From Agarophyton chilense (lineage: Eukaryota > Rhodophyta > Florideophyceae > Gracilariales > Gracilariaceae), in contig JARGXX010000088.1 in assembly GCA_030374765.1 (NCBI GenBank), forward strand, positions 2,480,001-2,544,000: a stretch of 64,000 bases of DNA, written 5' to 3'. Both the position numbers and the translations under genes were made by a program. The notes beneath the pieces are model-generated. The model was given only the letters and a program-made list of their open reading frames with translations. It had not been told where the DNA came from and made no database searches. This document shows positions 1 to 64,000 of the stretch, in pieces (position 1 is the first letter of the stretch; the number at the start of each line of letters is the position of its first letter).

Positions 1-526
1 TAGAATAGAGATTTCGGGGTTGCGACTCCTGTTGGGGTTGTCAGGTGCGGGAGATTTTCAATTATTTTTTACGCGGGGTCTTTCTGCAGGTAATGACTAG
101 GATAAAATTTGGGCTGTTTCAGATCATTTGTTTGTTTCTTGGTCGCTGTGATGATATTGAAGCAAACTATGGCGAGACGTCGTACATCGGTGAGGAAGCT
201 GATGTATGATGACAAGCGCAGCATGGTTTGCTTCAATAAACCTAGTTGAATCGGCCAATGCGTCGAGTGTCCGATCATGAGGCTGGTTTTCTTTCCCCTT
301 GACAGTGGAGTGAGAGCGGCAGCAGACGCATTCATGCTGTAAAGCTGTAAAGCAGCAGATAAGCTTCTGACGTACCTGGCGTACATACAAGGCACGTGAC
401 AGAGGCGTTGACGGCCAAACATCAACGACGCGCGCCTCTCACGGCGAAATAAGAACGACGCACCTCCCACGGCCCATCGACGGCGTAGGCGGTACGCAGA
501 AAAAAGACGCATCAGACGCCTCCGCC
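1..526. other. Intergenic / upstream region of the first transporter
   Basis: No recognisable gene. ORFs of 80-156 codons on the minus strand are arginine-rich or low-complexity and look like chance reading frames. The last 100 bases run directly into the start codon at 527 and presumably hold its promoter and 5' UTR; no TATA-like or other element was convincing by eye. Confidence 0.5.
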
Positions 527-1531
527 ATGACGGTGCCACTCAAGTCGCAGAGCGTCAAGAGCGCCGAAGCGCAACCGTTGCTGCCGCAAACGTCGTCACC
601 GACAGCAAACTCAACGACGCAGGCGCCACGACAGCCACACGCCACGCGCGACGAGGCGTTGGGAATGGCGCTCATGGCCTTTTCCACCGTGGGTTACTCC
701 GTTATGGGAGTGCTCGTTCGACTGGCGGAGCAACGCTATGGATTTCCACCTACATCGTCCGTTTTCTTGCGAGGCAACGTACACATCCTCACGGCGGTAA
801 TACTTCTGGCAACTGTGTTCGACGCGTCGCCCATGCGACTCACGCCGATGCAACGTCGACTGTTGGCCTTTCGAGGTTTCATCGGCGCCTGTGGTATGTT
901 GTGTTGTTATGAGTCGCTCAACTACATTCCGGCTGGCGAGATGATTTCCATCTTCTCCTTCTCGCCCGTCATCACCATGGGGCTCTCTCACTTTTTGTTG
1001 CGCGAGCACGTGTCGCTATTAGACTTGCTCAGCGCCGTCATAGGTCTGTTTGGTGTGTTTCTCATCGCACACCCCGATGATTCACAATCAGCATCGTCTC
1101 GTGTGTTTGGCTGCATCGCTGCCTTTTGCGGTGCTTGTTTTGCATCCACAGGCTACGTGTGTGTTCGTCGTATGGGAGCAAACGTTCACTTTATGCTGTC
1201 CGTATTGTCGTTGAGTATGTGTTGCGTCATTGGTAGTTTTATGTTGGGACCCGTGCACGTGCTCTCACCCATATTCACAAACGCCACGGGTTCGTTCATT
1301 GTGCTGCTTTCTTCGGTGTTTGCCTTTCTCGGACAGTGCTGTCTCAACAAGGGCTTACAGCTATGTCGCGCCGGACCAGGCGTACTCATGAGAAATCTCG
1401 ACGTGCCCCTAGTGTACCTCTTGGCCGTTGTGGTGCTCAACGAAAAGCCAGATGCCACACGATTGGTCGGGTCGTCGCTGGTCATCGTGGCTACGCTCAT
1501 GGTTGGCGTGCGGAAGATTCTCAACGCGTGA
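527..1531 (+). CDS. DMT-superfamily (EamA / SLC35G-like) membrane transporter
   Basis: A 334-residue protein of the drug/metabolite transporter superfamily, expected to move a small metabolite across a cell or organelle membrane; the substrate cannot be told. After a polar, proline- and serine-rich N-terminus of about 45 residues there are around ten hydrophobic segments in two EamA-like halves. Family-typical stretches are YESLNYIPAGEM and FSFSPVITMGL in the first half and LDVPLVYLLAVVVLNEKP near the end, followed by a final helix ending VGVRKIL. It starts at the first ATG (context GCCATGAC). The 3' end overlaps the convergent F-box gene by 11 bp. A related transporter lies at 13,076-14,050. 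Confident of the family, not of the function. Confidence 0.85.
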   Translation: MTVPLKSQSVKSAEAQPLLPQTSSPTANSTTQAPRQPHATRDEALGMALMAFSTVGYSVMGVLVRLAEQRYGFPPTSSVFLRGNVHILTAVILLATVFDASPMRLTPMQRRLLAFRGFIGACGMLCCYESLNYIPAGEMISIFSFSPVITMGLSHFLLREHVSLLDLLSAVIGLFGVFLIAHPDDSQSASSRVFGCIAAFCGACFASTGYVCVRRMGANVHFMLSVLSLSMCCVIGSFMLGPVHVLSPIFTNATGSFIVLLSSVFAFLGQCCLNKGLQLCRAGPGVLMRNLDVPLVYLLAVVVLNEKPDATRLVGSSLVIVATLMVGVRKILNA

Positions 1532-2872
1532 CATCGGTCGAATAGAACACGCTCTTTTGCGATGCGCCACACAGCCAGTTCCACTCGCGCCTCATACCCT
1601 CCACCACGCACGACGCCGGCAGCATGAGCTCGACGTGAGTGAGCGGCACACGTCTGCCCTTGCAGCACAGACGTTGCAGCTGCCAGCACTCGCGGATGAT
1701 CAAACAACACAGCGAGCGACACCCGGAGCAGTCCACGTACTGCACGTTGGGGTACTTGTGATTGTCGAGCACGAGGTGGGTGATGGTGCACCCGTTGAGA
1801 TCAATCCTGCTGAGATTTGAGTAGCACATGTGCTGCGCAGCGTACAACGAGCGTAGCACATTGGGTTGGATTCGGCGCGCTCCGTAAACATTAACAGTTT
1901 TGAGCGACGACACGAGCGCTGGTGGTGGTGCGGCGGAGGTGGGCGGCACGGGCGCATGCTCTGCGAGGTGGTTGTCTGCGAGGTGAGTGTGTTCTGCGTG
2001 CAGTGTCAAGGCGTGCAGTGTCAAGGCGTGCAGCACGTTGCAGCCGGACAGGTTGAGGTTCTCGACGGCGTTAATACACACAGACAGATTACTAAGAGAG
2101 GTACATTGCGACAAGTTCAAGTCGCGCACGCACGCAAATTGCAGATTCACATGTGCCAGACGCACGTTGGACGACAATGCGACCGATTGTAGCGCAGCGA
2201 AAGACTGTTCGGGGTGGACAGTGGCGCTAAGCACACGCAAGATGCGCGTAGGACGTTCGATGGCGCGCAGCGCGGGACAGTGAGTGACCTTGATGATGGG
2301 CGCGAAGCGCACAGCAATGAGCGCTGCAACACCTACACCGAGCAGACGCGACGCACGCGACACAACCATCTTAACTAGCGCCGGAAGGACGGGACGACGC
2401 GCTTTTGCAGATGCCATGGCACATAATAACTCATCGTCAGCGTCATCGCAACGTAACAATAACAAGTGTTCCAGCTGTGTAAACGACGACAACACAGTGA
2501 GCACGGCGTGGTGCGAAAGTGGCACTGCTTCCAAATGCAACACACGCAGGGCGCGCGGCACGGCGCACATGCTGGTGCGCAGTACGTGCGGCATGGTGTC
2601 GTCGAACGGCCACTTGCGAATGTGTAGGGCGCGTATCGTTGGGAAGTTGCGTAATGTGGCTTGGAGCTGAGAGGCTGTGGGAGGGGTGTCGCGCGCGTTG
2701 TGTACGCCGCAGTATAGCGTGGAGACATCTAGCGTGTGTGTGTCGCGCAGCAGCTGCGTGGCGACTTGTCGCCACTGGCGGTTTACGCGCAGCGCCGCCA
2801 GCATGGCGCGCGCGCCCGCGTGTCGCAGCACCAGCTGCAGCGCGTGGTCATCCAGGTGCGGCGGCCGCGGCC

Positions 2873-2936
<64 letters not shown>

Positions 2937-3113
2937 TGGCGACGGCAGCGTAGAAGATGGCGACGGGGATGGCGACGGCAGCGAAGAAGATGACGACGAC
3001 GACGACGACGGCGGCGGCAAGCGCGGCGGCAGCGCACGCAGCTTGGACTGCGGCTCCGAGCGCTCGGCGCGCGGCAAGCGCAGCACGCAGCTGCGGCGTT
3101 GGTCGCGCCCCAT
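1521..3113 (-). CDS. F-box-like / leucine-rich-repeat protein with serine-proline linker
   Basis: The proposed protein has 530 residues and starts at the ATG with T at 3112. An in-frame ORF extends further upstream to 3665, but that part crosses a 16-bp minisatellite and the oppositely oriented P1 gene, so I reject it as coding. Order: basic N-terminus; a long low-complexity stretch of Ser, Pro and SP dipeptides; an F-box-like segment (HLDDHALQLVLRHAG then LAALRVNRQWRQVA); then degenerate leucine-rich repeats with motifs such as LEHLLLLRCDDADDELL, VRDLNLSQCTSLSNL and VENLNLSGCNVLHAL. Such proteins usually recruit substrates to SCF ubiquitin ligases; that role is inferred from family. The SP stretch is encoded by a GACGGC hexanucleotide array and is likely length-variable. 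Confidence 0.75.
2875..2946. repeat. GACGGC hexanucleotide microsatellite (12 units)
   Basis: Twelve consecutive 6-bp units, one of them GATGGC, lie within the F-box/LRR coding region. Read on the minus strand they encode alternating Ser-Pro dipeptides, so unit gain or loss changes linker length without shifting frame. Confidence 0.95.
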
Positions 3114-3555
3114 CGCGCAGCGCGCAGCGACGGCAACGACGGTGGCGGTGCAGCGCGTAGCGCGCCTCTGCTCGCAGTGAAATGACGCCAAGCAATCGTT
3201 GCTTGCTGCACCTATCATGCATGCTGTATCGTCAACCGACAGTTGCGTGCCGCTGGCCGCGTGTACCGCTGGCCGCGTGTACCGCTGGCCGCGTGTACCG
3301 CTGGATGCGTGTGTAGCTGGATGCGTGTGTAGCTGGATGCGTGTGCAGCTGGATGCGTGTGCAGTTGGCCGCGTGTGCAGCTGGCCGCGTGGGAGACGTG
3401 GCCGCCTCGCACGGCTCACCGTCGCACCATGTCGACGACGCCTTTGGGCGGGGCGCCGGCGGCGGCGCGTAGACCACCCAAAGTCGTCGCCACCGCCCGC
3501 ACGTCCGTCGCCGAATTCGTGTCCGTTCCATCGCGCCCCGCTCACCTGTGCTGCC
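3114..3555. promoter_or_regulatory. Divergent promoter between F-box/LRR gene and P1 gene
   Basis: This 442-bp stretch separates two head-to-head start codons (3113 on minus, 3556 on plus) and so must hold both 5' UTRs and promoters. Its central feature is the 16-bp tandem repeat described separately. No TATA box is evident. Confidence 0.55.
3252..3394. repeat. 16-bp minisatellite, 9 copies, in a divergent promoter
   Basis: Tandem 16-bp units follow the pattern GCTGGCCGCGTGTACC or GCTGGATGCGTGTGTA/CA: three copies of the first type, four of the second, then two of the first with minor changes, the last shortened by one base. The period is exactly 16 in all full units. Confidence 0.95.
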
Positions 3556-3888
3556 ATGGCCGAAGTAAACGAGATGGCGTGCGTGTACGCCGCGCTTATC
3601 CTGCATGACGACGGCATCCCCATCACGGAGGACAAGATCAAGACGCTCACCGACGCCGCGGGCATCGCCGTAGAGCCCTACTGGCCGGGCATGTTTGCTC
3701 GCATTGCCGCCAACGTCAACATGGACGATCTTATCAGTAACATTGGCGCCGCTCCTGCAGCTGGTGCACCGGCTGCCGCTGCCGCCGCCGCCGCTGCCGA
3801 CGGCGCCGCCGATGACACCAAGGAACAACAGAAGGACGAGTCCGAAGAGGAGGAAGAGGAGGAAATGGAGTTTGATCTTTTCGACTAG
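3556..3888 (+). CDS. RPLP1: 60S acidic ribosomal protein P1
   Basis: A 110-residue ribosomal stalk protein. P1/P2 dimers bind P0 on the large subunit and recruit and activate translational GTPases. The N-terminal helical dimerisation domain is seen in MACVYAALILHDDGIPITEDKI and ANVNMDDLISNIG, followed by an alanine-rich hinge (about residues 64-82), an acidic tract, and the diagnostic C-terminal tail EEEMEFDLFD (canonical eukaryotic form ends MGFGLFD). The length is normal for P1. The start at 3556 (GCCATGG) was chosen over an in-frame extension beginning at 3199, which would translate the minisatellite. P1 rather than P2 is judged from the N-terminus. Confidence 0.95.
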   Translation: MAEVNEMACVYAALILHDDGIPITEDKIKTLTDAAGIAVEPYWPGMFARIAANVNMDDLISNIGAAPAAGAPAAAAAAAAADGAADDTKEQQKDESEEEEEEEMEFDLFD

Positions 3889-4075
3889 TTTTCTTCGCTC
3901 TTTAACTTTTACTTGTCCGATTGTTGTGTCGTCCCCGTTTGCGTCCGCTACTGCGCTTTCGTAGTAAACTCTGCAAATACAATCCCCCAAAACGCCAATT
4001 CTTTCTTTCACACACAGCTACCCGCAGCCCCCGCCCGCCCGCCCCATCGCCCCCGCCTCCTCCTCCGCTTCCAAC

Positions 4076-4900
4076 ATGCCCGCCGCCCCGTCCCGAACCC
4101 CGGCCTTCTGCCCAACCCCCGCGCTCCCCACGCGCACCGTTTTGCGCCGCGCCTCCCTCACGCGTCGTTCCGCGCCGCGCGCCAAAGCGCCGCCGCCCAG
4201 CGCAAAGCCCATCTTCTACAAAAACCCGTCCAAGGCCATCGAGAAGGGCGGCGGTTTCTACGTCCCGGGGCTGCGCGGTCCCCGTCTTCGCTTTGCCGTC
4301 GCCTCCGTTGTAGCCACCCTACTCACCGCCAACCACGTTGTCACCGCCGTCGCCCAACCGCCCCACACCCTGCTCACCTCAGAGGCGCTTGCCGCAGCCG
4401 CTGTCCTCGCCGTCTTTGTCACTGCGCTGCGCGACTCCAAGCGTCCCGCCCCCGACCGCACGTCCGCTCCGTCTCCGCCCGCCCCCGTCGTTGCCCCCGC
4501 CGCGCCCGTGCCGCCGCAACGCACCGGCGCCGAGTCTTCGGTCCCCACGCCGCCCAACTCAATCTGGCCAATCGCCGTATGCACCGATTTGACGCCCGTG
4601 ACGCATGTGGCGCACTTTACAAACGGTGTGTTACGCTCGAGTACTCCAAATGTTGCGTCGCGCGTGGCGCCGGGCACGGCAGTGGACAGGGTTTTGAACG
4701 AGTCGCGTTCCATTTATATCAGTGATAGCTCTACGTTGCCCGCCCATGTTACGCTGCCGTTCTTGGCGGAGGGGGTGTGGAGCGTGTTTCTTGTGCCTAA
4801 CGAGGGGGGCGTGGTGGCATTTGCCAAAAGCGGTACCGACGCGCTTTCCGTCGATCATCGCCGCTGGCTTGCTATCTTTGCCAAACACTACTTTTTGTGA
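4076..4900 (+). CDS. CCB2/CCB4-like cytochrome b6f assembly factor (plastid, predicted)
   Basis: 274 residues. The first 40 or so are rich in Ala, Pro, Arg, Thr and Ser with almost no acidic residues, as in a chloroplast transit peptide. Then comes KGGGFYVPGLRGPRLRF, which resembles the signature just before the first membrane span of the cofactor-assembly-of-complex-C family (CCB2/CCB4), followed by two hydrophobic segments (about residues 73-92 and 102-118), a proline-rich linker, and a C-terminal domain ending HRRWLAIFAKHYFL. In plants CCB2 and CCB4 act together in attaching the covalent haem ci to cytochrome b6 at the thylakoid membrane. The assignment rests on motif memory, so the family is likely but which paralogue is not decided. 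Confidence 0.6.
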   Translation: MPAAPSRTPAFCPTPALPTRTVLRRASLTRRSAPRAKAPPPSAKPIFYKNPSKAIEKGGGFYVPGLRGPRLRFAVASVVATLLTANHVVTAVAQPPHTLLTSEALAAAAVLAVFVTALRDSKRPAPDRTSAPSPPAPVVAPAAPVPPQRTGAESSVPTPPNSIWPIAVCTDLTPVTHVAHFTNGVLRSSTPNVASRVAPGTAVDRVLNESRSIYISDSSTLPAHVTLPFLAEGVWSVFLVPNEGGVVAFAKSGTDALSVDHRRWLAIFAKHYFL

Positions 4901-5158
4901 AGCGTCATGCTCGAACAAACTATTTTACTGTGCATCGTCTTCAGTGAACACTCTTCACGCAGTCATGCCGTCATTTGTTCACCAATGTGGCAGATTCTTC
5001 GTCTCAAGCACACAGCTTGCAACATCGAAGCGCGATACAGCGAGCTTTTCGCCCAATTTTGCCGCACCACTTCGGTCTCTGTCTCCGTAAATGGTGTGCA
5101 TGGCCTCCAACAAGTGCCGCTGGTTCTGAACAGTATCGCGCTCGAGTGGTCCAACGGC

Positions 5159-6994
5159 TCATAACACTGCCCCGAATTGGGGGTGGATTGGTTGTGGTGT
5201 TTCCCGGCACAGCTGGCAGCGATTGATGGCGTTCACATACGCCTGAGCCGCAGCCACAACAACATCTGTGTTCGCCGAGAAACCAGTGTATTGGCGTCCA
5301 TCAGTGCCGTCGGCCACTTTGACAGCCACTTCCCCCAGAGCATCGATCCCTTCTGTCACAGAGCTTACTTTGAACTCGAGCAGGTTGGCGTTCACCTTGT
5401 CGCGAACAATTGTATTGATGGCATTAAATGCAGCGTCCACCGGTCCAGTCCCAGTCGAAGACACTGTGAGCTCTTCTTTGTTCTCAGTAAACTGAAGCGT
5501 TACTGTCGCTGTTGGAACGCAGTGGTCTCCACATTGTACTTGAATTCGACAAAGTTTGACAGCCTCTGGAACGTGACGCACCTCATCGTTCACTAACGAC
5601 TCGATGTCCGCCTCCGAGACAACCTTCTTCTTATCTGCCAGCCCCTTAAATCTCTTGAACGCTCGCTCCAGTTCGTCATCATTTACATTGTAGCCCATGC
5701 TTTTCAGACGTGATCTGAATGCGTGACGCCCTGAATGTTTGCCAAGAACAATAACGTTTTCGGACAAACCAATTGAACGAGCATCCATAATCTCATAAGT
5801 TTGCCTGTGTTTCAGCACCCCGTCTTGATGTATGCCACTCTCATGAGCAAACGCATTCGCCCCAACGATGGCCTTATTCGGCTGCACTACCATTCCCGTG
5901 AGATTGGAGACCATTCTTGACGTGTGGTAGATCTCAGTGTGTTCAATATTTGTGATTGGCTTTTCGCTTTCTTCAGGTCTACCGAGGCGAGTATTGTAGT
6001 AGCAACGACGCACATGGAGAGCCATCACAACTTCTTCCAGAGAGGCATTTCCAGCACGTTCACCGATACCATTGATCGTAACTTCCATCTGTCTAGCACC
6101 ATTTTCCACTGCGCTCAGAAAGTTGGCCACCGCCATTCCAAGATCATCATGCCCATGTACCGAAATCGTTACATCCTCTACTCCGCGTACGTGTTCTCGA
6201 AGGTAGCTTATCAGATATCCGAATTCTGACGGCGTCGTGTACCCAACCGTATCGGGAACGTTGATGGTCGTGGCGCCTGCCTCAATGGCGCGCGAGAATA
6301 CCTCACATAAAAAGACAGGGTCAGAGCGGATGGCATCTTCTGCTGAGAATTCAACATCTTCACAAAGGCTTCTCGCATAAGTGACCATCTTGGATGTAAT
6401 GTCGAGCACCTCTTCTCTAGATTTCTTCAGTTTGTGTGCCATGTGCACATCGGACGTGGCAATAAAAGTATGTATCCTGGGGAAGGCAGCATGCTTGATA
6501 GCTTCATGGCACCGTGATATATCCTTCTCTAACGCACGAGCAAGGCCACAAATGATGGGCGGGTTTTCGCTGTTACCGACTTCTATGGCAACAGCTCTCA
6601 CAGCTTCAAAATCGCCATCAGAAGCAATAGGAAATCCAGCCTCTATGATATCAACCCCAAGCTTTGCAAGCTGCCTGGCTATAATCTTCTTTTCATCTGC
6701 AGTGAGAGTGGCCCCGGGACTCTGTTCGCCATCCCGAAGCGTGGTGTCAAATATCTTGACACGATCTGGGTCACGACCAGTCGCAATATCATGCTTGGTC
6801 GGGACCCTTTTAGGGGTGCTGACTTCTCTTGGCGCAGTCTGCGTCTTGTCGACAAGAATCATTTGTAAAGGTCTAACCTGACAACGTGCCGCAAAAACGC
6901 GTGACCGGCGCCCGTTCACCGAGGTCGGTTTCGCCCATGGTGAAGAAGCGGAATCGGAAGTCACCACCGGGGCAACGAACGCCAACTTGTCCAT
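5159..6994 (-). CDS. leuA: 2-isopropylmalate synthase, plastid-targeted (predicted)
   Basis: 611 residues. Condenses acetyl-CoA with 2-oxoisovalerate to 2-isopropylmalate, the first committed step of leucine synthesis. An N-terminus of about 75 residues rich in Ser, Arg and Val is a likely plastid transit peptide. The catalytic TIM barrel starts at [19 protein letters not shown] (metal and substrate binding), with VEFSAEDA, the metal-binding [22 protein letters not shown] and the linker/active-site [14 protein letters not shown] complete LeuA C-terminal regulatory domain follows (about residues 470-600), the site of leucine feedback inhibition in this family. The start at 6994 was preferred over the longer ORF to 7162, which lacks conserved sequence. 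A shortened homologue lies upstream in the same orientation. Confidence 0.95.
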
Positions 6995-7595
6995 GTTGCG
7001 AGTTTGAGTTTGTATATAAACGACCTGCACGAATGTAGTTTGAAAGAGATTTCTCGCAAAAGTCTCACTTCTTCCTTGCCGTCCCTGGGCGTTCGAAGCA
7101 CTTCCAAGGAGCACTCCTTGTACTGTGCAGTACGGACCGTTTAAGTCAGTCCTCGAAAACAAACCTTGTCCGGAGTGCAGACAGCTTTCTGCCCTTGGAA
7201 TAGCGGAACGACTTGTAGTTGGCGTTTTGCGAGCTGCTGACGGGGAAGCGACGAAAGTGGGAGCCTACAGTGGTTACAGCGATGGCGACGTGGCTTTGTT
7301 GGATCCTCATAGATATTGCGCATTCGTGAGGTTTTCCTCGCGACACCCCAGATTCCTGGCCAATAGTGCGTTTCAGATTTGACACTTGCTTGGTCAGTCG
7401 ATCTGGACCTTTTGCATGCACCACGCTCTCTACCAACTGCATAGCTAATAGAAATATGTTACTTGCACTACCATGATGGGTGGGCATTCATACACTGCGC
7501 GGGAATGCCTTCCCGTCAGATTCGTTGATAGCTCGGCTGGCAAGGGTTCTTTACTGTGTGACAGATGAGCATCTAACATAAAAGACAAGGATACC
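6995..7595. other. Spacer between the two isopropylmalate-synthase genes
   Basis: About 600 bp between the stop of the shorter homologue and the start of leuA. I searched its minus-strand frames by eye for the missing HESGIHQDG and LeuA C-terminal domain of the upstream copy and found nothing convincing, so it is probably promoter and 5' UTR of leuA plus 3' UTR of the neighbour. Confidence 0.5.
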
Positions 7596-8735
7596 CTATG
7601 TCCGATTTGGATGGATGAATGTGGCGTTGACACTTCCAGTGTCCTTGTTTCGTTGCTCAATCATCCCCGAACGCTCGGCTACCAATCGAGAAGTCTCCCA
7701 CAACTCGGCCGGCTCAATGTTGGTTAGTTTGCCGACAAATTCATCTCCTTCCCGACAAAGCGCGTCGTAGAACGCTTTTTTTCTATCAAAAAGCGCCATG
7801 ACAATATCCTCGAGCGAAGCGTTCCCTTTGCGGGCACCAATTCCATTAACAGACACTTCGACTTGTCTCGAACCGTTTTGAATAGCACAAAGGGAATTAG
7901 CGACTGCTAAACCAAGATCATTGTGCGCATGAAATGATAAAGTAATGCTGTTCACATGATTTGCTTTTTGTCCTATAAATTTGAAAAGAGATGATACTTG
8001 AGACGGTAGACATGTTCCGTCCGTATCTGGTATGTTTATCGTAGTTGCCCCGGACTGAATTGCACATTCAATGACGTCAAGCAGCAACTGGCGGTCGGTT
8101 TGAAACGCACCCGCAGCGGAGAACTCAACATCTGCGCATAGGCTTTTAGCGAATCGAACAGCGTTCTCTGTGCTGTGAAGCAATTTTTCCCCGTTTCTAT
8201 GCTGTTTGTGCAATGTAGGGCGGGAAGTTGATGTTGTGAGAAAAGTGTGAATGCGTGGATGAAGGGCATGTTGAATTGATTCAAACGCTAATTGGATATC
8301 GCGTTCATTCGCGCGACAAAGAGCACAGATGTGCGGCGGGCATGGTAGATTCCCTATCTGTTTGGATATCTGCAGGAGTGCCTGTGTGTCAGATGGATAT
8401 AACGCTGGAAAGCCGGCTTCTATTACATCAACACCGAGTAAATATAGTTGATACGCAATAGCAACTTTGTCTTCAAGAGTGAATGACACGGCTGGATTCA
8501 ATTCGCCATCGCGAAGCGTGGTGTCGAAGACTTTGATTCTGGATGGTTTCCGGGAAGTCTTGTAGGGGGGAGTTGATGTTTGGCATGTTGGTAGGAAAGG
8601 GCCGCTGGACGGATGGCGACGGTTTGGGCGGGGACGAACAGAGGGGAGAGTGGGAATGAGCGCGAGAAAGCACAGGGGCATTCGGGGTGATGGCTTGGCT
8701 TGTGTGCTTGTGGTAAGCAGACGAAGGGCGAGCAC
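7596..8735 (-). CDS. Truncated 2-isopropylmalate-synthase-like protein lacking the regulatory domain
   Basis: 379 residues, head-to-tail with full-length leuA. The N-terminus (about 65 residues, rich in Pro, Ser, Thr and Arg) is transit-like. The barrel is clear: [45 protein letters not shown] and VNGIGARKGNASLEDIVMAL. It stops at NATFIHPNRT, which aligns with the point in leuA just before HESGIHQDG, so the His-containing active-site loop and the whole C-terminal domain are absent. Where leuA reads VEFSAEDA this copy reads VEFSAAGA, losing a conserved acidic residue, and DGEQSPG has become DGELNPA. Plant methylthioalkylmalate synthases also lack the regulatory domain but keep the active-site loop. 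It may be a neofunctionalised or decaying paralogue, or carry an unseen 3' exon. Confidence 0.75.
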   Translation of the reverse strand: MLALRLLTTSTQAKPSPRMPLCFLALIPTLPSVRPRPNRRHPSSGPFLPTCQTSTPPYKTSRKPSRIKVFDTTLRDGELNPAVSFTLEDKVAIAYQLYLLGVDVIEAGFPALYPSDTQALLQISKQIGNLPCPPHICALCRANERDIQLAFESIQHALHPRIHTFLTTSTSRPTLHKQHRNGEKLLHSTENAVRFAKSLCADVEFSAAGAFQTDRQLLLDVIECAIQSGATTINIPDTDGTCLPSQVSSLFKFIGQKANHVNSITLSFHAHNDLGLAVANSLCAIQNGSRQVEVSVNGIGARKGNASLEDIVMALFDRKKAFYDALCREGDEFVGKLTNIEPAELWETSRLVAERSGMIEQRNKDTGSVNATFIHPNRT

Positions 8736-9053
8736 ACAAACATATCTAGCTAGAGTTTACTGTGTGCCAGCATTGAATAGTAAACGCGTGCGGCGTGATC
8801 CAAATTTGCTCTCTGCGCCGCTCTTCGTTCGGGAGCATTTCGTTTGAGCCCTTTTTCGCTGCGTCTTCTGTTTTGGACGCTCTCTTCTCTTGGAACGCTT
8901 TAGCTTCGGGCGCGTTTCGCTTCGGGTGCCTTTCGCTTCGAGCACCTTTCGCTTCGAGCACCTTTCGCTTCGAGCACCTTTCGCTTCGGGGTGCCTTTCG
9001 CGCGAGAGCGAGCGCTCTTCGCTCGAAGGCGTTTTCGCTGCCAGCACGCGCTG
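8736..9053. promoter_or_regulatory. Divergent promoter between IPMS-like gene and BMT2-like gene
   Basis: 318 bp between two head-to-head start codons. It contains a 16-bp tandem repeat (8911-8990) and is otherwise unannotated. Confidence 0.5.
8911..8990. repeat. 16-bp tandem repeat, 5 copies, in a divergent promoter
   Basis: Five consecutive 16-bp units, consensus CACCTTTCGCTTCGAG, with variation in the first four bases and the last three. The sequence is unrelated to the 3252-3394 array but has the same period and the same kind of location. Confidence 0.92.
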
Positions 9054-10085
9054 ATGGGCAACGCGCGGGGCGCGCGGCGACAGCCGACGCAGCAACCGCA
9101 GCTACTGCCCGACCTGGCCACGCTATCGCGCGCCGAGATCATCCACCTGTACCACACGCTGCAGAAGCGGCTGGCCTCGCTCCAAACCGACACCGCCTTC
9201 GTCAACCACGCTTCCAAGCACGCGCACGCGCAGCTTCTCAGTGCCCAGCTGCGTCTCATCGGCCTTCACAAGTACCAGCAGGCGTCCAGGAACGGCGAGC
9301 TTATCGCCGACACTACCTTCGACTGCTCCCAATGGGTGCTCACCGCCCTCAAGCGCATGAGCTTCGACGCCGAATCCGTTCGCCTCCTCGACGTCGGCGC
9401 CATCGTCCCCCGCTTTCCTCCGCGCGTTTTCACTGCCGACGGGACCGTTGAGCTGCGTCACACGGCCATCGACTTGCACCCCGAACAAAGTGAGCGTGGA
9501 AACGACGTCCTGCAGGCTGATCTCATCCATTACGCCCAACCGTCCTCGCTGCATTCCACCTTTGACGTCGTCTGTCTCTCGCTCTGCCTCAACTTTGAAG
9601 GCTGCCCCACTCGCAGAGCTTTAATGCTACAGTCCGCCAACTGCCTGCTCAAACACGGCGCCACTCTCTTCCTCACGCTCCCCGCCGCATGCGTCCAGAA
9701 CAGCCGCCATCTCGACCAGACCCGTCTGCGCCAAATCCTGCTCGCCTGCGGCTTCGCCGTAACCCGCCTCACATTCTCCAACAAGCTCATGTTGTGCGTG
9801 GCCGCAAAATGCACCGCAGAGCCCATGGCCGCGCTGCACAAGCGCATTGTGCTTCGTCCCGGCGCCTCGCGCAATAACTTCTTCATCTGCGTGCGCCCTG
9901 ATAATGCAACGCTACCGCCGCGCGCGCGCGCGCCGCAGTCTCGGAAGAAGCGCGCCAGCAAACTACCGTCGCTCGCCGTCTCCTTGCGCGGCGCCGCCAC
10001 TAAGCGCTCATCGCGTGCAGCGCGCTCCACCAGCAACCAGCGCCGCCGCGCTAGGAACGCCGCTGCGCGCTCAAGCACCAACTGA
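9054..10085 (+). CDS. BMT2: BMT2-like 25S/28S rRNA adenine-N1 methyltransferase
   Basis: 343 residues. Yeast Bmt2 is a nucleolar SAM-dependent enzyme making m1A in 25S rRNA. Family signatures seen: LRLIGLHKYQQASRNGE (yeast-type GGLxxYQxAS motif), the SAM-fold strand VRLLDVGAIVP, the acidic turn HTAIDLHPE, DVLQADLIHY, and FDVVCLSLCLNFEGCPTRRALML, which matches the SLVLNFVP-type catalytic-loop region. The C-terminal 60 residues are basic, rich in Arg, Ala and Ser, consistent with a nucleolar protein. The start was chosen at 9054 (MGNARG) rather than the in-frame ATG at 8991, which lies just past the promoter repeat array. Confidence 0.8.
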   Translation: MGNARGARRQPTQQPQLLPDLATLSRAEIIHLYHTLQKRLASLQTDTAFVNHASKHAHAQLLSAQLRLIGLHKYQQASRNGELIADTTFDCSQWVLTALKRMSFDAESVRLLDVGAIVPRFPPRVFTADGTVELRHTAIDLHPEQSERGNDVLQADLIHYAQPSSLHSTFDVVCLSLCLNFEGCPTRRALMLQSANCLLKHGATLFLTLPAACVQNSRHLDQTRLRQILLACGFAVTRLTFSNKLMLCVAAKCTAEPMAALHKRIVLRPGASRNNFFICVRPDNATLPPRARAPQSRKKRASKLPSLAVSLRGAATKRSSRAARSTSNQRRRARNAAARSSTN

Positions 10086-10463
10086 GGGCTGTCCGAGACG
10101 TTGGACTAGCTAGCTGCGGACGCCGCTGCGACCGCCTCACATATTTGTGTTGTTGTGTAGCATGGCATCTGTCATTTGCATTCTGCAAATATGGTCGCTG
10201 GGGCCACGCCTGCGCGCTGTCCTCGACGTCATATCCGCCAAAAAACTGCGTTCTGCAAGCGTTGTTGACGACAAAGCCGCAACTCGCTCCACACAAGCAT
10301 AATAATATCCCACCCACCCCTTTTCACACCGCCTGCCGAACCGCTTCCCACCGCACCAAACACCCCGTCTCTCACCCCGCACGCACGCGCACCTACTTGA
10401 TGCTCACAGTTGCAATGGAATTGCGCTCATCGTCGCCCAACTGCTTGTGACGCTACACGCAGT
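10086..10463. other. Intergenic region upstream of the sorting nexin
   Basis: About 380 bp holding the 3' UTR of the methyltransferase and the promoter of the sorting nexin, both on the plus strand. The second half is pyrimidine- and C-rich with no recognisable coding content. An in-frame ATG at 10410 precedes the start I chose for the next gene. Confidence 0.45.
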
Positions 10464-12431
10464 ATGCGGCGTTCACCGATACTTTCCCCGACTGCCACGC
10501 AGGAAGTTGAACATCCGCTCCGCTCAGACCCGCTTAATGAACTTCCCGATGCTGTGCGAGTCCCACGTCCGCGCCGGTCGCCAGCCGAGAAGACGCCGCC
10601 TCGTTCTCCGGTGAGAAGTCATAGCGTTCCAAGTTTGCCCAATTCGCCGCAGCTGTTTGAAGAGGATGCTTCCGAGTTGTTGGACGCCCATCAGAAAGCT
10701 GATGATCCGCTCCTACTACATCTCGCTCAAAGCGCCGGACGCCCGCAACCACCGCCGAGCGGAGAGGCATACGCAGCTGATATACATGCTGTGCTTGCTG
10801 CCATAGAAGATAATGAACGAGAGGTACATTCTGATGGGGTGATCGATCGATCTGATGTCACCTTGTTTCCGACGGTAGCTCAAAAAGGAATGGCTGCAGG
10901 TATCTATCTGGTGCGTTCAAGAAGGAATTGGGCCATTATTTCAACGCCAACGCAAGAGGATTATTACCTCGTACGTCGTTCGATTGCCGATTTTTTGTGG
11001 CTGCATGACTGCCTTCGCGCTCGAAATGAGGGTGTGATTGTGCCGTTGTTGCCGGCCTTAAATATCGTTGGCAGGCTCAAGCACGGGTATGCTTATGAGC
11101 ATGAGCGATTGAGAGGGCTTCAGACGTTTTTGAGACGTGTTGCAACCCATGCTGTGCTTTGTACTAGAGAAGAGCTTCTTGCCTTTCTCGGTGCTCTGGG
11201 GGAGGATGAGTGGCAAAAGATTAGAAGAGAGTCCATTAGTCATGAGAGTTCCATCACTTCTGCGTTGTTTGGAAGCTCTGCTGATGAGAACGCTCTACAT
11301 AAATTGGGTCACTGGGGGGAGAAAATGCTGTGGCAGACGGGAAGAAAATTCAATAAGGCGTTGGTTTGGTTTCTTGAACGTGATGGATCGGAAGCAGTTG
11401 CTGAAGATTCTGCTGAGGCTCGTGTTGAAAGATTGCACAGCTATGTCAAGGAGCTTGGTGTTTCTCTTGCATTTTTGCGGCACGCGGTTGAAAAAGTACA
11501 CAAGCAGAGAGAAGCTGAACGAAATAGCGCTATTTCAATGCAGAATGCGTTGCGAGAGTTGGGAAAGAGAGAGGGTGGGAAACTCGGCGCTCAGTTGCAG
11601 CAGGTCAAACTTGAAATTCCCTCGGAATCAGAGCGCAATTCTCGCACCGCGTACTTGAGCAACAATGGAAAATCCGGGTTAGGCGACGATGAAAGCGACA
11701 GCGCCAATACTATTCCCACCAGTCGCATAGTTGGTCCTCAGTTGGATCCAAGCATCGCAATGAAAGATTCGTCAACAGCGCAAGGGCAACGGGAGGCGTC
11801 GGCGTTGGAGGCCAAGAAGCATTCGCGACAAGTCTCTTTTGCCTCTCCAGAAGGATTTCGGTCGGTGGTCGACAATCAAATGGCGGATGACGAAAGTGGA
11901 AATGAGCTGGAGGCTAGAGGTGTTGCGATGGCGCTGCCTATTTCACGCGTTGTGGATGAGGTCTTCAGGGATTATGAAGAAAGAGCCAAAGGGGCTCAAC
12001 GAATAATGAACGCCAGAAGAGAAGAACAGGACGCGTACGAGCATGCGGTCGCCGTGTACACAAATCTTCGCGACAAGCTGGAGAGTCGAACCGGGAGCAT
12101 GTGGGATGGACGAACGGAAGCATCTAATGAAGGCTTGGAGGGTTTGAAAACTGAAGTTCATAGAGCGTCAAACAGGTTGAAAGAGGTACGAGAGCGATAT
12201 AAGAAGGTCGCTGTATCTACTACGGATGAACTGAGACGATTACGAAATGATATGCACGAAGACTTGTGTGAAGCACTACATGGAATGGCTGTAGAATATG
12301 CCAGACAGCACGCTGCACAGGCCGAAGCATGGCAATCTTTGTCTCACTGTATGAACGAGTTTCGAAGAAGTTCCAAGACTAAGCCGACGTCTAGTCCAAG
12401 CAGTGGATCAGCCTCACGCACCATAGTTTGA
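10464..12431 (+). CDS. PX-domain sorting nexin with C-terminal BAR-like coiled-coil region
   Basis: 655 residues from the ATG at 10464 (673 if the in-frame ATG at 10410 is used; the context does not decide). The N-terminus of about 150 residues is disordered, rich in Pro and Ser. A phox-homology (PX) domain follows (about residues 145-260) with YYLVRRSIADFLWLHDCL, VPLLPALN and ERLRGLQTFLRRVATHAVL; PX domains bind phosphatidylinositol 3-phosphate on endosomes. After it come long charged helical segments (for example RVERLHSYVKELGVSLAFLR, then the last 170 residues) typical of the Vps5/SNX BAR region that dimerises and bends membranes, split by a low-complexity linker. Likely endosomal/retromer-type trafficking, by family. 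Confidence 0.8.
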   Translation: MRRSPILSPTATQEVEHPLRSDPLNELPDAVRVPRPRRSPAEKTPPRSPVRSHSVPSLPNSPQLFEEDASELLDAHQKADDPLLLHLAQSAGRPQPPPSGEAYAADIHAVLAAIEDNEREVHSDGVIDRSDVTLFPTVAQKGMAAGIYLVRSRRNWAIISTPTQEDYYLVRRSIADFLWLHDCLRARNEGVIVPLLPALNIVGRLKHGYAYEHERLRGLQTFLRRVATHAVLCTREELLAFLGALGEDEWQKIRRESISHESSITSALFGSSADENALHKLGHWGEKMLWQTGRKFNKALVWFLERDGSEAVAEDSAEARVERLHSYVKELGVSLAFLRHAVEKVHKQREAERNSAISMQNALRELGKREGGKLGAQLQQVKLEIPSESERNSRTAYLSNNGKSGLGDDESDSANTIPTSRIVGPQLDPSIAMKDSSTAQGQREASALEAKKHSRQVSFASPEGFRSVVDNQMADDESGNELEARGVAMALPISRVVDEVFRDYEERAKGAQRIMNARREEQDAYEHAVAVYTNLRDKLESRTGSMWDGRTEASNEGLEGLKTEVHRASNRLKEVRERYKKVAVSTTDELRRLRNDMHEDLCEALHGMAVEYARQHAAQAEAWQSLSHCMNEFRRSSKTKPTSSPSSGSASRTIV

Positions 12432-13075
12432 AAGTGGTTCTTTGAAGCACATCCCGCGGTTCTGCTCGCGGACACATTCAAGACAGGACTCGGCTTTTGA
12501 TGATCGCACGGTTTTCCGAGTTGATTTGACATAATTCTTCTAATTGACCCTCGAAACCATGTTCAAGTAACTCGCCACGTGTTCTTTTTTGTGTTTTTTA
12601 ACCGCGATGGCGAAGGACTTCACAATGTGCGAACACTGAACCTCTGTAGTTTAGGATACATCGCTGGTTACCCGTCCTTTGAAAACTATCCTCTACGTGG
12701 TTGAGACCACAAATACTTAATGTAATTTCGCTGGAAGTTGTATTGGTACTTTCTCAGTTTCGGAAGAAGCCCCGATCCTGGCTTCAAGATAAATCATAAA
12801 AACTTGTTGCGTAAACCGCATTACCACATGGGGAATGGGTTCGGTGACGTTTCCGACGTTGTCATGGGGAGTTCTGGGTCCCAGTCCCGGTTTTACAGTT
12901 TATGGATCTCCCCTCACGAGAAAATAGGTCCTTTAAAAAAATGGTTATAGTAAAGAAACATCGCTGGTTACAGGTGCACGGACTTTTCGCCTTGCCCCAA
13001 CATCGACATCAGATCTTTTGCGCTTTGATGGTTACGAAGGGTATTATTGTACAGTGGATTGAACAAAAGGTCGAT
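12432..13075. other. Convergent intergenic region
   Basis: About 640 bp between the convergent sorting nexin and second transporter. No gene seen. An 11-base stretch CATCGCTGGTT recurs at about 12,659 and 12,960; I attach no function to it. Confidence 0.45.
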
Positions 13076-14050
13076 CTATTCTTGCCTGAGTCGACGCACA
13101 CCGACCGTGAAAACTGCAGCAATCACTAGTATCGATCCTACAATCTTCCACGAGCTCGGTTTCTCATCAAGCAACCACATACTGAACAAGTAACCAAACG
13201 GTATCTCTAAAGTCATCATGATAACGCCCACCCCGGGGTTACAAAGCTGGAAACCTCTATTAGTACAACATTGAGCTAGAAAGCCTGCCAAGCAACCCAA
13301 GAGCATAATACCAGTCCCCTTCAGATTGGTGATTATCTGGTGAAATGCATTCTGTCCTCCGAGAACTGCCGTTATGGGGATACCGGCAGCTCCAGACGCA
13401 AACACCCCAATCATAAAATGGACGCTCGTCCCCAACCCCCGGACACATATGTAAGCCAAAGCGGCGGAAACAGACCCGAGGAGAACAAAAACTACCCCCA
13501 AAGCGTCTTTCTCGCTACTTTCTGGACCGGCGATCATCCAAACACCGATCATTCCAAGTAACCCGCAAACGATATCCCAGAAGCTAGTTGCTTCTTTTAA
13601 TATAACCTTTGACAATAGCATCGTGATGATTGGCGTAAATGCGAATACGGCAGTGACATCACCGGCAGGTAGGTACGATAATGCCTCGTAGACAAACACC
13701 ATTGCCATGCATCCAAATACACCCAGTAGAAACAATACAAATTGCTTTGATTGTGACAATCCAAATGGAGAGATGTGGACAAAGCATAAAAGTAGAGTGG
13801 TTGCGAAGAGGCATTGAGTGCCGGAACGTAGAACCATGGCTGCTGTGGAAGGAAATAAAAAATGTTTGAAGGCTATGCGCACAACAATCATCGGTATTGT
13901 ATACAAGAATGCAGATAGTCCAATCCATAGCAACCCACTTAGTTCGGTGTGAGACTCTGTATTCCGTAGATTACTTGAACAAGAAGCCTTCCTATCATTT
14001 GTAAGAAGAGAATCAGTCTCGGTTCCCGGCTTTGAATCTTGGCTCCCCAT
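13076..14050 (-). CDS. DMT-superfamily (EamA / SLC35G-like) membrane transporter, second copy
   Basis: 324 residues from MGSQDSKPG at 14050 (a longer in-frame ORF starts at 14101). A polar N-terminus of about 40 residues is followed by about ten hydrophobic segments in two EamA-type halves. It shares many positions with the transporter at 527-1531: YEALSYLPAGDV against YESLNYIPAGEM, FTPIITMLLSK against FSPVITMGLSH, AQCCTNRGFQLCNPGVGV against GQCCLNKGLQLCRAGPGV, and a C-terminal VGVR. The two are therefore paralogues in opposite orientation at the two ends of the gene island. Substrate unknown. Confidence 0.85.
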   Translation of the reverse strand: MGSQDSKPGTETDSLLTNDRKASCSSNLRNTESHTELSGLLWIGLSAFLYTIPMIVVRIAFKHFLFPSTAAMVLRSGTQCLFATTLLLCFVHISPFGLSQSKQFVLFLLGVFGCMAMVFVYEALSYLPAGDVTAVFAFTPIITMLLSKVILKEATSFWDIVCGLLGMIGVWMIAGPESSEKDALGVVFVLLGSVSAALAYICVRGLGTSVHFMIGVFASGAAGIPITAVLGGQNAFHQIITNLKGTGIMLLGCLAGFLAQCCTNRGFQLCNPGVGVIMMTLEIPFGYLFSMWLLDEKPSSWKIVGSILVIAAVFTVGVRRLRQE

Positions 14051-14877
14051 GACGGAAAACTCGTGGATCACACCAGAGCAGTTATACGAGAGCAAAGACA
14101 AAAGATATTTCGAGTTGCAATCTTAGTTTGCACGGGCAAAAAATAGTTCCTGCAGAACACGGCCAGCCACAGAAAGAAATTTCCTCCTATTTGGACCATT
14201 CAAGTCAGAGTTGGTGTTAGCCTGAAATCTTGGAAGGATTGAAAACAAGAATAGTGAATCAGGAACAATAAGTGGGGCGAAGAGCTTCGATATGTACGTT
14301 GAGGCGAATCGATGAAGTGAGCACACGCCGCGCTAGGTGCTCTGTGTTTTTCAGTTTTCCTAAGCAACTCAATTTCCGCGGTACTCCCAACTGGATGTTC
14401 TGTTGAAAGGGGTTACGAGGGTGTGTTTATATCCGTGGATAGAGCACAGCTTGTCGCGCAGTTCGGTTTTCAGAGATTTGGCTGCACATTTCTCGTTAAG
14501 TAGTGAAACGAGTTCTCATGAGATATGAGTGTAGAACACTACGGTGCGATGTTGCGTTTTCGAGATTTCCGCTGAGCATGATGCTGCATAAGATTGACTC
14601 TCGTGGAACAGGTTCTCGTGAAACAGGGCAGTGATTTGTGCCCTACATGAATACGCATTATACAGGTGACTTGACAGCGACATAAAGGTTTCAAAATCAA
14701 CTCCCTTGCCCACAATTTCCGAAAATTGACGTTTCGGCAACAGTAAAGCTAACGAAATCAGTTTGGAATATTTTTGAAGAATACTGTTTCAAAAACATAA
14801 CCTTTATTGCATCATATTTACTCTAACGCGAGTTCAGTACTTTATTTTAGCTCCTTTAGCCTGTATAACGCTTATGC
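14051..14877. other. Boundary between gene island and repeat-rich region
   Basis: No gene or repeat family recognised. AT content rises across this stretch. It probably holds the promoter of the second transporter and then unannotated flanking DNA up to the first copia LTR. Confidence 0.45.
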
Positions 14878-15295
14878 TGTTGAGGACGTCTCGCGAGAGG
14901 AGAATGTAGAATTACAACACGCAATCTGTTTCAAGTAGTGGCGTAGCTTGCACTACAATTCCAACTAGCAAACGTTAGACACGAAAAAAAATCTTTAATT
15001 TGAATTAGTAGCTTAGTTTAGTAGACGTTCAATTAAAATGACGCTGCTTACTTTGCGCGGTGGAGACCAACATTAAGATCACAGCCGCTATAAAAAAAAC
15101 CCGGAACAAGAGTACCACTTTTCTGGTGCGACACCAATCTATCGAACAACGTTCGACCTCTTGAACTCCCACTTCTCCGTCAGCACCACCGTCCTTCCCG
15201 TCCGTCTTGTCCTTCTTCCGCTTTCTACGCCGCTCACGCCGATTCTATCGCACAGCCGTTTCTACACCGCCTACGCCGAATTGTCTTTTTCAAAA
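14878..15295 (+). repeat. Copia 5' LTR (its last bases displaced to 24,091)
   Basis: Begins TGTTGAGGACGTCTCGC and aligns throughout with 30,487 onward, including CTTCCCGTCCGTCTTG and CTACACCGCCTACGCCGAA. It breaks at GTCTTTTT-CAAAA where gypsy A begins; the expected LTR end (CACAACA in the other copy) resumes as CACAAC at 24,091. Confidence 0.8.
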
Positions 15296-15841
15296 TTTTG
15301 TGCAATCACCTCTGGGGTATGCTACTGTCTTGTCTCGGGAGCGTAGTGACGCTCAACCTTAGGGAGCGTGTTGACGCTCGTCCTTAGAAGGTGGACGTAG
15401 TAAACCTTGATGGTAACAGGGCACCGTGAAAACCCGCAGGGGAAAACGGCGGGGCTACTAGTCTATACCGGGTAGGTGAAAAATGGTAGGCGTCGACGCG
15501 CGGAAAAGCCTGTGTGGTAGTTGAGAAACGATGAACCAAAAGGTATAGTCGTGACGCAAGTGATGCCTGTATTTATTAGACAGGGATGGGAGAGGTGCAG
15601 TTCCCTGTATGCAGTGGACTGCACTCTCCAGATCACCCGGAGGTCTGGACCCGCTCGCAACTGCACGCCGGCCACTGTTGTACCCTAAAGGTCAGTTTCG
15701 GTACTACCAGCAAGGTTGGATCTGTTAGCCGTCTCCTTAGAACGGACCTAAGAGGCTCTAATTCAAAAGGATGAATACCCGCTGGTTTTCACCGCGGCGG
15801 TGGAGGTCGAGTCATGACCTCGTTCGTCGGGTCGAGCTACA
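15296..15841 (-). repeat. Gypsy A 3' LTR, with U3 unlike the 5' LTR
   Basis: The first 350 bp on the plus strand (AATCACCTCTGGGGTATGC onward) align well with 23,464-23,805. The remaining 195 bp, which would be U3, do not resemble the 5' LTR. It ends GAGCTACA followed by the pyrimidine run CCCTTCCT, the complement of a polypurine tract. Confidence 0.7.
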
Positions 15842-15853
15842 CCCTTCCTAACC

Positions 15854-17662
15854 ATGTCAGGTAGCGGCCCATCTCGTGGCCATGGACGCGGTGGTATTAC
15901 AAAGAGGGTTACTAGCTCGAATTCGCGAAACCCTCCCAACATTGGGTTTGGCAGCATGCCTGTCCCTGCGACTCAATACTCCCCTGGGACTCTGGCTGAC
16001 CCGTTCCAACGCAGTGGTGGACTTCCTTCGACGATTCAAACCAATTGGGCTCACAATCTCGCGTTCGGTGCGGCGAACCGAACGACGAGACAGTATGAAC
16101 CTTTTGGTATTACCTTCGACCAGGTGACGAACAATGACCTGTTGAAGCACGATTGGCCTGTGGCGGTGGGTAATTATTCACTGCCGGCAGCTCTTACCAG
16201 ACCACAATTTGATACCTACTTGGGTTTGTCCCGTTGGGACTGCGAGTGCCTTCGCTCCGTTCCATTGATTTTGAAAAAATGGGACCAAGAGTTTCAACCT
16301 CGTCAGGGTCGACTGGAATGTTACCAGAGTCTGCAGCGTCATAAACCTTTGAGGTATTTTATCTGGCCGATATATCCGAGCGACTTGCCGTATGTGCGCA
16401 TCGAACCGGAGCTGTATTATTACTGCCGATTGGTGGCGCAAGTGTGCCAGTACCCGTCTATTCCGGAGACTTACCTTCCGTTTTCACCTGAATTGGTTTC
16501 CCTGAATCGGCCTTTCACCACTATCAATTGGGCTGACCGTAGTAGGTGGGGCGAGGATGCAGCGACGGAGAGTCGCGTTCGCACTCGCAACTCGTACACT
16601 CGCGTTATGCATATGCTTCATAACGTCGAGTACTTCTCACAACCTACGAACGATAGACGCGATTGGTACGTGCTTCGACCAGAGTGGTGGGAGTCCTATG
16701 AGGTTCCGGTATCACTGAGCGTGCCCACTCCGCCGGTCTTGGCGTACTTCGGGAGTCAGATTTCCCGGAACCTAGAGCGGTATTACCTCATTTGGTCGAT
16801 TGCCCTCTTGGAGTGGACCGTATTGGTTGCCATCCTGGCTCTGGAGGCCGCCCGTTACGGTATCGATTGGGATTGTCGCAATCCCGATTCTGACATATAC
16901 CAAGATGGTGTTCAACTTGTAGGTCGCATCTTCTTCATACCTCCGAGGGTTGCCCAGGATCTTTCCCGATTTGGTTACGAGAACATCGTGGAGGGGACCG
17001 ATTATACCGTGAAGGATTTGGACTCGTATCTCCAGCAGAGCAAGAATTACCATTGGGATTCCCATCAAGGTTGGGAGGCTTTCGATCCCGAAACTTCGGA
17101 GATTGTGCCTCGCCACGCCCAATACTATTACGGGGAGCCTCCTGCTTATGGAGCTCCCGCGAGCCCCGAACCTTATCATGGTACTGTGGAGACACCAGTT
17201 GGTCGTTATGCTGGTCCCTTTCCGTCCGAGCCGTTACCTCAATGTCGTAAGTCGCCTACCCCTACGGGTGTGACTCCTACTCAACCGAGCTCCTCGCGGG
17301 TTGCTGGTCCGGTTCGACCAGTGTTGGCGGGTATTGCTCGTCCTCCGCCTCAACCTATTATGGATTCTCCGGCCGTGGTCGGTTTGCTGGCTCGAATTCG
17401 CCAGGCTTGCGTCACCAACTTTCAGAGGGCTGGGCCTACCTCCGTGGTTGCTGCATTAACGCTCCTTGAAGGTTTGCTGCCGCGCCATGCGCAATACATG
17501 AAGGCGCTGAACCAACTTGGTGAGTTCCGGAATCAGTTCCAGTTGGACATGTACCAACTGGCCACCCGTCAGGTTGCCAATCTGGCGAGCGTCTCTGCTG
17601 CTGCGCCATCTGATCCTTTGACGGATCCCCTTCTAGGTGCTAACTTGAACCCTGCGGTTTAG
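15854..17662 (+). CDS. Gypsy A antisense ORF (aORF), unknown protein
   Basis: 602 codons to a TAG; the frame stays open 69 more codons to a second TAG at 17,870-17,872, and the sister element C reads Leu where A has the first TAG, so the ancestral protein was about 671 residues. It starts 13 bp from the 3' LTR and runs against gag-pol. The N-terminus is basic and Gly/Ser-rich. The middle (about 100-420) is rich in Trp, Tyr and Arg, with YVLRPEWWESYEVP, YYLIWSIALLEWTVLVAILA and RRHAQYYYGEPPAYG-like segments. Then follow a proline-rich linker and a helical C-terminal segment (VVGLLARIRQACVTNFQRAG; PRHAQYMKALNQLGEFRNQF). No known domain recognised. Homologous ORFs sit in the same place in D and E, and the C-terminal part in C. 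Confidence 0.75.
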   Translation: MSGSGPSRGHGRGGITKRVTSSNSRNPPNIGFGSMPVPATQYSPGTLADPFQRSGGLPSTIQTNWAHNLAFGAANRTTRQYEPFGITFDQVTNNDLLKHDWPVAVGNYSLPAALTRPQFDTYLGLSRWDCECLRSVPLILKKWDQEFQPRQGRLECYQSLQRHKPLRYFIWPIYPSDLPYVRIEPELYYYCRLVAQVCQYPSIPETYLPFSPELVSLNRPFTTINWADRSRWGEDAATESRVRTRNSYTRVMHMLHNVEYFSQPTNDRRDWYVLRPEWWESYEVPVSLSVPTPPVLAYFGSQISRNLERYYLIWSIALLEWTVLVAILALEAARYGIDWDCRNPDSDIYQDGVQLVGRIFFIPPRVAQDLSRFGYENIVEGTDYTVKDLDSYLQQSKNYHWDSHQGWEAFDPETSEIVPRHAQYYYGEPPAYGAPASPEPYHGTVETPVGRYAGPFPSEPLPQCRKSPTPTGVTPTQPSSSRVAGPVRPVLAGIARPPPQPIMDSPAVVGLLARIRQACVTNFQRAGPTSVVAALTLLEGLLPRHAQYMKALNQLGEFRNQFQLDMYQLATRQVANLASVSAAAPSDPLTDPLLGANLNPAV

Positions 17663-17872
17663 CAACCCGCTCCGGCGTTTCCTCCGGTTCAACCTCCGTT
17701 GATTTCGACTCCTCTCCCCAGTGGCGGGGCTACCGCTCCTTTGCTACCTCCTATGTCGATGGCTTCTAGCATTCCTGCCAGTTTTCCTTTGTGGGTAGTC
17801 AATAACACGGGTCCGCCCGATCCCCATGCTCCTCAACTGACAGGTCCTTCTACTCCCGGATTTGGGGGCTAG

Positions 17873-18107
17873 TCTTTCTGTCGCTTCACCTTTGAGGTTC
17901 TTTTGGCGGCCGCCTGCCACTTGACTTCCTTAATGTTTCCTTCTTAAAGTAAATTGTTGTCTCTTCTTGTCTCTTCTACTGTTACATTCGGTTGTTCTTT
18001 CGTGTCCTCCCTTGTAGGTAATCTGACACGCATATGCGTCCACCTTCTGAGGAAAACGACGTCTTTTCTCCCCCTTCCTTAGGCCTGAGTACCACGAAGG
18101 TCTAAGG
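17873..18107. other. Gap between convergent aORF and pol of gypsy A
   Basis: About 235 bp of pyrimidine-rich sequence between the aORF end and the chromodomain end; the counterpart in C is 59,398-59,632. It probably carries 3' processing signals for both transcripts. Confidence 0.4.
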
Positions 18108-19811
18108 TTAGGCGTCTGCAGGCATCTGCTCCTTGCGACGGCGCCAATATCTGATACGGAAGTGGGGGGGTATTGCGGCTGGGGGTTCGAGGGTGTCCCC
18201 TTCTGGCCCCCAGCCGTACCACCTTACGGTGTACTTCACACCATTGTAGGTTCGCGTGTGGCCCACCAGACGGTCAACTGGAAATACCTCTGAGGTTTGC
18301 TCCTGATCATTTGGGAGAACGCTACCTCGAGGGTTCATATGTTCCGAGTTGGGAGCTTCGTGTGTGGGAGCCGGGTGGAGAGCTCCCGCTGTTACCGTTT
18401 GAGGTTCAATTTCAGTCCCTGTTAGAGGGTTGTAATCCGGATCATCCCGTTGAAGGTCATCGTTCACCTCAATTGGGGTGGGGTCCTCCGAGGGTCGAGT
18501 GCGCAGAGCTACTGCTCTGGGCTCTCGGGCTGAGGTGCCTGCCTCAATGCGATGTTGAATCGTTTCAGGTGCTACTGTAATACGGTCAATTGGTATCGTA
18601 TTCGGTATTCCATCTTGGTCAACCCTAACGGTGTGGTCTGATGCGTTCAATACCTTATAAGGTCCCACTGATTTGGGTAGAAGCTTCGAATTGATATATT
18701 TATCAATAGCTTCATCGTCCGCTTCATAACCCGGTCGTAGTCTTTTACCTGAAGATGATTTGTCTATGTAGACATATTGTCCCGAAGATACAGAGACCAC
18801 TTTGGTTACCCTACGGTCGTAGTCGGCCTTGTACCGCTTCTGGCCTGCAGTTAGGCGGCTCTCTGCATGTTTGAGAGCCCTCCTCAACCTCACAAGGGTA
18901 TTCCGCTTGACCTGGGCAGGGTTCAGTGCGCCAGCTGCAGTGCTAGTGGTATGATCTCCCTGCACTACAATACCTGGGGGGTGTCGCAAAAGAACCAAAT
19001 CAAAGGGAGAGGTCTGCGTTGACCGGTGTACCTGAAGGTTATAGGAGTAGGTGAGCGGTTGCACCAGCTCATCCCACCCAGTTTAGTGCTCTTCCGTATA
19101 GTGTCGTAGCCTTGATACCAATGTGTGGTCAAAGCGCTCGACCCGTCCGTTTGTCTGCGGGTAATATGCAGTCGTGAAATAGTGCTCGATACCAAAGAGG
19201 TTACAGACTGCTTCGAAGAACTTCGATGCCAGGTTTGAACTATTATCGGTGAGTAGGTACAGAGGTGCCCCATACCGGTAGACGCAATTGTTGAGAAACG
19301 CGATCGACAGCGTTGTTGACTTCGTATCCTTTAAAGGTATCGCTCTAGTGAGCTTCGAGAACCTGTCGGTGATCACAAGAATGTGCTGATACCCATTCTT
19401 GGTCTTGGGAAGTATTCCTAGAAGTTTTACCGCAACAAACTCCAGCGGACCCGCTGCTGGGAGCAGCTTGAGGTATTTTCGATGCTTTCGAATACCACCT
19501 CGGGTACGAACACAAGATTCGCATTGACCTACAAAGGTATAGACATCATGGGCCATATGAGGCCAATAGAACCGTTATCTCAAGGTGTAATACATTCTGG
19601 TGGCACCGAGGTATCCCGATAGTCGCGCGTAGTGCGCGAGATACAAGACTCTCGGGCGAAGCGCATTCGGAACCATCTTTTGAAGGCTACCATCCAAGGT
19701 TGACCTTCTCACGATATACCTATTGTGGTTCACATCGTATTGTGATCCTTTGAAACCAATTTGGTCAGCCAGGGTTCGGCAGTACGCTATTGAGCCTCCT
19801 GTAGTCCACAC
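18108..19811 (-). pseudogene. pol: Gypsy A integrase and chromodomain
   Basis: Continuous frame with three stops (about 19,575, 19,083 and the true end at 18,108). The integrase zinc-binding region shows VLYLAHYARLSGYLGATR and CESCVRTRGG; the first catalytic Asp is replaced (EFVAVKLLGILP, where C has FVAIDLLGPLP); the second is kept (YLLTDNSSN); the Glu is in VERFDHTLV. C-terminal to it is a basic linker (LVRLRRALKHAESRLTAGQK) and a chromodomain-like end, KYTVRWYGWGPEGDTLEPP. Chromodomains steer integration to particular chromatin. The element cannot integrate by itself. Confidence 0.85.
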
Positions 19812-21099
19812 AGAACCTCATACGGTTATCCCCTTTCTTCTGAACCAGAACCACGGGACTAGCCCAATCTGAGTTGGCTGGTTCAATTACACCTTCTTGG
19901 AGCATTCGCTCCACTTCTTTGAGTTCTAGTTCTCTCGCCTTCGGTCCTGCACGGTATGGTTGCTGATAATTCGGCTTCGAGTCAGGGAAGAGCTCGATGC
20001 GATGCTGTGTGGCCTTAATTTGGCCCAGATGGCCTGACCACCTGGTTTCGAACTCCTCCAGAAGGTCGAGAATACGGCCCCGCAGTTCGCCGTTTTCCTC
20101 ACCGATCTGGACTGTATCTTGCCATTTCTTTTCAGGGTCAGGTTCCTCTACTTTGTCTACCGATACCTTATCGGTTAGCTTTGATTCCAAGTTGGTGTTT
20201 ATTGATACCTTTGTGGTTGTGGATGCATTTGCGTACCCCCCTTCCTTATCGAATCCAACCTCGCCGAGATCAGTGTGAGCTACGGTGAAGACCCCTTGTG
20301 GTGCCGGTTTTGCGATGCCAACATTGGTATTTTTCGGCAACTTCACGTCGTGACTGCTGAAGTTGCTGAGACACACCTTAAAGGGTTGATTTGGGATGTT
20401 GTCGACAATCCAGTTGGCCATCAATGTGAGGTGTCAATGTGCTAACCTCGGATGGTTTTGTAGTATGACCAGTCCGGGGGTCGCACTCGACACCGGTACC
20501 AATATTTGGTGCATTGGCGGGATAACAACCTGTTTGGTAATGCGCACTTTGTTGGAGACCGTTTCGGTGGACATCGTCTTCTTCTGTTTGACGAACCATC
20601 CCCTTTTGGTTTCGGTATTACCTAGAATGGCAATTCGTCCCCCGTGGCGTAGGGCGATGGAACGGGAACCAGGAAGGATTGCTTTGACATGTCTGTCAAT
20701 GAAATTCGTACCTAGTAGGCAGTCTGTTGGTAAACGGTCGACATCAAAGAATTGCAGTCTTACCTTGAGGTGTTCGAGCTGCACCGCAGTGGTGAGCATA
20801 CCTCGAAGGTTTAAAGGGCGCTCATTTGCATCCACCAGCGGGTTGTTGACGGGAGGTCGGCTCAAGTTCCGAAGTATCGCCTCAGATATGACGCGGTAAT
20901 TCAAAACGTTTGGGCAGGCCCCCGTATCCAACACACAGGTGACCGGAACCACAAGGCGATCGGAGAAACACATTGAAGCACGTACTTTATAGTTGTTGTA
21001 CTTCATATGACAAACCGGAACTGGTTGTGACGTGTTCTCTTCCACCTTCAAGGTTCTGGGCGTCAATTGGCCTTCCAATTGCAGGTTGGGTTCGGCCAT
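19765..21099 (-). pseudogene. pol: Gypsy A protease and N-terminal reverse transcriptase
   Basis: The ATG at 21,099 overlaps the gag stop as TAATG. The aspartic protease is marked by CVLDTGACPNVLNY and LLGTNFIDRHVKAIL. The frame stops at 20,434 and resumes at 20,424 with linker and RT start: HRIELFPDSKPNYQQPYR, then EGVIEPANSDWASPVVLVQ and RFCVDYRRLNSV. RT fingers, palm (including the Y-x-D-D box) and RNase H are gone: the sequence jumps at the bases GCGT to the integrase region. By comparison with C, 1,295 bp are missing. Confidence 0.85.
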
Positions 21100-23153
21100 T
21101 ACGCCAACCGTTCGGTGTTTTCCACCTGTACGGGAGGGGTTGAGTCGAAGTTTGGTGTTTCATCGATGGTATTGACCTGTACCGGTGTACGGGGTTGGAA
21201 CCTATTTGGTGCTTGCGTTGAAGACCCATAGAGGCGTTGGTGATTCTGCATGCGAGCCTGAATCAACTGGTCTCTCATTCCTGGAGGTAAGTTAGCGCTA
21301 TTGTTTGCCAAATGGTCTGTCGCGAGACAGAACCAGCAAACGAGGCCTCCAGTTTGGGGGTCTCGCGTTACCATTGAGGGGGGCTTCGAAACCTGGTTGG
21401 TTGGAGCAGCGGCATAGGATGTGGGTGGCGAGTTATGGGAGCTCGCTCCCTGCATCCTCTGCGAGCTCATCGCACTTGGCGGCGATTATACCGAGTTTGG
21501 TGTACGCGTTGACGACCAATTTCCTACCGTTGAGGGTTTCGAGAACCGCCCCTGGGTCGCTACCAAGTGGATAGCGGTTCCTGTAGGTACTTCAATGTGC
21601 GAGAAACACACTGAGGTTGTGTTTTCTTCAATTTCCAAGACTGACCTTTTTGATTTATCCTTCGAGGTTAGAGGCACGGCTGGTCTCTTTCCCAGCCGAA
21701 TGATATCTCCAAGGCCCTGGGAGTATCGAGCCAGCCCATTTCAGTCTACCTTTCGGTTAGTGGCCAGGTAATTGCGTACCTGGGAACGGATCGCTGTGTC
21801 GACATTGTTGGCAAAAAGCGACTTTAACATAGAGGTAGTGAACAAATTACCACAATAGGTTGCCAGATTCCAAAGGGCGAGCGAAAACCCCGATTCGGTT
21901 TGCCCAGACCTTTCATGTCAAGCGAGGACTTCCGAGTAAGCCTCTTGGATAACCTCATCAGTGGCGTATGTTTCCAAAAGGAAATTGACCACTTCTGGGT
22001 ATGACTCCAACATCTCTGTGCCATCCTCATCCATCGCTAAGGTATTGCCGCGGAGCCTACCCTGAAGCAAGTATTATGCTTGTTCTTTCAGAAAGACCTG
22101 AAATAGCCACATTGCAGCGCCCTCGGAAAAACTATTTTGGTCACATGCAAGCTTGAACTTCTGTAGAAACTCAATCAACGCAATAGGATCCGTACCTGTG
22201 AAGGTTGTGTCACCCATTTGGAAGCTGAGCTTCTTGTGGTGCTTAGTAATCTTCTAAGAAACCTCTTGGGTGTATTCAGACGACTTGTTGATCAACCGAT
22301 AAGTCCTGTAATCAACCGCTTTGGTGAACATATCGTTCAACGGTTGGTGCACCTCCAGGTCCATTTCGGTGTCCGACTCAGAGTCGGGCGACTCAATGTA
22401 TCGCTTTTTGCCCTTTCGGGTCTTTTTCGACGACTTCTTCGACGACCTGTTGGGTTTCTTCTTCTTCTTACCTTTACGGTCATCATCCGACGATGAACTC
22501 GTATCGGAAATGGAGTCTGACGAGTCGGGGTCTGAACAATCCTCTCGATTCTTTCCCCTCTTCGGCCTCCGCTTCTTCCCTTTTCGGTTTCTTCGTCGCT
22601 CATCCAACGAGTCAGACGAATCGTCCTTGGGACCACCTCCATGGGTATCCTTTAGAACGAAACCAGTAATTGATGGCAGATAAATGTCTTGAGGATCTAC
22701 CTTCCCCGGGACCTCTTGACTCTGCCTTGGACCTTGTAGGTACTCACTTTCAGTAGGTAAGTGTTTGGAATGGGTGGAATGACCCATTTGGAACCCTTGT
22801 GGTCTGCACTTTGCGATGTCCACCTGTGTAGGTCGGGATTCTGCGAATCCCTCGGAAACCCAAAGGTCCTGCACAGCGCGGTAAACATGCTCTTTAGCAT
22901 CTGTAAAGAGATACTGTTTCACCATTTCAGGTATCCTTTCCGACAGCTCTTGAGCTGCTCGGTCAACCACAATACGGGTAAATGCATCGACGTCCATTGA
23001 GGGCGGAACCATCCGGGTGTCCGAATTTTCCTTTAAGATTAATTCATCCTCGACCGCGAGGGTGACGAGCGCTTTCGCTCGCTCTTCGAGCTGAGGCCAA
23101 AGCTCCTCCGCCGCAACCTCAATTGGTAATTCCCTTTGAGGTTCCGTTGCCAT
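21099..23153 (-). pseudogene. gag: Gypsy A gag
   Basis: A single reading frame broken only by stop codons (near 22,254, 22,078, 21,940, 21,751 and 21,483). The N-terminal 100 residues are acidic and helical (MATEPQRELPIEVAAEELWP onward); the next section has alternating Lys/Arg-rich and Ser/Asp-rich tracts; then a capsid-like region; and near the end a CCHC-type knuckle CWFCLATDHLANNS whose last Cys is Ser. The stop overlaps the pol ATG by one base. Confidence 0.75.
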
Positions 23154-23435
23154 CGGCGGCGGACCATGTACCTTTACGGTTTTGTCCCGAGGGTGCCAGA
23201 GCAGCTCCCCGGGATTTTCCAGAATCCTTTGAGCCGATGGGGATCCTTTAGGACCTTAATGGCTTGGCGGGGAGCTCGCACCACGCGTATTCCTTTCAGG
23301 TCGTTCCATTTGTGACCAATAGTGGTGTCCTGTATTGCTTTGCGGGATTTCCTGAAACCAAATAGGTGTACGAGCGTCCAATCCTTCTTGGAATCTCGTG
23401 AGAACCGTGAAGGTACGACGAAACCTAGCAAAACT

Positions 23436-23453
23436 TTCTAAGTCGGGAGACCA
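23436..23453 (-). other. Candidate primer-binding site of gypsy A
   Basis: Three bases inside the 5' LTR the minus strand reads TGGTCTCCCGACTTAGAA. It begins TGG as expected for pairing with the CCA end of a tRNA. The equivalent place in element D reads TAATCTCGCGACTTAGAA, 15 of 18 identical. The tRNA species was not identified. Confidence 0.55.
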
Positions 23454-23456
23454 AAA

Positions 23457-24090
23457 GGTCGTAGAATCACCTCTGGGGTATGCTACTGTCTTGTCTCGGT
23501 AGCGTAGTGACGCTCAACCGTAGGGAGCGTGTTGACGCTCAACCTTAGAAGGTAGACGTAATAAACCTCGATGGTAAAAGGGAACCGTGAAAACCCGCAG
23601 GGGCAAACGGCGGGGCGACTAGCCTATACCGTGTAGGTGAACGATGGTAGGCGTCGACGCGCGGGAAAACCAGTGTGGTAGTTGAGAAACGATGAACCAA
23701 AAGGTATAGTCGTGACCCAAGTGGTGCCTGTCTTTATCAAAATAGAATGGGGGAGGTGCAGTTCCCTATATGGAGTGGACTGCACTCTCCAGATCACTCG
23801 GGAGGTGCCAGCAAGGCACTGTCTCTGACCTAGTGTCAGAGACCAGGTCAGCACTGGCTACAGTGCCAGGAGGCCACTCCACTACTGTACTAAAATACAA
23901 ATAGTTACAATTACTATCACTAACAATTACTCAACCAGAAGGTACATGTCAACACTACACGTGGCTGACAACACTTAAATGGTAGCTCGCCCGGAGCTGC
24001 ATGGCCGATGACTCCTCGCATCCATCACCTACAAGGTAGGTGTAGTATATTGACAACCTCAAAGGTCAAACCTTCTGCCACCATACGACA
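23457..24090 (-). repeat. Gypsy A 5' LTR (634 bp)
   Basis: On the minus strand it begins TGTCGTATGGTGGCAGAAGG and ends TCTACGACC; other family members end TACGACA, giving 7-bp inverted ends TGTCGTA/TACGACA. It is similar over its full length to the solo LTR at 24,851-25,484 in the opposite orientation, and to the C 3' LTR at 60,701. Confidence 0.88.
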
Positions 24091-24850
24091 CACAACTCTA
24101 GAGCAATCAAAAATGGAAAAATAGCTCTAACCTGTTCAAATCCCACTATCGCGAAGAAGGGTTCCTCAGCGATCGAAACGTCGAGCCACCGATGTGTGGT
24201 GGTAAGACCACAGTGGTTCAGGCAGTACCTACGATGGTGATAAACCCAGGAAAACGGGAAGGAATCAAAAGGGGATCCAAGGACAAGGATATTCCGCGGA
24301 CAACGGCAAAGTATAGGGCGAAAATGTAGGTCGAAATAGGACGCACGACGAAACGTACAGACCTATGAAAGGGGTATCCACATTGGATTAGCGAAATAAT
24401 GACGGGTAAAAACAACCCTATACAGAGGCGGTGTACTGACCTAAACATAGGAAAACCAACAAAAGAAAGAAACACACCAATAACGATGGTACAGTGACGC
24501 CTGAGCTTCCCGAGGGGATAGATTAGCCAAACCGGTCGCTGTTCCTCCCGTTAAGAGATGGAGACTCGCGTAGGTGACATAATTTAGAGCCAAGCACTCG
24601 GTTACCATTTACTTGGTGGTAGCGAAGGCGGTAAAGCCATCGCTAAAGTCTATTCTAGACAGTGAACTACACGTGTAGACTATAGTAGTGGAAATCAATC
24701 CTGGTCCATACAGGTATCATGCGTGTAACCCCAGCCTTGCACATCCATCCGTCCACTACGGTGCTACTGTAGAGACTTAACTAACATACCTTCTAAGGTG
24801 TCTAAAATACTAAAAACTAATTGTACTCATAAATGACGTGACGTGGTCCC
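24091..24850 (+). other. Copia leader fragment between two inverted LTRs
   Basis: 760 bp beginning CACAAC, the expected end of the copia 5' LTR. No ORF of note and no recognised domain. It is bounded by head-to-head gypsy-family LTRs. Confidence 0.5.
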
Positions 24851-25484
24851 TGTCCTATAGTGGCAGAAGGTCTGACCTTTGAGGTTGTCAATATACTACA
24901 CTGACCCTGTAGGTGATGGATGCAAAAAGTCATCGGCCATGCAGCTCCGGGCGAGCTACCATCTAGGTGTTGTCAGCCACGTGTGGTGTTGACATGTACC
25001 TTCTGGTTGAGTAATTGTTAGTGATAGTAATTGTAATTATGTGTATTTTAGTACAGTAGTGGAGTGGCCACCTGGCACTGTAGCCAGTGCTGACCAGGTC
25101 TCTGACACTAGGTCAGAGACCGTGTCTTGCTGGCACCCCCCGGGTGATCTGGAGAGTGCAGTCCACTGCATATAGGGAACTGCACCTCCCCCATTCTAAT
25201 TTGATAAAGACAGGCACCACTTGGGTCACGACTATACCTTTTGGTTTTTGGTTTCTCAACTACCACACAGGCTTTCCCGCGCGTCGACGCCTACCATCGT
25301 TTACCTACACGGTACAGGCTAGTCGCCCCGCCGTTTGCCCCTGCGGGTTTTCACGGTTCCCTGTTACCATCGAGGTTTACTACGTCTACCTTCTAAGGTT
25401 GAGAGTCAACACGCTCCCTACGGTTGAGCGTCACAACGCTCCCGAGACAAGACAGTAGCATACCCCAGAGGTGATTCTACGACA
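24851..25484 (+). repeat. Solo LTR of the A/C gypsy family with intact target duplication
   Basis: 634 bp, starts TGTCCTATAG and ends TCTACGACA. It is flanked on both sides by GTCCC (24,846-24,850 and 25,485-25,489), so it is a complete insertion reduced to one LTR by recombination. No gypsy internal sequence adjoins it. Confidence 0.92.
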
Positions 25485-25489
25485 GTCCC

Positions 25490-26576
25490 CGACAAAATCG
25501 GATACCATATGAATGGTGCCCCGACCGGTTATACGCGGACGCGTTGCTTTACAACAACATTCCGGAATCTATGTGCGCGTTTTGAAGAAATTTTTTGAAA
25601 AGATTTTTTTTGAATTTTTTCAAACGTTATTTTTCTATTCTGACCTTTAGAATGAGGACATCCGAGAAGTGTTTTTGAAGTTCAATACGTGGGTTTTCTT
25701 CCGGAGTTTTTGTTTTTGGTGCTGTTCTTTCACTCATTTCTGGCTACTCTATACCCGTCGTTGGTAGTAGTCGAAGGTGATACAGTTGATAATTTTTTTA
25801 AATGTTTAGTAAGCAAAGAGTGGTGCAGTAATAAGTAAGTTTAAATAACTACTTTGTGGTATTATATGTAACATTTTCTGGCCGATTTGTGCTTACACAA
25901 AGTGCTAAGGCCTCAATCATCTTCCGAGTATTCGTCCGATTCTGGAGCCGAGCACGTGCACGATAACAACCGCAATAAAAATAGCAACCAACATAGCTAT
26001 TTCGCGCTTGTACCGAGCGTTATCGAACACGAAGCGGTTGAAGCTGACGAAACCTTAAATGACGAAAGCACGCAACAAACCAGCAACACCGAAAATCTTC
26101 CTTTTACTAAACAAACGCCATCCATCTCTCGTTTTCCTTCGAAAGAGATTCTCTCCGAAATACGCTAGCGACATATTCTTCGCGTTTCGACTCAAGCAGA
26201 GCGTCGTATAAAGAAGCCTCCTCCAAGGAAACGTGCGTTTTTGCGTTTTGCTGTTTGTAACATTTCTATTCGCAGTATTCAGAAGCTCGAAGAGCATGAG
26301 AAAGGCCAGGGTCATCAGCGCAAGCTTCGCTGGACCAACTATACGCGTGAAGATATTCAATGCCACCTGTGAAACATTTCATTTACTAAAGCTCACGATC
26401 TCAGGGTTCATCTTCATAGATGCCGTCATCGTTCTACCCTTAAGATTAAGAAAAATCCTATTTGAGTAAAAAGTGCTTTGTTATAAAGAAGAACAAAAAT
26501 TTCTAGCAAAAGTACTTTATTCTTTTCAAGAAAGCTAAGGTCACAATCAATCTAGATAGTATTCATACATGAACAT
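25490..26576 (+). other. Copia leader, no confident gene
   Basis: AT-rich stretch continuing the copia leader after the solo LTR. An ORF of 93 codons at 25,887-26,168 is Ser-, Asn- and Glu-rich and unrecognised; it may be a remnant of a leader or gag extension. TGGTGCCCCGACC at 25,514 looks like a tRNA-primer site in base content but lies far from the LTR end, so I do not call it. Confidence 0.35.
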
Positions 26577-28296
26577 ATGGATATTACTAGACCTCAAGAA
26601 TCCGCAAGGGACCAACTGAATACCTCTGGGGATCAGCCGTCTGATTCTAATACGTCATTCCAGGCGCCAGCCAACAGTAGGCTTCCGTGTACACCTGCAG
26701 GATCCTCGATTCCTCCTTCAATACCGGGTGTTAATTTTGCGGCGTCTCCGACTGTTCGCAATATGTCCAGTGGTTCAAATAATATGTTTGGAAGTTCTCT
26801 GGTGATCCGCCCTTCATCTCAGAAGAGTCTGTGAGACACTATTCAGAGTTACTTGGCCGATCTACCCGATATCACAGGGAAACATCTTTTAAATCTCATT
26901 AGAGGAGACTTCTCACCTGATATACTGTTCAATCACCAAATATCATCCGATTTGGATTTGTTCAGCTCAATTTCTCGTCTTCTAAAAAAATGGGTGACAA
27001 ATTGGCCCACCAACCTTCGGAAAGAACTATAAACCGTCTCGCATTTACGCTCTACGTCAAGAACGAAGACCGTGCCGTTGCTGAAGAATCCATCTAGGAT
27101 TCAAAAGAGTCTTTAACCTTTGCTCCATATTCCGAGCAAATACCTGTCTCTGAAGTCAACCAGAAAGTCGAACACCCTATTCCAACTGTGAATAATCACT
27201 CTAAGATGCCTTCGCAAACGATCAAACGATCAGAGTGAGCACTAAAAACGTAGATCTTCCAAAGATCTCACACACTCTGAAAATGCGTTTCAAGGACATA
27301 AAATCTAAGTTTTCCAGAGCCATTGGAAATTTTTGGATGGAGTTTTATAAGGAATATCGTATCGTACTAGAAGAGAACATGGTACCTGATTACAAACATG
27401 TTCAGCTTATGCACAATATTCTAAGGAATAATGCAAAGCGTTTCTTCGATGACCATGTCGCTCAAAAAGCTCAATCTCTCGCTGATGCTACAAACCTCAT
27501 TCAAGCACATTTTCATTCCACCTCTAAACAGAAGCACAGTGAAATTCTTTTGATGAACATACGAATTGATACTTTGCAATCAGAAGAATGTACGGCATTT
27601 CAGCCCATTGTGAAGTTGGAATAAAAAAAATCTAGATTAGCTCCTCAAGATCCACCGCATTGTCGTACTCAGGCAAACAAGATATCTTATCTTAGGAAAG
27701 CAGTTATTGGTCATTCATGGGCTATTAATCCAAATAGTTGATTGGACTCAGAAACCCTTTCCTGTCAAGAGTTCTACAAAAATCTAGAATATGCTATCCA
27801 GCGCGAAAAGGAAGAGGCTAACCTACGGAAGTCCATTAATGTATTCAAGTTCTCTAAAAATGCAAAATCCGCAGATGTTCTCCATCAGTCTTCATTGGAA
27901 CGCTATCTTCCTCCTCCTAGATATGGTCGCCACAAAAACAATACAAAGCCTAAGATGAATGAGAGAACTTGCTTCAATTGTGGGGAAAAGGGATATATCT
28001 TGCGATATTGTCGGCATCCAAAGGACTTAGCCGCCATCGCTTCAACAAAAGTACAGCTTTATTACAAATCCAAAAAATACTCTAATCGGAACCGTGCTTT
28101 GAAACAGGTACTTTACGAATTATGCAAACAGGTTGAAGATGATTCAGGAACCGAGGATTTCAACACATTCTTCAACATCGAAGAAAATACAGAAGACAAT
28201 AATTACGCAAGTTCAGAAGACTCCACCAATGATGCTGTTGAAAACCTTTTTACTAGCATTGAGGAAGAGACTTCAACCCCGAAACTGGATTCTTAA
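26577..28296 (+). pseudogene. gag: Copia gag remnant
   Basis: Three disjointed open stretches (26,577-26,834; 27,235-27,624; 27,742-28,296). The middle holds the Gag helices typical of copia (SRAIGNFWMEFYKEYRIVL; AQSLADATNLIQAHFHSTSK). The last has a zinc knuckle CFNCGEKGYILRYC in which the expected His is Tyr. It is followed by an acidic Ser/Glu-rich tail. Several stops and frameshifts. Confidence 0.7.
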
Positions 28297-28399
28297 TGAG
28301 GAACTCTCCTATGCGTGGATTTTTGAACAAAATTGGAGAAGTTCCCCAAGGCTCCGAGCATAAAATCCAACCACAGTTAAAAAAGCAAGTTTAAATGTT

Positions 28400-30480
28400 T
28401 TTAAGGTTACGAATGTTGATACCGATTTTGAAACCACCAACGAGTTCAATGGTGTATGTGTAGATATCGGAGCACAACGTTCTGTGATTGGCAAGGAGCA
28501 AGTCAAGGCTTATTGCATGCGTTACAATGTTCCATTACTGCTTGGCCTAGATTTTCTTAACAGAGAAAGAATTAATTTTGAAAATCTACAGAACCTTGTG
28601 CTCTGTAAGAAGGGATGGGTGATGCCTGTCATTCGAAAACTTGATCATCTATATATTGACTGGAATGAATATACAGCTCATTTCACAAAGGCAGAACTCA
28701 GAAAAATGCATCTTCATTTACATCACCCCTCGGTAGAGAAGCTTTTTAACCTCCTAAAACGAGCAAACCCCGAAGATGTTAACGCTGAAAAACGAAATTT
28801 GCTAAAATAAATATCAAAAGCTTGCCAAACGTGTCAACGTTTTGCCCCAAAATCACAACGATTTCGGGTTTCCTTTCCTCAAGAAGTTGTTTTTAACAAA
28901 GATCTAGCTATGGATCTATGTTTGAAAACCAGTGTTGCACGTTATTGATATACATAGCCATTTCGGAGCGGCTCGCTTTTTAGAGATACAATCTATTGAA
29001 GATATCTAGAACACTTTCTTAGAATGTTTGGAAACCGTATAAAGTGGGCACCCCGACTCTATCCATTGAGACCAAGGCTCAGCCTTTATATCATCTCGAT
29101 GAAAGGAAATCATGAATGAATTTGGCATCGATTTTTTTCTGTCTGGAGTGGAAATTCATAACCCCATCGGTGCTGGCGATTGATATCATGATCCCCTAAG
29201 ACGAATATATCACAAAATCGAGTTCGATGCCAACATTTCAAACGAGAACTTAATCCTCGCCACAGCTGTGAAAGCTATGAACGATACCATGAACCCGGAA
29301 GGTCTGCTTCCATCGCTGCTAGCCTTCTGCACTTTACCAAGATTTCCTGGAATTCATACACAGTTACCTGATCAAGGGGATCGTATGGAAGCTCTCTTGA
29401 CTGCTCGTTTTGAAATTGAAATCATCGCCAATGAAAGAATACTGAAACGAGCCCTCGAATCACGTCTTCCAGAAGCCGTTCACAACTATTTCGAAGCAGG
29501 AGAAAAGAATTTGATCTATCTAGAAAAAGAGCTACCTCGATGGAATGGACCGTTTGAAGTAATCAGAGATACAGGCAAACAAATTTTCCTGAAAAAGAAA
29601 AATGGCGAGGAAGGACAACATTGTATTACGCAAGCCAACCCTTATATTTCCGAAAATTCTGAAGTCAATTCTAAAAAACCGATTCCTCATAGTTTCGAGA
29701 ATATCCTTAACTATGTGTTAAGAGAGTTCTCAGACGGAAGTGAAGGAATTACGGGCAACGATGAAGAATCAATATATATTACTGGAACCCTGAAACCAAG
29801 TGATCCTCGTTGTAATTCCCCACAGTTCTCAGAAGCCAAAACGAAAGAAATTGATGGTTTAAAGCGACGAGATACGTGGAAAGTTGTTACACGTAGTGAA
29901 GTTTCAAAAGATGCTAATATTTTAAGATCTAGATTTGTGTTAGCAATCAAGAATCCAGGAACTAAGGAAGAAATTTAGAAGGCGAGACTTGTGGCCCAAG
30001 TAATTTCTGATAAGGAACAGAACAACTTAGTGCATAATGTCACTACCGTTTGCAATATTACAGTTCGACTTATTATGACAATCGCTGCAATGTTCGATAA
30101 AAAGTTATTGAGTCACGTTGTTACCCAAGCTTACATTAAGACTAAATTAAATTTGACTTGGAAACTTTACTCGACCAAGTGATTCCAGTTAGAATGTTCA
30201 CGGATTCCAAAAGCCTTTTCAATGTCATCACGAAAGCTTCGTCTACAGCTGAAAAATGACTTTTAATCGATTTTTCGGCAACCCGTAAAGCTTATGAAGG
30301 AAATGAAATATCTGACATTGGATTGGTGAAATCTGAAAACTATCCTGTCGACATTTTTACGATGCAAAAAATAAACAAAGCATACAGAAATATTTACGAA
30401 AACAACCAGTGTGATCACGAAATTGAACAATTGATAATACTTCAATATGCTTTTAACAATTGTTTCCCTTAAAAGAAAAG
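28400..30480 (+). pseudogene. pol: Copia pol remnant (protease, integrase, RT start, RNase H end)
   Basis: Protease motif GVCVDIGAQRSVIGKEQ near 28,450. Integrase zinc region with LHLHHPSVEKLFNLLKRA and CQTCQRFAPKSQRF, then WNGPFEVIRDTGKQIFLKK, a C-terminal integrase SH3-like fold, near 29,540. RT begins EIDGLKRRDTWKVV near 29,850 and continues to AYIKTK; most of RT is deleted at about 30,180, where RNase H resumes with VRMFTDSKSLFNVI. Multiple stops. Confidence 0.75.
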
Positions 30481-30486
30481 TACGAA

Positions 30487-30947
30487 TGTTGAGGGCGTCT
30501 CGCAAGAGGAGAATGTAGACTTACAACACGCAATCTGTCTCAGTTAATTGCGTAGGTTGCATTACAATTCACATAAGCAACCGTTAGATAGGCACGAAAT
30601 AGAATCTTTAATATGAATAAGTAGACTAATTTAGTAGACGTTGAATTTAAATGACGCTGCTTACTTGGCGCGGTAGAGACCCACCCTAAGCTCCCAGCCA
30701 CTATAAAAAAGCTCTGAACAAGAGAACCACTTCTCTTACCCGGCAACAATCTATCGAACAACCTTCAACTCCTTGCACTCCAACTTCCCCACCAGCATCA
30801 CCGTCCTTCCCGTCCGTCTTGTTCTTCTTTCAATTTCTACGCCGCTTACGCCCATTCCGCCGCACTGCCGCTTTCTACGCCGCTTACGCCGACTCTGCTG
30901 CACCGCCGTTTCTACACCGCCTACGCCGAATCGTCTTTTGCACAACA
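30487..30947 (+). repeat. Copia 3' LTR (461 bp)
   Basis: Begins TGTTGAGGGCGTCTCGC and ends GCACAACA, giving TGTTG/CAACA inverted ends. It aligns with 14,878-15,295 and is preceded by the purine run AAAAGAAAAG. Confidence 0.85.
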
Positions 30948-31079
30948 TATACAGCGCTTTGGTATTGATTTTATAAAATGATTGATATCATTACTGTCAA
31001 TCTTTTCCCAGCAATCTTTGATATCATTTTTCAAATCAAAAACTGTATCAAATTTCCTTTTAAGCCCATCAACTATTCG

Positions 31080-31900
31080 CACCAATATTCCCCAAGTGTA
31101 TTCGATAAAGTTTAGGTCAGTAAGGCGCGATGGTTATTCCATAACAAACATATTTGAAGAATTAAACCACTGCTTCATAGAATTCTTATGCATCAGTGGC
31201 ATTATCTTCATAAAAATTTAAATTCTTCTTGTACTTACAGTATGCACACGAAAGCAAAAAGTGTTCTAGAACCTTATCATACTTTTTAGATCCCAAATTA
31301 CACCAAAAAGAAGCGGTATTAGTTGCTTTTTTAGTAAAAAGTCCAATGGAAACCATATACGATGCCTCTCCCAAATATTATGTCACAAATAGCTTCTTTA
31401 ATTTTGTAAATCATGCCAATGAAATTTTTATTGAAATCTGGACCATCAAGGTTGAACTTCTTTTTGTCGGGAAAGATAACCTTATTCAGTGTAGTGTTTC
31501 AGTAGGCTTATTACCACACCATTTTAATGGGTTGTTCTTTTAATAGTGTTTCAGAAAAACTTTTCCTCGTTTTTTTGTTCTTGAACAAAATTTGACAGTT
31601 AACTACATGATATTTATTACATCTTGATAGGAGCAATATCATATTTTTGACCATTGTCCTGCAAGATGAATTGTTACAGAACAGTTCCCTCTTAAATCCA
31701 CTCTTATCGGCTGCAGAAAATGAAGTAAAACGATCGTTCGAACAACTTCTTCTGTAGGTTCTACCTTTTTTGATGAAGTTTTTGATTGTTTTCGGGTTGT
31801 GCTTGATGGTTAGGGCTATATCTGCGAGATTCATACACTGATCTACAAATTTCATGATTTTCAGCTGTTCAGAGCGTGTCAGAGGTGGGTCACGAGCCAT
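31080..31900 (-). pseudogene. Tc1/mariner-type transposase remnant
   Basis: The N-terminus at 31,900 (MARDPPLTRSEQLKIMKF, then DIALTIKHNPKTIKNFIKKG) is the paired-like helix-turn-helix of Tc1/mariner transposases. In the next frames the catalytic core is recognisable: KVIFPDKKKFNLDGPD (family form SDEKKFNLDGPDG), and NLNFYEDNATDA, matching the second catalytic Asp region. Stops and frameshifts interrupt it. I could not delimit terminal inverted repeats, so the element's ends are unknown. Confidence 0.75.
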
Positions 31901-32537
31901 ATTTGAGCTATTGATTATATAAAGGATATACTTTTCAAACAGTGTTTCGGACTTCGTGGAGTTTATTCTGTGTAAAATGTGCTCTACAGTAAATGAAACC
32001 CCTTTTTTGCGCAGTTTTTTTAAGGGATATATTTTTGAAATTCACTGTACATGTGAAAGAAAAACGAAAGCCTTACCATACACTTACGCGTAACGACTCG
32101 CGATTACCCAACAGCCCATATTCCGGTGACTTACCAAAGAGTTTGCGTTACAACTCCTCGGATAGCCGCGTTTATATGTTTCAATTGGTCATAATTGCGC
32201 TCTTTAGACATTTTAAACCACTTTTGCAAACATTTCACAACACAAAAGTGGCATTTTAATTTCATGACGGACGTACTTTCATTTATCTGTACTTTTCGAC
32301 CGTGCTTTTACTTGTCTTTTCACAGTCTAACGAAGACAACAAGGCATACGAACCCGTTTCTAATTGTTAAGAAGGCTTGAATCTGTGCTCTGCGGGTCCA
32401 CACAAAACCTTTACGACACAGCGTTCATAAAGCCAACTACACGATTAAAGCACCCATCATGTTCGACTGATGTGTGTTCCCTTCTCGGAAGTACAACAGA
32501 AAAGCTTGACCTAATATGTGAGTAAAATGATTTGGTA
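31901..32537. other. Unannotated AT-rich stretch
   Basis: No supported gene. ORFs of 60-90 codons show no recognised motif. Part may belong to the flanks of the mariner remnant. Confidence 0.4.
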
Positions 32538-33369
32538 TCATTTCTTCCCAGCAACCCAAATTCCCGATGAACCCTTTGCCAGCGTATTGCTGTCTACATC
32601 ATGAAGAATCTCGCAATCTACTGTTGACCGGAACTCAACTTCCCACATTTCGTCTACATACCCATAAATGCAGTGCTCCGCCTGATTTCCCTCCGCTTGC
32701 ATCCATAAGACCTTCTGGCAATGTTGACCTTCATTAAAATGGGCGGCTATGCAATTATTTTGGCGCACCTGTCCTGTTTTTCGCATTTTCCTTTTCTTTT
32801 AGGCTTCAATTTATTCCAATTCCCAAAGGTTCACCATTTATTTCAATTTGGACCATTTTCAGTAGTTTAGGTCACTCTGTATATACAGTTCCTTCAACAC
32901 TATGCAGCTTTTCTTCGAGATAGCACACCCCAGGCGCTATTCGGGATCCCAGACCTATCGAAAAGCTTACCTCACTTCTTCCCCAGCGTCGCATTTTCAT
33001 TGTCTTCTCGGTTTCCCAGTTCCTGCGTCCACGCACATCTTCCAAATTACTATTTTTGGGTGTTAACATGGCTTCAAGCTTCTCGTGTAAGCCTCCTTTG
33101 AGCTTCTGAAACCCAAATTGTTTGTAGCCCTTATGATAAAGACTGGGTTTACAATCGCTTCTGAGCTTCACCATAGTGACAGTCTCCCCAAGCAATCTTT
33201 CCATAAGGAATTGGAAGGTGCCCGTAAGCGGCCCGCAGTCCTCCAAAATATCTGGAACATGGATAATCGCATGCGTTGCAGGGATCAGAAAGAAAGCATG
33301 ATTATCATCGACGTAGAATAAGTCATCAAAACTTGCCCGAGTTTGGCCCGCTATCCAGCGAAACTCCAT
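32538..33369 (-). pseudogene. Possible CACTA (tnp2/DUF4218-like) transposon fragment
   Basis: A 165-codon ORF (33,369-32,872) contains ATHAIIHVPDILEDCGPLTG then FQFLMERLLGETVTMVKL. This resembles the His-Leu-Pro, Gly-Pro-Leu, Phe-Glu-Arg pattern seen C-terminal to tnp2 transposase in CACTA elements. A second fragment (32,786-32,538) follows in a broken frame, with HCIYGYVDEMWEVEF. The match is by motif memory only; it could be another domesticated or unknown protein. Confidence 0.4.
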
Positions 33370-36300
33370 GGTCTTCCCGATTTACCGAGTCGGGTCAAAT
33401 GCGATATGAAGAATGTTCGACTTGAACGACCAAAACAGCTGCAGCTTTGTATCGACTCAGATACCCGACATCACTCCAGGCCCGGAAAACATGGCGAATT
33501 TCTTGTACTTCTTTGCTTTAAAAAACCTGAGATCTCCGACGCCGAGCTGTACTCGCCCAAAGGTTGACAGAACTGTAGCATTTGGGATGCATATGGAATC
33601 GAATGATCTAAAATGATCGAAGTCGATATACAGCATTCAGAAGGTATTCTTGCTCCTGTAGTCGGTAACGAGATGTTATGAGAAGAATAATTCAGGGAAA
33701 ATTTGGAAATTAAGATAAATTTAATAGCACTGTACTACTGTACACTTGTACAGTGTGACCACCAACTACTTAATTCGTTTATTTTAGAACAATTATTTTG
33801 TGGCACACCGCAGTGTAGACATTACAATACAGTAACCCATATGCCTCCTGGCACAATAATGGGCACTCGGCTCAGGGTGAAGAATGCAAAGACCAACCAA
33901 CAACCAATTTACCACTATCTTGGTGGTCACTAGGAATCCTAAAGTATCCATCGACAAAGGAGCACTTATAGCCTCTGTGCTAATCGCATTGACCTGTAGC
34001 TCTTGTTCCAAGTATATCCTTCCCTTTCGCGCTGTATACCGCTGTCGTCATTGTTTGTTTTGTGTGTTGTTTTAGTTGTTTCGTTTTTCTTTCTGTGAGT
34101 GCACAAGGGTTATCGAGCCGATCTCGTGTGTCTTACATACCGCCGTACTCGGAATCTTCTCTCGTGTCTACACGCACAGTTCCTTCCCTCTAGCTTCCCT
34201 GATCACCCTATTCGAAACACCTTTTTCCATCTTTTAAGAACAGTCGCTCGCAAGGCGAAGTCTGCTTCCTGCAATGTTTTCCGTTCAAATCCACCCGATA
34301 TCTAGAACCTTACAATCCCCCGTGAAATTCCACAGTTTTCGACTTCGTTCATGTTCATACCAGATATTTCATCTATACCACAAGAGTTACTGCAATCAAG
34401 GAAATCGAAACCGTTCTCGCTGGTTAGGAGACTATGCCCAGGAACTGAGGTACTTGCAGAGAACGTGCAGGGCCCGGATTATTCACGTTAAGTCTCTCTG
34501 GAACAGTGCAGATTGGGAGTTGGTGACGTCTCTATAGCGTCGGGGACCTTCCGGTTATCTTCAGAGCGATCTGCTAAATCCTGTTCTACATATAGTGCAG
34601 AGCACACCTCTTGATGCGAAAGCAAATTTATCTGAGCCCCTGAATGTTCTGCAGGCGGAGATGCAGAAAAATTTACAGGCTTTCGAGAGTTACCATGAAG
34701 TTGGTATGCTGGGAGGCGGTGCCTTCGAAAGCGAAATCACTCGGATCCTGAAGAAGAGCTGTCGGTACCTGTCTGCATACTGTTTTTTAAGCTCTCGTTC
34801 TCACTCATGGTGGTGATATGGAGGTAAGAAGCGAGGTCCCGGGCACAAAAGCTCATACGATCGTACGGGTCAGTAACCGCAACAAAAACAACAGTCATGT
34901 GTCAGGAAGGCGTGCATGCTGTCATGAAAACAGTGGACACGCCCACGTAAGCGTTTCATATCTACTTGGCGGCAAGTACATTATAGATCTCTCTTCAGAC
35001 GTTTAAGCAACCCATATTGTACGAACAGACGTACATCGTGCGCAATGAGCTCCACGCATTTTTGGTTAGCCTCTGTTCCAACTGAGACGAAACCTGTTTC
35101 TCTTCGTAACAGGTACAGAATACAGGGGAGAAAGATGAAATGTTAGAGCCTAATGTGCCAGAGCATTTCCAGCGAAGGACGTCAAATCGTATTGTCCTCA
35201 GTCCAACAAAAGAAATATCATTGACCAATATCTCAAGCCGTACCGTGTTTTTGTTCCCCTTGCCCACACGTTATTGAAGGTCTGCAGCACCCCAGCGAAG
35301 GAATTTCCATTGTCAGGATGCCCCCCTTACCCTCGGTTCTGGTAGGTTTGCACCAGAACGAAAATGCAAATCAAGAACTAGAAGAATGCCAAAGAAATCA
35401 TCTCATGGCTGAGCACCAATCGGGGCAAACGAGACTCAGAACGCCACCAGAGCACGCCACCCTCTTTGAAGAAGGCGAAACGTCACCGAAATCTCTTTCT
35501 TGGGTTGAGGGAAGCCCATTCACAAAAGATTGCCTGGAACACTTGCTGCCGTGGATTTGGAGAGCGGGCGGAAAAACGGTGAGCTCAGGAAAAGATCCCA
35601 GCGACCTCCACGTGTAGTCATGAGCTGGATATACTCCCAGTACTGTCAACATCCGTATCATACCAAGACTACCTTCAGCACGTCTGCTGTCAATGACATC
35701 CTGCAAAGTATTTTGTATGCACTGTACCCTTCTCAATTTGGAATACCAAGAAGCACTGTTAAGCACAAATCCTTTCTAAAAAACATTAAGAAGCTTTTCG
35801 CCATGTTCGAAAAAGCTTCGAGGCTTTATTCGGGATTTTACTGTATTATCGCGAAAATTGGGGTGTCACAAATTTTTTGAAGCGAACACTAACCCGTGAT
35901 AGAATTTTTTGGGTTGCGGACTCTCGGAATTCTACTATTACATGTCCCACAAACCAGAGATGTGCCACGCCGCGAAGAGCCCACGGGTGGAGATGGAATT
36001 GATGGCATGAAACATTCCGGACAAGATACAAGCCTTACTTCCCACGTCTGACATGAAGCAAAACAAGCATCTGTTCACCGGAGAGTTGAAATTATCGTAG
36101 AACATACTCTTATCTCTGCAACCGATACTCGTGATGAGACACAAAACAGTGTGCAGATGTGTGAAACTGAATCAACAAACGCAACAAAAGCAACCAGGGG
36201 CAGGGACAGAGGCCATGGAATCCGCATACCGTCCTGTCATGTTAGAGAGAGGTCTCCCAGCTGCACAACAAATGTGGGCAGAGGAGGGATGCCCATTGTC

Positions 36301-36969
36301 AAGAGACGGTGCAGAGAAGGATTGACAAGGCGGCGCTCGGGTGCCCGTGGTGCCCCTGGTGAGTTGGGCGGAAACAGCGGCTATGCCGGCCGCTAATCTG
36401 TTTTTCAAAATAGTTTAATTTCGACAAGAAAAGGACTGAAGCCAATGAACTTGTTCATTTCAGGCGGAGCAGCGTAAGCTGTGTATGGTAGAGTATAGGA
36501 CATGAGGGTTTTCGTCCACAAAAGGAGTGGGAGAGAAAAACCGCAATGCTATTATTGGAAATACAAAAGATGAGAATGGCGATTTTTTCGCCCGAGCTGC
36601 CGTTATGGGCAAAAGTGGTATCCTATTTTTGACTGAGAATATCGGGCGTACGGTTATAGCATCTCCACTGGTAGTTTATTTGCGCGTTCCTACCAAAAAA
36701 ATGGATATAGAATTCGATTTCTTCTCCCACCGCGTGCAATTAAAGTTGAGTTCTAAATTTTTTTCTGGAAATGGAACGTCACTTCCCCACATCGCGATCA
36801 AAATTTGTGGCAAAGAGACATCGCGATCCAACCTCTGAGTTCTGTATTCTCCTTGAGATTAGTGACCCTGCTTGCTTCTCCCCTCTTTGTCTTCTTCCCG
36901 CCCAAGGAGAAAAAAACCGAAAGTCTTTTTCTGCGAGATTAACGGCCTCGTAAAAGTCATTCTGGCCCG
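33370..36969. other. Long stretch with no recognised gene
   Basis: About 3.6 kb. Short ORFs on both strands (60-122 codons, for example 35,318-35,617 plus and 35,398-35,766 minus) overlap one another and carry no recognisable motif. No LTR-like repeats shared with the rest of the window were noticed. Probably decayed transposon DNA. Confidence 0.4.
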
Positions 36970-37951
36970 GTGAGCTTCATCTTCAAATTATTTCATCAGC
37001 TTTTATCTATCAGTGCCACAACAGTTTTGACGTTTCCAACGCAGCGATCCAAGATTTTCGGCTGGAAGTTTAAATGTTTGTACGTGGATCATTCTGCTCT
37101 CAGATTCTCGGCTTTCGAATGCAGGATGTGTGCCAGCCGAGCGTGGACAGCAGAAGAAATGGTGGGGGCCTGTAAAGCATATGTCGTGGCATCGGAAGAT
37201 CCACGCAGCGGTAGGAGGGAAAAGAATCAATTGTTCTCTAGTCAAGTCTTTGAAGCATACCGAAAGAAAATGGTCACAGTCCACAGACAAAGTCCGGCTA
37301 TTGTGCATGAGCCGAAACCTGACAAGCTCTCCGTCAGAAGAGGACATCCTTCGAGCAGCTACTGCAGCTTACAACAAAGAAGCTAATGTTAGTCAAACTT
37401 ACACCTTCTTTAAATACAGCGCGGTTAACAGCGGTGCAGACTATCCGTTCGTAGACGCTCTGTCGTTTCTTCTCAAGACACACATGGCTGGCAATACGTT
37501 ATGCTGTCCAAAGAAAAGCAGTCTACTGTATCCACGCCGGCTACCATATTACGTGCTGATGAAACGCAAAGTGGGAACCGGCAGTGAAAATAGCTCGCCA
37601 GGATCTGTGCGAGACAAGTCCGACTCTATCATTCAAGCTGGAGGGCTTGCTCGGCGTCAACGTCCGACAGACACTAAACGCGCCTTAGAACATTCACGTC
37701 AGATTGCCTCTCTAAAACGGTAACCTGAGGGAATCGAGAGAATGGCAGAGGTGGCGTTGATGCGAACAAGGATTGCGGAAGAAGCAGCAATCATTGATTG
37801 CCTTGTTTTCAATGGCGGCGGCAAACCCTGCCTTGAAAGCACGATTTATAATCCTTTTACAGGAAAAAGCTGTAGAAGCCTTCGAGCAGCAGTCAGAACG
37901 CAACAACTTATAGCTTTCACGCCTACCTGCATGGAACGATACCGTTGTTGA
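36970..37951 (+). pseudogene. PIF/Harbinger-associated SANT/Myb-like protein remnant
   Basis: RAWTAEEMVGACKAYVVASE, then VFEAYRKKM, is the trihelix/SANT-like DNA-binding domain of the second protein of Harbinger elements. A frame change near 37,300 leads to SPSEEDILRAATAAYNKEAN and TYTFFKYSAV, then a stop at 37,721-37,723, after which the same frame continues with a helical tail (RMAEVALMRTRIAEEAAII). In active elements this protein helps bring the transposase to the ends. It lies convergent to the transposase remnant. Confidence 0.6.
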
Positions 37952-38389
37952 CATCGGAGAAAATGATGCTCGAGACAATGAGAATTTTAGTGGATTGCCA
38001 TCTCCGACTCCAGATCCTTCTCCACACAAAAAAATATGTCATTTGCGCAAGTGCAATGGGGGGCCCACTTGACCTTTCCGAACCGCATTTGAGCTCTGTT
38101 TCATCAGCCCCATTCCCGACTCCTCAACCGCAAAACCAAACTTTGGGGTCAAATATGAATTTAAAGAAGGTATTAACCTTTGTTTGAATCAAGAACTTTA
38201 CTTCAATAAAAACGATAATGTGCGAGCTACAGGAAAGATCTCCTTCCTGCTGTTTGCACTTTTTACATCGGTGCGATTGTCAGCGCTACCTTCCTAATGG
38301 TTGGTATTAGAAGCGCCATGTGCTTCCCAAATATGGTCTATCGGAGACTATGTTAGTGCCCGTTGCAGTCCTTCAATCCTAACGCTGTC
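37952..38389. other. Gap between the two Harbinger-derived genes
   Basis: About 440 bp with no recognised coding content, presumably the 3' junction between the two convergent transposon genes. Confidence 0.4.
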
Positions 38390-39288
38390 CTAGAAGTACG
38401 TCTCTAAAACCGTAGAAACCGCAAATGACACAGCAGCCCCGAAGGTTATAACAGTTAAGCTATAGTCATGGAAATAGTGGCCCAGACCACAAGCTCCGTC
38501 TCCGTCGTAAAACGATCGCCATTCTTCGACTTTCATATTCTGTAAACAGACGCCCGTTGTCGCAACGTTTCTCATTTTGTGTATTCTCTTAAACTCACAG
38601 TCGCTGGAAACAATTTTGAACCGCCGAAATAACACCCCAAACACTCTTTCGACAGATTTGCGAACACATTTTTGCAGTTGCGCGAACTTCTTCTCTTTTC
38701 GATCATCAGCATTCGGTAGTGACTTGATAAATATTTTCCAAGACGGGTATATACCGTCGGTCAGATAATAAAACCAGGAGTAATGATAGGCAACCATTGT
38801 GTAGCTAAGATCGATATGTGGGAAGGCCCCTGTTAGGATTTCGTTAAAATGCCTGCTGACTTCAAGTATACTGAGATTGTTGAATAACTCCGTCAGTCCA
38901 AATTGAAACGACCATATCCACAAGTGCAATCCACATATTACTTCCATGCGAACTGTTTATGCTCCATCTTTCCATTTCATGATGCCCTGAAGTGCCTTCA
39001 GGTAATTCTTTCACTTCCAACCAGCACATTACAGGCAACTTAGACACCCTGCGAAGCCAAAATCTTTAAAGGACTCTTCAATATTAGGAATATCGACCCA
39101 GAAATGTTGAACAGATCATCCGCAAGATCCCCTGTAATACCATATGCTAACTTCCCGGGAGCACGTATCACCTTAAGCAAAGCAGTGATACCTTGTTTTC
39201 CACAAGCATCTGGTTGGAGCCTCTGGCTCAGATAGGAAGATCTTGGAATCACGACAATTAGTGTATGAATAAAAAGGTCTTTCGACAT
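38390..39288 (-). pseudogene. PIF/Harbinger (plant transposon protein, DDE) transposase remnant
   Basis: The N-terminal piece (39,288-39,040) has GKQGITALLKVIRAPGKLAY and ADDLFNISGS, the family's GASxxQKxxAALRxLAYG-like start. A broken middle follows (39,047-38,862). The C-terminal piece (38,947-38,390) reads MEVICGLHLWIWSFQFGLTE, YLTDGIYPSWKIFIKSL and QKCVRKSVERVFGVLFRRFK, which is highly typical of this DDE superfamily. Frameshifts separate the pieces. The target preference of the family is a three-base TWA duplication; the ends were not found. Confidence 0.8.
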
Positions 39289-41371
39289 ACGGAAGCATCT
39301 TTTGAAGGCTGCATGGGGCTGTTATGGACCATTAAAAAAAAGTCCAGGAGGGTGGAGATGTTCAGACAAGAAGTATTTCTTTTCTTATTTTAAATTGCCT
39401 GTGGAATAGTTTCGAGGAATGTTGCCCGCTCGACCAGGCAACGAACCGCCACGTTTGACTCGTTTCTGTGTCACAAATGCGAAACTAATTATTTGGGGTC
39501 ATCTCGCACCTGTCATCTAGTCAGTAGAAGTATTGTCTTCTTCCGACCAAGAAGAAGATTTAAAACATAGTGGAGCCATGATTTTATTGAAACAAAGACA
39601 AAGAAGAAGAGCTGATAGAAAGCGGAGCTTTGATAAGGACAGAACGGGGATGGCGTGATTTCTAGGCTGCGCGAGAGAAGCGTGACGGAACTCCCGTGCA
39701 CAAAGAAAAACCTCAATCTTTTCAAAGCAAGCCAAAAGAACGCGATTTTGTCTCAGGTCACACATAGTGGGTACAAACAGAAATAGTGTAGCCCAACCAA
39801 AAAGGAGCGATTAGAAATGATAGTACATCGTCGGCAATAGATAAGAACCAGCGCTCGCCTTTGTCTGGAAGTAAGTGGGACATGTGAGGTTCGAATGAAA
39901 AGAGACGGGAGCAGTCGAAAGAGGACGTAAAACAGTTGTCAGAAACGATGAAAACGCGGCAAATCGTGAGGAAACGGCATAAGAGAAGTGGCAGCTGCAA
40001 TGCCGCTCTTGAGAATGGCTTGCCGACACCAGACAGCAGGCGGAGGCGCGAAAAGGGACGGCAAAAGAGAGTAAAAGCGACGGCGTCGATCGAGACAGAG
40101 GCTGGGGGGCGCAGGACAGCACGCAGGAGCGCGAAAGGTGGCGTTGGGTGCTCAGTTTACGGCAGCATGGGAAGGCCGAGGAGTGACCAGCCAATTTCTC
40201 CTGAATATTAGAAAGCGAGGGCGGTGGGAACTCCAGATTCAACAAGTTTGAATCCGAAAAAGGATTTGGGGTGAGAAAAAAAGAATGGAACAAACCTGTA
40301 ATGTTCCGACATTTGTCGTATTTATAACGCGCAAGTATAATTTCATTGGAGATGCTCTAACCGTAGAGGTTTCATTTATATATGCCTGATTTGCTGAAAA
40401 ACGCCGGGGCAGCGTTGGTAAGTTGACAGTATATCTTTTTGTACAATAGCGCAACTGATCGTATGTCTATTATATATCGCTCGTGACGATCAATCATTGG
40501 GTTACTCTGAACAAAATACATACGCCTATTGCGGGCATATCGTGAACAAGTTGCAGTAAGCAACTTAAACAAAGAGAATATACATGTTGAGATGCCCCCA
40601 TGATAGGGAGTGACAGAGACGTGAGGGAGGGAAGGAAATAGATATGAGGAGGGGACAGTGCCGTGAAGCCCTGTAAGTGCTGCAACAAAGTAGCGCGCGC
40701 CCGACGTCCCCGGTCCAAGGTATGCGACGCTCGGCATGGCTGAAAGCGGCATTACAGCTGCTCGCTACTCCCCATAACACCTTCACAAGTATACACCCCT
40801 GTACACAACGCCTAATTTCTATCGTCGTTGTAAAGTAAAGATCTCCCACCCCCTTCCTTTCCGGAAGGCACCACCGTCGTCGCTCGTTTCTTTGTACCAA
40901 GAAATGGGTCTCTGTGTCCACCCGCCACTGTAAATTGGCCCGGTGATTGGCACTGATATTTGCTCCTAGTGTGCGCTAGCCATATTGCGTCACACCATCC
41001 CTCGAAGAGATCGGCGATGTTATAAACTCTCTTCGCATAAACTCCAAGCAAGTACATTGCTTAGTCTAGCTCATCATCAGTGCGCACAGGAATTTGTTTT
41101 CAGAAACATGAGCAGCTTCGGAACGACAGATAGCTCATCTCAATAAACGTAATAGCGGCGTAGAACTAGAGAAATACAAAGACGTTTGCTACCGTAGAAA
41201 CCTTCGATACAAGTTAAAACCCTGTAGGAGAAAAAACTTCTCACAAGGATAATGTATAGGCTCCCGTATGTTACTGAAGAATAGGAATCTATATTATAAT
41301 AAGATAGGAATTCACAAAACCCTTTTCAGAAACGTAAAAAAGGAAAACGTAGTAAGCATAAGAAAAGTCAG
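39289..41371. other. Stretch with no recognised gene, likely including the 3' end of copia B
   Basis: Overlapping short ORFs on both strands without recognisable motifs. If copia B has a 3' LTR it should lie just left of 41,372, but no second copy is present in the window to define it. Confidence 0.35.
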
Positions 41372-44300
41372 TTATGGTTCGTGATCGAAGCACCTTGTCA
41401 GGATTCCAAACAAAGGAAGAAGCTTTTGTAAGTCTTGGTACGACAATGACTTAGTCAACAGGTCTGCAGGTTGCTGAGAAGATTCTACTTGAAAGAGTTC
41501 AACAACTCCAGAATCAACGAGATCCTTCACATGGTGGAACCAAATATAAATGCGATCATTCTTTTCCGTGAGCTTGTCGTTCTTCACCATGGATCCCGCG
41601 GTTGATCTATCAGTATGCATCTTGACCGGATACAGTTCTGGTTTCGAGATTAAATTTCATTTAAGAACAAGTTCCCAGAACACTCTGCTAAGCCATACAA
41701 CGTTCCGTGCACTCTGTGAAAGAGCGATATACTCAGCCTCTCCAGACGAGAGTGCAATGATACTCTGTCTCTTTGAACTTCACGTAATCGGAGCGTTGTT
41801 CACTTGTACCAGATACTCTGTCGTTGGTCTTCTAGTCTCTCTTCACCCCGCCCAATCGGAATAAAAAAAGGCTTCAAGGGGCCCCTTGCTCATCGACGGA
41901 AATTCCAGTCGAAAATGTTTCGTTCCTAATAAATACTTAATCATTAGCTTCAAAAGCATTGAGTGACTTTGGTTGGGCTCATGGATTTGCCTTGATAGAT
42001 GTGAAGCGGCGTAGGATATGTCAGGGCGGGTGCACACCGCTAATAAATGATGTATCCGACGAGATAGCGGTATAACTTGTGCCCCCTCAGACCAAATACG
42101 GGTTCATCCTTGCACCTATTCCTCAAGTCAAAAGTTATAGGTAGTGGAGTGCGAACCGAATTCGTGTGTCGCAGTCCGTGTTCCGTAGCAATTCGTTCAA
42201 TGAAATTGGATTGATCCAGAAAAATTCCGTCCCTTGAACGAGAAATACTCCAACCAACGAAGAGTTTCGCAGGTCCAAGGCACTTCAATTTGAACGTTGA
42301 CATCATTTGTTCCTTGAATTCAGCCATAAGAGAGTTCTTAGACGAACCAAACATGATTTCGTCATCCACAACGACCACGTTTAGAAATTATCCATCGTCC
42401 GACTTGTAGAGGTAAAGTCTGTGATCGCTCTTCGAATTTTTGAAACCCGTTTGGAGAAGAATCTCATGAAAGAGAGATCCCAAGATTTTACTTGCTTGTA
42501 CCGACCTGTACATTGGCTTGAGATGTTTGCCGACCTTTCCGAAATGATCCGATGTTCCACTGGAGTTAGTACGATGTTCGATAATCAATGGCTTGTCCAT
42601 ATCACCATAAATTTATACGTTGCTAATGTCCATTTTTTCCGGGTGCAAGTCTTTTGCAGCAGCCTTTCCGATGAGCAGGCGAATAATTCATGACTGGCTA
42701 CTGGTGCGTAGATGCCATATGAATTGTAGCCGAGGAAAGGGAGTTGCTTATCTCCTCGAACGACACAGCGAGATTTGTGAAGCTGCTGTTGCATATCAGC
42801 TGTATCCTTGAGAATGAAGGTCCAAAAGTGTGGTATGGCCTTCATATCCGGGGGTCAGTCTACATATTTCCATGTGACACGATCGATCAAGGCGTGAAAT
42901 TCTCGATCAATGGCTTCGGCCCATGTTTTGACCTCGAAGGCTTCCTCGAACGACTTAGAGATGCCCCTACTGATAGTAGAACTTGCCTTTGCAGCCATAA
43001 AATGTATGAGAGAATTTTCCATGTGATCTTAACCCTCATCGTCCCCTTCGAGTTCAGCTTCTCGGCGGCTACGAGAAGTTAAATCGATGAAGTCAGGTAA
43101 GGAAGGCAATCGATACGGTGTGGATGTCCGAAAATATGCCAGGCGGGTATTGATAACTTTATCACACTGTGGCACATAAATGCGCAATAGGGATCTCGGA
43201 CTCTTCATTCCTACGAAGAGTCCAAGTGTCGCGCGTGGTAGAAACCTCTTGTGCGGAGCAGTGCTCGACCGATATATGTAGGCGTGACCCTTCTGTCCAA
43301 ATGGGAGGAGATGCTCCAAGTTCGGTTGTTTACCAGACCAAAGGGAGTGTGGAATGCACATGTTAACTCTGTCACAGGGCAGACTGTACCGTAACCAGTT
43401 TGCGTGACTAATCGCCTCCTCCTAAAGGAGTTCAGGGAGTTTCGAAGCGAATAGAAAGGTTCGGGTTGTTGTCCAGAGCTCCTGGATGAGTTTCTCAGTT
43501 GCACCATTCGATTGATGGGCATAAGGCTGTAAGTACTCCAGGAGTATACTGTTGACTTCAAAAAACTTGAAAAGTTCTTTAGAGTAGTTGTCACTCGCTA
43601 GATCCAATTGAATACGATACATGCAGCAGTTGATCAGCTCGTTCTCGGCAAGTGCTTTGTAGCGGTTGATGTAAAAATCATTCTGTGACTGCTTGGAGAA
43701 GAAGTACACAGTTGACTGTCTCGATTGGTCGTCAAAAGTGGCCAGTTTGTATGATGATCCATTAGATGAAACGGTACTGATCGGACCAGAGCTGTTTATA
43801 TGAGTCAGCTTGAGAGGTTTCTGAGTAACAGACTGCTTCTCGTACAATGGAGCCCGACGTGTTGCGGCTTCCTTGCAAGATGTACAGTCTATCGTCTAAA
43901 TGTCCTCTTTGGTGAAGTGATGAATGCCCTAGGTGGAATGGCATGCCGCGATCAATCGGTTTTGTCCGGGATGTCTGAGCTTTTCATGCCAAAGCTTGGC
44001 GTCGTCTTCGAAAGAGGCGCGAGCTGTAGTGATGTTGTTCCTTGTCACCGGATTGGGTAAGGGATACAAACCGTCGTTGGATCGAAACGAGTAGAGACAA
44101 GTATTATGATTCTTGTCCCAGATCTTCACACCGTCAAAGTAGTCCGTGTGTTCGAAGTCGATCTTCACCAACTTCACAAGTGTGTGGAGTGAGACGAGGT
44201 TGTCAGTGAAAGTTGGCGTGTGCTTTCCTTGATGCAACAAACCGCTACCTATGGGGAGTTTCATTGTTCCAGTCCGACGATAGGAGATAGGCCGCCAAAT

Positions 44301-44478
44301 GTCTCAACCAGTCCACTCTTCTTCTTCTGGTATTCCTATAATAAATCTTTTTTGAAGACAAAGACGGCGTTTGCACCAGAGTCCAACCAAGTTTGCATCT
44401 CTCTGTCGTGGTCGTAAGCACTGGAACGAGATTTTGTGCGAAGAAAAAATCCCACACGCCTGTTAGCGGTGTTTCCAT
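41372..44478 (-). pseudogene. pol: Copia B pol remnant
   Basis: GAG-pre-integrase: AKLWHEKLRHPGQNRLIAA. Integrase core: THINSSGPISTV (the usual first Asp is missing), LASDNYSKELFKFF (second Asp) and SNGATEKLIQELW (Glu). C-terminal integrase: LLPFGQKGHAYIYR. RT: CVVRGDKQLPFLGYNS, then VVVDDEIMFGSS for the Y-V-D-D box. RNase H: AFFYSDWAG, IWFHHVKDLVDSG and QQPADLLTKSLS near the end. Frames change at several places. Confidence 0.85.
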
Positions 44479-44479
44479 T

Positions 44480-45081
44480 CTAGTAGGTGTTTCTGTTAGG
44501 GCTTCGATTGTCCCAGTTGTTCCACCAGTTCCTTATGTCATTATTGTTTCGTGTGAACGAGGGACCACGGCGTTTTTCATCTGAGTTGTTATTTGAGTTG
44601 TTGTTCAAAATACCCGTTCGGCAGTTTCTGCGGATGTGACCAATCTTGCCGCAAGACCAACATTTGACTCCCAAATTCTTTCTGAAGTTCTTCTATTGAC
44701 GAGCCTTTCGTTCCCCAAGCCGGGGCTTACACTCTTCAGTGTTGTTTGGAAAGGTTTCAGGGGTTGTAATTTTATCCCTTGTTCGTTTGCGATCTAGTTC
44801 CGAATTCAAGAGCGCCACGACTTGGTCATACGATATGCTGTTCGCATCTGCCAAGAGAGTTATGGCCATGTGTGAGTTGGGCAGAGATAGTAGGAGCACA
44901 GCAGTTTTTCCGTGTCGCGAATACGATCATTAAGTCTTACCCGCTCAAGAAATCTGTGCGATGGTAGACCGAGCATTGGGATCATGCTCATCTCACTTTC
45001 GTTGTGTTTGTTGGCTTGCACTTTCGGCGGAGCGATCTTCATCCGACACATGCAAAGTTGCGTCAGCATGCGTAAGGTCAC
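44480..45081 (-). pseudogene. gag: Copia B gag remnant
   Basis: Fragments of Gag (MTLRMLTQLCMCRMKI; NSISYDQVVALLNSELDRKR) lead to an intact CCHC knuckle CWSCGKIGHIRRNC near 44,650 and an Asn/Arg-rich tail. The N-terminal part of Gag is lost at the junction with gypsy C. Confidence 0.75.
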
Positions 45082-45098
45082 GGAAGCAGATAACCAGT

Positions 45099-48000
45099 TA
45101 AGGTGTGTCTAAGCAACTTCAGCAGTCACGACGTGAAGTTGTCAAAAAATACCAATGTTGGCATCGCAAAACCGGCACCACAAGGGGTCTTCACCGTAGC
45201 TCACACTGATCTCGGCTAGGTTGCCTTCGATAATGAAGGGGGGTACGCAAATGCGTCCAAAACCACCAAGGTATCGATAAACACCAACTGGGAATCAAAG
45301 CTGACCGATAAGGCATCGGTAGACAAAGAAGAGAAACCGGACCCTGAGAGGCAATGGCAAGATACAGTCCAGATCGGTGAAGATAACGGCGGACTGCAGG
45401 GCCGTATTCTTGATTTTCTGGGGGAGTTCGAAACCATGTGGTCAGGCCATCTGGGCCAAATTAAGGCCACAAAACATCGCATCGAGCTCCTCCTTGACTC
45501 GAAGCCGATTTATCAGCAACCATACCGTGCAGGTTCGAAGGCGAGAGAAGTAGAACTCAAAGAAGTGGAGCGAATGCTCCATGATGGTGTAATTGAACCA
45601 GCCAACTAAGATTGGGCTAGTTCCGTGGTTCTGGTTCAGAAGAAAGGGGATAACCGTAAGAGGTTCTGTGTGGTCTACAGGAGGCTCAATAGCGTGACCG
45701 TCAGGGATTCGTACCCGATACCTAGAATGGATGAGTGCATCAACTCCTTGGGAGATGAGCAGATATTTACCACGTTGGATGCCAATTATGGTTATTGGCA
45801 GGTACCGGTAGGTGAGGAAGATCGAGACAAAACCTTCACTTGCCATGCAGGTTTGTTTCGCTTCACGCGGATGCCATTCGGGTTGGGCAATGCTCCAGCC
45901 ACCTTTCAAAGGGCGCTAGACATCATCCTTTCGAAGGTTAAATGGACAACCGCCTTGGTATACATCGATGATGTAATCATCTATTCCAGATCGGTAGAAG
46001 AGCATTTTGCTCACGTACGCACCGTACTACCCCTCCTAGCTGAGGCGGGGGTGACGCTGAAGCTACGCAAATGCAACTTCTTTACCAGAACGGTTGCATA
46101 CCTGGGCCACATCATAGGCCCTGGTAACCTAGAGGTTGCGCCGAGCAACGTTAGAGCCGTACAGGAGATCAAGTTGCCAAGATCCCAGACAGACGTACGA
46201 TCCTTTATAGGTTTATGTAACTTCTATCGTCGCTTCGTGAAGGGATTCGCGAAAATAGCGGCTCCCCTCAACAAGAAGCTCCAGAAAGGTGAACCTGAAC
46301 GGTTTGAGAATCTATCGAACGACGAAATGGATACCTTTGAGGAAGTGAAACGAGCGCTGTTGTCGCCGCCAATCTTAGCGTAACCGAAAACAGGTCTACC
46401 GTATACGCTGGATACAGATGCATCCCATGCCCAAATTGGTTTTTGTCTCATGCAGGAGCAGCACAACGGAGAAAAATTTCCTATAGGGTACTGGAGCCGC
46501 GCTATGAATGAGGCGGAGCAGAACTACACGGTAACCGAGAAGGAATGTTTAGCAGTAGTGTGGAGCATGTTGATGCTCCGTCCATACCTGTATGGTGAGC
46601 GCTTTACGGTGCGTACGGACCACGACGCCTTAAGGTGTATCTTCAGACTCGCAGATGCGTCTGGTAGACTTTCCCGTTGGAGGTTGAGGCTGTCCGAGCT
46701 TTAATACGACGTAAAGTACCGTTCAGGTATCAAGCACATCATAGCTGATGCTATGTCACGCTTAAACACCTCAGGGCTAGAGACAGAACCTGTGGACGAT
46801 GACCTCCCTTGCTTTTTGGTGTCATCAAACCAAAATGGTACCGGCGAACACCTAGAACGATGTTGGGACTTACCTGAAGAAGGTGCTTTTCGGAACACCG
46901 ACATGGAAACGCAGATACTGACCCTAGAGGAAACGAACGTCATGCCCGTAACCCGAGAGGATTTTCTACGAGAACAGGCCCAGGATGCGTACTGCTGAAC
47001 CCTGGCTGACCAAATTGGTTTCATAGGATCACAATTCGATGTGGATCACAATGGGTACATCGTGAGAAGGTCAACCTTGGATGGTAGCCTTCAAAAGGTG
47101 CTTCCGAATGCGCTTCGCCCGAGAGTCTTGTATCTCGCGCACTACCCGCGACTATCGGGGCACCCCGGTGCCACCAGGATGTATTACAACTTGAGGCAAC
47201 AGTTCTATTGGCCTAATATAGCCCATGGTATCTATAAATTTGTAGGTCAATTCGGATCTTGTGTTCGTACCCGCGGTGGTATTCGAAAGCATCGAAAGTA
47301 CCTCAAGCTGTTTCCAGCAGCGGTTCCACTGGAGTTTGTTGCGATAGACCTTCTAGGACCACTTCCCAAAACCAAGAATGGGTATCAGCACATTCTAGTG
47401 ATCACCGACAGGTTCTCGAAGCTCACGAGCGCGATACCTTTAAAGGAGACGAATTCAACCACGCTGGCGATCGCGTTCCTCAACAATTGGGTCTACCCGT
47501 ATGGCGCACCACTGTACCTACTTACCAATAATTGCTCAAACTTGGCATCGAAGTTCTTCGAAGCAGTCTGTAACCTCTTGGGAATCAAGCACTATTTCAC
47601 TACTGCCTACCACCCGCAGACGAACGGAAAGGTCGAGCGCTTTAACCACACATTGGTATCAAGGCTACGACACTATAGGGAAGAGCACCAAACTGGGTGA
47701 GATGAGCTGGTGCAACCGCTCACCTACTCCTATAACCTTCAGGTACACCGGTCAACGCAGACCTCTCCCTTTGATTTGGTTCTTTTGCGACACCCCCCAG
47801 GTATTGTAGTGCAGGGAGATCATACCATTAGCACTGCAGCTGGCGCACTGAACCCTGCCCAGGTCAAGCGGAATACCCTTGTGAGGTTGAGGAGGGCTCT
47901 CAAACATGCAGAGAGCCGCCTAACTGCAGGCCAGAAGCGGTACAAGGCCGGCTACGACCGTAGGGTAACCAAAGTGATCTCTGTATCTTCGGGACAATAT

Positions 48001-48533
48001 GTCTACATAGGCAACCCACCTTCAGGTAAAAGACCACGACCGGGTGATGAAGCAGACGATGAAGCTATTGACAGAGATATCAATTCGAAGCTTCTACCCA
48101 AATCAGTGGGACCTTAAAAGGTATTGAACGCATCAGACCACACCGTTACGGTTGACCAAGATGAAATACCGAATACGATATCAATTGACCGTACTACGGT
48201 AGCACCTGAAACGGTTCAATATCGCATTGAGGCAGGCACCTCAGCCCGAGAGCCCAGAGCTGTAGCTCTGCGCACCCGACCCTCCGAGGACCCCACCCCA
48301 ATTGAGGTGAACGATGACCTTCAACGGGATGATCCGGATTACAACCCTCTAACAGGAACGGAAATTGAACCTCAATCGGTAACAGCGGGAGCTCCCGACC
48401 CGGCTCCCACACACGAAGCTCCCAACTCAGAACATATGAACCCTCGAGGTAGCCTTCCCCCGAAAGATCAGGAACAAACCTCAGAGGAATTTCCCATTGA
48501 CCATCTGGTGGGCCACACGCCAACCTACAATTG
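45099..48533 (+). mobile_element. Ty3/gypsy chromovirus C, left part (5' truncated)
   Basis: Same family as gypsy A but plus strand. It starts abruptly inside pol (TTAAGGTGTGTCTAAGCAAC matches A upstream of RT); gag, protease and the 5' LTR are missing. The element is interrupted at 48,533 by gypsy D and resumes at 59,265 (59,260-59,264 being the duplicated AATTG). Confidence 0.85.
45190..48533 (+). pseudogene. pol: Gypsy C pol (RT, RNase H, integrase, start of chromodomain)
   Basis: One reading frame over 3.3 kb, broken only by six stop codons (about 45,607, 46,381, 46,702, 46,996, 47,698 and 48,115). RT: EGVIEPAN, RFCVVYRRLNSVTVRD, LDANYGYWQVPV, and the active-site YIDD at 45,961-45,972. 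RNase H: YTLDTDASHAQIG, EKECLAVVW, RTDHDALR. Integrase: YLAHYPRLSGHPGATR, first Asp in FVAIDLLGPLP, second changed to Asn (LLTNNCSN at about 47,521), Glu in GKVERFNHTL; one zinc-ligand Cys is lost (VGQFGSC). The frame enters the chromodomain and is cut by D at HTPTYN. Confidence 0.88.
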
Positions 48534-49199
48534 TGTAGTAATCTACTATGTCGGGGAATCCGATTGGTTGGTTTTTCGCGAAGTCACGGTTGGAACTCAT
48601 AAGTGAGTGATGTAATCAAACTTGTGATATGAAACGGCACACCGCGTAGGATGCCAGGAGGCAGGGTACAGTGTTGGGACACGTGGTATCACGAGTGGAG
48701 TGGCTTGCAACGGCGCATGTAGTGGCGATCCACGTGGCAGGTTTTACTACCCTTTGTAGCTAAACGTCCATTAGGGACCATACCCATACAGTGGTTTGGC
48801 TAAGTGGCTGAACACTGCGTATTATTTACGTAATATTTGGGCACTCACCCTGGCACACAGTATGTAGTGTATCAGAGGTGAGCGCCGAGTCCAAGTAAAG
48901 GAGACAACATGGGCATCATGACTATTCTGTTCCTCGCTTAGGATTCCTTAACCGGAGATCCGGACGAGCTATAATAGATAGTCAGCCCCCAACCACTTCA
49001 CGAGCCGTCTCGTACCTACGTTCCATCAACGTTTTACAGTTGCACTGTTCACCCTCGCTGGCGAGTAGTGGCCTTGCACCCCACTTCCAGCTCGCTGGTG
49101 TTGTAGCTCTACCACTCCTTTTCCTTCGCCGCAAGCGACCCATCGGCAGTCCGAACGCTGTCGCAGGTGTCTGCTCTCTCCGTTAGAGCGGATACTACA
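48534..49199 (+). repeat. Gypsy D 5' LTR (666 bp)
   Basis: Starts TGTAGTAATC and ends GATACTACA, with 7-bp inverted ends TGTAGTA/TACTACA. Just inside, 49,200 onward reads AGTAATCTCGCGACTTAGAA, a primer-like site resembling that of A. Confidence 0.93.
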
Positions 49200-49414
49200 A
49201 GTAATCTCGCGACTTAGAACCACTGTGGTCAGCTGCACTGAACAATTCGTTCCTGGAACGTGGAATCGATATCGATACTTGGAAGAAGTGGAATCACTAC
49301 AGTTATTGTTTATCGAACCACCTCCAAAAATTGCGGAATTCATCGTGGTTGAACTCGTGGTCGAGAAGTCGAAGACACCATTTGGTTCGCACATAGACTC
49401 AGGTTTGGTCAAGG

Positions 49415-51396
49415 ATGCCGAAGACCCGAAGCCAGTCGAGTACTAGTCGCCCCAGTCCTGCGGGACCACCCCCGAAACCGAGGCTCCCCTCATCTGTTGA
49501 AGCCGGAGAGCGGCTGTATCGTCAAGAGATGTCGCGCTCACGCTCGATGAATGATGACCGAGATCTCTCGGATGTACCGGCCCCTGTGGCAGCGGCAGTC
49601 ACGCCCACCACAGAAGCTGTAGTTGACCCTGAGGTCGTCGAACCTCAAGAACAGGATGATTCGCGCAGGGAAGTGCGTCGTCTCAAGTCTGAGTCAAACG
49701 CTTCGCGTGTGCGCATGGTTGCGTTGGAATCGCAGATCGCTGCTCTTATCGCTGATGTGGAACAATTTCGCAGTGCGCATCAAGCATTCGTTCGTCAAGA
49801 CGATGGGAAGCAAGTCTATGCTTCAGTGAAAACACTACATGAGGATTTGAACCATCTACTGGAGAGGTACGGGAATACGCCCGATGCGCTACCCGGCTTA
49901 ACCGTGGATGTAGAGGAAGTCCTCACTCGAGTTAACTCTCGTTTAGAACGCCTGGAGGTGGCAGTTCATGCGCAGACTTCTGCTAAACCAGTCGTGCTGG
50001 AAGAGGAAGGAGCTCCTTTGAAGGAAGCTCGTTCGAAGAAGTCGAAGTCAAGACGTAAGAAGCGGAAGTCCGCACGTGATTCGAGTGATGAATCGTCAAG
50101 TACGGAGGGCTTCAGTTCTAGTACTGATGATTCTGGTCATTCAGATACGTCAGATGACGACGACAGTGATGATGTTCATCGAAGGTCCCGATCTCGGAAG
50201 AAGAACACGTCTCCGTGGTTAATGAAAAAAAAGGCTCACCTTACAGAGGATTGAAGGTGCTCCCCTGCACGAATCCGCTTTATCGGAAGGTCCTTAATTA
50301 CAGGTACTACCGTCTGAAGGTGAAGAGCAAGAAGCGCTCAGGACGCTAAACCGCGAAGGTGAAGGATCACATCAAACGATTGAAGATTGGCCTTAATGAT
50401 TTAACATTTGATGGGAAAACCCCCATTCTCATTATCTAGTTTCTCACTCGATTCGTTGCCGAAGCAGACACTCTAGAGATGAGTGAACCACAGGCATTTG
50501 TGTCTTTACCACACTTCCTGAAGGGTTTTGCTTTAGAGCAATATCGTTCCGTTTGCAGATCATTGACAGCCGATGAAGGCGGCGTTACCTCATGGCCAGA
50601 GGCGGTGCATTATTTGCTGCGCAGTTACGCGACTGCAAACGCGATACGTCAGGCGATCCTGGACCTAAGGGATGTGACCCAAAAGCCTGAGGAGGGCGAA
50701 GCTGAGTACAGCTCAAGGCTTAACAAAGATCCAGTCCGCTGTGGAAACGTCCACTCGACGGAGGACAAGATTATTCTGTACATAGACGGGCTGGACCCGA
50801 GCATCAAATCGTTGGTAGCTCGATATCGAGAGAATCATGGAAGAGTCTCCTTTTTGGAGTTAGTTCTGTTTGCGAAAGCTGAAGGAGACGCGGCCAGAGC
50901 GCGTGGTAGCCCCCGTCGTTCAGTGGCTTTTGGAACCTCAATGGGTAAGGAGAATATCTCCGCCAGAGTTAATCAGCGCAGCAAACTGCTACATCTGGAA
51001 TCTCCAATGCACTCACGAGATTCGTCGTTGGCACCCAAAGGGAGTGACTCGCATGAGGAGGCAGTCCATTTAAAGGAATATACGGACTCTTCTGTACCTA
51101 CAGTGGATCTCCCACACTAGGAGTCTCAGGACGAGGAAGCCCTAATGGCTATGGAGGGCCGTTGCCATATGTACCGTCCCTCCACGGTGCCACCACAAGG
51201 AGGTTTTAAGAACGGGAAACCCGGATGGGTGGAAACTCGCACGGCATACCGTTCACAATTTATGTTGACCAACCGTCGTGATGGTTTGATATGTTATTCA
51301 TATTATGGAAAACACCATTTGAGTGCAGAATGCACGCTTCTTGCAAAGGATCTGAGTCGTATCATGACGAATTATGAAGCAATCTCAGAAGAGTAA
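49415..51396 (+). pseudogene. gag: Gypsy D gag
   Basis: The first 280 codons (49,415-50,254): Pro/Ser-rich start MPKTRSQSSTSRPSPAG, a coiled-coil section, then Lys/Arg-Ser and Asp/Ser tracts like those of A gag. The frame changes near an eight-A run at about 50,225. The capsid-like part continues (50,479-51,120; FVSLPHFLKGFALEQYRSV, YIDGLDPSIKSLVARYRE). After a TAG there is a knuckle-like CYSYYGKHHLSAEC, whose second Cys is Tyr. Confidence 0.75.
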
Positions 51397-51665
51397 AGGA
51401 GCCGCGTACCGGCGGGCAAGTATTGGAAAGCCAAAAGTTGTTTTTCTCAGACACAAATGCGCCGGACGGACAAGACGGTTGCTCAGAATGCTGAAGTGTT
51501 ACAACCCGGAACCCCGGTAGGAAGAGGCGCCTTTGAGGCGAAGCAGCCGGTGCAACCGGAAAACTAAGTGAGGGAGCCCCTAGGGGGTCGGCACTGGTCG
51601 ATCACGTAGTGCTGACCACGGAGAGCTCGCCTCCCTGCTCCCGCGCTTAGAAGCCCAAGATTCTC

Positions 51666-53999
51666 TTGAGGCCTCAGAAATTTCCGCCGTATGGAATCAA
51701 TCCGCCGGACGGAAAGCGAGTACAGTTTGACTGTGAGTTAAATCATCCTTGGAGACGTTATACTTGTCCGTCAAAACGGGAAAGTTACCTCATGGTGGTG
51801 TCTAAAGGAAACTATAAGGTCTATGCCGACATCGGCTCTGACAGGAATCTGTTATCTCGTCGATTGACTATCCTGGACACAGGTGCTGGTCCGAACTTTA
51901 TACGGGAATCGGAGCTCGCTTCAGCTGACTTAGAACGTATTCGCTACGGTCCTTTACCGGACATCTGGGATGCCAACAAAAATGCTGTGAAGACACTGGG
52001 AACAGTTCGACTCGTGGTGCGTTTGGGACGCTTTGTAGTCTTAGTCTTCTTCATCGTCTGTAAGACGTTAGCTGCACCAGTGGTACTGGGATGTGATTAT
52101 TGCAACAAGTTTGTCGAAGCCATTCGCCCGCGAAGAAAACTAGTGGAACTAGATGATGGATCAATGGTACCAATTGTTCGCAAGCCAATGCGTCGTTTTC
52201 CCGAAGCACCTCCACTTCCACCATCTATGGAATACGGGAAATCCCGAGGACGTGTCTCGCCGAGGATTAGAGTAGCGAAGAGTGCCATGCTGAAGGCGCA
52301 AACCCAAACTTGGGTTCAAGTAAGAACATAACGACACGGACTCGTGGTATTTCAACCGAATACTCGTATGTACGAATCCCGTGGATTGGTAGTCGCTAAC
52401 GGCATTGTTCAGGTTGATCCTGGTAGCCCCTTTTGGATACTAGTGAGTAACTTCACCGATAACGATTATCAGATACCGAAGAATCAGGTTGTTGCAACAG
52501 CTTTGCCTCATCCCACAGTGGTGGTCCCTACTCATGTTTCTACTGCAGAAGTATTGGGATTAACCCATGTCGGTGACACAGACGAAGAACTGCAAACTCC
52601 GTCTGGAGATCAATTGCAATCGGCAAAGGATCCAGAGAGCCTGGTCGATGAGCTAGACTTAGCACATGTGTCGGAACCCTACAGAACGAAGATCAGGTCT
52701 ATGCTAAAGAATTACACATCCATGTGGAGTGGAAAACTAGGAGAGATCTCAGCTACGAAACACCACATTGATTTGGTCCCAGGGTCACGACCCATCTTCC
52801 AACCACCCTACAGAGCGGGACCGCGAACTCGCCAAATCGAGGAGGAGAATGTCAGCAAAATGCTGGAAGAAGGAGTAATCGAAGCAGATCAATCTGCTCG
52901 GGCCTCACCAGTGGTGCTGGTTCCGAAACCTGATGGTTCTTTACGAATCTGTATCGATTATCGAAAACTGAACGCAGTTACAGTTCGGGATACATACCCG
53001 TTGCCTCGAATGGACGAATGTATTGACAGCTTAGGAGAAGCAAACGTGTTCACCACGTTGGACGCCAACTCTGGCTAATGGAAGGTGCCTGTAGCGGAAG
53101 AAGACCAAGATAAAACCGCATTTGCGTGTCACGCTGGCCTCTACCGTTTCAAAAGGATGCCCTTTGGCTTAACGAATGCACCGGCTACTTTCCAGCGTAC
53201 TCTGGACATCTTACTCTCAAGATACAAGTGGAAGACTTGTTTAGTCTATTTGGACGATGTGATCATCTTTTCCCAGGATGTGGAAAGCCATTTACGGCAT
53301 GTCGAGGAGATCCTCAAAGCACTGCAGAGCACAGGTATCACCTTGAAGCTCAAGAAATGCGAATGGTTCTCTGGCACCGTCCGGTACTTAGGACATGTGA
53401 TCAAGCCGGGACAGCTTGCCATTCAAGAGGCACAAACAGCGGCTCTCCGCGAAGTACAACCTCCGTCGACACAGAAGCAATTGCGTTCTTTCCTGTGCTT
53501 GTGCAACGTCTACCGACAATTCGTGCCGCGATACTCGAATATAGCGGCACCGCTCAACGCAAAGCTGCGTAAAGGGCAACCAGTACAGCTTCAACAATTC
53601 AGACAAGCTGAAGTGGAAGCGTTCGACAGGCTGAAGACAAAGATTATTACAGCCCCAGTCTTGGTGCTACCCACCCCCAACCTGCCATACTCAGTGGAAA
53701 CCTACTCCATCGAGTACCAAGTAGGGTGTGCCCTTTTTCAAACACACCCTGATGGTGAACGCAAACCCATTGGTTACTGGTCAAGATCGCTGAACGCAGC
53801 TGAGAAGAAGTATTCAGTTTCAGAAAAGGAATGTCTTGCAGTCTTTTGGGCTCTAACCACATTGCGACCGTATCTCCAAGGAGAACGTCTTACCGTCAAC
53901 ACGGATCATTCGTCTCTACGATGGATACTGTCCATCACAGACCCGTCTGGTCGTCTCACACGATGGCGCTTACGACTTTCTGAATTCGATTTCAAGTGA
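51666..53999 (+). pseudogene. pol: Gypsy D protease, reverse transcriptase and RNase H
   Basis: Protease: RRLTILDTGAGPNFIRE and VVLGCDYCNKFVEAI. Stop at 52,329-52,331. RT: HHIDLVPGSRPIFQPPYR, ICIDYRKLNAVTVRD, LDANSG then TAA where C has Tyr (53,076-53,078), MPFGLTNAPATFQRTL, and YLDD intact at 53,247-53,258. RNase H: the first active Asp is changed (YSVETYSIEYQ against YTLDTDASHAQ in C), with EKECLAVFWAL and NTDHSSLRW. A one-base loss at about 53,996 shifts the frame. Confidence 0.88.
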
Positions 54000-55658
54000 A
54001 GTATAAGAAGGGATTGGCCAATGTCCGAGCTGACGCGCTATCGCGACTCAAAACACTGGGTGAAACCCAAGGCGAAATCGATGAGGAGATACCTTGCTTC
54101 TACATGGAGACCCATTCACCATCTTTTGAAGGAGAGGAACAAGAGACTATTGATGATTATTCGGATGCAGACCCGTTCCTTGCATTAGCAGACACTGACC
54201 CTTCAGTTCAACTCGAGCGAATCTCGTGCACTGAGCTCCTCAATGAGCAACACGCCGATACGTTTTGTGTGTCGATACGCTCTCGTCTTAACGGGGGGGA
54301 GGAGCTCCCCTTTTCACTCGATTCACGAGGAATACTATTAAGACATATCGAAAAGCATGATCAAATCGTGATTCCACACGTCTTGACGAGTACTCCATCT
54401 GGCACACTACAGCAGGCTGTCTGGTCCTCCAGGAGGAACGAAGTTGTTCATGACTCTAAGAAGACGTTTTTACTGGCCTACTTTGGCAATGGACTGCCAT
54501 GCTACAGTGAGGTCGTGTACAACATGTGCGAAGAATCGCGTGAAGCTTTACAGGAAGCGGAAACCGATGAAGTTATTCCAGGCGAAAGCGCCTTTACAAT
54601 ACGTCAGTATCGACATCCTAGGGGAATTGATTCGCTCAAGGCGAGGTTATCGCTACCTATTGGTAATCACCGACCGCTTCTCGAAGCTATTGCGGACTGT
54701 GCCGCTGAAGCGGATAACCGCAACCGTAATCGCACAGGCGTTTATCAAACACTGGGTATTTATATACGGACCACCAGAAGTTCTGTTATCAGATAATGGA
54801 AAGCAATTCGTTGCGAAGTTCTTTCAGAATGTTTGCAGCATTATGGGCATTCGAAACGTGTTCACCACGACCTATCATCCGAAATGCAACGGTCAGGTGG
54901 AGCGTTTCAACCGCACGCTGATAGCAGCATTACGACACTACATCGCGGACCACCCGAAAGAATGGGACATGTTTACAGATACTCTGTGCTACGCGTACAA
55001 TACGCAAGTGCATGCCTCTACAAAGACGGCACCGTTCGACCTCGACCTCTCAGGTAACCCTCCGGCTTTACCGGTTGCGCTCGACGACGAGACAGAATTG
55101 GACGCGCCAACCACGGCTAATTACCATCTGAAATGGAGGAATGACCTGAAGGCCAGAGCGGAAGAAGCCGCTAAGGAGTTATCAAAGACGCAAGCTCGCT
55201 ATAAGCGAAACTATGACGCCAGAAGGCGAAGAGGAAATCCGGCAATCGGAGTAGGAGGTCACGTCTTCGTGTGAGTTGACAGACCGGACAAACAGGGAGA
55301 ATCTCGTCATAAGTTGTTGCCGATAGCGGCTGGACCCTTCAAAGTGGTGGACATTGATGAAGACACAGCGGTCATCAAGACAGGTGAGGACGTTGAACGA
55401 GTATCGCGCGAACGCGTTGAAGTCGTGCCTGACCCGCAAGTGGAAGTCCAGGTATCTGGTAGAACTAAGGAGGCAAGTGCGACGGAACGTCAATGCAAAA
55501 GCCCAAGTGACTCTGGGGATATTGAACCGCCACCAATGGCTCGAGAGGAGGAAAAAGCTCCTGATCTCCCACCGCCGGCGGTTGCGTACGCCAATCACGG
55601 ACAACTTCCGAAGTATCTGGATATGCCCCGTGGCATGCGCACACCCGTAAGTACATAA
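53996..55658 (+). pseudogene. pol: Gypsy D RNase H tail and integrase
   Basis: The RNase H end, YKKGLANVRADALSRL, is in the shifted frame; the frame returns near 54,440. Integrase: CTTCAKNR zinc region, VSIDILGEL (first Asp), LLSDNGKQFVAKFF (second Asp), CNGQVERFNRTL (Glu), so the D,D,E triad is intact. The SH3-like tail is KLLPIAAGPFKVVDIDED, after a stop at about 55,274. A Pro/Glu-rich linker follows. Confidence 0.85.
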
Positions 55659-55995
55659 ATAGAACCTGAAAGCAGAAAAAGTTGTTTTGGAATTTGGCCC
55701 AAAGGACTTGGAAACGAGTGCACGCGAAAACGCGCCTTTGCCGCTTCAGGCTGAACCGTCAGATGAAGCGCCAGTCGCTGTTCCGCCGATATCGGCTCCC
55801 ATCCCTCGTGGGCAGGAAGAAGAAGAGGTATCGCCTCCTGTCGTGGCGCAAGCACCATCATCCACCTAACAGCGGTCAGAATCGGATAAACCGAAGGAAG
55901 TTCATCCACGAATGGAATTGAGAAGTAGCAAGAAGTACGCTTCTATGGAACCTGGAAAACAGGATAGCTCGTTATCTGAGAAAGGTTCTTAAGGA

Positions 55996-56382
55996 ATGAG
56001 TACACTGCCCCTGCGGGCAGAACGACAGTTAGTCGACGAGCGAACGCTTAACGACGCAGAGACTGATAACACAGAGACGCTTGGGTCAGCCCTAAGGCAT
56101 TTCAAACCTCTTAACAGGAATCTAGCTCAAACAGCGAAAGCATTGGGAAACGCCCAGGAATATGTTGTGGATCGCATATGTGAACATGGCGATCATGAAG
56201 ATACCAGAGAGTTACTGTATCGAGTCCGTTGGTACGGTTTTCCTCCGGAAGCGAATACGTGGGAACCTATAGCTCATATCCCCCGTTCGCAGCTCGTGCG
56301 ATATCATCGACGCATGCGAATACCACTTCCCAGGGAGATCGACTCCTCGATATTCGTGCTCATGGGCACATCCCATTTCTAA
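55996..56382 (+). CDS. pol: Gypsy D chromodomain segment
   Basis: This segment is in a different frame from the integrase. QEYVVDRICEHGDHEDTREL then YRVRWYGFPPEANTWEPIAH is a clear chromodomain (aromatic and Trp-Glu-Pro positions present), ending LVRYHRRMRIPLP. In chromoviruses this C-terminal integrase module binds histone marks or heterochromatin proteins. Confidence 0.85.
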   Translation: MSTLPLRAERQLVDERTLNDAETDNTETLGSALRHFKPLNRNLAQTAKALGNAQEYVVDRICEHGDHEDTRELLYRVRWYGFPPEANTWEPIAHIPRSQLVRYHRRMRIPLPREIDSSIFVLMGTSHF

Positions 56383-56404
56383 ATATGAGCTACAAAGGTA
56401 GTAA

Positions 56405-56640
56405 AAACTCGAAAGGCGAGAAGAAAACAAGAAGTCATGAAGAAGAAACGTGAAAACACGCAAGCACATGACACTTACTGATTATCATCAAGGACAAACT
56501 CGAGAAGCGAGAAGAAGGATTGAAGAACTCGAGAAGCGATAAGAGATAATTGATAAACTCGAGAAGCGAGAAGGGAAGTATGAAACTCGAGAAGCGAGAA
56601 GAAGAAGTTAAGAACTCGAGAAGCGAGAAGAGATGAAGAC
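56405..56640. repeat. Six CTCGAGAAGCGAG hairpin units between convergent genes of D
   Basis: Copies of AACTCGAGAAGCGAGAAG, some with a base changed, occur at about 56,406, 56,497, 56,526, 56,553, 56,582 and 56,613, the last five spaced 27-31 bp apart. Each unit can fold as CTCG-AGAAG-CGAG. They lie between the chromodomain stop and the antisense ORF stop. Confidence 0.85.
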
Positions 56641-56741
56641 TAGAAGATAAGAAGGGAACGTGAAGACACGAAGTCACCGGAGTTTTATTGGTCTCAAGAT
56701 ACCACCGCAAGGGTGTTGACTAGGAGTCTTTTCTAGGATCA

Positions 56742-58568
56742 TTAAAGAGACGTGCGAGCACGCAGGTTCGCAAGAAGCTGTGCGCAATCACCCTCAACTT
56801 GGTCTATGGGAAAGCCCGCGTCTAAGGGGAACTGCCTCAGCGGATCCGAGCCTAGATCTTCGACCGGCACTGCACTCGGTTGTTGGGTAAACCCATGACA
56901 GTACTCTTGAGCAACTCCCGCCGCTGCGCATTGATCGACGGAAGTCGCTACGCCTGCCAGCTCTGGCTCGTCCTCGTAACCGAGTTCAGCCTCAGCTCCC
57001 GGCGCTTCCTCATTCGGTTCCTCTCCATTCTCGGATGGAGTAGCATCGTACACGTATCCAGTAAGCTGGTTCGGTGGCATTTCACGCGGGTTCTCCCGAA
57101 GAAAGCGAGCCTGCTCGGAGGTGATCAACTGGCGCGTCCAGGGGTCGTACCAAACGAAATCTCCAGCACTTGCCGTTCGTCCAGGAGAATGGTCGTAGTG
57201 TCTTGCACGGGTTCCGCGAGCGGATTGATCAGCTGACACTCCAGACCAATCTATACTGTCGATCAAGTCCACAAGATGGAGGAAGTCGGCATGGTTCTCA
57301 CCGGATCCCAGGACAAGAGAAAGATCGAGTTCTCTCGCATACTTTCGCGCTGTGGGCGACATGTACCAAACTCTAAAGGTATCATAAGCATCCCACAGGA
57401 GGAAGACCGCCATCTTGGCCATAAACTCGGTATAAACCACCGTCCAATATCCCGAGAACGGGTCGTTAACCAACGCGGACCCGATGTAGGAGATCGCCGG
57501 TGGGAGCTCCACAGGGCAACCACGAGGACTCTCGATCGCCTCCCAATTCTCCGTAATACCGATGTAGCGCCCGAAGCGCGCGTTCCGCCGGATGCGGTCA
57601 ATCTCGATCATTTGATACGGCACCAAATAGCCCAAACGTGATCGAGTACGACGTTTCCAACGAGGATAATCCCAATAGGGAATGTCACGCATTCGAAGGA
57701 AGCGGAACTCCGCACGGAGAAGAGTTTGCTGAAAGCAGAGAGCTGCATCACGCACACCGCGCACACCGCGCCAACCGCTAACATCGACTTCAACGAGTAT
57801 CTCGATATTCGAGTAACCTTCACCGTCGGTACGGGCTTTCCAGGTATCTAGTTCCCAGTCCTGCGGGAGGAGAACCGTACTGATGAATCGGTGAAGACGC
57901 TGGTAAATCAGCTTGGTGAACCGCGTACGGGCTTCGGACAAGGTTTCCGTTGAATATCGCGCAATCGCGTTGTCTGGCAAAGCAGTATGGCTCGCTCAGT
58001 CGTCGCTATAAATCGCGTGTTCCGGAATACCGTCAGGGAAGTACCCACCGTGTACATACTGTTGTATCAACGCGTCATCGCGGATAGAAACTCGATCAAA
58101 CCAGGGCGCTTGCGCGAAATGTTCAACGTTGTCGAGAGGATCTCGTCCATAGAAATCCGCAGGGTGCGGGTAGCTCCGCTGAGCACGACGAGAAGGAGCT
58201 CGAATCACAGCTGCAGAGGCGACGTAAGCTGCGTTCGGCATCGGAGCCACGGTTGGCCGAGGTAACGGTACCGACCGGAATCCGATGTACGGGGTGGGGA
58301 ACGAACGGTATGGACCGAGTTGAGCAGTAGGCTGCGACGCAGAACCAGCAGTGTTTGACGGAGTTCCAGAAGGCACATCCTCAGAGGAGGGCTGAAACGG
58401 GTTGGACCCGGCGTTCGGATCCATCGCGAGAGATCGAGCTGAAGTGCGGTGAGGAACAGAATGCTGTTGAGAACTGTAAGAGTTGGTCGTGCGGCGAGGA
58501 ATTCGTGATGACGATGAGTACCCGGAACACCGGTCCGACTTCGTATAAACGCTTCTTGCGTCCCCCAT
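56742..58568 (-). pseudogene. Gypsy D antisense ORF (aORF), unknown protein
   Basis: One frame of about 608 codons from 58,568 to 56,742, interrupted by a single TGA at about 57,996. It starts 24 bp inside the 3' LTR and runs against pol. The N-terminus is Ser/Pro-rich; then APWFDRVSIRDDALIQQYVH and GGYFPDGIP; then RTRSRLGYLVPYQMIEIDRI, RRNARFGRYIGITENWEAIE, SPRGCPVELPPAISYIGS and FLLWDAYDTFRVWYMSP; and an acidic tail ending in a short helix. Element E aligns with it over most of this length. No known fold recognised; no signal peptide or clear membrane span. Confidence 0.8.
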
Positions 58569-58582
58569 GGTTCGCGCTTAAC

Positions 58583-58592
58583 GAGGGGGGTA
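58583..58592 (+). other. Polypurine tract of gypsy D
   Basis: GAGGGGGGTA lies immediately before the 3' LTR start TGTAGTATTC, the expected position and composition of the plus-strand primer. Confidence 0.8.
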
Positions 58593-59259
58593 TGTAGTAT
58601 TCTACTATGTCGGGGAATCCGATATGATGATTTTTCGCGAAGTCGCGGTTGGAACTCATAAGTGAGTGATGTCATCAAACTTGTGATATGAAACGGCACA
58701 CCGCGTAGAATGCCAGGAGGCACGGTACATTAGTGGAACACTTGGTATCACAAGTGGACTGGCTTGCAACGGCGCATGTAGTGGCGATCCACGTGGCAGG
58801 TTTTACTACCCTTTGTAGCTAGACGTCCATTAGGGACTATACCCAAACAGTGGTTTGGCTAACTGGCTGACCACTGGGTATTATTTATATATTTATTTGG
58901 GCACTCACCCTGGCACACAGTATATAGTGTACCAGAGGTGAGCGCCGACTCCAAGTAAAGGAGACAACAAGGGCATCATGACTATTCTGTTCCTCGCTTA
59001 GGATTCCTTAACCGGAGATCCGGACGAGCTATAATAGATAGTCAGCCCCCAACCACTTCACGAGCCGTCTCGTACCTACGTTCTATCAACGTTTTACAGT
59101 TGCACTGTTCACCCTCGCTGGCGAGTAGTGGCCTTACACCCCACTTCCAGCTCGCTGGTGTTGTAGCTCTACCACCTCTTTTCCTTCGCCGCAAGCGACC
59201 CATCGGCAGTCCGAACGCTGTCGCAGGTGTCTGCTCTCTCCGTTAGAGTGGATACTACA
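58593..59259 (+). repeat. Gypsy D 3' LTR (667 bp)
   Basis: Starts TGTAGTATTC, ends GATACTACA, and aligns over its full length with 48,534-49,199. It is followed by the duplicated target AATTG. Confidence 0.93.
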
Positions 59260-59632
59260 AATTGTCTGAAGTACACCGTAAGGTGGTACGGCTGGGGGCC
59301 AGAAGGGGACACCCTCGAACCCCCAGCCGCAATGCCCCCACAATTCCGTATCAGGTATTGGCGCCGTCGCAAGGAGCAGATGCCTGCAGACGCCTAACCT
59401 TAGACGTTCGTGGTACTCAGGCCTAAGGAAGGGGGAGAAAAGACGTCGTTTTCCGCAGAAGGTGGACGCATATGCGTGTCAGATTACCTACAAGGGAGGA
59501 CACGAAAGAGCAACCGAATGTAACAGTAGAAGAGACAAGAAGAAACAACAATTTACTTTAAGAAGGAAACATTAAGGAAGTCAAGTGGCAGGTGGCCGCC
59601 ACAAGAACCTCAAAGGTGAAGCGACAGAAAGA

Positions 59633-60295
59633 CTAGCCCCCAAATCCGGGAGTAGAAGGACCTGTCGGTTGAGGAGCATTGGGATCTGGAGGACCCGTGT
59701 TATTGAATACCCACGAAGGAAAACTGGCCGAAATGCTAGGAGCCACTGACATAGGAGGTAGCGAAGGAGCGGTAGCCCCGCCACTGGAGAGAGGAGTCTA
59801 AACCAACAGAGGTTGAACAGGAGGAAACGCCGGAGCGTGTTGTAAAACCGCAGGGTTCAAGTTAGCACCTAAAAGGGGATCCGTCAAAGGATCAGATGGC
59901 GCAGCAGCAGAGACGCTCGCCAGATTGGCAACCTGACGGGTGGCCAGTTGGTACATGTCCAACTGGAACTGATTCCAGAACTCACCAAGTTGGTTCAGCG
60001 CCTTCATGTATTGCGCATGGCGCGGCAGCAAACCTTCAAGGAGCATTAATGCAGAAACCATGGAGGTAGGCCCAGCCCTCTGAAAGTTGGTGACGCAACC
60101 CTGACGAATTCGAGCCAGCAAACCGACCACGGCCGGAGAATCCATAATAGGGTGAGGCAGAGGACGAGAAATACCCGCCAACAGAGGTCGAACCGGACCA
60201 GCAACCCGCGGGGAGCTCGGTTGAGTAGGAGTCACACCCGTAGGGGTAGCCGACTTATGACTTTGAGGTAACGGCTCGGACGGGAAGGGACCAGG
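59633..60295 (-). pseudogene. Gypsy C antisense ORF remnant (C-terminal part)
   Basis: Closely similar to residues of about 457 onward of the A aORF (VVGLLARIRQGCVTNFQRAG; LEGLLPRHAQYMKALNQLGE), continuing to the shared end STPGFGG. It has a TAG at 59,798 where A reads Ser, and Leu where A has its own TAG, so neither stop is ancestral. Similarity to A ends at about 60,295; the N-terminal two thirds are missing. Confidence 0.8.
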
Positions 60296-60700
60296 CGGGA
60301 CGGCGCGCGCAGGGACCTAAAAGGGAAATGAAGTTTGAGCAACCGGGAAAGGTGCGATACAAACTTGGTTAATCAGTGGGCTATGCGGAGGCAGAATCGC
60401 AAGCAAGCAAGGCCACTACCGAAAAGGTGTCCGCGAGTGCACTATTGACACTGAATCGTACTCATGACAGTCCCTACCTGAATGGTTGTCGCTCAATTCG
60501 TTTGCCGCCGTCGTTGCTCGCACTCCCCAACCGACACTGGCACCGAGTTCTGAACCTCAAGGGATCGCGGGTCGCGCACCGTGACCAGCCGCCGACGGAC
60601 AACACTCCGATGCCCGCACCGCTGTCGCTCGCTATACCTTTATGGTTTGATGGAAGGAGACATGGGGCGTGTCTCACGGATAGGAGGTAGAAAGGGGGTC
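60296..60700. other. Unique segment of gypsy C upstream of its 3' LTR
   Basis: No similarity to the corresponding part of A was seen. GC-rich; a 67-codon minus ORF at 60,677-60,474 might be an aORF start, but nothing supports it. The polypurine tract is at the right end. Confidence 0.4.
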
Positions 60701-61146
60701 TGTCGTATAGTGGCAGAAGGTTTGACCTTTGAGGTTGTCGATATACTACACTAACCTTGTAGGGGATGGATTCGAGGAATCATCGGCCATGCAGCTCCGG
60801 CCGAGCTACCATCTAGGTGTCTTCAGCCACGTGTACTGTTGACATATACCTTCTGGTTGAGTAATTGTTAGTAATAGTAATTGTAATTATATATGTATTT
60901 TAGTACAGTAGTTGAGTGGCCACCTGGCACTGTACCCAGTGTTGGCCAGGTCTCTTACACTAGGTCAGAGACCGTGCCTTGCTCGCACCTCCCGGGTGAT
61001 CTGGAGAGTGCAGTCCACTGCATATAGGAAACTGCAGCTCCCTCATCCTTATCTGATAAAGGCAGGCATCACTTGGGTCACGGCTATACCTTTTGGTTTA
61101 TTGTTTCTCAACTCCCACAAAGGCTTTCCCGCGCGTCGACGCCTAC
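60701..61146 (+). repeat. Gypsy C 3' LTR, truncated by element E
   Basis: Begins TGTCGTATAGTGGCAGAAGG and matches the solo LTR from 24,851 for about 446 bp, to GCGTCGACGCCTAC, where E starts. The remaining 190 bp should lie beyond the window on the far side of E. Confidence 0.88.
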
Positions 61147-62069
61147 TGTGGAGCAAAACCCGGCGACGGGAAGTGCTCTCAAGGTGTTTGAAGCCTTGCT
61201 CCCTGGGGGAGGCAGACTCAGAGACAGAGCCCTCCGTTCAACCCGTAGTGTGGGGTGTAACTCCCACGGGGGATTCCGGCAGTACCGACGGAGGTGAGGG
61301 GTAGAAACCGTTGGGTCGGGAATGGGTATGGGTATCCCAAAGAATGGGGGAAAATCCGGCGAAGAGGAAAAACAGGGCGAGGGTCGGGCACTGACAGGCA
61401 CCGGACCCGAGAACCAGAAAAGGGGCGAAACAACAAAAGAAACCCAATACAGGGGCGAAAACCTGTCCTCGAAAGGAAACACAAAAAGCACGCAACAAGT
61501 AAGCAGAACCCCCACGGGGTATCGTGCACACAGGTCGTCTGAGCGGTCCCAAGGGGGTGGTGGCACGGAACCCAAACGTGGGCACTCTCCAAGTGGAGTC
61601 GTGTCCCTACGCAGGCGTTGCTAACCAGAGCCCGTTCCAGGTTGTGAGGCCGAAACGATGGCGACGTAGAACCTCTAAAGGTATCGAAGACCAACCTTGG
61701 TTCCCCTTTACTCTGAGCTTCGGACGGTCAGATCTCGTCTCCCTAAGTAGGGCCCACTAACTAAACTCTACTAATTACAGTAGTGCACACCTGCTCAGGG
61801 CCATACACGTGGAGATCCCACTGTCAGGGCCCAAAAGTCCAACGTTCTAACAAATATCCGAAAATTGGTGCCGAAATTAAGCCACGTGTATCACGGGGCC
61901 AATCCAACCATGGGCCATCCGAATCTTCTCTTCATAGGCGAACTCTAACCAGAAAACCGTGCCACCTCAGCACACCTTAGAGGGGATCATAGTCATAACC
62001 CTCGGAGGGTTCAACCCTCATTCTATGAGTTGCATCTTCAAGTATCCCCTGATTGGGCGTTGCTCTACA
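61147..62069 (-). repeat. Gypsy E 3' LTR (about 923 bp, inferred)
   Basis: It begins TGTGGAGCA right at the break in the C LTR and ends TGCTCTACA, which are inverted ends matching at 8 of 9 bases. It is followed by TCTCCCCCTCC, the complement of a polypurine tract. No second copy is in the window, so the limits are inferred from these signals. Confidence 0.6.
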
Positions 62070-62148
62070 TCTCCCCCTCCTTAAGACGAGGAAGAACATT
62101 CCGAGCCGCGGGTGTCTAACTTTCTGATCACTATACATACTTCCCCCA

Positions 62149-64000
62149 ATGGGGTCCTTCACCACTTCTGAGGATCGCCACAAAACCGGCACATCGGTAC
62201 AACTTTCTTCTACTCCTCCGACTTTCGGCGATAAGCAACTTCTCGCAACAGCTGTCTCAACCAGCCTTCTTAAGGGAATGAACCCATACGTCATCAACCC
62301 AATCTCGGGGCCGTCGGCCTCCGCGCCGGCGGACAACGAAGCTCCCCAGCAGGGTGGATATTTCTCCGGTTTTGATGCGGCTCCGTCGGGTACCGAACCT
62401 TCCGCCTCGGCGAGCAACCGACATCCTCAGGAGGATTTGGACATTAACACGGTGGCGTGGAACTCCGCTCATGCGATGCTCTTGGTAGCAAACTCCAGAG
62501 GTTGGATCTCAAACGAATCCTTTCGAAGGTAGAGTCCCCTTACCGATCCGGTGATGTATTCCCGCGCTCCGTGGTTCCATCCGACAGCGGTTCGCGACGA
62601 TGAGCTCATCGACTCCTACGTGGAGGACGGCTTATTTCCGGGTGGCCTACCTATCGAAGTTGTACGTTCTCCCGATTGGAGGGCGCGGGTAGCCATAGAG
62701 CCTCAGTATCTATACCGCGGTCGCGGGGAGTCCCTGGACAAGGCGCGTGCAGCGATGGCGGCTCTGGCCTACCAGCGATTGGAGAGGTCACGTTTTGACC
62801 ATCTGGTTCCCCCGGAGTACGGGTTCGATGTCGCCTATTACCGCACGTACAGTAAGGTCTCCTACGGGGATAACCTGGCAGCCTTTCCCGAAGCCGAGTT
62901 CCGCGGACCGGGTTTTCCTCTCCGAGAAGATATGCTCCAATGGAGTCGTCCCATCCTTCGGGCTGAATTCAGGTACCTTCAACGGCAGTTTACCAAGTAT
63001 GAGTTCGATCGACGCGTGCGCTTCGAGCGCCGCTCGCGCTCCCGTTTCGGGTTCCTTGTCCCGTATCCTCACGTGGAACTGGAGCGTATCCGTAACACGG
63101 CGAAGGTTGGGCGATTCGTGCCCCTTCCAGCTTGGTGGAGTAAGGTCGAGGTCCCCCGAGGGTGCTTTGGTGAACTGCCCCGTGCATCTACTATATCGGG
63201 TCTCGTTTGATGCACGACCCGAACTCGGGATACTGGGCCCTCGTTGCAGCCGAGTGGGCAGCCCGCGTAGCGGCGCACCTCCTCTGGGATGCTTATGACC
63301 ATTTCCGTATCTGGTATATTCCTCCGATGCTACGGACCATCATGCGTCAGATCGACCTTGTCCCAGCGTTGGGTTCGGTCAGCAACGTGCAGGACCTGTA
63401 TCCAGTCTTGGACGTGATCGACAACACCCAATGGGATCGACTTCCAGTGGGAAATCAGCCCGCAGGGGAAGGATCCGCTCGAGACAAGTCTCCTGGCCGG
63501 TACGATCCGGGCTCCGGTAACTGGGTCTATTACAATCCCTTCGAAGGGGTTCGCATCAGCGCGGCGCAAGCACGGGCGCTGATGGACCCGCCTCGACCGA
63601 TGCCGGTGGGACACCCGACGGGGTTCATTTATACCGACGATTACGAGTACGGGCCTCCAGTAGACCTGGACGATCCAGCGTTGGATAACGACACGCCAGC
63701 TCCTAGTGGAGTACTCCCTGTGGAGCCATCTGCACCCTTCCAACCAGTGGGAACGACCTCAGCTGCGGCGGCGAATGCATCCGGTGGCGGTTCATCTGCT
63801 CCCCCCGGGTGGGGTGTGAACACCCTTGCGCAGGCGCCGGTTGCCACTCCGCAAGCGGATAGTGTGCGACAAGGCCTCGTGAACGCGGGCATTCCGATTC
63901 CCCCGGGTATGACGGATGTGAACCAGATGTTGGCTTTCGCCTCGGCGTACCATCAGAGTCAGAATCCCAACGGTGGGGCGGGTCCCTCCTCGGGCTTTCC
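62149..64000 (+). pseudogene. Gypsy E antisense ORF (aORF), partial
   Basis: It starts 80 bp from the LTR. A TAG at about 62,530 and a frame change near 63,185 break it; the last 270 codons are open to the window edge. It is related to the D aORF: APWFHPTAVRDDELIDSYVE, RSRSRFGFLVPYPHVELERI, RNTAKVGRFVPLPAWWSKVE, VPRGCFGELP, NSGYWALVAAEWAARVAAHL and LLWDAYDHFRIWYIPP. The tail is rich in Pro, Ala and Gly. Function unknown. Confidence 0.75.

What the first reader, a model, noticed from the sequence alone, without database searches (positions are those of the whole stretch)
15854..64000. Conserved long antisense gene (aORF) in three gypsy chromovirus families
Elements A (15,854-17,662), D (58,568-56,742), E (62,149 onward) and, in part, C (60,295-59,633) each carry a 600-670-codon ORF on the strand opposite gag-pol, between the chromodomain and the 3' LTR. 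D and E share ordered motifs (APWF...RDDALI, LVPY..IEIDRIR, RGC..ELP, LLWDAYD.FR.WY). A has the same layout with weaker similarity in a Trp/Tyr-rich core (WWESYEVP; LLEWTVLVAILALEAARYG). The pol genes and LTRs of A/C and D are quite different, so a retained ORF argues for function. Antisense ORFs in this position are known in some plant Ty3/gypsy lineages, but I recognise no homologue or domain here. It could be an antisense regulator, accessory structural protein or silencing suppressor; that is speculation.
Basis: partly seen in the sequence, partly recalled or inferred. Interest (0 to 1): 0.88.

Follow-up and report, generated by a model that had tools for sequence, protein, structure and literature searches.

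The report
Conserved antisense gene in algal retrotransposons
Three families of jumping genes in what is probably a red alga carry, on the strand opposite their usual genes, related versions of one protein gene of unknown fold, whose protein has been kept between two of the families while silent DNA sites have scrambled.

Summary
A (with C), D and E are Ty3/gypsy elements with chromodomain matches and a long gene on the opposite strand between pol and the 3' LTR. Only A is open in the window, and it is shortened at both ends; D and E are broken there but open in some other copies. C is a deleted A copy into which D inserted. The proteins are homologous: D–E 36% identity, E 9e-83; A fits a profile of the others at 30.4 bits, best of 500 shuffles 3.6. 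Between D and E third codon positions match at chance while the protein is kept: long-term selection on the protein. Within families the signal is weak. The gene was found in 11 of 12 pol-anchored E copies sampled, but in place in only 7 of 20 A-type ones. Nine of 14 homologues are labelled Agarophyton chilense. No known domain or fold was found. Antisense genes in this position are known in plants and a fungus; this family was not found in the papers searched. Most likely: an accessory protein gene acting in trans.

The parts
15854..17662 (+). Antisense gene of element A, open frame of 602 codons; shorter at both ends than in some or most other A copies
15641..15853 (+). Leader-side stretch of the A antisense unit, matched in 20 of 20 fetched A copies; homology to the window copy ends at 15620-15643 (deletion junction in the window copy)
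15304..15644 (-). Remaining part of the 3' LTR of element A (90.6% to its 5' LTR)
18108..19082 (-). Element A frame with integrase C-terminal part and a chromodomain match (below Pfam's cut-off), convergent with the antisense gene; about 445 bp between them in the window
23465..24093 (-). 5' LTR of element A
48534..49200 (+). 5' LTR of element D
54387..55274 (+). Element D integrase frame
56742..58568 (-). Antisense gene of element D, broken in this copy (one in-frame stop)
58593..59260 (+). 3' LTR of element D (94.8% to 5' LTR)
59845..60294 (-). Remnant (last ~150 codons as counted on window A) of the antisense gene of element C, an A-family copy
60282..61146 (.). LTR-proximal leader stretch and part of the 3' LTR of element C
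62149..64000 (+). Antisense gene of element E, broken in this copy (one stop, one frame break); runs to the window's end

Best explanation
An accessory protein gene, present before the families A, D and E split, lies in opposite orientation between pol and the 3' LTR. SHOWN: homologous proteins in the same place in three families; protein conservation between D and E with third positions at chance; retention beside pol in 11 of 12 sampled E copies; copies that have lost it or part of it, some of them multiplied. INFERRED: it is transcribed from an antisense start in or near the 3' LTR, converges with pol over a spacer of roughly 250-450 bp, and is translated into a soluble protein with a mainly helical core of about 380 residues between flexible tails. 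INFERRED: the protein is shared among copies (acts in trans), because deleted derivatives still spread; its likeliest job is a regulatory or ribonucleoprotein factor in the element's life cycle. SPECULATIVE: nuclear site and nucleic-acid binding.
For: BLASTP D-E 36% over 474 aa, E 9e-83; A-E 6e-10; A to the profile of eight non-A proteins 30.4 bits, best of 500 locally shuffled A sequences 3.6. D-E codon positions 1/2/3 identical 0.546/0.612/0.280, chance 0.266 at position 3; four-fold sites at identical residues 0.292, n=48; all 30 codon shuffles exceeded for protein identity and positions 1 and 2. Integrase identities fall in the same order: D-E 59-60%, C-E 45%, C-D 46-49%, as expected of joint descent. 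E: 11 of 12 sampled pol-anchored copies hold the gene, two of them with the same internal deletion. 14 homologues in a capped protein search, five without a species name. No strongly hydrophobic stretch in seven of eight proteins; core helical in the model. 10 of 20 sampled A-type pol copies have the LTR already in the gene's place.
Against: No transcript or protein evidence. Within families constraint is weaker than on pol (odds 0.71, p 0.12, against 0.37, p 0.0002), and variants present in two copies include stops at the neutral rate. The codon-position test is uninformative for A (real values within or below the shuffled range). Half of the A-type pol copies sampled lack the gene in place, so it may be dispensable rather than shared. 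No domain or fold supports any biochemical role.
Confidence: 0.55

Rival explanations
1. A structural or particle protein (second capsid-like or envelope-like protein) made from an antisense message.
For: Size of 600 residues or more, Trp/Tyr/Phe content of 8-14% and an ordered core.
Against: An antisense message is an odd source for a protein needed in bulk (inference).
Confidence: 0.15
2. The antisense RNA is what matters (self-restraint or silencing control through double-stranded RNA), and the protein is secondary.
For: Convergent layout would give overlapping transcripts by read-through; review PMC7264820 raises this for plant elements (passages read).
Against: An RNA role does not require protein similarity to outlast silent sites between D and E, nor a collinear protein in A.
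Confidence: 0.12
3. A silencing suppressor or host-defence antagonist.
For: Faster change than integrase between D and E (39% against 59% identity) and weak within-family constraint fit an arms race.
Against: No direct evidence; fast change has other causes; no related protein of known function found by sequence or fold.
Confidence: 0.12
4. A captured host gene or a nested transposon carried as a passenger.
For: Loss in many A copies.
Against: The places listed in two own-genome protein searches (107 and 70 scored of 1485 and 1569 candidates) look, by identity, like the E and D families, though they were not inspected one by one; same position in three families with parallel descent. Inner element ends were not looked for.
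Confidence: 0.06

Closest known systems
Retand-lineage antisense ORFs with the Transposase_28 (TRP28, PF04195) domain, flowering plants (PMC11963269, abstract and passages read)
   Same: Ty3/gypsy element; long ORF antisense to gag-pol between pol and 3' LTR; [quoted passage not shown] function unknown
   Different: Retand is a non-chromovirus lineage of flowering plants; PF04195 was not matched by any of 12 family members here at E<=10, where HMMER's filters already drop most matches above about 0.1
Grande gene23 / RIRE2 / PvRetro13 antisense aORFs (review PMC7264820, abstract and passages read)
   Same: Position and orientation; own antisense promoter reported for Grande; nuclear location reported for GENE23
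   Different: Flowering-plant elements; no sequences compared here
Boty of Botrytis cinerea with antisense gene brtn (known from passages and reference list of PMC7264820, and a search listing; original paper not read)
   Same: Antisense gene between pol and 3' LTR of an LTR element outside plants
   Different: Fungal; sequence not compared here
HBZ of HTLV-1 (name and role recalled; antisense HTLV genes and an antisense promoter in the 3' LTR are mentioned in the passages)
   Same: Protein gene on the antisense strand of a retroelement
   Different: Complex retrovirus; no sequence relation tested; an antisense start in the LTR here is only a hint from public gene models

Membership tests
Chromoviruses (Ty3/gypsy with chromodomain) | Integrase followed by a chromodomain at the end of pol | tested here: met
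   Integrase core and chromodomain in one frame of a D copy (26.5 bits, cut-off 25.1) and of an E copy (18.2 bits, below cut-off); chromodomain match in A below cut-off (17.9 bits)
Chromoviruses (Ty3/gypsy with chromodomain) | Placement by reverse-transcriptase phylogeny | not tested
   No tree was built
LTR elements with antisense aORF between pol and 3' LTR (aORF-3R) | Long ORF opposite gag-pol between pol and 3' LTR | tested here: met
   (E's own LTR was not mapped)
LTR elements with antisense aORF between pol and 3' LTR (aORF-3R) | Antisense transcription | not testable with these tools
   No RNA data; only two unnamed gene models that begin in the LTR
Retand TRP28 proteins | PF04195 domain | tested here: not met
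   0 of 12 members of A5 match at E<=10, filters on
Envelope-like proteins of LTR elements | Membrane-spanning segment(s) | tested here: not met
   Maximum 19-residue hydropathy 0.89-1.33 in seven of eight proteins; 2.28 in A only

The most novel reading that the evidence does not exclude
A chromovirus lineage of red algae independently evolved an HBZ-like arrangement: a trans-acting regulatory protein of a new fold, made from a spliced message that starts in the antisense direction in the 3' LTR, on which deleted elements depend as parasites.
Probability: 0.25. Interest if true: 0.82.

Novelty: new variant of a known kind. Interest (0 to 1): 0.6.

Why it matters
Antisense genes of LTR retrotransposons are a small, unexplained class described in the papers seen here mainly from flowering plants and a fungus. 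A separate, conserved protein family in chromodomain elements of a (probable) red alga would show that such genes arise and are kept more than once. One 80-Mb genome offers many copies (167, 407 and 502 candidate places for A, D and E, 40 scored each), open and deleted, in which the question of what antisense genes do can be studied.

Tried and rejected
Within-family selection by shared versus single-copy variants: too little power, weak result, reported as such. Codon-position test for A: no better than codon shuffles, so A's homology rests. Domain and fold look-ups: Pfam, PHROG, NCBIfam, PDB by sequence and profile gave nothing or weak, inconsistent matches to the antisense proteins, rejected. 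Two structure models: no Foldseek match with E<=0.001, no VIA match; the second model was not compared with the viral library. Two IMG/VR scans found no relative. An envelope reading was rejected on hydropathy. Splice sites of a public gene model were looked at: donor GT in five of five copies shown, but the model leaves out part of the conserved core, so it is only a lead. My first count of two stops in window D was an alignment artefact, mended. Papers: nine searches answered listed no report of antisense ORFs in red algal retrotransposons; subscription journals are largely missing from that library.
Full report
WHAT IS THERE. The window (positions 2,480,001–2,544,000 of a contig in a 79.8-Mb, 135-contig genome) holds three kinds of Ty3/gypsy element that concern this finding. 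Element A runs on the minus strand (gag-like frame 22254–23255, frame with a chromodomain match ending at 18108), with an open frame of 602 codons on the plus strand at 15854–17662. Element D runs on the plus strand with LTRs 48534–49200 and 58593–59260 (94.8% alike) and an antisense gene 58568–56742. Element E enters at the right edge with its antisense gene from 62149 on; in the E copies L018 and L024 a frame with the chromodomain motif (by eye; Pfam match in L021) lies about 400 bp beyond the gene's end, on the opposite strand. Element C is an A-family copy (pol 93%, tail 95%) into which D has inserted; it keeps about the last 150 codons of the gene.

CORRECTIONS. D and E are broken in the window: one in-frame stop in D (one search's second stop is an alignment artefact), one stop and one frame break in E. 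Elsewhere, 10 of 20 E copies, 2 of 20 D copies and 3 of 21 A copies (window included) had neither stop nor indel against the reference gene (an A copy aligned over only a third of the gene is not counted; the reference copies count themselves; copies were chosen as the best DNA matches, so this is not a random sample). The window's A is also an altered copy. At its start, 20 of 20 fetched A copies match it only from 15620–15643 upwards; in 6 of the 7 read further out about 1.15 kb separates the LTR edge from the window's start codon, while the seventh did not show the LTR. In 3 of those 7 the frame continues about 175 codons upstream, though in one of them it stops just after the window's start. 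At its end, the window's frame closes earlier than in all 19 other copies that could be anchored, by 64 codons in 13 of them. One copy (L031, the same place as L008) is open over 839 codons, so the full A protein may be about 750–820 residues (inference). In D and E the gene's end agrees among copies, but for two D copies with one more codon (17 of 19 anchored D, 8 of 8 E). In D and E the likely start is an internal methionine (position 49 and 44), because P0004 and three of the Agarophyton chilense gene models begin at that point.

ARE THE THREE PROTEINS RELATED? D and E: 36% over 474 residues, E 9e-83. E and A: 24% over 255 columns, 6e-10. D and A: 5e-5. A profile of eight non-A proteins scores A at 30.4 bits; the best of 500 locally shuffled versions of A reached 3.6. 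In all frame-by-frame comparisons the antisense frame pair scores highest (230, 40 and 32 bits; next best 87, 26 and 22); the D–E pairs at 87 and 61 bits are shadow frames on the other strand, which mirror the same conservation.

IS IT UNDER SELECTION? Between D and E, 361 aligned core codons agree at positions 1, 2 and 3 in 54.6%, 61.2% and 28.0%; composition alone predicts 26.6% at position 3; at 48 identical four-fold residues the third base agrees in 29.2%. Silent sites are thus saturated and the protein is not. A control with codon-shuffled partners shows how much the aligner inflates such numbers: for D–E protein identity (0.393), position 1 (0.545) and position 2 (0.612) exceed all 30 shuffles (maxima 0.319, 0.519 and 0.539), but for A–E and A–D the real values do not, so the codon test says nothing for A. 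Within families most variation looks like neutral decay after insertion. Variants shared by three or more copies have an amino-acid-to-silent ratio 0.71 times that of single-copy variants (p 0.12; A 0.58, D 0.68, E 1.25), against 0.37 (p 0.0002) for pol pieces from the A and D loci. Stops are 0 of 100 shared and 67 of 1602 single variants (p 0.03); but variants in exactly two copies include 11 stops of 259, the neutral rate, and pol has 1 of 65 shared and 43 of 1119 single.

IS IT A FIXED PART OF THE ELEMENTS? Searching by pol rather than by the gene: for E, 16 of 40 scored pol hits have a listed gene hit on the expected side (only 121 gene places, at least one of them a D copy, were listed, so a lower bound). 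Of 12 others sampled directly 11 hold the gene, two of them with the same internal deletion, and one matched nothing; the remaining 12 of 40 were not examined. For A, of 20 sampled pol copies 7 have the gene in place, 10 have the LTR there already, 1 shows the gene's end displaced, 1 has E sequence there and 1 matched nothing. These 20 are from the first 23 of 40 scored hits; the three left out are the window's and two known to have the gene, and the last 17 were not examined. D was not sampled this way. By my reckoning, window C has about the same pol-to-LTR distance as the short copies. Deleted derivatives have multiplied, which fits a protein shared between copies, or a dispensable one.

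WHERE ELSE? Three searches of 5.8 billion proteins, each scoring only about 8,000 candidates, gave 14 homologues, P0004–P0017: nine labelled Agarophyton chilense, five without a species name. P0011, full-length and unnamed, is 34% identical to the E core. None was found in two IMG/VR scans. The host as a red alga is an inference from these labels; the genome itself is unnamed.

WHAT KIND OF PROTEIN? Across 12 aligned proteins the aligner reports nine invariant positions (W177, R232, E236, L243, F274, R297, E310, E334, G351 of E). In eight proteins arginine is 7–14% and lysine 0.7–2.2% of residues; only A has a strongly hydrophobic stretch. The full E model has mean pLDDT 58 with disordered ends; the core model has 72.9, pTM 0.66, mostly helices. 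No significant match in solved structures for either, nor for the full model among viral models. With moderate models this does not prove a new fold.

HOW IT PROBABLY WORKS. Best supported is an accessory protein gene transcribed against gag-pol from in or near the 3' LTR. A hint: two A. chilense gene models begin inside the LTR in this orientation (P0005 for A, P0009 for D). These are predictions and P0005 omits part of the conserved core. The role as a trans-acting regulatory or ribonucleoprotein factor is inference by analogy with plant antisense genes, reported nuclear for Grande (PMC7264820, passages) and predicted DNA-binding for Retand (PMC11963269, abstract and passages).

KNOWN OR NEW? 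The position and orientation are a known kind; the protein family, its occurrence in chromodomain elements and in a probable red alga were not found in nine literature searches, of which listings and the passages named were seen. PF04195, the Retand hallmark, was not matched. Hence: new variant of a known kind.

Noticed in passing
window 48534-59260 within 45098-61146: Element D is nested in element C; C's pol resumes at about 59255 after the D insertion.
   Followed up: yes
window 24851-25483: A second A-type LTR in inverted orientation, 95% complementary to the A 5' LTR and 760 bp from it.
   Followed up: no
L100 and L105 (201 bp each): Two E copies share the same internal deletion inside the antisense gene, suggesting an amplified deleted sublineage.
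   Followed up: partly
L021 against L018-L020: This E copy has a much shorter stretch between integrase and antisense gene than other E copies (pol query bases 449-589 matched in none of the 39 other listed places).
   Followed up: partly
L045-L064, inside the D antisense gene: A 271-codon frame on the gag-pol strand overlaps the D gene and stays open in many D copies; probably a shadow of the antisense codons.
   Followed up: partly
L002-L008, about 526-560 and 1285: A possible antisense leader intron (GT in the five copies shown, AG before 1290 in six of seven) matching a public gene model that starts in the LTR.
   Followed up: partly
window 29184-29978 (+): Frame that looks like a piece of a copia-type element (by eye, not tested).
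   Followed up: no
window 13076-14122 (-): 348-codon frame that looks like a drug/metabolite-type membrane transporter, probably a host gene (by eye, not tested).
   Followed up: no
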